From Aphrocallistes beatrix (lineage: Eukaryota; Porifera; Hexactinellida; Sceptrulophora; Aphrocallistidae): a stretch of DNA of 64,000 bases. The position numbers and the translations under genes were made by a program. Within the stretch, counting starts at the first letter, position 1. Each line of letters begins with the position of its first letter. Of this stretch, positions 1 to 64,000 are shown piece after piece. The stretch is taken from positions 1,488,001 through 1,552,000 of the forward strand of contig OY725491.1 in assembly GCA_963281255.1 (NCBI GenBank), written 5' to 3'. The notes below the pieces were generated by a model. The model ran no database searches and was not told the origin of the DNA. It saw nothing but the letters and a program-made list of their open reading frames with translations.

Positions 1-90
1 ACCGCATCCCTAGTCCCAAATCCGCAAGTTACTGTGAGGCCTTATATACAGTAGGTTATGACAGTACAAATGTGTTAAACAAGAAAAGTG
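1..90. other. 3' flank of the WD40 gene
   Basis: Short stretch past the stop codon of the minus-strand WD40 gene. I see no further coding exon or clear polyadenylation signal here. Confidence 0.4.
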
Positions 91-3000
91 TTAACTCGAT
101 ATGTCCAGATGGTGTTTCAGATCAGAAATGACCCCAAATACATCCTTGCCATCATTCTGAACTAGCTTCCTATCTTCCTTTACATTCTGTGCAAGTGCAG
201 TTCCCTCCACCAGTCTACATCTCTTGTTCTTAGTGCTAGGAGGCTGATAGATTACTTCTTCCAGTGCTGGAGTGATCAAATTGCTGTACACAGAAGATTC
301 TAAGCTCTGTGACGTCACCATTACACCTTCATTGAGACGTGGGCAGTTTGTTTTCGGACGAACAAACTTGGTTAGGAGCGTGGTGAGATCTTCTATCTGA
401 ACTAAACTGCTTTCATTCTGGTTGTCCTGAGCTAGTTTGTCGAGTATGCTCTGGTAACGATCTGTGTTCTTCTTCTTTCCGTTCTCTTTCCAGAGCAACT
501 TCACTTTTATCAGGTGCTTGTACATCCTATGATGAATTCATAATATAGAATTACAATTGTTTAAGATTGATTCCATGAAATACAGCTTTGTGTAAAGTTG
601 CGAAAATATTAAGATACATACAAACAATGAAATTTTGCAAAACAAATAGCGGTGATATCTACGCCTTGAAAGGATCCTACATGGCAAATTTGAATTTATT
701 TTTGCGACTAGTAAATCAGCCAAGAAAGAACTCCACTAAAATTAAAACAGTGCATAAGACTGTTGAAATATTTTCTTTCAAATATTTAGACATAGAAATG
801 GAATGAATTGTGAACAAATTAAGATCAAAATTGATCAAGTGCTACCATGCCTTAGAGCAGCGGGTTTCAACCTTTTGGGGCTGTGGATCCCCTATAAAAA
901 TGTTCCTATATTCTGTGGACCCCCTCCTATTTACCATAACACAAAATTTCGAATCCTGTGGACCCCCTGATATCTATTGTGGATCACTAAGGGGTCCATG
1001 GATCCCAGGTTGGGAACCACTGCCTTAGAAGTTGGTTGTACACTGAACTATTAGGTACGTATTTAACGGAATTTTCTTCGTTCGTCTATCTAGACAAATT
1101 GACTCTACCTCCATCGAGTCTGCACAGGTCCCGTCATGGTATCGATTGTGTTGGTAGAGCCACACCTCTGTATTTCAGGAGGGATTTTCTTTGGGAGCTT
1201 TTTCATGTTTGTAGAAGTATTGATTCTCCATGCCATCTTCTCCCCAAGAGTTCCTAGGTAAAATTTAACACTAAGTATCAAAAGTTTTAAAAATACAACA
1301 TAAAAATCGATCATTTTAACGGATTTTACAGCAATTGTACTCTGTTGTAAAATATACTACTGTCACTGCACATTTATAGTACAGTCGACTCCGCTTAATA
1401 GGGTCACATCGGTCAGAGGACATTTTGCCCTGATTAAGCGGAGAACTCTATAAATGTGTGAGAGCTATTCCGGTCCTGCCAAAAGTGTCCCGATTAAGCG
1501 GTTGACTCGATTAAACAGTGACCCTATTAAGCGGAGTCGACTGCATATGTAGATGTGAAAACGTACCTATAAACCTTCCTAAATCGGTCCACAGCCTGAC
1601 CCTCCTATCCATGGAAGCAGTGAGTAGCAGCTGCTTATCATTCATATACTCCAGCGATACGATAGCCTCAAGGTGACAGCGAATAGACAACAAACAAACA
1701 GGTTGTTTACGACTTTTACTCCTCTTTAGTCCGTACTCTCCGATGCCCCACCCTCTCACATACCCCCTAGAGTCCCCTGTGTACAGCGTACTATCGTCTC
1801 TATTGCTAGTGAGACCATACACTGTCTCCTGTGTGAGATCGTCAGTGAATGCTGAGAATTGCGATACCAATTCTCCTTCTTGAATGTTCCAGAATTGGAT
1901 CACACCCTTAGCACCTGCTGACACGAGACTGCCTGTCTCCGTATGTGATCGGGTTTTCAAGAAAAGCAACTACAATGGAAACATTCGAAAATATGTACTG
2001 TGCATGTATAGCCTCTACCAGTGGTGTAGGAGAGGTGGTGTGTGGTGGTGAAGCCACTACGATTCTATGACGTACTCCCTTACTAGAGGGTTTATTTTGC
2101 AACATACGTAAGTGTTCAGTGGTGCCAACCACCCGATACACCACCACAAAGGAAATACTGCCACCTAACCAACAAAGTTAGAATCTAATTTCATAAAATA
2201 CGCATTTATACAGAGTAAGCTTAAGCTTAATTATAGCTACCTTCTCCACAGAGTTAGTATAGTCTGCATTCAGATAGCCGAGTGAGGCAGTACCTGCATG
2301 GAATCCGTCCCACTTCGACATCCTCCTCTTATTCCTGTTCTTCCCCAACAACTCAGTGTCTGCTTTCAGTGAAAGTCTCTGTTTGTAAGTGTTTAAAACC
2401 GCCGAATCTCCCGTTGATAGGCCAGATAATGAGTTGAGATCTTCGCAACTATCTAAAGTCGACTATCGTTGATCAAATTCTGGTTCGATGCGAGTTTTAT
2501 TAATACAAATTATTCTATTTATAAGAGAATGGAACCAATTCCGAGTCGATTTAATTTTAACAAAGTTATGGTTAATGCAGTGATTATACAAAGTGTATTT
2601 CCTAGGTAGGTTTTCACAGGTCGAATCTATAAAATAAATATTAAATTTATTCTACTACGTATGCGTATAAGAATATTTGGAACACTACCATATAGAAATG
2701 TTTTTCTTTGGTGCTCAGCTATTTTTATATAGTGAATCTAGTGTATTTAGAATTCTTACAATCGATGAAATTGCACTATCTTGTTACGCTGATGATATTA
2801 AATACTTTCAAAATTTTTTAGCATGATTGCAATCAGATAACGTACAAAACTGTGATGATGGCACCAATGCAGATAGATAATGCTAGCAAATCTGGTATAA
2901 ATAGTGGTTATTTTCAATTTTTTTCTATTTCTACTAACCTTGATTGTCTGTCTGCGAATACAATTTCTTGACAAGTTTGAATGCGTCCAGATTCCATATG

Positions 3001-6000
3001 AATATCTCTCCTTTATAGCTCCCAGACGCTATGAAGTGAGGTGAGAGGAGAGTTGAGCACAACACATCCTCTTGGTGGACTCCTACACCGAAAAATTGGC
3101 CAATTGTTGTTTTGGTCTCTTTGGTGTCTCTGAAGAAAATTGGCATAAGTAGCGATGTAAGTGTAAATTGAGGAATTAAGCTTTACTACCTTATGAATCC
3201 GAATTTTCTACTCCAACCTGCTGTCACTATCTTCTCGCCAAACATCAGCAAAGATGTTATCTATGAAGAGTAGATTATGACCAGGGATTAAGTTTGAAGA
3301 TCTAAGCGAAATTTTCACACCTCTGCAAAAAAAGAAAAACAAATTTCGCACCTTTTTTATGCAATATATTACTTCACTCTCACAATAGAAATCATTGTTA
3401 AATATATCCTTACTATTAAAACTCGATTATTGTGTATGTATGTATATATATATATATATATATATATGTAACGAATTGATTGAAGAAACTGCCGGTCATA
3501 GAAAGCTGATTTTTGGCATGTGGGAGTCTTTTGGCTATGGCTCCAGTAAGTTCTGAGCTCAGAGCAAAATGTCCACTCATCATGGAATTACGACGTCATT
3601 GTCACATTTTTAAAAGTTAAGCAACACAGTTATTCAGGCATAACTCAGCCATTATAGGAGATAGAAGGCTGAAATTTTAATAGAATCTGTATACTAACAT
3701 GTCTCACATATGATGCGACTATCATCAAAAAATGATGACTCATCACTTTGTTATGACGTCATCATTACTCATCAAAATTTTTAAATTCACAAATTTGGTG
3801 ATTTTTCGAGTGATATCGATTAGCACAGTAGAACAGACATATTTAGAGATGTTATCTCCCTTATAGTTAACCAATGTGACTCCAGGCGACCGAAGGGAGC
3901 CTCCGGCGGATACGAAGTGTCCGCCAGCCGCGCAGCGCAAGCAAGCGCGAAGCGCGCTTGTTAGTATATAACAATAAAAGGTTATGTGTACATTTTCACA
4001 CCTTTTGGCGCGAAGCGCGCTTGTTTAATGTAAAACTACATATATAAACATGTCGGTCGAGAGACCGATATTACAGTAGAAGAACGAACCAGAAGTGTGA
4101 AAATATGAGCATAATGAATATCAAACAAAATAATCTTACAGATGCCGCGTCCGAAGGACGAACATATATCTATCCATGTAAAGTGTATCCGATATATTTC
4201 TTGACCGATAAACTTATGTTAGGCTTTGCCCCCCTTCTTTGTATTTACATATTCTTAACTAAATTTATGTCATAAATGATAACTATCTATAAGGTATACA
4301 ACTAGTCCTATTGCATTTTCATTTCTCACCTCAGAATTGTCTCCCATCTCAATCTCAGATAAACAAGCTCCATTATTGAAGTTCCAAATCTTCACTTTAC
4401 CGTCCCTGCCTCCTGTTACCAACCTCCTTCCCGTCGGATCGAACATCATCGCCGTAATCTCACTGTCCCCGTGTACTTTAGAGAATTGGATTATCTTCTC
4501 ACCTGTCTCCACATCCCAGACACTGATAACCGAACCCATGCAACCACATACTACCTGAGGAATGTTAAAATTGGACTCAACACGACAAATCTAAAGCAAA
4601 TAAGACTTCCTACTTTCATTCTGCGAACCCTACTATCAGGAATGGTTCTAGGAATTTGGCAACCTGGGTGGGGCGGGATGGGACCAAAGAGGCAAATGCC
4701 CCAGATGGTCCCTGCCCATTATCCAGGGTTGCCGTGGGAATGGAATTTCAATTCCCATCCCCATCCCATTCCCACAGGATTTATGTGGGAAATCCCACAA
4801 TGGGGATCCCCATAGCCTTAAAGTCATTCCCATTCCCATCCCATATGGGAATTCCCACAGATTCCCATTCCCACGGCAACCATGCCATTATCCGTATGCT
4901 AAGTATCGCAGTACGTAACCTGGTTGAAGTTTTCGTTGTACAGGGCAGTACAGAGAGGTCTGGCGTGTGTTACAACCTCAGAGGTTGCATTGGGAGACAT
5001 GGCTTCATTCTCTAACATGAACAGCTGGTATGCTCCTAACAGGAGAATGTTCCTCTTGTCCTGGATACAGAGGGCAGTAGGAGGGTGCAAGGCGGGGTCC
5101 AATCCCTTCTGACAGCTGATCGTCTGGATACACCCGTGGCTCTGTATGTCCCAGACCTTAATCAGATTGTCCTTAGACATACTGACTATCTGTCCGTCAC
5201 TGTTGTTAATCACGAGATGGAGAATAGCGGATTCGTGTCCTCGAAGTGACTAAAAGAAAGTTCAATCCATTCGAAGAATGTCTACATTAAATGTATAAAT
5301 ATACTTGTATATGTTGGATATTCTTCTATCATTATTATTCAATCAATCTTGCAATTGTATCAAGGTTGATTAAAACTGAATATTATTTGGTGAATAGTTG
5401 ATATTCGGTTGCTAACCAAAATCAACATTCTTATTCGTAGACAGTATTCGTGAATAATGATATCAGGTTTTCAACTACGTATATGAACATTTTAAAACAA
5501 ATACTATAGATTTGGAATCTTTCTTTATCGAGTTTTTAACTAATTAAAAAAATATTTATTTTCTATCGAAAACTATTCAGTTAATCTGGAATATCTCTAG
5601 TCCTGAAACGCATAATTTAAAATGACAAAATATTCATATAGGAAAATGAGGTTTGCTACATACTGTAATACTTTCTGAAAATTTTGTTTAAATGAGTGGT
5701 GATACTGAAACGAGAGCCAATGCACCTTTATTTGCATATCAGTTAGTAGTTCGAATATACAGTGCCCGGACAAAAGTATTCGACCACCACAGAAACCGCC
5801 ATACAAATAGTATGAAAGTGGGTCTATTCATAAAGGAATATGTACTCAAACTGTAAGGAATACTCTATTTTTTATTTCAAATTCGTAAACTACACATTCT
5901 AATTACTCATAATTGATAGCCTCAGTATATAGAATACTATGCCTCAGCTTAATTACTGACTCCCAAGTTAATAAATATCAACATTTGCTACTTGATACTA

Positions 6001-9000
6001 CTTGTCCCAAGTCACAGCCATTATATATGATGGCTTTTAGTGACACAAAGTGGCATAGGTTGATAATTCTCAACATCAAAATAAGTAATTGAGTTGAAAC
6101 TCTCAATTATGAGTAATTAGAATGTGTAGATTATGAATTTGAACTAAAAATAGAGTATTTTCTACTGTTTAAGGACATGCTCCTTTTTTAAAAGATCTAA
6201 TTTAATACTATATTTGTATGGAAGTTTTCGTGGTGGTCGAATACTTTTGTCCGGGTAGTGTATGTTATCACACAATGTATTATAGGACAAATTACACGGG
6301 GTATTTCAATGCTTACAGCGGTTGGGGTAGCTGTGACGTAAGGGTTCCATATCCTCAACACTCTATCCAGTCCACCAGTGACAATCACATTCCACTGAGA
6401 CGAGTACTCGAAAGAGTTCACACCTTTGTTAACTTTGAACACATTCATCTTACGTCTCCTGTCCACATCGCATAGTATGAGTGCAGTGTTGGTGTCTGTG
6501 CTACAAGACACGAAGCAGTTCAGCTTCCAGCAGTACTGAACCTTCCTAGTCCATTCTCTGTGCAGCTATAAAATAGTAAAACTTAACACACAATTAAACG
6601 TATATAGAACTGTGGATAATAACCGTAGTTGTAAATATTAAAGTCAAAGGTTTGCTTTTTGTTTTATAAATTGATTAGAGAACTATAATGTATGTAGGTA
6701 TGTACTAAAGCAAGTTCTTGAAAAACTGATTCAACATCATACTTACCAACCCATTTCGACAATTTCCCTGGATTCTAGGAGTGAAATCCCTGTTTTTTTC
6801 ATTGATTTCCCTGGATTAGACAAAAATTCTTGATGTTAATCATTATTACTATTTTAGTCGTAAAAATCGTAAAAGACATGTTTCAAAGATTTTTGTAATA
6901 GATTATCCATATATTTCGCATCAATTACGTTTAAAAGGATATCAATGACCACATAAATTGACTCAAAAACCCTGGATTTGGCTAAAAAGTATCTGTATTC
7001 AGTGTAAAATCCTTGGATTTCCCTGGATGGTTGGTAAGTATGCAATATGTCGGATGTCATTAATTGCAGTAATGGAAATGGGAATGATTTGTTCATGAAA
7101 TAAGCTGAGGTAAATAAATAGGAATTGATTTCAAGGTACAAATGTGCATATACAGTCAACTCCGCTTAATCGGGACAAAATATCCGGGACCAGTGTCCCG
7201 ATTAAGCGGAGTCACCGCTATGTTTAATCTATGGGAAGATAACGGCGTTCAGGAGACATTCAAAAACTCTAATAAGAACCAGAGTTTATAGTATCATAAT
7301 TATGCTAACTATCTTACTGCTTTGGTAGAAAATTCTAAAACATAAACTTAGGTAGTTTACAATTGTGCAATGTTGTTGTTCGATTAATTAGTTGGCTAAG
7401 ACCTAAACGGAAGAAATGTAGATGATTTTTCATTACTGATGTTGCAATTCTAGTTTCCTCAACGCCCTGGACAGAATTACAGAGAGGGGATATCTACCTA
7501 CTGTGGCTGATGTGTTGAGGACAAGAGTACAGACCTTAGGTGTTGTAGAATTCAATTTTAGTTCAAAGGACTGAATTTCTTGTAAGTTTTCGATTAGTAT
7601 AAAGTTTTTATTTAGGCTTAGAATAACACATTCCAAAAATATTACGTTTGGTTTGAAACCTGCTGGCTCTTCCTAAGGCAGACGTGATAGCATTTATCTA
7701 CGTAAAAGCAAACGAGTATACTACACGTGTACAAGTAAAATGATTCGATTTTCTAATTCTGCAGATATGACATTTTCACTCAATCAGTTCTACTACATCA
7801 CCATTTAAAAATAACTTGGTCCAGAAAAACTCAATTTGACAACTTTTAATCAATTAACATGTTAATAGCGAACGAGTACACGTGTGATTGTGCTGTGTAT
7901 CAATCCAACTTTATTATTGCAACATAATGTTAGGTAGTCCTTAGTAATCAGTCAAAATACGGGTTGCCTGGATATTTCCTAAAGGAGAAGAGCGAGTGAC
8001 CAGTGGAATAGTTTTACAGGAAATGTCCTTAGCAATAGTTTTGTTTTATTTATTAAGAGAACGGCTATAATTGCAGGATTTAAAATTCTCTCCTATGCCT
8101 TTCTCTTACCTGTGGTGAGTATTGGACTACGCAATCTTCATGCTTGTTTAGCAGTAGATCATTCCAGAACAATTTATGACAGCTGACTATAGATTGCAAA
8201 TTTAAATCCGTTAAACTATTAAATTTACCAAAAATACAGTTGAGATTGTACCTTGTTTACTTCCAGTCAGCAACCCGAATAGTCCATTTTGAAGATTATT
8301 GAGACAAATCGTACCAACTCCTCCGTCTGTGTCTCCAAATATGAGAACTCCGTTTGTTCCAGAAGGAGATTCACACCTAAAAATGACAGCATTTTCAAAC
8401 TAAATAAAAGAGCGAATAAACACCTGACACTAACCAGTAGTCTATTGTAATGGGATTGAAAGGCAGACCAATAATACGGATCTGTTTCTCACAGGCCTGT
8501 GTACCAAGTTCATAGAAATCTAAATTAGAACAAGACAGATGAAAGGACTATTTTATCGATTATTCTGATTAGTGCCCTATCAATAATCTGACTTGGTTTC
8601 TAGATTAAAATACTCTGATCGACATATTGATGATGGTTGATATAGCGGCGTACTTAGCTCTCCATCAGTAGTACAGGTGACTACCTTTCCTATGTTCTCC
8701 ATGTAGATAGCATCTAACACCCATAACTGCTTCAGGCGGGAGGCATCAATCTATTTGTGTGGATGAAACATTCGTGACATGACCGTAGGAAGCGGTGCAG
8801 CTGCTAAGGCCATGGACTTAACACTTTGTTATAAGCTGTATTAGCTCTATGGGCGATAATGTGGATGAGCCTTACAACACAATGGCAATGGCCTCACCAC
8901 TTTGTACGTGCTTCCAACGGCAATGCACGAGATAATAACGTACTCGATGGTCTTAGAACAGTCATAGCTGGATTCGGTTAACCAGCTGACCGCAGCAATC

Positions 9001-12000
9001 TCGGTTAAAACAGTTAAGAAATCTTAGATCGGTTAGCCGATCTGCTTTTATTTAAAATATTTATACGGATTTCATTTTTTCGGCAGAGATTCATGAATAT
9101 TATTTCAAAAAAATTGATAATATAATATAATTTCTGTTTTCTAACCAAATACATGTAGTATATTTCGAGACCACAAAACTATCAATTTTTTCTATATCAG
9201 GTTAAAGATAGGTCCAGAAATCTATATTTCTACCAAATTAATATCAAAATCGGTTAGCTGGTTAACCGCCCTGGAGGAAACCAAAATAACTAAGCCCTAA
9301 AATCGGTTAACCAACCCCAGCCCTGAACAGTTATTAAAGAATAGAATAAACAGATGTAGCAGAACTAAAGTTTACATGGTAGGCCTTCAGAAGACTCATC
9401 TTCGTGTCCCACAGCGCTACTGTGCCCTCTTTCGAGTAAGTGACGAATCTCCCCTCCGAAGAGGCCGAGGTGCGGATGCTATCGCTCATGTCCTGACACC
9501 TCACGTTATGGTAGTAGTAGCTGATGCGACTCAGGAGGTCTCGGTGAGGGCTGAAAATATGAAACATATAACAGCAATGACTAGCATTAAACATTTAGTT
9601 CTATAGCCCTTATGGCATGGACGCTGTATTCGTCCGTCCGAGGGATCCTGTGAATCTAAAATCTGATTCCTATCAAGTTTGGTATGCAAGATGCTTTTAT
9701 GGTATATTATCTATTTTCGTGGAATTTTATCTCTTCCGTGATCCAGTTTTATAGAAATATATTCATATTTTAACACCTTTAAATATTAAACAGTATTATT
9801 AATATCAACAATTAGCATTTTTTGAGAATTTCGTTACGTAGATTCCGCATTTCGTGTTTATATAATAGTATAATATGAGTATTTATAAGTTATTCACAGA
9901 AGTATACTTTTCACACCTCTGGTTGGTATTTTCTGGAATTACATTATGGATTTGTCGATCGATAATTTAACAACTCAGTCAAGACTTTGAATTCCACTCA
10001 ATTCAGTTAAGCCATACATTCCATCAGGATATTGCTACAGTCAGGGTGCTTAATATGAAGTATCTCTATTATGAACAATCTTGTTGGTAACCTGGCGGTT
10101 CATAAGTGACCCTGACTGTACTAGATATAATTATAGTTAAGATAAAATGTACCTGTGTGAGATCTTCTTCACTGTACTAAGAAAAGGCATCTATTGGAAA
10201 TTTGTATTCATTTGTAAATATAATAATAATAAGAATCTAATACAATCATTCCTGGAGAAAAGCAAACTTTGCGATAAAAGAAAAGCAGACACAAAGTGTC
10301 TTAAGCACAAGGCAAGCCAACTTGCTATAGATCAGGGTTTCTTGACGTTATGCCTCGATACCTCATGAGGGTATCGAGATTCATTTTAGGGGTATCCAAT
10401 CAGCTGGTAAAACTAAAATGTTCTATTTGCTAGGTATTTTCAATTTTATTGAAATAATAATTACGCCTTGTTTTGAAAGATTAATTTTTTGGTTTTGAAA
10501 GATTAATTTTTTGTATCTACTCTCTTATTCGTGGTTCATTATTGACTAAGATCAATAGTGATGAAATGTAGTATAATAAGTGTATTAGAACAGGGACCAT
10601 CAAACTGCAGTTCGCGGGACCATTTTTTATGAGTCATTTATTTTGTTTATTTTGAAATTTGTTAAATAAGTATGATTTACATATTTGATTCACAACAGAT
10701 ATTGCGAATATACTTAAGTACAAGCGCGCTTCGCTTGCTTGCGCTGCGCGGCTTGCGGACACTTCGTATCCGCAGAGTCGCCCTGCGGGCGCCTGAAGTT
10801 ACTCAATCTAAACTATTTTGGGATTTATTTTATTTTATATAAATATGTAAAAAAAGTTAACGAATAATTTCTCATATGGATCCGAAAATATGATATTCGA
10901 AATCTACACCCCTGAAAACCCCATGTCAACCATTGGAAGCTAGTATCTACCCTATTTGAGATTTGTTTACTTTATGTATCTAATGTAAACAAATAAATTA
11001 TCATATACATCTGAAAATATGATATTCGAAATCTGCACCCCTAAAAACCCCATGTCACTCGTTGGAAGCTAGTCTCTAGCATTATTTTCAAAATTCATCA
11101 AATGGTGTGAAAATCTGTATATAAAGGTGTGAAAATATGCACATAATCTTTTTTATTGCCATACATTATAATACATTTAAGATATCAAACTTAAGTTGTG
11201 GCTTTGAAGTATTTTAATAACAATGACGATCTATTGTAGTGTCGTACAATGATTTCCATTGTGATAGTGTAGTCATTTATTTTGTATAGAAAAGGTGTGA
11301 AAAATGGTTTTTCATTTTTTGCAGAGATGTTAAAATTTCGCTTAGATCTTAGAACTTAATCGTAGTCATATCATTTGACACCTACATGCCAATTTTCACA
11401 CCTCTATGACTTCCCAATTCTTCAATCAATTCGGACAAACACATTTTTTTAAAAAAAGAAATCCTAGCATTTTAATATATAAGATTAGCACTTTATTGTT
11501 TCTAAATTCAGGAAACCTTTAATGTTGTTTAAATTGTATAAAATACTTTTGCTGTTTTTAGAAATGAATGTATGTCTTCTCAATATTCAAATATAAAGAA
11601 AAGTATAAATGAGAAGTATTTGACAATATACTATTTCATTTTCGGATATCAAATACTTTGCAATTACACATTTTTCATTAACAGTGCGATATTAAAATAT
11701 AGAATACTCGATCTTAAACTTTCAATGCGATTCGCCAATTTAAACATTTAGCTATCAGAAGAAAAAAGCAGAAGACCCCTATATTACGCGTAGAGCATAA
11801 TTAATTACATATAAATATACGACACTGACTCTGCTAATTTCAATGAAAGATTGGGTCATAAATTTGCATAATTAGTATTTTTCCAATCAATATCATAATT
11901 CATATAAATTATTTAGTAATAAATAACCTCTCCCTTGTGGTTCTCCATACTGTTCTTCTCCTGGTATTCAAGGAGCATGTAGGTGCAAAATTCATCCTAC

Positions 12001-13832
12001 ACAAAAAGATTCGTTGCAAAGATGTGTGGTAACATTATATAGTATTAATAGTTTTGCCAAATAATAATGTCGTCATGAGAATTTAGTTAATTCTGTCATT
12101 GTGCATTATAAAATTAACCACAGCGACACCCCCTACAACATAAACACATAGTGTTAGTAGGTGTAATTAGAATTTATGAACTTACCCAATCAACAGTTCC
12201 GTCACAGTTCGTATCCACTTTCATGAACATTGATTTGAGCTGAAATTAATATTCAAATAAAACCCTGAATATTCCCTGTCTTGGAGCATATTTTAAAGCC
12301 ATTTTAATTGTTCCAAAAATATCGCGAAATCATCAATTAAAATCCCGAATAAACGCAGGGATATTGCAACTCATCCCCGATCATTGTGAACCATAGGGAA
12401 GTATAAATGCGTGGGATTTACAATAAAAATAAAATACCCGTACTAACTAATAGACCATAATGACATGTCTTGTTTACCTGTTTGTCCGATTTACTAGTGC
12501 CTAGAATCTCCTTAAACGCGTGCTGGAATTCTTCCAAGTCCAGGCCATCACTACCATTCTCATCAGCACTCTACGCGATAGTAGAAGATAGAAACCTCGC
12601 GGGACATTTATTAAAAATGTCAAAATAACTGTATTGTCCATTTGAACCCAGAAAGATGGGATGCCATAAAAAATAGTCATCAATTTCCATGGAATCGACC
12701 TTATAATTAGACGTAGAAAGTTGTGAATAATCGCGGATAATCACTAATTTAATTAAATCGGTATTCATTCGGTATCATCTTCGAAAGTAGATGGGAAATG
12801 GTAGAGTTTCGTTGTTTTAAGAATTCTATCAAGTCTATTAAACATTAATCGAGCGAATTTGCTTCAAACCACTAAGTTTTTCAGTTTAGCAATTGGGAGA
12901 GTTTGGGTGCACCTGATTTTAGTATTATTACTGAAATTCGATTAGCTATGTATTATTAAAGTTTTATTATAAATTGGAGGGGAATGAACACTTCTATGTT
13001 CTTCATTCTATGATTTCCTCGTCAAATGATTTTCTCTATTTAATTCGCGAATTTATTTAAACTATACAATAAACCGAAACACCAAAAAATGGGTTTAATT
13101 ACAAACAAACGAATCTTTCTAACTTCAATAACTGCATTAGCGGATAAAATACTATAAAAGAAACAGTCCGTTCTCTGATTTCTTACTCGAAAACAACAAT
13201 TACAGCTCGAAAAGAAATAGAAGTGCAGTTATATTGTGTGTAGATCAAAGTCGATTCAAACTAGCCGAATAAATGTGCTGATGAATACGAGTATATGCAT
13301 GATTGTATGTTTCTCTTGTAAATGGATTATTATTTCATTAAAAAATAAAAATACTCCAGTTTGTTCGATGAAGGTACTTAAAGAAAGTGCATTTTATCTA
13401 AACTATAGAACGATATTTAAACGACGAGCGTGAAATATATTTTGGCTTTCTATTAGCAGCCAAGGTTCCTAAAATGATTTAGGATTTCAAAGACAGAATT
13501 CGTAATATTCTATAAAAATTGAAACAATATTTGTATTCATCATATATTGTTCCCAAAGGGAAATTTCTCAGGAATGTCTCCTATTGCTGATACTTTGACT
13601 AAAAATAAATAAATAATTTGCACATAAATGAATCTCGAGTATGCCAATTATTTGGAAAGAATTTCCCTCAGCAATCTCCCTAGCAGACAGACAGTACCTG
13701 GAATATAGACATGAGCTTCATGAGATGTTGCAGGTTTACGCTATCCTCAATCTTGTCATAGCATTCCCCACTGGCTGAAGACTTGATGAGTGAGCTAGAA
13801 GATGAGAGAGGAGTAGACAGAGAAAATGCCAT
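91..13832 (-). CDS. EF-hand/WD40 protein, WDR49/WDY family
   Basis: Minus-strand gene built from GT-AG exons whose phases agree: 13698-13832, 12478-12570, 12186-12239, 11928-11996, (one short linker exon not found), 9376-9550, 8654-8750, 8435-8519, 8261-8376, 8110-8186, 6317-6565, 4920-5249, 4330-4554, 3190-3260, 2939-3129, 2241-2452, 1567-1969, 1109-1253, 91-526. The frame closes if the missing exon is 3n+2 long; the product is then just over 1,055 aa. The N-terminus has two EF-hands, [12 protein letters not shown] and [12 protein letters not shown], the second split by an intron. Many WD repeats follow ([60 protein letters not shown]). The C-terminal tail ([13 protein letters not shown]) matches my memory of WDR49/WDR64/WDY proteins. 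Members are poorly characterised; ciliary or testis roles are usual for relatives. Introns carry at least six MITEs. The family call is firm; the choice among WDR49, WDR64 and WDY is not. Confidence 0.9.
858..1022. repeat. hAT-type MITE
   Basis: 165-bp element with ends CAGCGGGTTTCAACC and GGTTGGGAACCACTG, flanked by near-identical 8-bp duplications ccttagag and ccttagaa. It lies in the last intron of the WD40 gene. Related copies sit at 28943-29064 and, decayed, at 22033-22161. Confidence 0.8.
1382..1543. repeat. pogo/Tigger-like MITE
   Basis: Terminal inverted repeats of about 25 bp beginning CAGTCGACTCCGCTTAATAG, with TA before the left end and CA after the right. Several inner copies of the motif ATTAAGCGG are present. 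Located in the intron between WD40-gene exons 1109-1253 and 1567-1969. Confidence 0.7.
3404..4030. repeat. GC-cored dispersed repeat, copy 1
   Basis: Begins TCCTTACTATTAAAACTCGA, then a short TA microsatellite, then sequence that recurs almost unchanged at 26455-27005 and inverted at 27757-28370. It contains a GC-rich block of short palindromes (gcgcgaagcgcgcttg, ggcggatacgaagtgtccgcc) in an otherwise AT-rich setting. It lies in a WD40-gene intron. No protein is encoded; the superfamily is not identified (a Helitron-like origin is only a guess). Confidence 0.65.
4724..4884. repeat. hAT-type MITE with 8-bp target duplication
   Basis: Inverted ends CAGGGTTGCCGTGGGAATGG and CCATTCCCACGGCAACCATG, flanked on both sides by ccattatc. 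The interior is made of repeated CCCATTCCCA-type words. It sits 36 bp from WD40-gene exon 4920-5249. Confidence 0.8.
5760..6260. repeat. mariner-like MITE with TA target duplication
   Basis: About 500 bp bounded by TA. The 31-bp inverted ends contain CCGGACAAAAGTATTCGACC. The two halves are partly complementary throughout. Related copies are at 32615-33062 and 51415-51875. It lies in the WD40-gene intron before exon 4920-5249. Confidence 0.8.
7154..7216. repeat. pogo/Tigger-like MITE fragment
   Basis: Short hairpin with arms CAGTCAACTCCGCTTAATCG and cgattaagcggagt; a shortened relative of the element at 1382-1543. Confidence 0.55.
8960..9325. repeat. Repeat with GGTTAACC ends
   Basis: Left end TAGCTGGATTCGGTTAACC; right end reads TCGGTTAACC then AACCCCAGCCCTG. 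Several internal copies of cggttagccgat and ggttaacc suggest a decayed inverted-repeat element. It occupies most of the intron between exons 8654-8750 and 9376-9550. Confidence 0.5.
9551..11927 (-). other. WD40-gene intron region hiding one short exon
   Basis: The exon before this stretch (11928-11996) ends in phase 0 and the next (9376-9550) starts by completing a codon with one base, so a coding piece of 3n+2 bases must lie in between. I did not find a convincing one. A candidate at about 10149-10172 has good splice borders but is 24 bases long, so the frame fails. Part of the stretch is the repeat at 10720-11485. Confidence 0.5.
10720..11485. repeat. GC-cored dispersed repeat, second type
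   Basis: Starts with the block caagcgcgcttcgcttgctt, holds two tandem copies of a unit of about 140 bp (landmark gatattcgaaatct), and ends in atcctagcattttaatata. The same end and the same tandem unit, inverted, are at 60585-61240; a fragment is at 38860-39000. Confidence 0.6.
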
Positions 13833-13869
13833 TCACACGAGTAATAGCGGAGTGAGGGAAGTAAGTAGG

Positions 13870-13938
13870 GCAATAATATTCATACGAAAACCGCGAAATT
13901 TATCGAGAATTTCGCGGTTTTCGTATGAATATTATTGC
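13870..13938. repeat. Perfect 31-bp inverted repeat
   Basis: Arms 13870-13900 and 13908-13938 are exact reverse complements around the 7-base loop tatcgag. It lies 38 bp upstream of the WD40-gene start codon, so it is in that gene's 5' UTR or core promoter. It may be a tiny MITE or a cruciform/regulatory hairpin. Confidence 0.85.
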
Positions 13939-14778
13939 ACCAAGAGAAAGTCAATAGTTTAAAAATGATTAAATGAATATCTTATTGCTCAAATATTTGC
14001 TTTCTATATTACGCGGTATTGCTAAGACTTTATAATATTAGTAAATTACCCAATATGATAGGCAATAATTGTATGAGTTAGGAAGTTATATAGCATTTTT
14101 AATCATTGAAATTTAAAAAAATCCGAATTCATTCTTGTAGTTTATAATCAATTCTCCAAAAAGTGATGAGCTCATTTGACACTTGCAAATGAAAATTTTA
14201 TTGGTACAAACAAGCATTATAACATCACCACAATAAAATGAAATTGAAAACTGCTGCATTCCAAGTGATATTATTTTTATCGCACAAAAAATATCTTGCA
14301 TTTTTTTTCACTTATTTCCATGATCTAAGCCAGGTAATTATTTTATCATATGCTGTGCTGTCATTCAAATTACAGAATGGTTATCGGTAGTTTATCATAA
14401 AAACAGTTGGGATGTTGGAAGTCATGATAATTATATGTTTAATAATCTTTAATAATATGGATCAGACAGAAACTATAATAAATCTATGAAAAAAATATTT
14501 TGGTTTCCTATCAGACATTTACCTAAATGTCACCCCCAATTTTATGCCATCATCCGAGTAAACATGAACTTTCCTTCCTTATGGAAATACATATTCGTAA
14601 ACACAATTCGATAAAAACATAGTCTTGTATTTTGTAAGTTTAGATGTAACAAATTGAGTACATACACTGCTGAATGGGTTAATTATCTAATCAATGTCAA
14701 ATGAATTCAACTGTGCCAAAGCCATTTGCCTTGCAATGCCATCCGTCCGAATCTCAGAAAGTTGAGAGTACTGTCTGG
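13939..14778. other. Divergent intergenic region
   Basis: Separates the minus-strand WD40 gene from the plus-strand TRAF-C gene, so it should hold both promoters. It is AT-rich; apart from the TATA box at 14779 I see no gene or clear element. Confidence 0.4.
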
Positions 14779-14786
14779 TATAAATA
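14779..14786 (+). promoter_or_regulatory. TATA box of the TRAF-C gene
   Basis: TATAAATA 131 bp before the ATG at 14910. This implies a start site near 14,810 and a 5' UTR of about 100 nt, and supports 14910 as the true first coding exon. Confidence 0.55.
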
Positions 14787-14909
14787 CAACACAGTTTGGA
14801 ATAAAGGAAAAACTCCGAGAGAAGAAGTATACGTCCCAAAGGAAACCACTCTTACGTCTCTGTTGAACCTTTGATATTATTTTGAATTTTGTCTCGTTTT
14901 AATTTTGAA

Positions 14910-17900
14910 ATGACTCAGTTAAGTTTCACAATACCTCTTGGTTGCTCTGAGGCTAACAGTAACGACTCCCTACAGCGACTGTTAGAGAACATCCAAGTTA
15001 TAACTCGAGAAGAGAACTTTGCTGAGAAGATTGAAGGACGGATGGAAAGTCTGGAAGACAAGTTCTCAGATATGGCAGCGAGAATAATTAAATGCGAAGA
15101 TCAGGTATTCATTGGTTGTACTTTCTTTTAAATCAAATTAAACGGAGAAGTTTAAATAAATATACATATACCTATGTTCAGTTGCTCATGTACAAGAGTA
15201 TAGTTACAACATGCGATAGCTTACATAGAAAAAGGATATATGATTCTTGTACGATTTATGAACTGTTACTAATATACAAAATTATAAAATCGGTTCAAAT
15301 ATTTCTATCTCCAATCTCGGTTCATTAATTTATCATTTATGTCAGGTTTATATTACATTATGATATTATGGTTCATTCAATAAATTAGAAGAGGAGTGAA
15401 CAGAAAATTTATTTCATGAAGATCTGAAAAAAGAATTATCTTAAAACTGAATTTTAATGAATCTGAAATATTTGTCTGATCATAGGAATTTATTGCTATT
15501 GCACAATAATCTATACCTAACAAATCGGTTTACCTTAAAATGGGATTAAAATATCATTTCGAAATACAATTTAATAATCCCTTAAATGGCGCTAGATTTT
15601 TGCTAACTCATTTCCGGTTAAGTCATTTTGGGCGGGGAAACCTTAGAAATGTAGGGTATTTGCTATAAATAGAAATGACCCCAGGTAATTTAAGGGTTTT
15701 AATAAGTTGTATCCACTGTATGACTCATTATTGTGAACATAGTCAACTTTAGAAGTGCGTAGTTATTCCTAGTTTAGCTAAGTGATGTGATCAAATAACA
15801 ATGAGTATAGCCAAAGACTGCGAAGGTTAATTCGAAAGATAATAATTGTCGTTTACCAAACAGGCTTAATTTAGCTTCTCAATAAGAATACTAATTTCAA
15901 ACGAGCCACTCAATCAAATTCCATCTAATAGGCTGGCACAGTGGAAGATGTGCTAGAACGGTTGAACAGACTGTCTGAGAGTATCGAAGCATTGGAGGGA
16001 GATAGCAAGCACATGAAAGAGAGGGAGGTGAGTGACGTCACTGAGCTGAGGGACATGTTGGAGTCACTGAATGCAGAGAGTAGAGGCATCATCGAGAGGA
16101 TTGACGACATGGATAAGACCAACACAAGGTAGGTGAAGTTTTTCGTATTATTAAACTTTTTAAAATTTAAATTCGTCACTCATTGATTACAGAGATGTCA
16201 TTAACATTAACCAATGAGAATGCTAGAACATTTATGTATTTGATATTATAACTTCCGTAATGACTGTCCATTCAATCCATTTCTCAAACTGTTCACCAGT
16301 GATCAAAGTAACAGAAGTAAAGTGTTATATTACTATAATGGACAATTAGAGATTCGGACTAACAATCTGTTCTCTTCAGATATTTACCAATGGAGAGGAG
16401 AGTTCTAGGTAGATATTAGGTACAGTTTGGATAGATGATGTGTGCGAACATACCAAGCATTTATGCAAATTCATATCAGTTAATATGGACAGCGATTCGT
16501 AGTAAGAATAGGTCTTAAGTATTACTTTAAATTTTCAAATCATAAAAATATATTATCTATCCCTTGGGAAGATAATATATTTTTATGATTTCGTCTGTCT
16601 GTAGTCTGTATTTACATTTTTTACTGTTGTTTTTCTACAAATTTTAGTAATTGCATGATCAGGCAGATTATCTGCATTGTAACAGATTCTCTGCAGTGTA
16701 ATGGTGTATGGTAATATACCTACCTAGACATATGATAATATAGCCTACCTAAATGAATAAAATGTTGAGTATATGAACCGCAAAATGTTTAATGTGATTA
16801 AATCTGATATGGAATGAACCAGAAATTACCTTCTGTTGAACCATTACCTCAAGGGCTTCAGAGGTTTCTTTCTTGCAAGTTGTAGTCAAAATGGCTACTT
16901 TTGCAGAATAACAATGAAGGTTCATCGATCTCAACGATAACGTTATCAAAAATTATTATCATATCTGTACATAACTTTTTTAAGTTCCTGTTCGCACCTA
17001 GAATTAACTTTGTTGTGTGGTTTAATCACGTTAGATTTATGTGTGAAAACCATATTGCAAGTTCATTATTCTAGTCATTCTATGTAAGACAATGTAACAC
17101 TAAACTCAATACTAAATCGAATCTTGCCGAGTCTAATCATTACCAAATTGTGAATTCGTCAGTCAGGTTTGCTGAATGCAAATCAACTCTAAAGTGACAG
17201 GAATTGGAAGTTTACAGCGATTAGGCATTTAGAACGAAGATATGTCACCAGACTGTATAATCAACCAATAGGATTGATACGTAGGAATTGATTGGAAAAC
17301 CATTAATGATAATTCCGTCTGACTTAACAAGCTGCCTCCTACTTTGTGAATAAGTGTGAAATGTTAAGATTAAGATTGATAAGCGAATTGACATTTGACA
17401 GTATTGAATAAGAGAGGTACCTATCTAAGTGCGTGTTGAATGCTATGAATCAGCATTGAGACAGAGAGAGAAGGAAGAGCGGATATATGAATGCGAAAAT
17501 ATAATAGCAATAGAGAGATAGAATTGGATTGAGGTGTTAGGACTCTAAACGCGACTTTTCACACTCCAAATCAGAGAGAAGCGTATTGAGAGGCGTGTTC
17601 CGCTTGACTTTAAGGAACTTAGTATTCTTAAGCTTGACACTGGAGGCCCAGTTCGGCAGGGTCTCCAGCAAAAGTGTCAGATGCTCTTCCAGCAACTTTT
17701 GATCCATCTTACAATGGTGACTCTCCTTCAGTTTGTACAACACATCGGACCATGGGAGAGTGCCACGTTTTTCAGCGAGGTACATGTTACGCACGATACT
17801 GCATATCTCAGGCAGTTTCTCCAGCATTTCTAGCTTCTGTATCACTCCATCGTCTCTGACCATGTTAAGCTTAGCCTTCTCCTGTTCCTTCAGTCTGATG

Positions 17901-20900
17901 CGTTCAATCAAGTTCTTGGAGACGCCTTTCAGTTCGATAGACTGTTTAGTGTCTGATGGTGTGTCGGTGCTCTCTGTTCCTGGATCTGCTGCGGACTTCT
18001 CATCCATCAGTCTCTGCATGACCTTACTGATCCTAGTCGGGAGGAGATCGTGGGATGACTCCAGGACTTGCCTAGCCATCTGAGGCGTGTTTGAGTGCGG
18101 TTTTTGTGGTAGTTTCCCTTCAGGAATTCCTGGGACTGTGTCCAGGTTGAAAGAGGGATGCCATCGCTTGATCTGGTCGCTAGGCAGCTTGATAGGCGGG
18201 TCGAATGACCGCAAGAATTTATCGTGGTAGCCCATTAGGAACTGGATAACGTGTGCACGCATTTGTTTGTTCCGTGTGAGGAGATCTTGGTTAGTGAGCG
18301 ATTTCGACTTCACAGATCGAGTAGGAGACTCACAGTGTAGATCGTTATTCGCGGTTATTATCAGCTGCTGCTGCCCACGACGCGGAGAGTTGATGGAGGT
18401 TCTTACTGGCTGGTAGGAGAGAGAGAATGAAAATGGGTAGAGAAAGAGGATTTGTGCGACCTGTTTAAAACTCAACTGTTTCCCACTCATTGTACTGACT
18501 GCTCTCTGTAGTTTCTCAAAGGGACAAGTCTCCCTCCTACGTTCTGTCATGGAGAGGACAACGTCCATGCAGCGGAAATGCTCGAGCAGGATAGAGTGGG
18601 TGTGAGAGATGGGCATCTGAGAGTCGGTAGAGAGGTGGTGGTACTTCTGGTAGTGGGGAGGAGACTGTATTGGACTGGTGGGGGTCTTGGTCGGGCTTGA
18701 GAATTGGAGTTCCCTGAATGTTTTCATCTTGGGAGACTTTTCTGGTGTCTTCAAGAGAGCTAGTTTCCGTATGATACTGTCTCTCTTAGGCGATAAGCAT
18801 CTCTCATCCTTGTTCTCAAAGGGGAGAGATTTCACCGGGGAATCCAATAGGGTTTTCCTAGCCTTCGCCTCGACAGGAGTTGGTTGAGCGAGTTGCTTGG
18901 CCAAAGAGAGCTTGGATACCCGAGCACTACGAGCTGGAAGCGGTGGGACCTTGTAGCTCTCCTTCTCATCTAACTGAGTGAGCAGCCTACGTCTCACCCT
19001 ACCCACCTGTTCTAGGTTCGAGTTGGTAGTGTTTGGGATTTTGAGGATGACCGGAGTCTGGTAGCTGGGACTGCTCACGCCTGGACTCTTGGGGGTTTGG
19101 GCAAGGGAGGGGGGGACTTCCTGTTTGGTAGCGGTTAGCGCTTTCAAGCCTGAACTCAGAGGAGTGGAGGGTTTCAGTGGAGATTTGCTCCGACTGAGGG
19201 AATCTTGCAGTTGAATGAAAGTCTCATTTTTGGCCTTATTCTTTTGATTGGTTTTGTGTTCTGGGGGGCAAACAGATGTTTGCATGAGTTTCTTAGAGCC
19301 ACGTGGCTTCCTAGCAGGAGCTGGCTTAGCTGTTCTCGCTGTTACTTGCTTTTGTTTTGTCGCTTGTTTTTGTTGTGGGTGAAGGCTAACAAAATCTGTA
19401 CTTAGAATGACTTTTTTGGGAGATGGATTGAGAGACACATCTTTTGTTCTCTTCGAGATAGGAATAGACCCTGAATTCGGACGCTTTCGACCGGTAGCTT
19501 GAAAGAATCCTTCCAAAAGGGTCTGACCTGTGGACATTTAGAGATGAGGTTGCCTGACGTCTAGTCGATATTAGGAAATTAGCTAATAATATGAAAATAA
19601 AAGTCGACAATATTTCTGACTAAATATTACATCCTGCTTCCATAATTGGAAGTAAAAAGACATTCCAAAATTTAAAAAATATCACAATATCACCTTTGAT
19701 TAATAAGGTCATACGATGTTTCCTTGAAATATTATTTCTTGCGTTAGAAACAGAAAATGGATGGAAATCTAGTTAATTCCTAACTTCTGAATAAGAATGT
19801 CCACTAATGAAATGAATTAGTTCTTGTGTGTCGATACTGAAACAGCGGATTGAAAATGTGGGTAGAGATGATCGTTAATTGATATTGAAAGATATATTAA
19901 ATGATAGCTATTGTAACTATTAGCTAATCTGATCACACCAAATAATCAGTCGTTTATCACTAAGAAATTTAATATAATTCTATTGAATTCGTTTATTCAA
20001 TTTCAACATAAGCAATTTTATGTTGAATCTTCAATTTTTGGTGAACTCAGATAACCTCCAAATTTTTTATATTATTAATGATCTCATTTGAATATGGATT
20101 TACTGTAGTGGTTAATATAATCAAAAGTTTCTGGTGTGTGATTATATTATTATTATTAAAATAGATATTTGTATATGATATGTGCGTCAACTTTGTCGTA
20201 ATTACAGTGCATGCCAACCATAGGCGTCGGACCCACCTGGCTACCCGGCATGGGCCGGGCGGCCCTAAGTAGCTGCCCGGCTCTACCCGGCATCGTCGCT
20301 TATGGGCCGGATAGGCCCAGAGGGCCTACTTGACTGGGTACAAGCTTACCTAATACATTCCCAAAGTCCTAGAACCGTGTATCATGCAGTTTAATTACTG
20401 TATCCACTAAAACATATAGAGTTTTATTTATGTTAGTATCGATTGGGCCGACCCCGGAGTCTTTGGGCCGGGCGGCCCGAAGGGCCAGCGGGTCCATTTC
20501 CGATGCCTATGATGCCAACTTGAGCTATGGTAAAAGCGGGACGCAGCGTTAAATTTCGCGGGACATGGCGGGACGCAATAGGAAATAACTATACATGGAA
20601 TAAAAAAAGGGGACATAATCATGGGCGTAGCCACGGGGGGGCCTGGGGGGGCCTGGCCCCCCAAAACTTTCACTCGGCCCCCCCAAAATAAATAAATCAC
20701 TTTGAAATTTGAAATTTGATCTAAATAATGGCCCCCCCTAAAATATATCCTGCCCCCCCAAATAATATTTGGTCGCTACGCCCATGGACATAATGGGTAA
20801 ATTTCATGTTAAACTCGCGAAAATTAGCTCAATAGAGTGAAAAAAACGGGACATCCCACCAAAAACGGGACGGTTGGCATGTATGTACTAATTACTTGGT

Positions 20901-23026
20901 AGGTGTACTGAATATTCCAGAGAACACGTAGTTAACCGTGTAACCTCCACTAGTTTCAGCACACAGCAAGAGACCGCGAACAAGGAGAACTTGAGCCTCC
21001 TGGAAGAGAGCTTGTTGAAGCATGAAGAACACGCGGCTGTTCTGACTGAGATGAAACTGCAGCTAAAGAATGCGGCCAAACTGAACGCGGTGCTCTCTTC
21101 AAAGGTAGAATCTCAAACTCTAATACATTCATACGTTTTGCAGAGCAAAATGTCAAAAATTATTTCCGCTGTCCTATGTTCACCGTTTCCATCTTTGACA
21201 GCATTACTTAACGTTCAGAGGTCCCAATTATAAATCTGAATCCCTTCTGAAAGCAATTAAAAATAGAGAAACCATTTAGCTTTAATCTAAAACATACGAG
21301 TGTGTAGGACTTTGCATAATTCAACAGAATTAGTGACTATAACACTGCTCTGTTAGAACATCGACATGTGTAAACCGTCTCTATAGTTAACATGAAACTA
21401 TACATATGAATGTAGGAGTGAAACATTGTAAGTATGTAGCAACATTCAGTAATACGGATTCGCGTACTTAAGACTATTTTAATTATATTATAACGCAGAG
21501 CCGGTGCCACTGGTACGGTTGGTACGGTTTTAACCGGACCACTTTTCAAAAGTGGCCGCAGGTTGGTCCGGTTGGTTCGGTAAAAACCGGACCACTTCTA
21601 AAACCGTGGCGCCGGCGCTGTAACGATATGTGTGTGTAATGATAAGCATGTGTGATTAGCTGCAAGAGGTGAGCGACAAGTACGAAGATCTAGCCAGAAC
21701 GTCCACAGAGAGAGAGGAGAAGAGTGAGCAGAATGAACATACTCAATCCGTCATAATCGAAGCGTTGCAAGAGCGTATCAAACTCCTGGAATCGCAGCTA
21801 TCCAACGCGTCCAGTCCTTGTCCATTCAGTCCCACTTCTACCAGTGACCTGGGCGAAGAAACCGCCCCGAGGAGTTCAAAGAGCGAATATTCTCTCTTAG
21901 AGAAGGAGAATAAGAATCTCGCGAAGAGGATTGATCTCTTGCAAACGGAGAATACACAGCTCAAAGAGGAAAGGGTGAGTCGCAACGGAGAATACCTCAA
22001 AGCAGAATGATATATGGAATCGAAATAAAGAGCAGTTGTTCCCAACACAGGGTCCACAGACATAATTTTTGTATTATGGTTGATGGGAGGGTATCGACAG
22101 AATCCAGAAAAATTGCTATAAAGGGTCCACTGCCAAAAATAAAAAAGGTTGAAAACCGCGGATTTCGAGGTTTGACTATTTTAAGTCATAATAGTCCAAT
22201 TCAACACCATATATTACAAGTATTTCATATATCTTAGTTGAGGGCTAATTAGTATAAGATTTTCTGTACATAATGCCGTCATAAATGATACATCAGAGTG
22301 TTTTAGATAGACGAACCTTTGACAGATGAAGAATTCCTCGAAAGCAGTTCAGAAGATGAAGTCTCATTGGAATCTCTCATACTTCCCAAGCCAATACTAT
22401 CTGTAAACAAACCGACCATCCTGGAGAAGGAAATCCAACTGAAGAAACAGACTCGCAGAGAGAAAATCAACAAATTGCAGCTCATGATAGAGCGCATGAG
22501 AGAGCAGAATAAAGGGCTGACAACCCGTGTAGCCAGAATACACGAGAAAGCTAGAATTAAGAAGCTAGAACTGCCCCAGACGCCATACGTGTTGTTGGTA
22601 AACGCAGTGAAGTCTCACATTGAGAAGCAGGACATGGTGTACAGTGAACCGTTCGTATCAAAGCATTCCGGGCACAAGATGGGAGCCGTAGTAGATTTCA
22701 GTCACGCTCAATCTGGTGCGGATTCTTCCATCGGTGTATTTCTAACTTTGCTACCTGGGGAGAGGGATGACACTTTGAGATGGCCGTTGAGAGCCAACTT
22801 CAAAATTGCCCTTGTAAATCATCGAAATAGCAAACTGTGTCACATTCACTCCTTCAGTGATGGAAATGATAAGGCATTCCAGAGGCCAATGTCAAATAGA
22901 ATGTTCAACTTATACGGGGTATCTCAGTTCATTTCGATCAAATCGTTGTTAAAACCTAACGACATGGAGTTCTACCTTCTAGAAGATAGGCTAGAATTTC
23001 ATATCGAGGTTCAGTTAGCGAATTAA
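14910..23026 (+). CDS. Coiled-coil TRAF-C (MATH) domain protein
   Basis: Five exons with agreeing phases: 14910-15104, 15932-16128, 20960-21104, 21660-21974, 22307-23026; 523 aa. About the first 310 residues are mostly heptad-like coiled coil (ERLNRLSESIEALEG, LEKENKNLAKRIDLLQTENT). The last 130 or so read as a TRAF-C domain: YSEPFVSKHSGHKMGAVV, FLTLLPGERDDTLRWPL, FQRPMSNRM and FHIEVQ match the family's YKMCARVYL, LRWPF and SFQRP blocks. No RING or TRAF zinc fingers are encoded, so this looks like a trimerising adaptor without ligase activity. The ATG at 14910 is chosen because a TATA box lies upstream; the frame is open a few codons further 5' without an ATG. Intron 2 contains CDT1 on the other strand. 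An AATAAA lies 156 bp past the stop. Confidence 0.85.
15583..15690. repeat. MITE-like repeat with CCTTAAAT ends
   Basis: Ends CCCTTAAATGGC and ttacctggggt/atttaaggg. Inside are CCGGTTAAG, GGGCGGGGAAACC and CTATAAATAG. Similar sequence occurs at 48246-48366, 58646-58755 and, in part, 28018-28105. In intron 1 of the TRAF-C gene. Confidence 0.55.
16537..16591. repeat. 22-bp perfect inverted repeat
   Basis: Arms 16537-16558 and 16570-16591 (AAATCATAAAAATATATTAT and its complement) around an 11-base centre. In intron 2 of the TRAF-C gene. AT-rich; no function assigned. Confidence 0.75.
17537..19537 (-). CDS. CDT1: CDT1 replication licensing factor
   Basis: Single exon, 666 aa. CDT1 loads MCM2-7 on origins with ORC and CDC6 and is held in check by geminin and S-phase proteolysis. 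The N-terminus has a PIP box, QTLLEGFF (residues 5-12), then RKR. A basic, disordered region rich in SP/TP sites follows. The geminin-binding winged helix is clear at about residues 295-400 (HYQKYHHLSTDSQ, LLEHFRCMDVVLSMTERR, FEKLQRAV, VAQILFLYP). The C-terminal MCM-binding winged helix is at about 560-655 (LPWSDVLYKLKESHHC, LLETLPNWASSVKLKNTKFL). It lies wholly inside intron 2 of the TRAF-C gene on the opposite strand. Lack of introns suggests intron loss or retroposition, but the frame is intact. The PIP box lacks the usual TD and the basic +4 residue of a CRL4-Cdt2 degron. Confidence 0.93.
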   Translation of the reverse strand: MSTGQTLLEGFFQATGRKRPNSGSIPISKRTKDVSLNPSPKKVILSTDFVSLHPQQKQATKQKQVTARTAKPAPARKPRGSKKLMQTSVCPPEHKTNQKNKAKNETFIQLQDSLSRSKSPLKPSTPLSSGLKALTATKQEVPPSLAQTPKSPGVSSPSYQTPVILKIPNTTNSNLEQVGRVRRRLLTQLDEKESYKVPPLPARSARVSKLSLAKQLAQPTPVEAKARKTLLDSPVKSLPFENKDERCLSPKRDSIIRKLALLKTPEKSPKMKTFRELQFSSPTKTPTSPIQSPPHYQKYHHLSTDSQMPISHTHSILLEHFRCMDVVLSMTERRRETCPFEKLQRAVSTMSGKQLSFKQVAQILFLYPFSFSLSYQPVRTSINSPRRGQQQLIITANNDLHCESPTRSVKSKSLTNQDLLTRNKQMRAHVIQFLMGYHDKFLRSFDPPIKLPSDQIKRWHPSFNLDTVPGIPEGKLPQKPHSNTPQMARQVLESSHDLLPTRISKVMQRLMDEKSAADPGTESTDTPSDTKQSIELKGVSKNLIERIRLKEQEKAKLNMVRDDGVIQKLEMLEKLPEICSIVRNMYLAEKRGTLPWSDVLYKLKESHHCKMDQKLLEEHLTLLLETLPNWASSVKLKNTKFLKVKRNTPLNTLLSDLECEKSRLES
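20219..20511. repeat. hAT-type MITE (CATAGGCGTCGG family)
   Basis: Ends CATAGGCGTCGGACC and TTCCGATGCCTATG, flanked by exact 8-bp duplications ATGCCAAC (20211-20218, 20512-20519). GC-rich interior with cccggc and gggccg words. A second copy is at 35228-35491. Confidence 0.85.
20620..20786. repeat. hAT-type MITE (CATGGGCGTAGC family)
   Basis: Ends CATGGGCGTAGCCACGG and GGTCGCTACGCCCATG, flanked by exact 8-bp duplications gacataat. Contains G and C runs (ggcctggcccccc). Confidence 0.85.
21496..21621. repeat. CAGAGCCGGTGCCAC MITE
   Basis: Ends CAGAGCCGGTGCCAC and GTGGCGCCGGCGCTG with repeated ggtccggttgg words. Copies at 49760-49918 and, decayed, about 23621-23692. In intron 3 of the TRAF-C gene. 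Confidence 0.65.
22033..22161. repeat. Decayed hAT-type MITE
   Basis: Reads cagttgttcccaac, gggtccacag, then aaaggttgaaaaccgcgg; a relic of the 858-1022 family. In intron 4 of the TRAF-C gene. Confidence 0.5.
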
Positions 23027-23181
23027 CTTCTGCGGTCAAACACTATACACTTTCTAACTCAATATTTATGTTTCTACTCCTTTCACTTACTTCTTTACTA
23101 CCCTGTTACTATTACTACTTAGTACGGCACTAACTTTTCACTCTTGTTAGAAATAGTGATTGTGTACTTCTCAATTTACTC

Positions 23182-23187
23182 AATAAA
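23182..23187 (+). terminator. Polyadenylation signal, TRAF-C gene
   Basis: AATAAA 156 bp after the stop codon at 23026; the first good signal downstream. Confidence 0.55.
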
Positions 23188-24182
23188 CTCTTCTTACCTG
23201 TTTTACTTCTAGTGTGAGGGGTTATGGGCATAGGCGTAAACTTGGCCAAAGTGGGGGGAACCAGAGTTGCACGCGGGTCGAATATAATAGTTTGCGAGCC
23301 CGTGGGCCGGAAACCTTGATGGAACTTTGTTAGTTTCCACTTATTTGTATTTGCAGAAACTCACTCCCATAAAAGGATTCCCTTAGTGTCTCTAGTTAGT
23401 ACCTTACAAAGCGTCCCAAAAATATTTATGCGGGCCGAATAATTTAGTTGCGGGCCGCGTTAACTTAAAAGTGCGGGCCGCGGTTACACATTTCGGCCCG
23501 CGTGCAACTCTGGGGGGAACAGCACTTCTGCCCCACCTCTCAGAAGTGTGGATGGTTTTACTCCTATACCATTCTTGTTTATCTCTAATTTAGTGAAACA
23601 TGAAAAATATTACCAGTAACAGGACCGTAGTCACCAGGTGTGAAGTGGTCAGGTTGAAATCGGACCAACCGGACCGGTGGCTACGGCCCTGAGTAAGATA
23701 AATTAACCTAAAAATGTTTCTCCATGGGTGGCTCTAGTGACTGATTCATCAAAGAAAGGTGCAGTTTGGATAATCGATCGATAAAGTTAGACATTTTTTA
23801 ATAGTTGAATAATACCTTGCAAATACTATGCATTATCAACACTAACTTATGGACGGACATCGAAATATGTGTATTTTCGGAATTAGTATTAACCAGTGTT
23901 ATTTAATGTTTGTATACGCATGAAATTTAAACTTGATTCCTTCTACGTCTTACCTGAGTTTGTGCGAACAATAGGACTTGACTGAAGCATTCAGAATTAA
24001 AGCCCCATATATGTAATACTAGAATGAATTTAATAGTAGAGTAGAGATGGAACTCAATATCTTCTCAAATTCCTACGCAACTGGCATTTCTAAGAAGATT
24101 TTCTTAGGCTTATCTCTCCCAATAAGACTAACCATACAAAAGAGATGTTATACAAATGAAATGAAGTTAAGAAAGTTTACCG
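23188..24182. other. Intergenic region with nested repeats
   Basis: Between the TRAF-C and EF-hand genes, same strand. Holds the hAT element at 23262-23512 inside an older repeat starting CATAGGCGTAAAC, and a relic of the CAGAGCCGG family near 23621-23692. The rest is AT-rich without a visible gene; the EF-hand promoter should lie near its right end. Confidence 0.5.
23262..23512. repeat. hAT-type MITE (CAGAGTTGCACGCGGG family)
   Basis: Ends CAGAGTTGCACGCGGG and CCCGCGTGCAACTCTG, flanked by exact 8-bp duplications gggggaac (23254-23261, 23513-23520). Interior has repeated gcgggcc words. Confidence 0.85.
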
Positions 24183-27100
24183 ATGGCCAGTGACGAAGAA
24201 AAGATACTCAGCACACTAGACACTGAGGGATTCCAGTTTTTTGACCAGAAAGGCTTAGGGACAGTTACCCCAGACGATATCTCGAATGCAGTAGAGAGAG
24301 CACGCATCCATCTCCCAGCGCCAGAGTTCCAAGGACTACCAGAAGGTCCGGATTGGAAAACCGATTTAGAAGTAAGCTGAGATACATTTTAGGAAATGTT
24401 AAATGTAATTTCGCATTGTAACAACTTTCATGGTAAATTGATTTAGTTTAGACAGCTGAAATTCTGTACAGTAAGGAGTAAGGAGTAATGAGCTAAGTAT
24501 AACGTTAAACAACTTCGTACTAATTTGAACCATTTGATTAATTAAGAGCTCTGAAAGGTGCAAACTAAAAACTTATCACGAGAATTCTGTAGAATTATTT
24601 ATACTGGACAAATCTCCTATACTATCCCGGATGGTTCGGATGTATTTAATTAATTAAAGTGTAGACAGAATGTAAATTTTTTTGTTAAATTGACTACAAG
24701 AATTCTGTAATATAATATCGTGGTTATCTCTACACCATTAATATCCTCTATTATGATTAATTAATGAGAAAAATATGATTGCAAGCTTTTACAATATGTC
24801 CATACTTATTTTACTCGACCATAAAATTATAATTTGGGGTTATGATCCGCAGAAACACGATTATTAAGCAGGAATAGCATATGTACAATTACTCAGCATT
24901 ACACATCACAAATCAGACATTGAGGTTTTAGATTTCAACCAACATCATCATACAAATGTTAAGCTAAGTTTTGAACAATCACATGCTACGCACTGCATCT
25001 TCTACTATTGAAATCGGACATGTTTCACTGATTCCCCTCGCTCTGCACTCCAACACGACTCTGTTCTCCTTTATGACATACACCCCCCCTAGTAGCCGAC
25101 CCTCCCCCTCGAAATTACCCTCGATACCATTAAAACGAGCGAGAAATAATTTGACCCAAGCGTGTAGGTTAAACAGCTCCCCCAGTCCAATCCAGCTCTC
25201 TTGAGGTCCAAAGAATGCCCTGTTCACATCCAAGTACACTTCTCCTTTGAGGAATGTCTCGAACTCTTTCGCTCCCAAATCTTCATGCGTAACGCCGTAC
25301 AGCTTAACACCTCTCTCGGATAAGAGTGAAGCGAGGCTGATCGCTTCCTCTCTACACAGGTATCATCCGGGTCTGCGAATGGCTAGCAGAACGATGGGGT
25401 TACTCTTCCAGAGGTGTTTAGCTGGAAAACTGGTCCCTGTTTCTAGGTCCTTGAGGCTTGCTTTCTCGAAATTCTCGTACAAGTTCGGAGTGTGTAGAAT
25501 CTGAGGGTTTCTGCATGTGCTGAATAAGTAATTCAGACCGAGAGCAGTGATTGTGAACGCAGCAGTAGAGATTATGCATTTATGGCTTGTTGACAATCGT
25601 CTCCATCTGATTAACCAGGACATAGCATTAGTGTTATGATTATCCTTCTTTCTAGAGTTTAAAGGTACAAAAGTATACATACATGACTCATTAGTGTTTA
25701 ATTCAATATAAAAAGTGGTACGGTATATACTATTTTGAGTAATATATGTATGATATACGTAAACAATTTCAAACGCTATAATCTACCGTAGTTATGACTA
25801 CCAACAGATTCAACATGCTTCTTAAAAAGGCGATGTATCATATGATACATCGCACTTTTACCAATATCACTTCAACTCATGTTGATAATATAATTAATTA
25901 AATCAGCTGCTTCTCAATTAAAAACTGGTCGAGCTTCAGGTGGCGGTAGTCAAACAGTTGGACATCTCAACCTAAAAACACAAGTCAACATGTTATTGCT
26001 ACACCATGCACCACAAATATGCGTAGTAAAATCCTCAAGAATACACGTAGTCGTTAATTAAGGTTTTCTTTTAATTATGAATTTTCATACGTAAAATGTG
26101 TGAATATTTAATTACAAATGTATTTATGTTAATATACTTTGTACCATGCTGACTGTATCCATACTTATGGGTTTTAAGATAATATATTAGTGAATTACCT
26201 TTTTCCGTAGATGATGATAGCTGAATTCGATGGTGATCTAGACGGAAGATTAACTCACGGTGAATTCAAGGCCTTTATTGATAAAAGTAACATATCTGAA
26301 AATAAAAACATTGAAACGAGTCTCGTAACTAAACAGTTGAAAGAAGTGTTTGATATGTTTGACACAGATAAAGATGGATTCATCAATGAAAAAGATCTAA
26401 AAACGGTTAGTATATTATTAATATCAACGTCTCCCTTAGCTTGATGAAGTGAAAATATCCTTACTATTAAAACTCGATTAATCTATATATATATATATAT
26501 ATATGTCTGTAACGAATTGATTGAAGAAACTGCCGGTCATAGAAAGCTAATTTTTGGCATGTGGGAGTCTTTTGGCTATGGCTCCAGTAAGTTCTGAGCC
26601 CAGAGCAAAATGTCGACTCATCATGGAACTATGACGTCATTGTCACATTTTAAAAAGTTAAGCAATACAGTTATTCGAGCATAACTCAGCTATTATACGA
26701 GATAGAAGGCTGAAATTTTAATAGAATCTGCATACTAACACGCCTCACATATGATGCAGCTATCATAAAAAAATGATGACTCATCACTTTGTTATGGGTC
26801 ATCATTACTCATCAAAATTTTAAAAATTGACAAATTTGGTGATTTTTCGAGTGATATCGATTTTAAAACTAAGATGGACATATTTAGAGATGATATCTCC
26901 CTTATAATTAACCAATGTTACATCCAGGCGACCGAAGGGAGCCTCCGGTGGACACTTTGTGTCCGCCAGCCGCGCAGCGCAAGCAAGCGAAGCTCGCTTG
27001 TGTATATAAAGATGTAATGTTTTCCTCAAGATATATACAAACCATGTTAAAATGGTACTTTTCATGCGGTTTATATGGATAATTAGTTAAAGCGCATTAA

Positions 27101-28702
27101 ATTATTCGCTTAACGACACTGAAAGGTGTGTAAACACATGTTTTCGTTGTTCTAAAATATTAGAAATTAACACACGCGGAATGACATTTGATAACATTTA
27201 TAAGTGATATGCCATAATAAATGCATTGAAAAGGTGTGAAAAATTGTGTTTGCTGTTTTTTGACAAACCCCTTAAAATCCGCTTAGATAATCTGGAAGAG
27301 TATTCTTACCATTCTACTACATAGCTATCTATAGACTTCTCTTCATCTTTTTTCCTACTATGTTAATTTCCGGTATTATAGAGCATTAATTGATTTGAAA
27401 ATAGAAAATAAGATTTGTCTAAATAATCATGATAGTGTCAGACCATGATTGGTCAAAAATTTTAGACACCTAAACCGGGAAACCTGACTAAAATTTTGAT
27501 AATAAAACTGAGCCAAAATATCCATGAAAATGTAAATTTTTCTAAAGAATTATCCTAAAAAATATTTAATTCGGATAAAAATAATATTGGTTGTGTATTG
27601 AACGACGTACACTGATTCAGTAAAAAACTAAATAGATTTCAAGAAAAAAAGTTCTGTAACCCACACAACCATATTGTCATACCTCCGTATATACTTTGTA
27701 TTTATGTTGTGTGCATTAAAATAATGATAGGTTATAATAATAAAATGTTGTTTATATAGTACAAGCGCGCTTCGCTTGCTTGCGGTGCGTGTCTGGCGGA
27801 CACTTTGTATCCGCTAGAGGCGCCCTTTGGGCGCTTGGGGTCGCATTGATTAATCATTAGGGAGATAACATCTCTAAATACGTCTGTCTTACTGTTATAA
27901 TCGATATCGCACGAAAAATCACCAAATTTGTCAATTTTTTAAATTTTGATGCGTAATGATGACGTCATAACAGAGTGATGAGTCATCATTTTTTGATGAT
28001 TACCATTGAAAGCATTTGGGATTTTTCTATTTATAGTAGTAACCCCAAACTCATATGGCTTAAACCGGAAATGACGTAACAGATTCCTGTGGCAAGCGTG
28101 GGTTAAATCATATATGAAGTAGTACATATATTGATATACACATTCTATTAAAATTTCAGTCTTCTATCACTTAAAATGGATGAGTTATGATCGAAAAACT
28201 GAAATTTCTAATTTTTAAAAAAAGGTGACGTCATAATTCCATGATGAGCCGACATTTTCGTCTGAGGTCAGAACTTACTGGAGTCATAGCCAAAAGACTC
28301 CCACATGTCAAAAATCAGCTTTCTGTCCTGGCAGGTTCTTCAATCAATTCGTTACAGATATATATATAAACAAGTATATCTGGGTTACAGAACTTGGTTT
28401 TTTTTTAGTTTTTTTTCTTGAAATCTATTTAGTTTTTTTACTGAGTTAGTGTACGTTGTTCAATATACAATCAATAGTAAGTATTATTATCCAAAATAAA
28501 AATTTTGATCTAAATTATTTAGGTAATGGATTGCATGGAAGGAGAAGAGACTGATGGAGATGACGTAGCAGACATGATAAACAAAGTATCGAGTCAAGAA
28601 GGTACTGTCTCCTTTGAAGATTTCTTAGGAATTTTCAAACAAACTGATACAGGAAATGAAAATATAGAAGATCTAATTCTCAACCAATACGACGACTTGT
28701 AA
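24183..28702 (+). CDS. Calmodulin-like EF-hand protein
   Basis: Three phase-0 exons: 24183-24371, 26211-26405, 28523-28702; 187 aa. Four EF-hand positions. The first (DQKGLGTVTPDD) and fourth (around VSSQEGTVSFEDF) are degenerate. The second (DGDLDGRLTHGE) and third (DTDKDGFINEKD) keep Asp at loop positions 1, 3 and 5, Gly at 6 and an acidic residue at 12, so two calcium ions are likely bound. No signal peptide, so probably a cytosolic calcium sensor; I cannot give an orthologue. Intron 1 contains the selenoprotein U gene on the opposite strand; intron 2 is largely a long inverted-arm repeat. Three ATGs with short frames lie within 40 bp before the chosen start. Confidence 0.85.
24912..24951 (-). 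promoter_or_regulatory. SECIS element of selenoprotein U
   Basis: On the minus strand, starting 28 nt past the stop codon: ATGAT, a stem strand GATGTTGG, an AAA 12 nt after ATGA, then TCAATGTC and TGAT. The UGAU/UGAU pair fits the SECIS non-Watson-Crick quartet, and the AAA falls where the apical unpaired adenines belong. Flanking ACAT and ATGT can form the lower helix. The stem is short and has G-U pairs, so folding should be checked. It is about 410 nt from the Sec codon. Confidence 0.75.
24979..25680 (-). CDS. SELENOU: Selenoprotein U (PRXL2A/FAM213A family)
   Basis: Single exon, 233 residues with an in-frame UGA at codon 106 (25363-25365). The context is RRPG-UGA-YLCREEA; vertebrate Cys forms have RRPGCFLCREEA, so UGA stands at the first Cys of the redox CxxC, giving UxxC. 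The frame stays open on both sides and both halves match the family: ETGTSFPAKHLWKSNPIVLL before, and KGEVYLDVNRAFFGP, NFEGEGRLLGGVYVI after. A hydrophobic segment at about 35-54 fits the N-terminal membrane anchor of PRXL2A. The family is a thioredoxin-fold peroxiredoxin-like group. A SECIS candidate lies just downstream. The stop codon is also UGA, with TAG five codons later. The gene is nested in intron 1 of the EF-hand gene, opposite strand. Translation could also start at Met20. Confidence 0.92.
25830..25853. repeat. 24-bp perfect palindrome
   Basis: GCGATGTATCATATGATACA and its continuation form a perfect 24-bp palindrome without loop, 150 bp upstream of the selenoprotein U start codon. 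Could be a dimer-binding site or chance. Confidence 0.7.
26454..28372. repeat. Long inverted-arm repeat, GC-cored family
   Basis: Left arm 26454-27005 starts TCCTTACTATTAAAACTCGA and matches 3404-3962 closely. Right arm 27757-28370 is its reverse complement, ending caatcaattcgttacag. Each arm carries the GC block (gaagctcgcttg, gcgcttcgcttgc). About 750 bp of AT-rich sequence separates the arms. A further inverted pair (near 27585-27675 and 28385-28470) overlaps the right border. It fills intron 2 of the EF-hand gene. No transposase is visible, so it is non-autonomous. Confidence 0.7.
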
Positions 28703-28942
28703 TAGTTTGAGATTTATCCTAGCAAATATTGACTTATGGCTTTAGTGTAGTTTATGTGTGTATATGAAATTATAGCCTATTAACCTCAATTATATAATAT
28801 CTAAAGTACCATTTGTGATAGTCGTGGGAGGTCCATATTCCTCGACCATAAATGGACTGCATATCGTCTTAGGGTAGAGAATTATCTGAACAAATTCTGT
28901 AAACATGACTATTTGATTTCAACACTAATAGTCACTTTATCC

Positions 28943-29064
28943 CAGTGGTTTTCAACCTTTTTTTTGCTATGGACCCCTATAGCAATCTCCCTAAATCCTG
29001 TGGACCCCCTGATATCTTATGTGGATCACTAAGGGGTCCATGGACCCCAGGTTGGGAACCACTG
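28943..29064. repeat. hAT-type MITE
   Basis: 122 bp, ends CAGTGGTTTTCAACC and GGTTGGGAACCACTG, flanked by 8-bp duplications ctttatcc and ctttaacc (one mismatch). Same family as 858-1022. Confidence 0.8.
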
Positions 29065-29339
29065 CTTTAACCGTATTAAGCCTAGTGGTAGAATGTAATG
29101 TAAGAGAGGGTATGGTGGGGTGACAGAAATAAATGTACAATTATGGATTCCAATCCCGGGATTGGATAGGAATCCCTATGCACAATCCTTCCTGACATTC
29201 ACAGAGTGTAACAAGTTCAAGTTTGAAGAAATATTTGAAATTATTTTAACTTGTTCTCAATAATAAATATTTCAAAATAAAAGTAAATATTTATTGCACT
29301 TTAATGCTAAAAGCACCGAAAATTTTTATACAAATTCAT

Positions 29340-29990
29340 TTGCATTTCAAGAGTAAAGATGAGCCTATTTTTAACCTGACATAATTTCCAGAACAATTTT
29401 GTTCATAAATTTTGATTCGCGTTGGATAACAATGAGAGTAAATTTTAGCAAGGCATCACACTACTATGCATAAACATCACCAACTTCAAAATAAATATTT
29501 GCATAGTAAGTTTAGTAAGTAAGATTTTGGAAATTACGCTTTAATTACTCATTAAAAACTAAATATATATTCAGGAATCTCCATTCCACTTTTGGAATTT
29601 TGGAATTTTTAGTACTTTATCTGTTAATTAGATAATGGACAGTCTAAATTTTAATTTTATACGCAGCATTGTCTAAATGCAGTGAGTCAAAGATAAGAAT
29701 AAGAGTAATAGATAAGTTCAATTGTTCTTGAATTAGTAGACCACAATTACTTTCATCACACTTGAGTATATTATTCATCCCGTAATATTGCGAAGGGGAA
29801 AATCCTTAAATCCATGACTTTATTTGAATGCAATGAAGACGCTTTGCAGAAGGAATTTGTGGAAAGAGTGTGTGAAAATATATCTCTGGACCAATGAAGT
29901 AGTATTCCCTTGCATAAGATCAGCTGATTCTCAATGAATACTTGTAATAGATTGAGATTTGCAAATATTTATATATGACACTTGTACAGA
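29340..29990 (+). pseudogene. Broken copy of an array gene
   Basis: 29830-29900 (gaatgcaatgaag, ctttgcagaagga, gtgtgtgaaaata, accaatgaag) aligns with the 3' end of the gene at 30874-31302. 29340-29600 aligns with that gene's 5' flank (cagaacaatt, gataacaatgagag). The coding body between is missing, so this looks like a duplicate with an internal deletion. Confidence 0.45.
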
Positions 29991-30804
29991 GCTGTTCGGG
30001 TTAACAAGGGAGGAATGTATTTGGATTTGTGGGTGTATAAATGCCTTCTTTATTTTAAACATGACTTTTGATATATAGATATAGTAGATGTTACTAACTA
30101 TGGGGAGGAGTTTGGAGATTTTGCCTCATTAAAAAAGCTATTTTTGAAATTACAGAAAAAATAAAATTATATTTATTTATCTATCATTGAACATATTTTA
30201 ATATACAAATACCTTCCGTATCTGTATTTAGAAATATTTAAATAATCGCATTTCTTACTATTTCAGGTTAAAAGTATTTAAATTTTCGGTCCGACATACT
30301 TCCCAGAACAATTCCGTTCAATAATTTTTGATTTGCAAAGGAGAGAGAATGCAGAAACAACTTAAATCGGCCACTATACGAGTCACCAAATTGTAAATAA
30401 ATATTTAGTTAAGTTAAGTGCAGTGTAAGGTCAAGGAAACTCCTTTCGATTTGCTATTAAACTTAAATACTATGAAGTGGAGCTTTCGGTACTTCTGGAA
30501 GTTCCAGTGCTTTATTAGGTTATAAACTTGCCGGATTCGTATTTATATTAAGAAATTGCAGAATCTCAAGCCAGTCTTAAAATTTTGCACTGAGCCAAGA
30601 GGGCTGAAAAATCCAATAATAGACATTCTTATTTTTGAGAGAATTCGTAGGGTTGGATTATACATGCAATAATAGTATGCGGTGTTTTTTATTCTCTTCA
30701 TTGTATATTATGCAAGAGTTATGTATATTTCTAACAACAAAAGTTGATAAACAATATATGGGGAAGATGTAGGAAATCAGTTTTAAATTTGGGCCAGAAT
30801 TTCA

Positions 30805-30812
30805 TATATAAA
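30805..30812 (+). promoter_or_regulatory. TATA box, array gene 1
   Basis: TATATAAA 69 bp before the ATG at 30874; the leader is A-rich (repeated aaataaa). Confidence 0.6.
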
Positions 30813-30873
30813 TGCGGAAATATCGGAAAACTACATCAAATAAATAAATAAACAAATAAAAATAAAAATAAAA

Positions 30874-31302
30874 ATGGAAGAGGTAATAACTAAATTCGGA
30901 TTGAAAAAGTCGAGCGGGCAACAGGAAGAAAAGTACAGATGTTTTTTAGTTAAAATAAAAGAAAAATACCGGATTCTTGATCAAGATACAGAAATATATC
31001 AACACAAAGAAGAGAATGAATGGTTTGTAATATACAAAAAAAATCGTGTCCGGATAGGAACCAAAGAATATTGGGCGATGACTGAATGTGAAACAGGTAT
31101 TAAGAAACCAACCAAGTCCAGTGAGCAGTTTAAACTAGTATGGAGTAGAAAAGAATGTGGAGATAAGGACATTCCATATGCGATGGATGGATATGAAAAT
31201 CAGTTTATCTGTCCAAAACACTTTGAATCCAGGATTTTATGTGAATGCAATGAAGTCTCTTTGCAGGAGGACTTGTCGGAACTTGTGTGTGAAGATATCT
31301 AA
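30874..31302 (+). CDS. Array gene 1, unrecognised small protein, divergent
   Basis: 142 aa, intronless, TATA-driven. I do not recognise the protein. Residues 20-75 carry the core shared with the six genes downstream: KYRCF, then IYQHK, then a hydrophobic strand and YKKNRVRI (others read CFENGVRI). It is the most diverged member: the C-terminal coiled coil is replaced by a Cys- and acid-rich stretch (QFICPKHFESRILCEC). No signal peptide or membrane segment. A broken relative lies 1 kb upstream. The ATG follows an A-rich leader and is the first ATG after the TATA box. Expressed status is inferred from the intact frame and promoter only. Confidence 0.65.
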   Translation: MEEVITKFGLKKSSGQQEEKYRCFLVKIKEKYRILDQDTEIYQHKEENEWFVIYKKNRVRIGTKEYWAMTECETGIKKPTKSSEQFKLVWSRKECGDKDIPYAMDGYENQFICPKHFESRILCECNEVSLQEDLSELVCEDI

Positions 31303-32469
31303 CAAATGGATCAATGAAGATCACAGTAGAAAAAGCAAATTATATTTCACTTGTATATAAATGTATCTGTACAAATATCCAACACTAATCTATTTTTAAA
31401 TGCTCTATGTGATATTAATATGGTTTTTATTAATTTCAAATCTTCCCCTGCAAGTATGTAAAGTAGGATCGGGATCAGGATCGGATCGAAACTTTTACTG
31501 AATTCGATCCGATCCTTTTTCTTTTTAATCCCCAAGTTGGAGGTGAAAGTGTTGAAATATGTTGATTAAATATATTTTTTAATGTGTTTTATGGTTTGAA
31601 TACTAACTTAAGCACCAAGTACGCCCCAGGCTGCCGCAGACGGACGGACATTGCACGTCGTCCATGCCATAAGGCATCTCCTTCCAGGAGCTGTACTAAA
31701 ATGATAGTCCTCTGACTATTTTTGAAAGGATCTTTTTGGGGATCGTGATCGGATCGAAGATCCTTCTATAAGTTAGGATCGGGATCTGGATATAGATCCT
31801 TTTTTTGAGGATCGACTAATGCCCTAGAGATTATATTATAATATAATCTCCAAGTTTGAATTAGTAATTATTATTATATTATTATAATAATATACTAAGA
31901 TGATAAGCGGATAGGGAAATATTCAGATAACTAAATGCCTCGATTTATAAAAAGCAGGGATGCGTTAAGATTGCGCCTGTATAACTTGCAAGTATAACGA
32001 AAAACCTGAATTATTATGCAATGAAGTAATTTCAAAAAAAATTGTATAGGAAAATACAGGTATAAATATTTGATGAGTAATAGCATGTCTGCTAATTATA
32101 CAGCTTCTGTGACAAAAAAATCCAACTAATAATAATACCAAAACCATTGTCAGTGTGTAAAACTAAGCTTATCATTAGGCTTAGATTAACTGTATCTTAT
32201 TTGATTAAAATAATCATTATCATTTATATATAAATTAATGAATATCTCTTCAAAATGGAGGAGACATCTAGGTCGATAAACCGTCCAAAATAATTGGAAC
32301 ACACTATACTGATAACTCGACACAAGTGGCAATCACTGGTATTAAAAATTGATATACAGGAGTTTCCCCAGACACCCAGTACAATCCTACTGCAGCTCAC
32401 ACTGATACACATGTAATTAGGAGAATCGAAATTGTTCTGATTGATGTATTGAATGTATATATCTAAAAC

Positions 32470-32529
32470 CTCTATTTTCTATTTGGAGATTTGGATCTAT
32501 CCATCCAAATCTCAAAATAGAAAATAGAG
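32470..32529. repeat. Near-perfect inverted repeat
   Basis: Left arm CTCTATTTTCTATTT then GGAGATTTGGAT; right arm ATCCAAATCTC then AAATAGAAAATAGAG; about 27 bp per arm with few mismatches. No function assigned. Confidence 0.65.
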
Positions 32530-32614
32530 ATTTGAGACATAAAAATATGTTCCATAAAAGATTTCAATTAACACCATATCACAAGCTTCAAAACTGTATC
32601 TCTATATCTATATA

Positions 32615-33062
32615 CACCAACCGGACAAAAGTATTTCAACACTTATTCTTTCCCATACAAATAATACTAAATTGGATTTTTTCACGAAGGGCAATACGTT
32701 CAAATTCTAAGAGATACTAAAAATCTGATTTCAGATTCGAAATCTATACATTCGAATTAGTTATGGTTGAACATAATTAATAAATTACTCAACTCAATGA
32801 ACAATCTTATCAGCCTGAGCCACCATAGGTAATTCATTGCCATCATGTATAGTGGTCAAAATGGGTGTATGTGGCATAAGGTGGCACTGATTGACAATTT
32901 AAAATTAACCTGTGGCTAATTTGAATGCGTATTATTCGAATCTGGAATCCGATTAGCTGTATCCCATACCGTTTAGAAGTAAACTTCTTCATGAATAGAC
33001 CCATTTTAGTATTATTTGTATGGGAAAGAATCAAGTGTTGAAATACTTTTGTCCCCTTGGTG
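32615..33062. repeat. mariner-like MITE with TA target duplication
   Basis: Inverted ends CACCAACCGGACAAAAGTAT and CACCAAGGGGACAAAAGTAT (the latter on the minus strand), flanked by TA. Relative of 5760-6260. Confidence 0.75.
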
Positions 33063-33193
33063 TATATCTACTTGTATATATCTATATACGTATCTGTATA
33101 TCTGTATAGTATGTATAAATATAGATAATATTATTGTGCATTTTAATTAGAATTTGATGGCCCAGAATACTCAGATATCAAGTCGAGAATATA

Positions 33194-33200
33194 TATATAA
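33194..33200 (+). promoter_or_regulatory. TATA box, array gene 2
   Basis: TATATAA (end of a longer TA run) 72 bp before the ATG at 33266. Confidence 0.5.
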
Positions 33201-33265
33201 GTAGCAATAGTAGCAATAATAGCAATAAGCAATAAAATAAAGAATCCGACCAAACAAAAAAAATT

Positions 33266-33862
33266 ATGAATAACATGGATAATCGCAAGGAAGATATTGC
33301 AAGGGATCTACAACTTGTCGTTCACAAGAAACAGGAAGCGAGAAACAGAACATTCTTGTTCATTGGAGCTCACAATCAGATTCCAAGAGAACATGGAAAA
33401 CTCGTAAAAGTATATAAACATAAACTTATGAGAAATTGCTTTGTTTTATGTTATAAAAATGGCGTCAGACTGGCCAAAAGTTATCAAAAGAAAAAATTTT
33501 TAAGTATTGAGAACAGATTTCTAAAACATGCATTCATTTCGTGCGAATACGATCCAAGCATCAACACAGAACCATTTGAATTCGCAGGATTCAATCACAG
33601 AATGATGGGCTGTGCCAGTCAGTGCAATTACTCTAGCCATAGCATTGATCTTCATGGAAGTGAGAAAAATTCGCAAATATATCAAAGTCGATATGTAGAT
33701 GAATATCAAGGCGTACAGACTAGAGAAGATTTAGAAATTGATACATTGGGATCAATTTGTCAAATGCAGAAAGAGAAAGCAATGTTACTTGACGAAAAAG
33801 AAAAGCTACTCCAGGAAATACAATACTATCAACAGCTTACATTCAACTGTTACATAGATTAA
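33266..33862 (+). CDS. Array gene 2, unrecognised small coiled-coil protein
   Basis: 198 aa, the longest member, intronless. Core at about residues 27-75: RNRTFLFIGA, KVYKHKLMRNCFVLCYKNGV, RLAK. Between core and C-terminus is an insertion of about 60 residues (SCEYDPSINTEPFEF, GCASQCNYSSHS) not seen in the others. The C-terminal part (QMQKEKAMLLDEKEKLLQEI) is a heptad-like coiled coil. No signal peptide or membrane segment. Function unknown; the core looks beta-rich, which is only an inference. Confidence 0.75.
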   Translation: MNNMDNRKEDIARDLQLVVHKKQEARNRTFLFIGAHNQIPREHGKLVKVYKHKLMRNCFVLCYKNGVRLAKSYQKKKFLSIENRFLKHAFISCEYDPSINTEPFEFAGFNHRMMGCASQCNYSSHSIDLHGSEKNSQIYQSRYVDEYQGVQTREDLEIDTLGSICQMQKEKAMLLDEKEKLLQEIQYYQQLTFNCYID

Positions 33863-34675
33863 CCAAGAATTGACATATGTTTTGTGAGAATTCAGTTTGA
33901 CAATTGATTGAACACAAACAAATAAGCTGAATGAAGTTTTAACAGAACAACTTTCCCCCTTAAAGATGCACACATCTGCACCAGAGTTCATATTCTGATA
34001 ATGAGAAATTCCATTATCAGTGAGGGCATGTTTTGAGCAATTATAAATTATTTCAAATTTCTTAGAACTATTAATTAAACTTTTACAAATGTATTTGTGA
34101 TCATTTGATAAACTTTTCAAAAACTTGAGGCAGAGATCAATATTAGCCGACAGAAATTTTAACACGTCTCAAGAACCGGTATTGTACTACGTATAAAGTA
34201 CATAAATGTTTCTTGGTTCGGACTATTGTATAACCGATTATTCATTTTAGAAGAAAAGTTTAATCCAGGCAAAATAATTGATTAGAAATCAGCAACTTTT
34301 AGTCGTTAAAATAAGTGTATGTAGGTAGGGGAATTCATGCGATGAGAGTGAATTTAGGTAGCCGTTTAATAAAAGTTGACGTAATATTTTAGAAAAATTA
34401 CTGTCACTTGAATTCGGAATTTCCAAAACATTTTAATGATGTATTCAAATTCCTAAATATAATTATATGCATCAGTTAGAGCTGTACTTATATTATATAT
34501 TGAATTAGCACACATAAATCCTTGATGGACTGATCGTATGATCGTTCTATTTAAAGATATGGGAATACATACATTCATAATGTGTACTTGTAATATTATA
34601 TCTTATTAATGTTACATTCATTTCAGTTAGCTAATTGCTTCCATGTAAAAATCTATTTTGCAGAAACACCATGGA

Positions 34676-34719
34676 ATACAGCATTACTATCAAATCATTA
34701 TTTGATAGTAATGCTGTAT
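34676..34719. repeat. 20-bp perfect inverted repeat
   Basis: ATACAGCATTACTATCAAAT and its exact complement around catt. Confidence 0.75.
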
Positions 34720-35227
34720 ATCAGGTCTGCCCAACATCTGTCGATACCCATTCGGGATACAGACAAATGACTACAGGACAAATGGGTACATAGACTGTCT
34801 GTAGCCATTTGTCTGTATCCCACCCATTCACACTTCCTTTGATATTTTTCTGGAGGAGGAATCTTTCCACTATCTCTACGGAGTGTGAATTATCAATAGG
34901 ATATATCTTCATTATCCAAATAACGATGCTAGTTGTTACATTTCTTCGACTGAATTGCCATATTTAAAATAATCGGGATGGCAAGAGAAAAATAAGTATA
35001 AAATATAAATCCTTTTCGATTTGGGTCATGAACGAAATGAGTTAGGCAGCTCTGCTGTATTTTCATTTTTATTTCTTTATTTGGCAAGTCTGATATACGT
35101 ACGTGATATGTCAGCACGTATTTATTGAACATTTACTTAATTTGTATTTTAAATTAAAAGATTTAATAGAGGGGTTTCACTATCTGGAACAGAGTGACCA
35201 TGGGTCTGTGGGTCAATAGGTCATGGG

Positions 35228-35491
35228 CATAGGCGTCGGATCCACCCGGCCACCCGGCATGGGCCGAGCGGCCCTAAGGGGCTGCCCGGCTCTACCGGCA
35301 TCGTCGATTATGGGCCAGATAGGCCCGGAGGGCCTATCTGGCTGGGTAAAAGCTTACCCGATACATTCCCAAAGTCCTAGAACCGTGTATCAGGCAGTAT
35401 TATGTATTATGCCGTGAATGTAGCGGCCCCGGAATCGATTGGGCCGACCCCGGAGCCTTCGGGCCGGGCGGGCCCATTTCCGACGCCTATG
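35228..35491. repeat. hAT-type MITE (CATAGGCGTCGG family)
   Basis: 264 bp, ends CATAGGCGTCGGATCC and TTCCGACGCCTATG, flanked by exact 8-bp duplications gtcatggg (35220-35227, 35492-35499). Second copy of 20219-20511. Confidence 0.88.
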
Positions 35492-35906
35492 GTCATGGGG
35501 AACACATGGATGATGGGTCACAGTAAGTGACCCATGACCTACACTGCTGTAAATTAAATTTTACACAAAAGCACATCATCATTTTTCTAAAGTTAATCAT
35601 TAAAAAGTGTATCTCTCATTGTGCCAACAATAATTTTTGTAGTATACGATGTTTTTAGACTTATTTAAGGAATATTACCATTGGAAGTTGTTGGGGTTTT
35701 ATCAATATGTATTGTGCAGCTCAAAATATTATGATCTAAACAGTGATTTTAATTAAGTCATGAAAAAATATAGCTTAACAAATTTTAAATGATTTTCAAA
35801 TAGGTTACCAGAATTGAGTGAGTAGGGAGTTTAAAGAATGTGTAGCCTATTCAAAAAATTCACATTTGTGTCAAGATTTAATATTATTCTTAAGTGTTGG
35901 ATTAAC

Positions 35907-35914
35907 TATATAAA
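35907..35914 (+). promoter_or_regulatory. TATA box, array gene 3
   Basis: TATATAAA 107 bp before the ATG at 36014; the longest TATA-ATG distance in the array. Confidence 0.5.
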
Positions 35915-36013
35915 CGATAAAAAAATTGTAAATAAAAAAGTATTTACATCTGAAAGATCAATCTAAACAGAACACAATTTAAGTTTGCATCAAATAACTG
36001 AGAATTCGTCGGA

Positions 36014-36430
36014 ATGATAAAATCAATTAGTGTTGAAAAGCATCGCAACTTCCTATACAAAGGAAGCTATGAGCGGATATCTAAGTTCAGAGGAATGGAT
36101 CCTGAAAGGATATATGAAGACAAGAACCAATCAGATAGCTTCGTGTTGTGTTACAAGAATGGGAGGAGAATAAACAAAAACAAAAACAATCTGATGCCGA
36201 TTCATAAGAAAAACATTGACTCTTCCTTCCAACTACTCAAAGAGTCGGACTCCATGGAAGAACAAATATACAAACTGAAGAAAGTAAGGGATGATTTGAT
36301 TAAATTGAAATTCAATCTTGTAAAAGAAATTCAAGGCTATCGTAGTATACAAGATCTACAATCAGCTGGTAATCAAATTACTCCAAATGCATCAATAAAT
36401 ACGGCAAGATTTTCAAAAGAGAAGTATTAA
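36014..36430 (+). CDS. Array gene 3, unrecognised small coiled-coil protein
   Basis: 138 aa, intronless. Core in residues 10-60: HRNFLYKGSYERISKFRGM, RIYEDK, FVLCYKNGRRINK. C-terminal coiled coil (QIYKLKKVRDDLIKLKFNLV) ending at EIQGY, the same word that ends the coiled coil in other members (EIQYY, EIREY, EIQRY). The N-terminus is shorter than in its neighbours. No signal or membrane segment. Function unknown. Confidence 0.75.
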   Translation: MIKSISVEKHRNFLYKGSYERISKFRGMDPERIYEDKNQSDSFVLCYKNGRRINKNKNNLMPIHKKNIDSSFQLLKESDSMEEQIYKLKKVRDDLIKLKFNLVKEIQGYRSIQDLQSAGNQITPNASINTARFSKEKY

Positions 36431-36762
36431 CATATGGTTCCTGCTGTTTTAACTTACTAGTAGAATAATAATAACATAAGTTGCTATTTTGTTCTTGTAC
36501 TCTATTATTTTCAGCAGCCTTTAGTATAGTATTTTAAAATAGGTCTAGTATAAGCTCTAATTTATTATCATAGAGATGGTCTTCAAATAAGATTCAAATC
36601 ATACTCAACATAATACCTCACAGTAGACTGAAAATTACTACTTGGGATGAGGTAATAGCCGATTGAAATAATATATTATTAAGTCGAAAATCGTTAACCA
36701 TGCAGAATAGACCTTAAGAATTTTTACCAGTATGTATAAACATGATGTCAGAATACATTCAT

Positions 36763-37821
36763 CCATAGCCTACTCTAATAATGCCTCATAGTAAAATAAC
36801 CAAGGATGCGGTAATAGCCGAATGGATTAATACACAATTAGTCTAAAATCGTTAACCATGCTGAATAAGCATTAAGAATGTATTACCAGCATATATAAAC
36901 ATGATGTCAGAGTACATATATCCGTTGGAAAAATTTCGATTAGTCATCATATCGTTGCGCAACAGGTCATTTTAAGCACGATTTTGGCAATTTTCTAAGC
37001 TGTTTTAAGCCTACTTCTAAATGTTATTAAGGTAGAATTTTTGTGTAGAACCAAGATTAGTACGAGTTGATTTGAAAAATTTAGAATTTTTCAATGGAAT
37101 GTTGTAACATTCCTACGTTGCTATGGTAAAGCATTTTGATCAGTTTGAGCCATATCCTGCAAACTGTAAGAACTAGGTCTTCAAATTTGATCGTATTTGA
37201 TAGGCAATTGGCTACTTTCTATTAGGCAATAATACAATTTAAACTTCTAAATTAACAGATTATAGAGTTATGCGACAATTTAGTGTTTTGGTCACATTCT
37301 TAAAATCAACCCATAACTCAAAACTCGTTGAATTTAGAAGTTCAAGTTGTATTATCACCTAATAGGAAGTAGTCCATTGCCTATCAAACACGATCAAATT
37401 TGAAGACCTAGTTCTTACAGTTTGCAGGGTATGGCACAAACTGATCAAAATGCTTTACCATAGCAACGTAGGAATGTAGCAACATTCCATTGAAAAATTC
37501 TAAATTTTTCAAATCAACTCGTACTAATCTTGGTTCTACACAAAAATTACACCTTAATACCATTTAGAAATAGGGTTAAAACAGCTTAGAAAATTGCCAA
37601 AATCGTGCTTAAAATGACCTGTTGCGCAATGATATGATGACTAATCGAAATTTTGACAACGGATATATATATATACTTTGATGCCATGTTTATAGATGGT
37701 AATATATTCTTAAGGTCAATTCTACATGGTTAATGATTTTAAGCTGATCGTGTATTAATCCATTCGGCTATTACTGCATCCTTGGTTATTTTACTGAGGC
37801 ATTATATTGAGTAGGCTATGG
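36763..37821. repeat. Foldback element 1
   Basis: About 1.06 kb whose two halves are reverse complements almost to the centre (near 37,280). Ends CCATAGCCTACTC and GAGTAGGCTATGG. Shares the inner motif gcgcaacaggtca/cgttgcgcaa and its termini with foldbacks at 52318-53611 and 57102-58203. No coding capacity. Confidence 0.8.
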
Positions 37822-38502
37822 ATTAATAATGCATGCGTATAGTATTTCCAATCAAAAATTATTATAAACACGTGCTTTCTATAAATACTTTTATGTATAA
37901 AAACATTAATCACCAACCTTGTACACACACTAAAGGCGTACATTTTAAGATTCAAATCAGTACAAATCAGCAAAAAGCGACTCCCAAATGGCCCTGAAGT
38001 TAGAGCTAACATTGCAAGTTGTCAATTCAAAGTATAATTGTCTAGGAAAATACTTTTCGAAAAGTTCTATTAAAATACATATAGAAAGTACAATGAATGA
38101 TTAATATTGAAATTTTGGCCACGATATTATTAACTCAGGCTATATTATCAGAAATTATCAAATTACAATTATTCACCATATATAGTAATAATCTATTGAA
38201 AGTAATTGTAGTCTAGTTCTTGTAAAGTAAATGATTACACTTAGCAAGCTAAGCCCTGGCCTAAAATATTTTGCTATCCATTTCACAATACCAAGTAAAC
38301 CTGAAGTAACACTGTATAGTAAATACTGTATCTATTATCTCTTTATCGACCTGAATTCATTCATTTCCGTTTTATTGGATAAAACGTGTTTAGATGTTTC
38401 TCATCGGTTAAGCAGATTTACCATTTAATATATATCTCAAAACGATTCAATTCTACATAATTTGATTGACAGAGTAACTTCTGGGTTGGAGAGGATTGGA
38501 TA

Positions 38503-38814
38503 TCAACTGAAGCCTCTTTGTGGGGTAGCCGGGTGATGTCGAGAGCTGTTATTGTGAATGGTACGCCGTTTTCCGAGATACCTCTTCTGAGAAGAGAGAG
38601 TGGATTGCCTATCCTGATCTGAGCCTGGCATTACTTGACGAGTTTGATATTGTTCTTGCCATGCATCCTTGGAAACCGAATAGGACACGTCATCGAGACT
38701 GGAGGTACGTGACCTGTAAGGGTTAGGCATAGCAAGTATCGCATCGTACGGACGGAACATAAGTGCAAACTTGCGTTTTGTAATGCCAGCGTACAGAGGA
38801 TGATTGATAGAGGC
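38503..38814 (-). CDS. Possible terminal exon or fragment of a rhodopsin-like GPCR
   Basis: A minus-strand acceptor (gatatccttcag) opens an in-frame 103-codon exon. It starts ASINHPLYAGITKRKFAL, which resembles the end of helix 7 and helix 8 of class A receptors (NPxxY, then basic residues and a Phe), though the motif is N-H-P-L-Y, not canonical. A hydrophilic Ser/Arg-rich tail follows (YRSRTSSLDDVSYSVSKD), like a receptor cytoplasmic tail. Its base composition is less AT-rich than the flanks. I found no upstream exons in the window; it could be a stranded exon, pseudogene piece, or end of a gene with very long introns. Confidence 0.35.
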   Translation of the reverse strand, partial: ASINHPLYAGITKRKFALMFRPYDAILAMPNPYRSRTSSLDDVSYSVSKDAWQEQYQTRQVMPGSDQDRQSTLSSQKRYLGKRRTIHNNSSRHHPATPQRGFS

Positions 38815-38859
38815 CTGAAGGATATCCCGCAGGTACTCGGGTTGTAATCGATGTTAGGT

Positions 38860-39000
38860 TACTCAATCCAGCCTATTTTGGGAATTTGTTTACTTTATAT
38901 AAATATTGTAAACAAAAGTAAACAAATAATTTATCATATTGATCTGAAAATATAATAAGGACAAACACACAAAAAAATCCTAGCGTTTTAATATATAAGA
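38860..39000. repeat. Fragment of GC-cored repeat, second type
   Basis: Matches the tandem unit of 10720-11485 (taaacaaaagtaaacaaata) and ends atcctagcgttttaatata like that family. Confidence 0.5.
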
Positions 39001-39447
39001 TATTCACATCTCGTAATCATTGTGATTGTTTGTGGATCAAACTAGAAGGTTCTTGTATATTTTAGTGACTGCTTCGTTACACCATTAAAAATGGTAACTT
39101 GCAGTGGATTTTATTTTGGCACAAATTAACAATATAGATCACGGTCTCTCTACTTGTGGTCTTTTGACCAAAAATAACCACATTTTGGTCACAGAGAAAT
39201 TTCCTGCAACTTTGGAATTTTAAACTAATTTCCGTACGCAGTGCTGAAACGATGTAAGGGATTAGTTAAAGAAATGTACGATTGAACAGACTGCTAATAA
39301 CGAAAACTAGAACATAGTTGATCCAAAAGTGTGGCCAATTGTGTCCATGAGCCAAAAATGTCGAGGAAGCCTGCTATAGTAGATATACAAATAATAACTA
39401 CTTGGACAAAAAATAGTAAATAGTAGCCAAATCATTTTCGTGAAAAA

Positions 39448-39455
39448 TATAAAAG
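39448..39455 (+). promoter_or_regulatory. TATA box, array gene 4
   Basis: TATAAAAG 46 bp before the ATG at 39494. The open frame extends through it, so position relative to the TATA box decides the start. Confidence 0.6.
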
Positions 39456-39493
39456 GATCTGTTACTGATGAAATATCAACAAACACTATTTCA

Positions 39494-39961
39494 ATGAATT
39501 CGAAATATCAAATGCAAAATAGAAGAGAAAGTCTTGTCTCTTTCAAGGAAAAGAATAAGAGGAAGTTCCGAACTTTCATATACAAAGGTGATTATGCAAG
39601 GATAGAATGTATTAAAGGAAAGGTTTCAAAAATATACAGACACATCACTTATGAAAATGTTTTTGGACTCCTCTTCGAGAATGCAATAAGAATCGACAAA
39701 AATAACAGAGATCCATCTTTCCAAATCGAACCTGTTCAATTCAAAGATTTGAAACGTTCCTTCAAGCTGTTAAAAAAATTTGAAACTATGGAAGAATTCG
39801 AACTATGTGATATGCTAATAGAAAGAAATAAGCTGGCGTTCGAGAAAAGAAAACTCGAAGAAGAAATCAGAGAATATGCAATGCCTAGCACTTACAGCTT
39901 AGGGTCAGGACCATCATACCCTTCAAAACAATCAATATTTGAGTCTTTCAGAGGAAAATAG
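39494..39961 (+). CDS. Array gene 4, unrecognised small coiled-coil protein
   Basis: 155 aa from the ATG at 39494 (the frame is open 18 codons further 5' but has no ATG there and includes the TATA box). Core: RKFRTFIYKGDYARIECIKG, SKIYRHITYENVFGLLFENA, IRIDKNNRDPSFQIEP. C-terminal coiled coil LAFEKRKLEEEIREY. Lys/Arg-rich N-terminus. AATAAA about 70 bp past the stop. Function unknown; a textbook member of the array family. Confidence 0.78.
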   Translation: MNSKYQMQNRRESLVSFKEKNKRKFRTFIYKGDYARIECIKGKVSKIYRHITYENVFGLLFENAIRIDKNNRDPSFQIEPVQFKDLKRSFKLLKKFETMEEFELCDMLIERNKLAFEKRKLEEEIREYAMPSTYSLGSGPSYPSKQSIFESFRGK

Positions 39962-40349
39962 TTCATATTTGCAGTTGCTTTTCATGTTAAAATAAGATTA
40001 TTCAATGCTTTTAAAACCGTGAATATTAAAATAAATCTCACTGCTGTAAAATATCTTGAAGCACTCTCAAGGAGAACCAGATTAAGCAGGAAATAGGTTC
40101 CTGGGAAAAAGTTTCCTCAGACCACCCATTTCCGAATACCGGAATACATGGCCATAATACTTCGGGATAAATGTGTGAAAAATATTATAATATTACTGGC
40201 ATTAGAGTAGCATCCAACAAACAAATACTTCTCGACTACAAAAATGTTGTTTGGAAAAATTTCGATTACTACTAATACCAGAGTATATGAAGCTTTGTAT
40301 CCGTGAATTGTAAACATAATTATACACAATGAATAACAATAAAGTACTA

Positions 40350-40659
40350 CAGTACACCCTCGCTAATCCGAACAGCTCTGTTCCAATGTTCGAAAAAATC
40401 GTTCGGATTAGTGAATTTGTTCCGATTAGTGAAATAACACTAATTTAATAGGGCATTAATTATAATAAATTTGTATTGTTAGAATATTTAGGATATTATT
40501 TCGCTCTTATTGCATATTTAACGAGGTTTCTCAATTTTAATGATAAATTTAAGTTTATAAACGTTTATTCAAATCATAGACGCAAATAAAATTATAATTT
40601 GGGTGTTCGGATTAGCGAGGGTTCGGATTGGCGAGGTTCGGACTAGCGAGGGTGTACTG
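40350..40659. repeat. pogo/Tigger-like MITE with TA target duplication
   Basis: Ends CAGTACACCCTCGCTAATCC and its near-exact inverse, flanked by TA. 310 bp, AT-rich interior. Confidence 0.8.
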
Positions 40660-40865
40660 TATTACTTTTTTTTTCAAATTTTCTTTGAAGACTTGTAATC
40701 ATTTAAATCAGAGCATTATTAAAAGAGCGGAAACCAACGCAACGCTCCTATATAAAAATGAACTTACTTGGCTCGGGAAAATATGTATATTGGCGGAGAT
40801 TATAAATAAATGCAGTTTGTTAAACTTTATCAAAAGGATGCTTATGCCAGATAAGTGTGATTATC

Positions 40866-41272
40866 AAGGTTGAAACCGATTGAACCTAATATCAGTATTA
40901 ATGAATAGTTCCCTAACCGAATACAAATACTGATATTATTCGGGTACTTAATAAATTCTAATACTGCGCGACTGAAATAAATAATATTTAATAGAGGACT
41001 GTGAAGTGATATAGTACTGTATGTTGACCTATTTTGCAGATAGTGACTGGATATGATAGGTAAATTAGTTAGAAAATATATTATAACCAAGGTTGAAACC
41101 GATTGAACCGGATATAAATATTCATGAATATTCCCTAACCGAATACGAATACTGATATTCGGTCACTCTAACCGAATACGAATACTGATATTTGGTTCCC
41201 AACCGAATATCAACTATTTGCCAAATAGTATTTGGTCTAACCGAATATTGAACTATTCGGTTACAACCATGG
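40866..41272. repeat. Repeat of ACCGAATACGAATACTGATA words
   Basis: Two partial tandem copies starting ggttgaaaccgattgaacc and holding many aaccgaata/tattcggt words; ends ctattcggttacaacc. A related decayed sequence is near 5340-5480. Confidence 0.5.
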
Positions 41273-41366
41273 TGATTATTAAAACAATCAGATACTGTGC
41301 ATTGGCAGTCAGTTAGGCCGCGCCCCAGAAGAAATTCCTAGCCGATATGATTTTTGCAATTATGGA

Positions 41367-41423
41367 TTTATGAATATAGCGGACAGGGGCCCTGACGCTG
41401 CCCCTGTCTGCTATATTCATAAA
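41367..41423. repeat. Hairpin with GC-rich tip
   Basis: Arms TTTATGAATATAGCGGACAG and gcccctgtctgctatattca (one G-U step) around cctgacgct. Could be a small MITE. Confidence 0.65.
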
Positions 41424-42216
41424 ATGTGTGTCTTAGCTACACCTCTGAACCTAAATGATTTGGTATTAACCCAAAAAATTGATAGAAAGCATTTTTATAA
41501 AATCCAAAATCTTAAAGGGAGACTACCCTAGCCTCGTTTGTTTATTAAATGATATATTACATCGTCTGGCGCATCAACCAAGAAAATAGTTTGCTGTAAA
41601 CTGTGTGTGCCATTGTGTCATCCCTATCTTCCCCTATGTACATGCCATAAGTGGTCAATAAGTCCAATCTCATTCTCTCTGCAAGGAATTTCTATATCAA
41701 CGAGCCAGGAATTGGCAGATGTTGGCCACTAATGCAAAGTAGGTAAGCAAACTACAGATAGCGTAGGTCAATTAAATACCGCCTTTAGTACCAATTAGAC
41801 AATTCCACTATTCAGTCAGACAAAATATGATTGTAATCTTATTGAAAGAATTGAATATTCCTCACTGAAAGTACACAAGTATCATTGCACTCTTGAGTTG
41901 TGAGAGTATCAACTATCACAGACAGGACATCTAGAGCAAAGTGCAAATTACCCATGATAAGATCCTAGCCTGAATTATATATTTCATTTTCATTATCAAG
42001 TAACTATGTAATTATTTTATAATTACTATTCAATCATATACTTATACCCTCTAAATTGAAGGACATTTTGTGATAGCCCAAATATCCTTTCGGAAGAATC
42101 TCTCCTAACATAATTTTCAGTTCTTAAATATATTGAAACAAAATATATTTGCTTTACATTTTCCAATATTAGTTTTGGATATACAACCTCAATGAGAAAG
42201 CATATGCAGTGCAACC

Positions 42217-42389
42217 GGTAATGCGGAAATGGTTCGACTTTTCGAAAAAGGAAATAGTTCGAATTACGGATTTAGGAAATAGTTCCGACTTTTTATCATT
42301 AGGATTAATGGTGGGTTTTTTTCGAACTATTTCCTTTTTTGGAAAGTCGAACTATTTCCGGTTTTGGTTCGAACTATTTCCACCATACC
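42217..42389. repeat. Mutator-like MITE, copy 1
   Basis: 173 bp. Ends GGTAATGCGGAAATGGTTCG and, inverted, GGTATGGTGGAAATAGTTCG; flanked by exact 9-bp duplications agtgcaacc (42208-42216, 42390-42398), the length typical of MULEs. The interior is built from ggaaatagttcga in both orientations. Copy 2, reversed, is at 44188-44337. Confidence 0.8.
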
Positions 42390-42727
42390 AGTGCAACCTC
42401 TATAAGCGGGGGCAGGATTTGATCCAGCTCTGGATCTCAGAGGGGAGCTAACAAGGTCTAAAATATTTTCAGAGGGGTGCTAGCCCCCCTTGAGGGGGGT
42501 GTGGCTACTGCAGGGCTGGATAGACTTCTGAACCTCAAAAAAGGATGTCTACAAAATTATAACTGGGGAATGGAGTATCATGATGTTTGCCGGGCCGATC
42601 TTCCTCATTTATAGAAGTTCCACAGAGTACATCTTCATTAGCAATGTATAAGCCCTTAGTAAATTTCGAAAATGTTGTAGACACACCATTTGACAACCTC
42701 AATTTCATAATCTAACGACTTGACCAG

Positions 42728-43154
42728 CAGGGGATGAAAGGTTCACGAACGAACTTATTGAACTTGAATTGAACGAACTGACGCAAGCTTTTAAGGGACT
42801 TACACTGAACGAACGGACGATTGATCCGTACCCTTTGAACTTGAACTGAAAGAACTAAACTGAATAATGATAAACATTGATTCATAAAATAGAAATAGAT
42901 CACTAAGAGTGCTAATTCCAGACGTCTCATGTCTGGACTCATGTCTGCTTATTGTACTTAGTTACCACCAGGGCCTCAAGAATATCTGCCGACATCTTCG
43001 CACGGGCGGGGCGACACAGTCTAGAGGTGAAAGAATTGAACGAACGCTAGTGGAGTTGAAGTTAGGGGTTAATGTGAAAGAAACTGAATGTGCGTCCATT
43101 TGAGATTAACTGAATTGCGTTTATTTAGTCTGTTCGTGAACCTTTCATTCCCTG
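42728..43154. repeat. hAT-type element with CAGGGGATGAAAGG ends
   Basis: Ends CAGGGGATGAAAGGTTCACG and, inverted, CAGGGAATGAAAGGTTCACG; 8-bp flanks ttgaccag and ctgaccag (one mismatch). Interior has gttcgttcaattcaa-type words and an unrelated insert near 42905-43020. Confidence 0.75.
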
Positions 43155-43424
43155 CTGACCAGTTCTTCGTCAATTGTACAAACAAACAAACTGCCTAGAA
43201 TTTTAAAATATAAAATATACTTCAGTGGTGGATATGTTGTAATCATCGAAAAATTACACTGAGGTGTTCTGGCAAAATTTGAATCTAGTTTATATAAAGA
43301 ATGCTTAATTATATTTTAATGGCTACAGGGAATTTTATGGAAAAAGTTTTTATTCTAAAAGCCTACGAGACAAAACTTCAAAACTATTGGCACAAAATCT
43401 AAATTCAAAACAAAGTATCGAATC

Positions 43425-43432
43425 TATATAAA
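43425..43432 (+). promoter_or_regulatory. TATA box, array gene 5
   Basis: TATATAAA 66 bp before the ATG at 43491; the leader is almost pure A with few C and G. Confidence 0.65.
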
Positions 43433-43490
43433 TGTGAAAATTGAAACAGAAAAACAAAAATAACAAAGAAAAAGAAAAGGAAAACACACA

Positions 43491-43934
43491 ATGGAATTGA
43501 ACTATACAGCATCAATACAAGACAAAAAACAAATTAACACCTCTAAGAGCGGAGATGTTACAAAGAAATTTCGTTGTTTCAGGTTTCACGGAGATTTCGC
43601 AAAGATACAATTTTTCCCAGGTCAGATTTCGAAAATCTACAAGCATAAGGAGCTTCCGAAGGTTTATATTATTTGCTTCGAAAATGCAGTAAGGATAGAC
43701 AAACATAACACCGACCCAACGGTAGATATCGAACCGTTTCATATTAGAGGCAAGACTCAATCTTTCTCGCTCATTGGGGATTTCAACAGTGAACAAGAAA
43801 CATTATTATGCGATTTGGAGATTGAGAAAATACAGTTGATGCGTAAGAAAAAGGAACTTGAAGAAGAAATAACATTTTATCAGGAATCCGGATTCGACCT
43901 ATTCTACAACTTCTGCAACTCTCCTGATCAGTGA
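43491..43934 (+). CDS. Array gene 5, unrecognised small coiled-coil protein
   Basis: 147 aa, intronless. Core: KKFRCFRFHGDFAKIQFFPG, QISKIYKHKELPKVYIICFE, NAVRIDKHNTDPTVDIEPF. C-terminal coiled coil IEKIQLMRKKKELEEEITFY. Closest by eye to genes 4 and 6. First ATG after a TATA box and an A-rich leader; AATAAA about 170 bp past the stop. Flanked by two opposed copies of a Mutator-like MITE. No signal or membrane segment. Function unknown. Confidence 0.8.
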   Translation: MELNYTASIQDKKQINTSKSGDVTKKFRCFRFHGDFAKIQFFPGQISKIYKHKELPKVYIICFENAVRIDKHNTDPTVDIEPFHIRGKTQSFSLIGDFNSEQETLLCDLEIEKIQLMRKKKELEEEITFYQESGFDLFYNFCNSPDQ

Positions 43935-44187
43935 AGCTTCAAATGATTGCAAAACAGCGACGCTCAGCCTGAATCTATTGACTTTTGCATGTGCCATGGC
44001 TTTCAGCAGAAATTTTTTTTTGCATATTCACACTGCATATACACGTAGAATATATTAAAAATAATACGCAAATATGTTTGAGCTAAATGAAATATAAAAA
44101 TGCAGAATAAAAGTACTTTAAAATTTAATCCTCAGTTCATAATTGATTACAGTGAGATTTGGGACGAAAACAGAACCGAAAAAAAAC

Positions 44188-44337
44188 GGTATGGTGGAAA
44201 TAGTTCGACTTTCCAAAAAAGGAAATAGTTCGAAAAAACCACCCATTAATCCTAATGATAAAAAGTCGAACTATTTCCTAAATCCGCAATTCGAACTATT
44301 TCCTTTTTCGAAAAGTCGAGCCATTTCCGCATTACCA
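44188..44337. repeat. Mutator-like MITE, copy 2 (reversed)
   Basis: Starts GGTATGGTGGAAATAGTTCG and ends CCATTTCCGCATTACC, the reverse of copy 1 at 42217-42389. Flanks are A runs, so the duplication cannot be read. Confidence 0.75.
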
Positions 44338-44948
44338 AAAAACTATATTAATATGCGTACATCATTAAATATTCACATAACTTCAGTGCGAAAATAATTT
44401 TCTATATAATAAAATAACCACACTCAGTCGTTACCGTTGAATATTATTGTCATGAAAGAAATATAATCTTGGACTATACTTTATCTGCTTGTATGTATAA
44501 ATTGATTGAGGAACTGTGGAATGGTTGGGGTTAAATTTAGCATACAGATCAATAATAATTGTCAATAGCTTATTGCCAAATGAAATATTTACACCTCGCC
44601 GAAAACCATAATTGTATTAATTAACCAATTTTTAAAGTCAGGTATTTGTACAATTGACTGGAATTTAAGCAGTATTAGGAATTATGCACAACTGTAGTAC
44701 AGACAAACAAACAAGGTTAAATACTATTCAATTATGTAAAACAATCAATTATTGTACCTCTACATAATGGGCTATTAAAAGTTAATAATTAGTTCAAAGA
44801 TAATACACAGCTGTAATATGTGTTGGAGCGTTAGTTGGTGAATCAACAAATATTTCAAGAGAAAAGTGATTATACAGTGAAAGAAATTGGCTACAATTCA
44901 TCTCACGATATTGAAAGTATAGCACTCACCAGAAAATGATATAATCTA

Positions 44949-46292
44949 CAGGGTGTTTCATAAGTCGTGGCCAAAAATTTTTTTATATCAATAGTTGTTT
45001 TTCTAATGGACCATGAGCATTACTATTTCACATTATGCTGCTTTACTGCGGTATTACAATCCCTCTATTTTCAACCATTATTTCGTTTATATTATTTCCT
45101 GTTACTTTTTTTTTTGATAATTTGTACCTTTTGTTCATTTTTTCAAAATGAATGTGTCTGACTACGGGTTAGCCATGCGTTCTAAGGCAATCGGGATGAT
45201 AGAATCAGGATTACCTAAAAAAGAGGTAGCCAAGAGGCTTAATGTTGGATATCGTTCGGTTCGAAGATGGTCACAATCCAATAATTCGGGAGTTTCACTG
45301 GAAATCAAGGGGCGGTCTGGACGTCCGCCGATTTTAGACCGTGTGAGCAAAATTGTTATTGCTAAATCTCTCGGCAAACGACTCCAGTCAACGAGGAAAA
45401 TCGCGAAGAAACTGCGAGGAAAAGGCTACACTATTTCTCCAACTACTGTTTATAGGCATTTGAAGGACCATATCGGTGCGAGGTCGTACAAACGTCCAAA
45501 AAGGCCACGGATTACCGACAGGATCAAAGAGAAACGACTCTCTTTCGCCCTAGCCCATCAGCATTGGACTGTTGATGATTGGAAAAAGGTTTTGTGGTCG
45601 GATGAGTCCCCCTTTGAGTTGTTTGCATCCCCGAATCCACAAAATGACCGCGTTTGGGACAAAACCAGCGAAAGATTAGAGCCTGTCTTCAAAGTGAAAT
45701 TTCCAGCGAAGGTCATGGTATGGGGTATGATGTCCCATTCTGCTGTTTCGGAACTGCACATAGTCCCTCAAAAGCAAACTGTAAATGGTGCTTACTATCG
45801 GGATCATATTTTAAAGAGGACCTGTGTTGATGCAATTCGAAGAAAGCGTAAAACAGGTGGTATTTGTGAGAGGGCTATGCTACAGAACATGTCAAATTTT
45901 CTGTTCATGCAAGACGGTGCACCAGCTCACACTGCTAATTTGACTCAAGCATGGTGTTCAAAGAACTTTCCAAGATTTTGGAAGAAAGGTGAATGGCCAG
46001 GAAATTCTCCCGACCTAAATCCTATCGAAAATCTATGGGCAATTCTTTCAGATAGGCTAGATGAAATGGGACAAATATGCAGAACTGAAGATCTAATTTC
46101 AAGACTCAAAATAGCATGGTCCAGTATCGATCCGAAAATTCTGAACAATTTAGTTGAAGGAATGCCTAAGCGAATTGCGCAGGTTATAGAGAGTAATGGT
46201 GATTATATTCATAAATAATACAATCTATTCGTGCACAATTTTCGTTTATTTTCTTTGATTTTGGTAGTGGCCACGACTTATGAAACACCCTG
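44949..46292 (+). mobile_element. Complete Tc1/mariner transposon, DD37E type
   Basis: 1,344 bp. Terminal inverted repeats identical over the first 25 bp (start CAGGGTGTTTCATAAGTCGT), flanked by TA on both sides (44947-44948, 46293-46294). It contains one intact transposase frame. Identical ends and an unbroken frame suggest recent insertion. Confidence 0.95.
45148..46218 (+). CDS. Tc1/mariner transposase, DD37E
   Basis: 356 aa, intact, cut-and-paste transposase. N-terminal paired-like HTH (residues 5-60, EVAKRLNVGYRSVRRW), second HTH (about 70-120, STRKIAKKL, TVYRHLKD), then the DDE domain: Asp152 in WSDESPF, Asp256 in FMQDGAPAH, Glu294 in SPDLNPIENLW. The last two are 37 residues apart, so DD37E, not the DD34E of classical Tc1. 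A GRSGRPP motif, like the GRPR hook, lies near residue 56. It sits inside matched 25-bp inverted repeats. The ATG is the first after the left end; there are no introns. Confidence 0.95.
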   Translation: MNVSDYGLAMRSKAIGMIESGLPKKEVAKRLNVGYRSVRRWSQSNNSGVSLEIKGRSGRPPILDRVSKIVIAKSLGKRLQSTRKIAKKLRGKGYTISPTTVYRHLKDHIGARSYKRPKRPRITDRIKEKRLSFALAHQHWTVDDWKKVLWSDESPFELFASPNPQNDRVWDKTSERLEPVFKVKFPAKVMVWGMMSHSAVSELHIVPQKQTVNGAYYRDHILKRTCVDAIRRKRKTGGICERAMLQNMSNFLFMQDGAPAHTANLTQAWCSKNFPRFWKKGEWPGNSPDLNPIENLWAILSDRLDEMGQICRTEDLISRLKIAWSSIDPKILNNLVEGMPKRIAQVIESNGDYIHK

Positions 46293-46563
46293 TAAGTTCT
46301 AAGAGAATAAGATAACATAGCCACTTGAATTAATACTTTCAACTTCAATTCAAATAAAATTCGATGAAGTTGAGGCGGCTTAGTCCTGAGACGAAATTAC
46401 AAGGAATGAAAATTCGAAATGCAAACTTTGTGACATAAATTCCTTAATTTATTGTCAAAAATTAATTAAATCACTAATCAATACCATTCGCATTCAACAA
46501 CATGATATTACGTACTGTAATAGATGCTATTACTAATCTACGTACGTATAATTATGGGGAACC

Positions 46564-46945
46564 AGTCAACTCATACCAACTACCAACTCGTCCAAAAGCA
46601 CTAAGTCAACTTGCCCCACTTAGTAAAGTCAACTCGTACCATTATCAAAATGAAATGTACGATTTCGATAGCATTTTGGAAGAGATATCTGTAAGAACAC
46701 AGCGAAAAGAAGGATTTTCTATTGGCTTGGACGAATTGGTATGTGGTATGAGTTGGTATGTGGTACGAGTTGGTATGTGGTATGAGTTGGTATGTGGTAC
46801 GAGTTGGCATGTGGTACGAGTTGGTATGTGGTACGAGTTGGTATGTGGTATGAGTTGGTATGTGGTACGAGTTGGCATGTGGTACGAGTTGGTATGTGGT
46901 ACGAGTTGGCATGTGGTACGAGTTGGTATGTGGTACGAGTTGACT
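46564..46945. repeat. Inverted-ended element carrying a 17-bp minisatellite
   Basis: Ends AGTCAACTCATACCAAC and GGTACGAGTTGACT. From 46735 to 46938 there are 12 tandem copies of a 17-bp unit (gttggtatgtggtacga, with c/t and a/g variants). The unit is a copy of the element's own right end, so the array grew from the terminus. Confidence 0.85.
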
Positions 46946-47816
46946 AGCATTCTAATTATGAAGCAAAACTACATTTCATGAGCTTTCTAAAGATATTTTC
47001 TCAGTCAACCAAGTAAAATGAATAAGAAAATTTCGATCTAACAAGTAGTTCCATTAAAAAACACACAACCAGAGGTGTGAAAATATATTATATTACATAT
47101 GATATTATCTCATGAAATATTCATATTATCACTTCTGCCAGGATGAGAATCTGATTCTTATGAGGGGGACATAATAAAAAAGCAATATTATACAAAAATT
47201 TGGGGAAAAAAGTAAAATAAAATACAATTCTGTTTGCATATCTCTTCTATAAGATGTAATGTTGTATTGCTGTACTTGTCAAGATAATTAAATCAGTATG
47301 TAAGCACTGATACAGCTTAGATTTTACGTAGTGGCTGAAATTAATATTTCTTCCGCTAATATTATAGGTACGCGTGACATGATTTAATCTTCCTTAATTT
47401 ATTGGATTTTGTCAGATGTTAACCATCTTTCTGATTCATATTCAGTGAATTGAATATGATATCTATAGATGAGGCTTTCAACATCATGTCCTGGGCTAAA
47501 TATACGTTAGTGAACATGATATCCATATAATGATGACTGATGAAATGAGCTTAAACCTGAAACACAACAAAGCTTTCTCTTTCCAAAGGAATCAGGTGCT
47601 ATGAATATTCATATTAAAGTAAGGGATAATAAAATGCAAACGTGCCAGGAGATGTAACTACTCCAGTAGAGTTTTAGTTTTAGATTGCTACTCTAGATCT
47701 CAGACGAAGTTTTTAAAGTTAATATATTCCAACTTGACATATTCTATATACTAGCATTAAATGGTGAGCAGCTTAATGTGAGCTGCTTGATTTAAAAACA
47801 AGTATTTGATATAATT

Positions 47817-48098
47817 AAGTTGACTAATTCATTAAAAAATGGCAAAGAATTATGAATTATAACGAATAATTCATAATTCAAGCATGAATTAGCCATTCAT
47901 AAGCTAAGTTGACTAATTCATGAATTAATGAATAATTCGAATAATTCATAATTCCTGAAATATGAATTATTCGAATAATTCATAAATATAATTCAGTATA
48001 TTTTCTTGCAAAAAACTTTGAATTTTGAATAATTCTTCTCAGGCTTGATGAATTATGAATTATTCGAATTATTCATTAAGTCGTGAATTAGTCAACTT
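47817..48098. repeat. AT-rich MITE
   Basis: Ends AAGTTGACTAATTCA and TGAATTAGTCAACTT (with small mismatches). The interior is dense in gaattatt and aataattc, so it can fold on itself in many ways. Confidence 0.65.
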
Positions 48099-48245
48099 AG
48101 GGGTATACAAACCACTACTCAAAAATAAAAATAAGCTTAATTAAATAACCACGAAACATTAATAGACTTGAAATACAAAGTCTTGTACTTCAAGTGCACG
48201 TATTTTGTCTAAATTAGAAGTATCTGAGTATATTAATTAATAATT

Positions 48246-48366
48246 ATCCCTTAAATTACCTGGGGTCATTTCTATTTATAGCAAAGACCCCACACTTCTA
48301 AGGTTTCCCCGCCCAAAATGACTTAACCGGAAATGAGTTAGCAAAAATATAGTGCCATTTAAAGGT
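48246..48366. repeat. MITE-like repeat with CCTTAAAT ends, copy 2
   Basis: Reverse-oriented relative of 15583-15690: cccttaaattacctggggtc, ctatttatag, ccccgcccaaaatg, cttaaccggaaatgag. Confidence 0.55.
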
Positions 48367-49015
48367 TATGAGCAAAATGCTGTCAGCTACCAGGGGGCTT
48401 ATAGCGCCCTCGGATCCCCAGCTAGGTGTTGTGACCCTCCCACTATTAGAAAATCTTGGCTACACCAGTGTAGCTATGCATGTAGTATGTATGCATAATC
48501 TTCACATCTTTGTTGGCGTTTTAATGGAGCTGCACTATCGGTCTATAGACAGACATTCTAAGTTTTAAAGGATTAGCCGGTTATCGGACAATTGATGTCA
48601 GATATTCTGATCCAGTCAGAGTAGACCCGCACAGCTACACAGGTGCGCAAAATATCGGTGAAATATTTACTGATAGTATTAAGCGTTTGTAAAAATAAGA
48701 TGCGATCAATGATACACAAGCTCTGTTGGAAAAGGCGAAGCTGGGACTCTCTTAAAAACTCGTGTTTAATAATAAAACCCGATGAAATCATTCTTAAATC
48801 AATTATCCGGAATTGGAGATATTTCGAGTTGAATAATTGCCATTAGTATTAAGATGGTTTGGCAAGAAAAATAAATGCAAATCATAATTCACCCGAATTA
48901 CTGTTGTATATAATAATCCCTTAAAAAGTTCATTTTGGCTCAGAAAACATCCACAGTAGTCAGTATATAGATTGGAAACGAGGCAAAAAATGAAAGCATG
49001 CACACGTGTAGAATG

Positions 49016-49023
49016 TATAAAAG
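49016..49023 (+). promoter_or_regulatory. TATA box, array gene 6
   Basis: TATAAAAG 40 bp before the ATG at 49056. Confidence 0.6.
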
Positions 49024-49055
49024 TGAGAAATATATGAAAGCATTATTTGAGTTCA

Positions 49056-49463
49056 ATGGCACAGTTGCTAATAAGAAGAAATACAAATCGAGATATGAAG
49101 AAGAAAGTCAACAAAAAATTTCGAAATTTTGTATTCAGAGGGGATTTTAAAAAGATACGAGAATTCAGGGGGACCATTTCAAAAATCTATAAGCACAAAA
49201 TCATTCAAAATTTGTTCATTCTGTGCTTTGAAAATGGAGTGAGAATCAGCAAAAAAAACACAGACCCCTCACTACGGCTCGAACCATTTCACATGAAATA
49301 TTTGAACCGCTCTTTCGAACTCGTTGAAAGTGATGAAGACATTAAAGAAGCTAATCTATGCGAATTAGAGAGAACGAAGGGAAGGTTACTTCAGATTATT
49401 TCAGAACTAGAAGCAGAAATACAGAGATATCCAACTCCCTACTCTCTATACAACAACGAATAG
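49056..49463 (+). CDS. Array gene 6, unrecognised small coiled-coil protein
   Basis: 135 aa from the first ATG. Basic N-terminus (RRNTNRDMKKKVNKK), core NFVFRGDFKKIREFRG, TISKIYKHKIIQNLFILCFE, NGVRISKKNTDPSLRLEPF, RSFELV. C-terminal coiled coil LERTKGRLLQIISELEAEIQ ending at RY. AATAAA about 140 bp past the stop. The best-conserved member with gene 5. No signal or membrane segment. Function unknown. Confidence 0.8.
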   Translation: MAQLLIRRNTNRDMKKKVNKKFRNFVFRGDFKKIREFRGTISKIYKHKIIQNLFILCFENGVRISKKNTDPSLRLEPFHMKYLNRSFELVESDEDIKEANLCELERTKGRLLQIISELEAEIQRYPTPYSLYNNE

Positions 49464-49759
49464 TCATTATCCAAAAAAAATTCATACAGACAGAGAGATA
49501 AACAACTCAGGTTGACTTAAATAATCAAATGTATAATATCGATAAAAAAATGTACTTTTACCTATATTTAATTTGCATCGTAAATGTTGTAACATAATTG
49601 TAAAATAAAATGTATATATTTACTTGATGGTCGAGGATCATCGTAAAATCACAGTTCAATTGTCGTAATAGTCTCTCCAAAGTAGAAACTAGAGTAGAAA
49701 CAAAGTAGAAAAATAAAAAACCCAGAGCCTGCAGACCTCAAACTTTTGATGCTATAACT

Positions 49760-49918
49760 CAGCGCCGGTGCCACGGTTTTAGAAGTGGCCCTGTTTTACC
49801 TAACCAACCGGGCCACTATTAAAAAGTGGTCCGGTCTACCATGACAAACCTGGGGCCACTTTTGAAAAGTGGTCCAGGCAAACCGTACCAACCGGACCAG
49901 TGGCGCCGGCCCTGTAGC
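49760..49918. repeat. CAGCGCCGGTGCCAC MITE, copy 2
   Basis: Ends CAGCGCCGGTGCCACGG and GTGGCGCCGGCCCTG with repeated accggaccac words; copy of 21496-21621. No clear target duplication. Confidence 0.65.
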
Positions 49919-51414
49919 TTTACACTTACACACCATTCTAGCTTCTCTGTAGTCTGTAGGAGGTCCATTGATTCACAAGAGTTAACAAGAGAACCCCGAT
50001 TAGAGTTTAGTAAGTTAGAATGTACAATTTAGCTTTCACAGAGGGCAATTCTTGACGGAGCCGCCATGAATTTTTGCACCCCTCCTCCTCCTCTTCCAAA
50101 CTACCAATATACCCCTGGTGGGGCTGTGAGGAACACTCTTTCATGCGACAAAGCTAATCCTCCATCTTGCTTGCATAGAAACAATGTTAAGGATAATTAC
50201 TTTAAAATGCTAGTCGTAAGACTTCTGTGCAATCAGCATAATTTTGCTTCAATGATAATTTGTAATCTAATCAACAGTAATTAAAGGATTAAGGTATCAA
50301 TTCTTGCGTATTAATTAAAGAGGATATGAATGATGGCATCCACTTAAAGCCACAATCTATATAGTGTTTCTAAATGATGACTAGAGTCTTAAAGGCGGTG
50401 TGGTTGAGTACAAATCTTTATTGTACTATATTTTAATTATACAGTGAAACCTGCTAATAACGAACTGGCCAAAATGACCATTATGTACAGGTGGCGTTAT
50501 ATAGTAGAGTGGCCATTATTGCAGGTTCCACCATATTTTAATATGCTACGATTATACGGAATGTGCAATATGTTAATTCATTTCCAAATAAATTGAAATT
50601 AAAATTGTAATTTTTCCTCAATAAACTTCGTAAATGAATATAGGCCAATACAAAATAATACAAAAGGACAATGAAGGAAATATCATTAAAATTTAAAAAA
50701 AGTTTCAATTAAAACGATTGAAAAGGGTTTAATTAAAATAACAGAATAATTATATGCCGCTGACTCTAGCGATAATAACACAGCTTTTCAGTGGAGAATG
50801 CTATCCATTTCAGACCGATTTGGCAGCATTTAGGGTAGAGATATGGCTCTCAGGTTGTCGAACGGGATATTTACTAGCAGGGAGGGTGGCTGTCGCGGTT
50901 TTTAAGTTAGGAAATAGAGCCTAAAAACCCGGAACTCACGAGTTTTTGGCAAGCGGCATTGTCACTCAGCGTCATACAAGTATTCTGTAAATTAAGATTC
51001 AAGTCTAAATCGTTTGATCTCCTACGTACGTACATAGGGCATACCTAAACTAAATTTCAAGTGCCTTCAAAATAGCTACGTAAGATTAGTTGAAATATTC
51101 ATCATAGTCAAGAGTTCAGTGCAAGTCTGAACCCTTCTAAATCATTTCTCTACAAAAGTCTAAGCATTCGCTTTTGTAATTTGATCATAATCTACTATTA
51201 ACTGGAATATGATACAAGAAAATCTATTTCAGATCTTGTTTACATTAAATTGTTTACATAATGTTACATTATGAAATGGAACTATGAAAAATAGTCCACA
51301 AAATAATAATAAAAACATTTAAAAAAAGACAAACTTTCAAAACTTGTGTACTTTGGAAATTAGCATTTACGTGTAAGTGAAAAATAATGTCTAGGCAATA
51401 ATTCGAAAGACATG

Positions 51415-51875
51415 CACTGCCTGGCCAAAAGTATTGGAACACCACATTGCTTTGCATTATAAGTATTACTAAAATGGGTCTATCCATGGAAGCCAATTCA
51501 TTAAAATTACGGCAGCTGCTGAAATTCTGACATCAAATTCGAAATCTACACACTCAGAGTTACACAGTTTAGAAGATTTTTATTCATCTTTATGCCAAAG
51601 GATAATTAATATCGCTTGTGCCACCTTGATCCATTTGTTCTCATATAATGGTCATAACAAGTGGCAAGTGGCACAAGGTGATACAGGTACTAGTAATTAC
51701 GCTTTGGAAAGTATTATCTATAGGAAGTTTCTAGATTGATTTATTCGAGTGTGTATATTTCGAAATTGATGTTAGATTTCATTAACTCTGGTGGTTAGTT
51801 AATTGATTGGAGTCCATAGATAGACCCATTTTCTGCAAAGCAAAATAGTGTTCCAATACTTTTGGCCAGGCAGTG
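51415..51875. repeat. mariner-like MITE, third copy
   Basis: Inverted ends CACTGCCTGGCCAAAAGTAT are identical over about 28 bp. TA follows the right end but not the left. Interior resembles 5760-6260. Confidence 0.75.
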
Positions 51876-52317
51876 TACTAATCATAAAAAATAAATCATT
51901 CAGATTTAGGGAAGCAAGGCGTGAAAAAGTGGTGGTGTTAGTGAAACTGGCTCATTATTTTTCGATTTTTTTTTTGTTTTGAAGAATTTTTAGGACTGAC
52001 AGAATAATATTAGCAAAATTTTAAATTAATGACTACATCAGTAGAAATAGATATGTTTTAACTCAATCATTAGCCATTCATTGTCAAAACACTTCTTCAA
52101 CCAAATGCTCAATTTTGAAAGTGACTCTCAATGATATGCATCGTATAGTGTGAAATAGTATAGGTCCAAGGTTGATAAATAAGAGCCGATGAAGAATCAG
52201 ATATGCAGTATCATAAGCTACTACGTATATACTAACTTATCAGGGATATGTGAATGAGTATTATTGTATTAACACATGAATAACGGTAAGTTATTAACCA
52301 TACAGAATAGCTTTAAG

Positions 52318-53611
52318 CATAGCCTACTTTACTCAGGCCAGACAGTAGAATGGTAAATTTGGACCAGGGATGCGGTCGAAGTCATTCGAATAAATACAGT
52401 ATAAGCCTAAAATCGTTAAGCATGCAGAATAATCCTTAAGAATGTATTATCAGCATTTATAAATATGGTGTTAAAGTACTCATATCCATTTCCAAATTTT
52501 TGATTAGTCATCACATAATCGCGCAATAGGTTATATTGATGACGCATTTTGTGATTTTCATTTGTCAGAATTATCCTAGTTGTCACTTGTCAGAATATTT
52601 TTTAGGACTGCTGTCACTTGTCAGAATGGTTTTTAGGAATGGCGGATGTTTCATCGCCGGATGTTTCGTCACCGATATTTCTTTGAATGAAATTATTGAA
52701 TCCCCACTTTCATTCTCCCATTCATTCTACCAAATAATAAATGACAATCACCCACCCCCTCACGAAATAAAAATACCACTCTCGCGTGCCATTTTATATT
52801 ATTTCAAACTCAAAATGCCCACTTTCTCTTTGGTCATATACAAAATATACTCGAAAATGCCCACTCTCACTCTCCTATCAATTCTATTCAGCTTTAGAAT
52901 AAATTCGTATTTCCCAACAGTTTGTAATTCCAATCTAAAATATCAGCGACGAAACATCCGCCATTCCTTAAAAACCATTCTGACAAATTACAGCAGTCCT
53001 AAAAACCATTCTGACAAGTGACAGCAGTCCTAAAAACCATTCTGACAAGTGACAGCAGCCCTAAAAACCATTCTGACAAGTGACAGCAGTCCTAAAACCA
53101 TTCTGACAAGTGACAGCAGCCCTAAAAACCATTCTGACAAGTGACAGCAGTCCTAAAACCATTCTGACAAGTGACAGCAGCCCTAAAAACCATTCTGACA
53201 AGTGACAGCAGTCCTAAAACCATTCTGACAAGTGACAGCAGTCTTAAAAAACATTCTGACAAGTGACAGCAGTCCTAAAACCATTCTGACAAGTGACAGC
53301 TATGATAATTCTGACAAATGACAACCTCAAAATTCTGACAAATGCAACTTCCCCCTTAAAACGGATCTGAAAATCACAAAATTCGTCATCAATATAACCT
53401 ATTCCGCGATTATATGATGACTAATAAAAAATTTGGAAATGGATACGAGTACTTTAACACCATATTTATATATGCTGATAATTCATTCTTAAGGTCTATT
53501 CTGCATGCTTAACGATTTTAGGCTTATACTGTATTTATTCGAATGACTTCGACCGCATCCCTGGTTCAAATTTACCATTCTAATGTCTAGCCTGAGTAAA
53601 GTAGGCTATGC
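52318..53611. repeat. Foldback element 2 with internal satellite
   Basis: 1.29 kb, ends GCATAGCCTACTTTACTCAG and its inverse. Long arms pair until about 52,640. From about 52969 to 53301 the right half holds about 12 tandem copies of a 30-32 bp unit (ccattctgacaagtgacagc). The left arm has only two or three inverted copies. Shares the motif gcgcaataggtta with the other foldbacks. Confidence 0.8.
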
Positions 53612-55301
53612 CTTGTATTACAAGCAGAGAGAGCCTCGTTAATATGAACATGGATAATACGAAACACAAAATTTGCAATTCTCTGAACTATTTTAAATAT
53701 TTGTACACCATTAAGCGATAATTATTTATGTGATTTTCACATACATACGTATAACCAAGTTTAGGAAGGATTGATTCGAAAGGTAATGATGTTGTTAAAT
53801 TCCTGCAAATGATATGGAAAAGCATTCTGGTCAATTTACACAGCATTTTGTGACTTTTGTGAATTCCTTTGATTATACCAACTATTTGAAAATGTTTAGT
53901 ATGGATGACTTTACAATATTATGCGAATTTTATCATGATGACGTCGTGATAAGCCTGAAAAAAATACCAAAATTCACCCAAAAAGATAAACAAATTTCGT
54001 CAGTTAAACTTTGAATCCAACAAAACACTTCTATTAATAGTATTTCCGTTGGGATTATTTCGACTGAGAAAGGTGAGCCAGTCAGGACAAATTTTCCATT
54101 ATAATATCACGTAGTGTTGTTATAATGAGAAATACCTAAGCTAATATTGAAAGAGACAACACATCAAGTATAGTAGTAGTGAAAGTACGGGGTTCTATTG
54201 TAGTATATTTAGACTCTAAAACACAATAAAAACTTTTGTCTTAAAGATTAATAAAATAGCAATTAGGAGAATTATCAGTATAGTTAGTCCGTAGGTTGTA
54301 AACATCATTATATCATAACAAGATAAGAAATGGAATTTATGATGGAAAGGTAGTACATTATAAATGTATTCAGCTAAATGAAACGCACAATACATTGTTT
54401 GACAATTGTGCACACATCAATATAGAAGTCAGGGATGCTAACTCAATTCAATCGACAAGATGCTCGATTGTTGATTGCTTCGGTTTGTACTGATTTGATT
54501 GCAATCGGGGATATTCGTCGATTTTGCGATTACCGCAGAATTTAACAGAAATTAACTTCATGAAGCTGAGGCTAAAGAATATGGGGACGTGTCTGCCACA
54601 CTATTACTCACAAAATATTATTGTCTCCCAAAATTCAGGTTCTGTGACTGGCAGCTAACAAATAAATTGAAATCTAACAAATTTCGTAAGAAAAATAGAA
54701 ATTTATTTCTACTCTTAACCTAGGATTCGTACAAAGAATTGGATAAACTGACTAAGTGGCGATCGCAAAATATCATACAGCTTAATTTGCTAAAAATCGG
54801 AATGATAAATTTCGTAGAATCGAGGAGACAAAGTTCATGTTATATGACCATATCTCGACAAAGAACTAAGAATTTCTAGAAGCTATGAATAAAACTGCTG
54901 TTACCATGACAAAAATGAAACAGAAAACAAGAAACTGGGTTAAAATTATTTAGAAAAGATGATTTTAATCACATTCAAAGCTATGGTTACTAAATCAGAC
55001 AGTTTTCTGTTAGAATAATTCGAAAAATGCAAAGTAATAAGATCTATAAACTATTTTAAAAGTTCAAATACGGCAAACCGTTTCATATATAAGTTTCTAC
55101 TGGAATTCTAATTGCGGTATAACAATATGTAAATTCGTGAATTAAACAAGTAAGAAAAGTGCTTGGTAACAAGTAATATGAACAATGGAATAAGCAAGAC
55201 CAAGACACAAGACATGGTCAGAGCTAATATCAATTCAGTTTGTAGTTTCCAAAATAGATCCGTAAAATTTAATTTCAGTATTAATGGACACAAATATTCC
55301 A

Positions 55302-55309
55302 TATATAAA
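55302..55309 (+). promoter_or_regulatory. TATA box, array gene 7
   Basis: TATATAAA 54 bp before the ATG at 55356. An earlier ATG at 55284 lies upstream of it. A second TATATAAG is near 55087. Confidence 0.5.
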
Positions 55310-55355
55310 CAAATTTAATCTAAGTTCCAAACAAAAAAATCAGAATAAGATTAAT

Positions 55356-55820
55356 ATGGATTCGTTTTCAGATGTAATGATAGCACAACATTATAAATGC
55401 ACTCCACAAAAGGAAACATCCGACAAACACAGGAACTTTTTAATATTCGGAGAAGTAAACACAAGCCACATTCAAAGTAGAACAATATACAAACATTGTT
55501 CTGAAAATTGTTACATAGCCTGCTATAAGAATGGAGTTAGAATTGATAAAAATAATGAAAATGAGAGAATAATCAGAATTAAAAAGATTATACCATCAGA
55601 GTTTGTAGAGATGTGTGAAGAACAGTTTACCTCGAAAGAAGCAAATACACTTCGATGTAGGAGGGAGATGAAGCATGCTTCATGCATGGAGAAGAAAGAA
55701 AGACATATGGAGAGGGAGATACGCGAAATGGAGAGAGAAAGGAGGAATTTATACGCAGAGAAACTAGCTCTTATAAGGGAGATAGAAATAATTGAAATAA
55801 AATGTAATCTTCTACAGTGA
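55356..55820 (+). CDS. Array gene 7, unrecognised small coiled-coil protein
   Basis: 154 aa from the ATG at 55356; an in-frame ATG at 55284 would add 24 residues, but the TATA box then falls inside the gene, and the spacing in the other members favours 55356. Core is diverged: KHRNFLIFGEVNTSHIQ, TIYKHCSENCYIACYKNGVR, IDKNNEN. The C-terminal half is a long charged helix (ERHMEREIREMERERRNLYA), longer than in the others. No signal or membrane segment. Function unknown. Confidence 0.72.
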   Translation: MDSFSDVMIAQHYKCTPQKETSDKHRNFLIFGEVNTSHIQSRTIYKHCSENCYIACYKNGVRIDKNNENERIIRIKKIIPSEFVEMCEEQFTSKEANTLRCRREMKHASCMEKKERHMEREIREMERERRNLYAEKLALIREIEIIEIKCNLLQ

Positions 55821-56028
55821 GATAATTTGATCAAATCCGCTCTTGCCTACATTATAATTAGATACAGTGCTTGTGTTAATACCGCAAATTAAATTACTTT
55901 GTTTTATTTCACTTACTTATGGTATTTTGCTAATAATTTCTCCTGGAGTATATTTTGATTAGTAGGTCTATCCTGTAGATTTAGCGATTTTAGTCACGAT
56001 TTGATCATAAGAAAATAGAATACAAATA

Positions 56029-56492
56029 CAGGTATCCCTCGCCGTTCGCGGGGGTTACGTTCCTGAGAATTGTCGCGAATGGCAAAATCGCGAACGGCAA
56101 GACGTTAGTTCAATGAGAATAGTGGGGTTACGTTCCTAGATTATAAAAACGACGCTAGATACAGTTTGCTAAATACGTTATTGATTCAATAGTTGAGCTG
56201 TAGTACTCATACAAACACTGGCACAAGTGAAATGGTAGTAATAAATGAAGTGATAAATGAAAGATATAGATACCCTAGTAGCAAAGCTAAGTACCATAAC
56301 TAAATAGTAAAGTCTAGCCTTTAGTACTAAACCTAAATTGTAGATACGTATAAGGTTATGGACTAATGGTAGCTCATGAAACTATTGAAGAGAGTAACGA
56401 AAACCGCGAATACTCGAGGGAACGAGTCGTGAATAGCAAAACAAGACTCATTTTCCGCGGATGGCAAATTCGCGAACGGCGAGGGTTGCCTG
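56029..56492. repeat. pogo/Tigger-like MITE with TA target duplication
   Basis: Ends CAGGTATCCCTCGCCGTTCG and, inverted, CAGGCAACCCTCGCCGTTCG; flanked by TA. Interior repeats gcgaacggc and gcgaatggc. Confidence 0.8.
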
Positions 56493-57101
56493 TATACCGT
56501 TATTGACTGATTGTTGGTCTTAACTATACATGTGTGTAGCAGTCAAAACCATCGTAGTTTATTCGCATACATCTTTAAGGTAATTAAAGGAATTAAATTT
56601 AAAATGGATATGTCTTATTCAATCAAGTACGTAGATAGTAGAGCGATCGTTCAGAAAATGTCAGTATTGTAATCCAAAATGTTGTATTCGGGTCGTACTT
56701 AGGTCATTTCATAAGTACTGAGCCGTGATCTGTATTCAGAAGTTAGTGAAAATATACTATTTTCGATTTGCATATAGGATTGTTGTGATAGAACAATTAT
56801 GGTGATTGGTACGTTCGATTTATATACATGGTTTAGGTGACTGTTGAAAAATTGGAATCTCCCCAATGAAAATGGCTTAAAAATGAATTTGGTGATATTT
56901 TTTTGAATTCGTGGAATAAGATCATTACAAGGTCAAATAATTAAGAACACATGTGTGATGAAGTAAACGGGAGGTGTTCAGTACAATAACCTGTGCTAAA
57001 AAGTAATTATGCAACTTTACGTGGATTTTTCCCCAATTTTCTCCCCCTAAAAATGGGACAAAAGTGGTAGTATACCATTTCATAAACAATTTATTCCCCA
57101 G

Positions 57102-58203
57102 CCCATGGCCTACTTAATATACGGCTATATATGTCACCGAGAAGGCCATAAAACGAAGAGGCCAGTTTTGACAAAATCAAAATTTAATTTGACCGATAAA
57201 TCAAAAACCGCTCCCGATAGACATTTGAAATGTATTATTACCATATACAAACATTATATCAGAGTATCCAATTCCGCTGTCAAAAATTTGATATGTCATC
57301 ATGTGATTGCGCAATAGGCTCTTTTTAGAGCGGAACATGTTGCTGTTCTAGCTCATATTAAGCATCGTTATCTGCATTTCTAATGCTTGATTTTTTAAAT
57401 TGTGCAACAATAGGAAGACCTCAAGCCAAAAAATCCGAAAATCTTAGCTGGAATGTCTATGCATTCCTCAGTTGCTATGGAAACAAAAAATTGCATGTTT
57501 AAGCCATAACTCGAAAAGTATAGATCGTAGACACTAAGGGATTATACCATTTAATCCGTAAACTATTACTTCCTATATGAGAATAATACTATTCACATGT
57601 CTATTCTCAATATGTTCTGAGTTATCTAGGATTTTGTCACATCTCATTACTTCTCTATAGATCGTGATAAAATCCTAGATAACTCAGAACTTATTGAAAA
57701 TAGACATGTGAATAGTATTATTCTCATATAGGAAGTAATAGTTTACGGATTAAATGGTATAATCCCTTAGTGTCTACGATCTATACTTTTCGAGTTATGG
57801 CTTAAACATGCAATTTTTTGTTTTCATAGCAACTGAGGAATGCATAGACATTCCAGCTAAGATTTTCGGATTTTTTGGCTTGAGGTCTTCCTATTGTTGC
57901 TCAATAAAAAAAATCAAGCATTAGAAATGCAGATAACGATGTTTAATATGAGCTGGAACAACAACATGTTCCGCTCAAAAAGAGCCTATTGCGCAATCAC
58001 ATAATGACATATCAAATTTTTGACAGCGGAATTGGATACTCTGATATAATGTTTGTATCTAGTAATCATACATTTCAAATGTCTATCGGGAGCGGTTTTT
58101 GATTTATCGGTCTAATTAAATTTTGGCTTTGTTAAAACTGGCCTCTTCGTTTTATGGCCTTCTCGGTGACATATATAGCCGTATATTAAGTAGGCCATGC
58201 CCA
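57102..58203. repeat. Foldback element 3
   Basis: 1.1 kb near-perfect palindrome centred near 57,655, ends ATGGCCTACTTAATATACGG and inverse. Inner motif gattgcgcaataggct. A further inverted pair outside it (gtacttaggtcatttcat at about 56694 and its complement at about 58530) makes a 1.8-kb structure. Confidence 0.85.
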
Positions 58204-58645
58204 GCCTAAAACCATAATGCTACAAATAAATCAATATTTATGTTGTTTTTTTTATATGTAGAATTTAATGGAAGGATCAGTTTTAATCTAAATTTGCTTA
58301 GAAATGAAATACAGCCTTAGGAAACTCAAAAATCACGTTTGAAGGCAGTATCCTAAACTGATGTACTTAAATCGGATGTAGGAACCACAATAATTGTCCT
58401 ATCACAGTAATTCTGTAGGCAAATCGAAAGCTGATCCCCGGACTATACAACGGACAAATCGAAAATAGGATAATTGTACTAACTTCTGACTACAGATAAC
58501 GGCTCAGTACTAATGAAATGACCTAAGTACATTGTGATGATGTTTGAAATCTAAATTTGAAAAAAATTGAAGGAAACACTAAAACTTTGCTTTGGTTTCC
58601 TATCGTAGCAGTTCTCTCAGGGTTTAACCTGCGGTTGGATTGGTG

Positions 58646-58755
58646 TTTTTTTCTATTTATAGAGTCAGACCCCAAACTTGTATGGCTTCCCCGCCCAAAA
58701 TGGCTTAAACCGGAAATGACGCTACAAAACACCTCGCAAAGCGCGGGTTTAAAAT
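58646..58755. repeat. CCTTAAAT-type repeat, copy 3
   Basis: Shares ttctatttatag, accccaaactt, ccccgcccaaaatgg and cttaaaccggaaatgacg with 48246-48366 and 28018-28105. Confidence 0.5.
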
Positions 58756-60228
58756 GCTAAAAGGGGTCCATGAAAACAACAACAACAAATAGTTTTGGGA
58801 TTTGTATAATAATATCATTGATTGGATTCGGATATAGCATTAATTTCCGCACTCACACTTTTTGCCAGTTACATTATTCTGCTATTCTCATGCAATCACT
58901 TCGCTCGCTTTTGTTATTCTATACTTGAGTTCGGTTCAAACAGGGTTTACCTAGGTGCTCGGCCCTGGCATTACAAGATCAACTCCAGTTTAGCGCCATA
59001 TAACCTCTATCACCTTCAAAAGTCAGGACTGGAAATTCCTAGATAAAGAAACCCATATGGCTCAAACAAAAGCAAATAATTACTATTTTTACCTTAACGA
59101 AGTGAACGTCAGGTCAAGATAAAGGTGATTCCGCATTCTTCCAGACACAGGCTGTTGGATAAATTGCTAAAAATAACTTCAGTATGTTATGGTTGTGTCC
59201 TAATTTTCAATGAAATAAGATAGTATTCCTATTTTCGGAATGCCGGATATGCCACAGCAAAAACTCGTTCTATTTTAAGTACATGCATACAAAAATAAAC
59301 TTCTTGAGTAGACACGTATTGAAATAATTATAATTCAATGAATCTAAGGAAGTTTCCACTATGACGCAAATGCAAGATTCGATGAAACATGTAATCATAT
59401 TTCAAACACATATAAAAGGAAAAGTTCACAAGTACATGTACATACGAGATTCTACAAGTATCATTGGATTGTGATTTCTAGAGCATTCTTATAGGGAGAT
59501 GCTATATTTATCTGTAGATGTGCATTGTCCATATTTTTCTGGAAATTCTATCACTTCGGTTTCTAAATGCATATATTCATATACGTATGCATACTTCACT
59601 GCAAAACTGTTCAAATATAGGAATGAAATCTTAACAGCTAATTTAGATTATTAAATTATGACTATGTAGAATAAGCTATAGGAAGAAAAAGTGTAAACAT
59701 TGGATGAGTGTATCATATACAAACGTATTTTCACACCTTTTAATCAAATTTGTATTTTCAGGTAGAAGCGAGTTCTCAACGGCTAATATCTGCTTGATAC
59801 CTTAAATCGTCAAAGTTCATTTTATCTCAAACAGCACTTGGAAAAATCTGAATATTGATCTGAATATCGTTGCTAAGACGCAAAAAAATGCAAGTCAAGA
59901 ATTGTAAAGAATAGCATTAAACTCACCTTATACAAACATTCTAAATACTATTTTCCACGAACCTGTTGAACATGTAAATACATGCTTTTGAGGTTAATCG
60001 CAATCGTTCTGCCCGCACAATGTGTCTTGTCAGGTCTAATGCGTTCGAAAAGTAAACAGTTTTCGCGGAACATACTAGAAGGGTCATATTGTATTTTAGC
60101 TCCCATCAGTAGAATTAATGTGGGCTATGCTATGAATTTATAAAACTACTTTGCGTACTACTCAGACTCATTGCACGAATCTACATCCAAAACCTGGAAT
60201 TCCTGAAATTCAGAGATACGTACATGCA

Positions 60229-60360
60229 AGGTGGCCCAGCGGAAGCGGTCAGGCCAGCAGGCCATGACTGACCACTTTCAAACTGCTCCGTCGGAAGGTT
60301 CTGGCAATTCCATTTCTCCTCTGTCATTGCCGGACCAAAGAAACAATAATAATCATTGTG
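60229..60360 (+). repeat. Possible tRNA-derived SINE
   Basis: ggtggcccagcggaagcgg resembles a tRNA A-box start, and ggttctggcaattcc resembles a B box (GGTTCGAATCC); the tail is caataataatcattg. Less AT-rich than its surroundings. Only one copy seen here. Confidence 0.35.
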
Positions 60361-60584
60361 TTTTACCTGAGAATTCTAAACTTTCTATTTCAATCGAGCC
60401 ATGTTAATAAGGCGGAAGTAGCACTAACAAGATTGATAAAATATAAATGATCACTACGTAGTTCCAAAATGGGTACGAACAGTTCGATTTGTGGACAATT
60501 CGGTACTGACAATCGTCAGTATCCCTTCCAATATGTTTTCATCGGGTTCAGCAAAAGTTCTAACTATGCATCAAAGAAACATCT

Positions 60585-61240
60585 TATATATTAAAACGCT
60601 AGGATTTTTTTGTGTTTTGTCAAAATTGATTGAAGAATTGGCAAATCGTAGAGATATGAAAATTGGCATGTAGGTGTCAAATGATATGACTACGATTAAG
60701 TTCTAAGATCTAAGCGAAATTTTCACACCTCTGCCAAAAAATGGAAAACAATTTTCACACCTTTTCTATACAATACTATGTACGGTTTCATTCTCAAAAT
60801 AGAAATCATTGTACGAAACTATTGTATGCTGTCATTGTTTTTTATACTTCAAAGCAATAACTTATATAGATGTCTCAATTATATATTATAGTGTATAGCA
60901 ATAAAAAAGGTTATGTATGTATATATTTTAAGACCATTTGACGAATTTTGAAAAATATGCTAGAGACTAGCTTCCAATGGTTGACATGGGGTTTTAGGGG
61001 TGTAGATTTCGAATATCATATTTTCAGATCGATATGATAAATTATTTGTTTACTTTTGTTTATATTAGATACATAAAGTAAACAAATCTCAAAAATATGC
61101 TAGAAACTTGCTTTTAACGGTTAACATGGGATGGGGTTTTCAGGGGTGTAGATTTCGAATATCATATTTTCAGGTCTATATGATAAATTATTTGTTTACT
61201 TTTGTTTATATTAGATACATAAAGTAAACAAATCTATCAA
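60585..61240. repeat. GC-cored repeat, second type, 3' part
   Basis: Starts atattaaaacgctaggattt and matches the inverse of 11100-11485. Then two tandem copies (about 60950-61090, 61090-61235) of a unit with gtgtagatttcgaatatcat. The GC block itself is missing. Confidence 0.55.
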
Positions 61241-61486
61241 CCGAAGATTGCCGTTTGCCAACTAAATTTAATGTTTGATGGTCTAAGATTCTAAGGAATC
61301 GAGTACATGATGCAAGTATCTAGCAATATTTGTGCTATTCGCATTCATAACGCCATTTGCAGTTAATAAGAGGGTACCTAGAACCTGACTCCACTGATCT
61401 GTCATACTTACGTACCATCACACCTGATCTCAGAACTAGAGACACAGTTTAGCATATGAACCAAAAATTTTATCTACTACATACAA

Positions 61487-61749
61487 GCCAACCGTCCCGT
61501 TTTTGGCGAGACATCCCGATTTTTTCACTATTCTAGTGAGCTAATTTTGACGAGACTATATTTTGATCAAAAAATATCTATAAATTTAATACCAATTACA
61601 AATTCCACAATTCTGATCAAAATTCTACATTGGTTTTCTGATCAAACGAGAATCCCGTTTTTATATGCTATTTCCTGTTATGTCCCGGTTTTTTTAGATT
61701 CCTTGTAAATGCTTTTTTTTATTGCTATCATGGCTCCGGTTGACATGTA
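61487..61749. repeat. CGGGAC repeat, relative of 20210-20883
   Basis: Starts caaccgtcccgtttttggcg and ends tccggttgacatg; inverse orientation to the element at 20210-20883. Confidence 0.5.
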
Positions 61750-61997
61750 TGCTCTCTCGCTAAGATAAAGAAAGAAAATGAATCACGTCATCGTCATGAC
61801 AATGACATGAAGTTTGTGATAACGACAGAGCTAATGATTGCCTCAAAGACAATCCTTAGATTAAATAGAGAGACAATATATTATTTAAAAAAAGAAATAT
61901 AATTAAGTACACAAAAATCTAGCATCCAATCCTACCAAAACAAATTTACACAAAAATATTTACAAAATATGAATATATATATGTTCAAGCTACCTCT

Positions 61998-62492
61998 TCA
62001 ATCGGGGGTTAGTGCAGCCATCTTTTCATATTTATAAAAATCAATCTTTGGCCGAACAAGTCCAAGTTCTTCGTTGACCGGATCCCAAGTATCTTCTTGA
62101 TAGAAATCGTCTCTCCTCCTTCTATCCTGACAATTATGCTCCTTGCTCCAAACTCGAATTTTGTCTTCATTCTTCTTGTCCTTCTTCACTTCTGTCACCT
62201 CATAAGGCACATCCCAATTGTATTGTAGTGAAGGCACGAAAGGTTTGGCAATCTTGACATGCATAAACTTGTCTCCTTCTTGATGCAATTTCACGAAATA
62301 TGCGACTTCCTCAACGACGTACTGACAGAATCGCAGGCCTTTAAACTCTTCGCGTTCAATGCCGGTCGCCGCAACAATCTTGCTATGCACGGAGTTGATC
62401 ACTTTCTGGACAAAGGGGTCGAACGGTTCGTCTAACTGAGGTGGGGGAGGTGGCGGTGGCTTCTTCTCTTTCTTACGTCCAAAATATGACAT
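61998..62492 (-). CDS. Stefin/cystatin-like protein with poly-proline N-terminus
   Basis: 164 aa from the ATG at 62492. The first 20 residues are Lys-rich then seven prolines. Residues 30-95 resemble the stefin fold: a helix (FVQKVINSVHSKIVAATG), a strand with QYVVEEVAYFVKL where stefins have QVVAGTNYFIKV, then DKFMHVKIAKPF where they have KYIHIRVFKS. The QxVxG inhibitory loop reads QYVVE, so the Gly is lost. A charged tail follows (KEHNCQDRRRRDDFYQEDTW). No signal peptide, as in stefins. An in-frame ATG at 62534 is less likely because a TATA box at 62541-62547 puts the start site near 62,510. Protease inhibition is doubtful. Confidence 0.65.
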   Translation of the reverse strand: MSYFGRKKEKKPPPPPPPQLDEPFDPFVQKVINSVHSKIVAATGIEREEFKGLRFCQYVVEEVAYFVKLHQEGDKFMHVKIAKPFVPSLQYNWDVPYEVTEVKKDKKNEDKIRVWSKEHNCQDRRRRDDFYQEDTWDPVNEELGLVRPKIDFYKYEKMAALTPD

Positions 62493-62540
62493 GCTACAAA
62501 TCCTTAGAGCTAGATACACAACACAAGTACGCATAGTCAG

Positions 62541-62547
62541 TTATATA
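62541..62547 (-). promoter_or_regulatory. TATA box of the stefin-like gene
   Basis: TATATAA on the minus strand, 50 bp before the ATG at 62492; supports that start over the ATG at 62534. Confidence 0.5.
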
Positions 62548-64000
62548 CTGGGACGTTTGGGACGGGTCGAGGCAATACGTATCCAGGTGGAAGAGATATC
62601 GTAAACTGAAACTAGTGTTGATATTCCTTCCATGAAAAGACGTATTGCTCAGGTGTCCCTTAAACCTTCATCTTATTATAATCCTAAGTTATTTTCCACT
62701 ATTATTTTATAAAATTGATTCAGTATAATAATACACTATTCCTATCAAGATGTATCTGCCTCTATTTATTCAATACTGGCTCGAGTTTGAAAAGAATATT
62801 GTCGATACACTTTAAGAAACGTTTGTATATTCAACTGAACTCTTAGCCTATTCTGCCAATTCACATCATTATCTGATGAAATAGATTGAATTACATCCTC
62901 CGCAATTACAGTGGCATAGGATAATACATTAATGAACCATAGATGTGAACTAGTAATGTCTGTGATACAGACTTGAATGATTTCGTTATTTCGATAAAAA
63001 CTGGATACACTTTGGTCAAATAAGAATAAATAATTTTGGTCAAATAAAGTAATAAATTTCGGTAAGCTTTGTCAAATAAAATTATAAAAAATAGAAAATG
63101 GCGAATTGCAGAGAGGGATCACTGCTAAGTATCATGAATATAATTGTTGGTGAGCATACTGTTAATAGAAAACCTTTCCAGTTTAAGTTATGGAAAAGAC
63201 CTTCAGTAGGGATGCGAGTGGGCGGTATTTCATTATAATCATCCCACTATTTAAAAGATTATCAAAGCAGATAATTTGACCTATAATTGGCTACAAACAT
63301 TTAATTAACGTATTGAAGTCATATAATGTGATACTGATTGCAATACAGTCGAATCGTTTTGATGCAAAGAGGACAAAAAACGCTAGGAAAAATCAGATGT
63401 TGCCTATAAACTCAACTACACTCTGCTACAAAATTTGCAATCCTATTATGAAGCCAAATATAAGTCAAAATAGGAACCAATTCCGAGCTAAATTTTGCAC
63501 GAATTTCGCTTGCTCGGAATGGTTCTCTCCTTTTGTCAACGTTTATATGAAAAATATTGGGGTAGTACGAATACATTTTGGTAGAAGAGTGTGCTTATAT
63601 GGTGTACTTCTACTAACTTTATGAAGTCATAGAGACTACAAAAAACCATGACTAACAAAGAATAACATGAAGAATTACCAGTTTTGAGAAAGAACACAAT
63701 AATTATAGGTTCTATATATGGCAGTTCTCTGGTGATGTGCTATAGATTTTCAATTTTAATAGGTGGGTTCCCTGATAACGAGATCACTAATTGAGGGTGC
63801 AAAATAACCAGAAGAAAACGGGAAATGGAGCAAAAACGGTTTTGGCTGTAATAATAATATTTGAGGGAACTATACATTTATGCGAGTAGTGGAGCTGAAA
63901 AATGTCAATCTTACTTTAGAATAGTGAAGTCCTCCCTTATGGATAGTCAGGATATTATACAGTCATCCAGAGATACGCTCCTAATCTCAAACCCCAAAAT
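62548..64000. other. Right-hand flank
   Basis: AT-rich, no convincing gene. A 103-codon plus-strand frame at 63313-63624 lacks family resemblance and a good start. Confidence 0.4.

Follow-up and report, generated by a model that had tools for sequence, protein, structure and literature searches.

The window, a 64,000-nucleotide stretch of Aphrocallistes beatrix contig OY725491.1, carries a plus-strand array of seven single frames, all of them open and with zero internal stops. The frames, the boxes that precede them and a decayed copy upstream are as follows (positions are those of the window):

29799-29899, plus strand: decayed remnant of the 3' part of a copy resembling member 1, its DNA 76% identical to the end of member 1 over 104 columns
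30805-30811, plus strand: TATA box of member 1 (TATATAA, -69)
30874-31302, plus strand: member 1, 142 aa; diverged core without zipper, the weakest member
33194-33200, plus strand: TATA box of member 2 (TATATAA, -72)
33266-33862, plus strand: member 2, 198 aa; core, insert and zipper, with residues 152-194 used as the zipper query
35907-35913, plus strand: TATA box of member 3 (TATATAA, -107)
36014-36430, plus strand: member 3, 138 aa; core and zipper
39448-39454, plus strand: TATA box of member 4 (TATAAAA, -46)
39494-39961, plus strand: member 4, 155 aa; core and zipper
43425-43431, plus strand: TATA box of member 5 (TATATAA, -66)
43491-43934, plus strand: member 5, 147 aa; core and zipper, AlphaFold model 2
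49016-49022, plus strand: TATA box of member 6 (TATAAAA, -40)
49056-49463, plus strand: member 6, 135 aa; core and zipper, AlphaFold model 1
55302-55308, plus strand: TATA box of member 7 with start 55356 (TATATAA, -54)
55284-55820, plus strand: member 7, 178 aa, or 154 aa from the inner ATG at 55356; core and zipper

The original prediction of seven TATA-driven frames in one direction was borne out. Six of the seven genes have a box 40-110 bases ahead of the start, and all seven do when 55356 is taken as the start of member 7. TATAWAW fell wholly inside -110 to -34 of the start in six array genes, as compared to 10.9% of nearby random positions (p = 1e-5). The frames were also described as intronless; they are open throughout, and the genes are probably unspliced, as read from those open frames.

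Several lines of evidence indicate that these frames encode a real protein family, as had been proposed. When each member was held out in turn, HMMs built from the others recovered it among the 2057 six-frame fragments of the window, with E values of 2e-5 (30874), 1.5e-19 (33266), 2.3e-16 (36014), 1.2e-34 (39494), 1.4e-34 (43491), 1.2e-33 (49056) and 1e-12 (55284), while no non-member fragment scored better than E = 0.36. The other two forward frames contain 6-16 stops each in all seven genes, and for each gene none of 1000 base shuffles kept the frame open. Among members 2-7, third codon positions differed more than second positions in 15 of 15 pairs (second positions, 0.40-0.51) and more than first positions in 14 of 15, the exception being members 6 and 7 (first position 0.61, third 0.60). 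Synonymous changes are present at residues that are invariant across these six members. At 0.50-0.67 different, third positions have come close to saturation, which leaves dS, and with it dN/dS, without a usable value.

An ordered motif core had been described for the seven proteins. The order stood, but the motifs proved to be a loose consensus: in the alignment, a manual count gave exact matches to (K/R)(F/H)RxF in 5/7 members, G(D/S)(F/Y) in 4/7, IY(K/R)HK in 2/7, (C/L)(F/Y)(E/K)NGVRI in 2/7 and DP(S/T)...EP in 4/7. All seven share the core residues R, F, Y, N and R without exception. The C-terminal coil, said to end in EIxxY, is present in six of the seven; the exact ending occurs in only five, the 55284 frame reading EIEII, and member 1 lacks both the coil and the G(D/S) motif. 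The net charge of the core (K+R minus D+E) ranges from +2 to +10 across all members. In AlphaFold models of members 6 and 5 (mean pLDDT 71.5 and 74.8), the core is predicted to fold as beta-alpha-beta-beta and is followed in both by a 32-residue long helix. The models, with a mixed alpha/beta core, are thus consistent with the earlier suggestion of an oligomeric binding protein that combines a beta-rich core and a coil.

The core had been said to belong to no recognised family, and profile searches of Pfam, PDB sequences, PHROGs and viral contigs returned no credible match to it, the eukaryotic scope of the core search being the sponge's own genome. In Pfam, members 2, 4 and 7 gave only sub-cut-off matches to unrelated models (E = 0.016 or worse) and the remaining four gave zero matches; no homeodomain was listed for any member at E up to 1. 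The family profile matched only coils among PDB sequences (E = 0.08 or worse), and a single-protein search with member 2 gave zero matches at E up to 1. Nine PHROG families were matched, each by one member only (best E = 8e-4), and one scan of viral contigs yielded 65 pattern stretches with zero confirmed relatives. The predicted fold had zero significant structural matches. The core is best read as a new, lineage-specific alpha/beta domain.

One relative of the core was found outside the array. In a whole-genome search, a single gene on contig C11 proved to encode the core without the coil, and it has a TATA box near its start; searched against PDB sequences as a single protein, it gave zero matches at E up to 10. 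The core is therefore not confined to the array, since this gene lies on another contig. Because member 1 and the C11 gene carry the core without a zipper, the core must have some function of its own, which counts against the reading preferred below. Member 1, used as a whole-genome query, matched only itself within the array. The IY(K/R)HK DNA pattern occurred at 107 places in the genome and its backward control at 170, so that the pattern alone carries no signal; in 20 regions covering 22 of the 107 places, the family HMM recovered zero members. One frame at C6:5497723 (L030) appeared core-like in part by eye, but its family HMM E value was 1.2 and it was rejected.

We considered two other identities for the core proteins. 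The core might bind RNA through an RRM-like or ferredoxin-like fold, which would make the array proteins zipper-dimerised RNA-binding proteins; Pfam RRM models gave zero matches at E up to 1 for all seven members and the C11 relative, and we regard this reading as very unlikely. The array proteins might instead come from a mobile element or a virus, possibly one that has been domesticated. Its single-frame genes lie among transposons, member 5 sits between inverted repeats (I9), and wider inverted pairs (I5, I10 and I24, arms 15-17 kb apart) span members 4-6. However, what flanks member 5 is a pair of distinct elements, 173 and 149 bases long, each with its own flanking duplication (9-base for the left element, 7-base for the right), and terminal repeats with a single outer target-site duplication around the gene were not found there. 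These two small insertions near 43491, with their own duplications, rule out member 5 as transposon cargo. The wider pairs link two palindromic repeats that are related to each other, one at 36.7-37.8 kb and one at 52.3-53.6 kb; we read these as separate, and none of the 25 longest among 46 inverted pairs spans members 1, 2, 3 or 7. There was no match to a known family in the libraries searched, zero relatives were found in viral contigs, BFVD gave zero matches under 0.001, and the PHROG matches are weak and limited to one member each. A mobile or viral origin thus appears extremely unlikely.

The C-terminal coil is not featureless: in the six members that have it, it carries leucine zipper heptads and resembles the leucine zipper of the genome's own tiny Maf-like bZIPs. 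These are tiny, mostly TATA-driven proteins, and the genome holds at least 109 Pfam bZIP_Maf matches, at least 93 of them over the cut-off. Whole-genome searches with all seven members (E up to 10, one search at 0.001) matched 11 places outside the array, comprising seven small bZIP-like frames, the core relative and three places without evident relation. The zipper of member 2 alone matched eight places in the genome, seven of which were read: two lie over the Pfam bZIP_Maf cut-off, one below the cut-off in the PF03131 list, two are copies of a bZIP-like protein (20.5 bits against a cut-off of 22.3), one is a weak bZIP-like frame, and one is a frame from a three-gene bZIP-like cluster.

An HMM built solely from 29 Pfam-selected bZIPs of the same genome placed members 7, 2, 5 and 3 at ranks 1-4 of the 2057 window fragments (E = 6e-4, 1e-3, 0.02 and 0.09), with members 4 and 6 scoring poorly (E = 1.8 and 3.4). 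A zipper-only version placed members 7, 2 and 5 at ranks 1-3 of the same fragments (E = 0.006, 0.011 and 0.28), and members 4, 3 and 6 fell among chance fragments (E = 3.7, 15 and 29). Only the in-phase alignment of the zippers was positive (+74, as compared to -16, -32 and -54 after heptad slides). Shuffles that preserved heptad classes reached the zipper match score in 1775 of 100000 cases, a modest result. The comparison gives moderate support, short of proof, for a relationship between the array zipper and the tiny Maf-like bZIP zipper.

The array proteins did not yield the other half of a bZIP. Ungapped scores for the bZIP basic region were negative in all six zipper members and stood above shuffles only in member 4 (score reached by 18 of 5000 shuffles) and member 5 (by 106 of 5000). 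For member 7 the HMM alignment suggested that a basic region had been kept; 1739 of 5000 shuffles reached the score of this member, and the idea was discarded. Pfam listed no bZIP family for any of the seven members at E up to 1. Since a basic region before the zipper was not detected, the members are not filed as bZIPs; judged by this sequence test, they are not bZIPs. A kept dimerisation helix with an undetected basic region is the pattern of zipper-only inhibitors. Because there is no common basic-region trace, the zipper is the one feature from which descent from a bZIP could be argued.

The array might be a lineage-specific family whose coiled coil is an ordinary one without kinship to bZIPs, so that the resemblance would be convergence on heptad leucines. 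The missing common basic region fits this view, as do the 1.8% obtained by column permutation inside heptad classes and the unremarkable scores of half of the members against the bZIP zipper HMM. PDB profile matches at E up to 10 were likewise to varied coils, with no bZIP chain by name. On the other hand, in an uncontrolled comparison, seven of the 11 outside matches are bZIP-like, even though about a hundred bZIPs presumably compete with every other coiled coil encoded in 100 Mb of genome, and the promoter layout is shared with bZIP genes. We consider convergence somewhat unlikely. A TATA box near the start was found in 30 of 34 bZIP-like genes, as compared to 2 of 14 ordinary genes, and its layout is common to the array and the tiny bZIP genes. 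Transcription of the array genes probably starts at sharp TATA promoters like those of the tiny bZIP genes.

This shared layout would also suit a reading in which a new kind of sequence-specific DNA-binding domain, the core, replaces the basic region, so that the proteins would be zipper-dimerised transcription factors of HD-Zip-like design with binding sites of their own. All residues invariant in the seven members lie in the core, its net charge is positive in each of them, and the zipper helix comes after it in both models. We rate this reading as unlikely.

The reading that we tentatively prefer, at a little short of an even chance, is that the array encodes a new alpha/beta core joined to a bZIP-type zipper without a basic region, and that these proteins pair with, and block or redirect, the tiny Maf-like bZIPs. 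Because their zipper resembles that of about a hundred tiny gene-control proteins, the array proteins probably serve that network as partners or brakes. They would be small, probably nuclear zipper proteins that pair through the zipper with the tiny Maf-like bZIPs or with each other. Since a dimer minus one basic region is unable to hold on to the usual bipartite site in DNA, they may act as brakes or redirectors of the network, and the positively charged core may add a second contact, to DNA, RNA or protein.

If this is right, an animal lineage expanded its Maf-like bZIPs to several times the usual initial repertoire and placed a new domain on a zipper of the same type minus the part that grips DNA. 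It would offer a testable case of a dimer network that grows activators and brakes together, with genes that are simple to express and whose products are simple to pair in vitro. A further claim, that the array represents a new class of zipper regulator in which an undescribed alpha/beta domain replaces the basic region within a Maf-like bZIP network of about a hundred genes, is distinctly doubtful; if true, dimerisation would mix both kinds into an unusually large combinatorial code.

The array can be compared with several known systems. Its zipper is in register with that of the genome's own tiny bZIPs, and in this it is like the small Maf/CNC bZIPs; among those tiny bZIPs, L066 gave matches to chains of MafG and Nrf2. 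Small Mafs are described as pairing with CNC proteins through their zippers (PMC9756947). In contrast to both, the array has no detected extended homology region or basic region and carries a new N-terminal core instead.

Plant LITTLE ZIPPER microProteins and artificial A-ZIP proteins are expected to tie up their partners and are not known to have an extra folded domain. They share with the array a small size and a kept zipper, and they lack a DNA-binding part, as the array appears to lack its basic region (PMC5662769, PMC6003976). The array differs in that its core is the most conserved part and that blocking here is putative.

In plants, HD-Zip proteins carry a homeodomain together with a zipper. 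The array resembles them in joining a separate domain to a zipper (PMC3988052); it differs in having no homeodomain match (Pfam, E up to 1), and DNA binding by its core is putative.

Ancestral metazoan and eumetazoan repertoires are given as 12 and 16 bZIPs, respectively (PMC4736632). No published account of such a bZIP expansion was found among titles and abstract beginnings of open-licence literature, and the bZIP/Maf passages of the Aphrocallistes vastus paper give one upregulated bZIP and no bZIP expansion (PMC10282587). The same paper counts 12,409 single-exon transcripts against 19,578 genes in A. vastus and describes tandem families that are for the most part single-exon (PMC10282587). 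As tandem single-frame genes, the array members resemble these glass-sponge families, whereas the A. vastus cluster described there carries AIG1 domains (PMC10282587).

All seven frames of the original prediction are present on the plus strand as described. We refer to them as members 1-7, starting at 30874, 33266, 36014, 39494, 43491, 49056 and 55284 (the last was first placed at 55356). Each of the two other forward frames carries 6 to 16 stops per gene, and base shuffles left the frame open in 0 of 1000 trials for every member. The other members are 24-44% identical to 43491. To avoid circularity, an HMM built from six members was searched against 2057 six-frame fragments of the window with the seventh held out; the held-out member was recovered at E values of 2e-5 (30874), 1.5e-19 (33266), 2.3e-16 (36014), 1.2e-34 (39494), 1.4e-34 (43491), 1.2e-33 (49056) and 1e-12 (55284), and the top false match was never under 0.36. 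The motifs proposed for the core, the N-terminal predicted alpha/beta domain without known relatives, stood as a loose consensus but not as exact patterns, which by eye matched in 2 of 7 members (IY(K/R)HK) up to 5 of 7 ((K/R)(F/H)RxF). Five core residues are invariant in all seven members (alignment, by eye). Among members 2-7, third codon positions differed more than second positions in all 15 pairs; in 14 of these they also exceeded first positions, with members 6 and 7 as the exception (0.61 first, 0.60 third). Because third positions are near saturation (0.50-0.67 different), no dN/dS is given. The observation of the array holds, and the caution attached to it was fair.

The window covers bases 1488001-1552000 of contig 4. 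The neighbourhood is animal-like and includes the following features.

Features of the window around the array
17537-19537, minus strand: CDT1 gene, both Pfam CDT1 models matched above cut-off
29799-29899, upstream of member 1: decayed 3' remnant (101 bases) of a copy resembling member 1, with 76% identity to the member 1 3' end
36790-37795, 52317-53611 and 57104-58199: long inverted repeats, arms 87-97% complementary
42217-42389: left short palindromic MITE-like element, GGTA...TACC ends, 9-base flanking duplication AGTGCAACC
44188-44336: right short palindromic MITE-like element, GGTA...TACC ends, 7-base flanking duplication AAAAAAC in an A-rich stretch
45148-46218, between members 5 and 6: Tc1/mariner-type transposase open frame (Pfam)
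46731-46942 and 52969-53300: tandem repeats, units of 17 bases and of 31/61 bases

The inverted repeats around member 5 are two copies of one short palindromic element. Since their flanking duplications are separate (9-base and 7-base), they look like two independent insertions, and each element's own duplication speaks against member 5 being mobile cargo between inverted repeats. Wider inverted pairs across members 4 to 6, with arms 15-17 kb apart, join two related palindromic repeats. Of the three long inverted repeats, the first two (36.8-37.8 kb and 52.3-53.6 kb) are relatives of one another. The decayed fragment near member 1 indicates that the array has both gained and lost copies.

Searches of the whole genome (100.5 Mb, 28 contigs) with all seven members, at E values up to 10 (one search at 0.001), matched the array and 11 other places. 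One of these is a single gene with the core.

C11:676486-676977 (L027:1252-1743), minus strand: core relative outside the array, 164 aa

Its core contains RKF, GSY, IYRHK, the hydrophobic strand and N. The seven-member HMM, which did not include this gene, matched it at E 1.4e-7 among 2058 sequences, a value to be discounted by our estimate about a thousandfold because the gene was picked from the whole genome; after this discount it still stands as a credible core relative. No zipper was seen in this gene or in member 1.

The same genome contains at least 109 matches to bZIP_Maf (PF03131) at E up to 1, at least 93 of them above the curated cut-off, and open frames of less than 200 aa hold 99 of the 109. 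Several groups are clustered.

Clusters of bZIP genes
C1:9149571-9169331
C7:1003800-1013406
C8:20689-26951
C15:2591934-2616012

The best 30 of the 109 matches were read and gave 29 distinct proteins, 25 of which are 97-179 aa long. These proteins seem to combine, within a single frame, an extended homology region of the Maf type with a basic region and a zipper, and one of the 29 (L066) matched PDB chains of MafG (5.5e-6) and also of Nrf2 and MafB.

Small bZIP-like frames account for seven of the ten remaining places matched by the array. Two exceed the bZIP_Maf cut-off of 22 (31.3 and 27.9 bits). Another two encode the same 143 aa protein, for which the copy scanned scored 20.5 bits with bZIP_2, under the cut-off of 22.3. 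Three are backed by an HMM trained on bZIPs of this genome (E 4e-11 and 9e-9, and weakly at 0.004); of two of these scanned with Pfam, one had a weak bZIP_2 line (E 0.71) and the other had no line. The last three places had no evident relation by eye. The two genes for the identical 143 aa protein (L025 and L026; C13:3929363 and C13:3931463) lie 2.1 kb apart. The zipper of member 2 alone matched 8 places in the whole genome: two above the bZIP_Maf cut-off, the two copies of the 143 aa protein, C1:1274851 (which overlaps the PF03131 list below the cut-off), the weak frame C13:228586, C13:232004, and C8:4178779, which falls in a cluster of frames.

C8:4175200, 4178650 and 4189484: three related frames in a cluster; L102 covers part of the middle one

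A search with one cluster frame found six places outside the cluster, four of them in the PF03131 list above the cut-off (best E 0.0011). The cluster frame that was read looks by eye like a Maf-type bZIP whose basic region has seemingly decayed; over 35 columns, its zipper and the member 2 zipper share 51% identity. The apparent enrichment of bZIPs among whole-genome coil matches is used here as a qualitative argument.

We also used a bZIP HMM built from 29 Pfam-selected proteins of this genome, containing no array sequence. Among the 2057 window fragments, members 7, 2, 5 and 3 ranked first to fourth (E 6.4e-4, 1.3e-3, 0.021 and 0.086), followed by the best non-member at 0.12; members 4 and 6 gave 1.8 and 3.4. 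When the HMM was cut to the zipper, members 7, 2 and 5 ranked first to third (E 0.0064, 0.011 and 0.28), and members 4, 3 and 6 (E 3.7, 15 and 29) fell among chance fragments. One main rival is that the family is unrelated to bZIPs and its coil convergent. With a position matrix derived from 23 non-redundant zippers, the six array zippers scored +74 in phase and -16, -32 and -54 when heptad-shifted. When columns were permuted within heptad classes, 1775 of 100000 trials scored at least as high; thus, what the signal adds to a generic zipper is of moderate strength, and so, we suggest, is the bZIP resemblance of the array zipper. The basic region, which contacts DNA in bZIPs, was sought in the 40 residues that precede the zipper, and scores were negative in 6 of 6 members; they exceeded those of their own shuffles in members 4 (18/5000) and 5 (106/5000) and not in the other four. 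Because scores were negative and four of six were no better than shuffles, the basic region is treated as not detectable in the array. The other main rival is that a new DNA-binding domain has replaced it.

The genes had been described as TATA-driven, and TATAWAW lies 110 to 34 bases upstream of the start in six of the seven, compared to 10.9% of random positions (p 1e-5); member 7 also has the box if the start originally proposed is used. Of the bZIP-like genes read, 30 of 34 share this layout (first ATG as start, one duplicate protein dropped), compared to 8.9% of random positions within those loci; the C11 core gene has it too (TATA box at -58). The layout was present in 2 of 14 ordinary genes, which we chose from available loci, with names and starts assigned by eye and a transposase that likewise has no such box excluded; against these, the one-sided p was 0.003 for the array and p was 2e-6 for the bZIP-like genes. 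Single-frame structure alone says little if the source is a glass sponge, since one-exon genes are common in that group (PMC10282587).

The most likely reading of these sequences is that the array proteins would act as partners for the tiny factors of Maf-like type. Through its zipper, an array protein would pair with such a factor, the absence of a basic region would keep the dimer from gripping DNA in the usual way, and the core, with its positive net charge (+2 to +10), would add another contact. That the proteins pair, sit in the nucleus and block their partners is, step by step, our inference from the zipper resemblance. What is new here is the core domain and its combination with a zipper of bZIP type; more surprising still, tiny Maf-like bZIP genes have multiplied in this genome. 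PMC4736632, which surveyed 49 eukaryote genomes, gives an ancestral repertoire of 12 bZIPs for metazoans and 16 for eumetazoans. In the known system (PMC9756947), small Mafs form zipper-mediated dimers with CNC proteins, which compete for related DNA elements.
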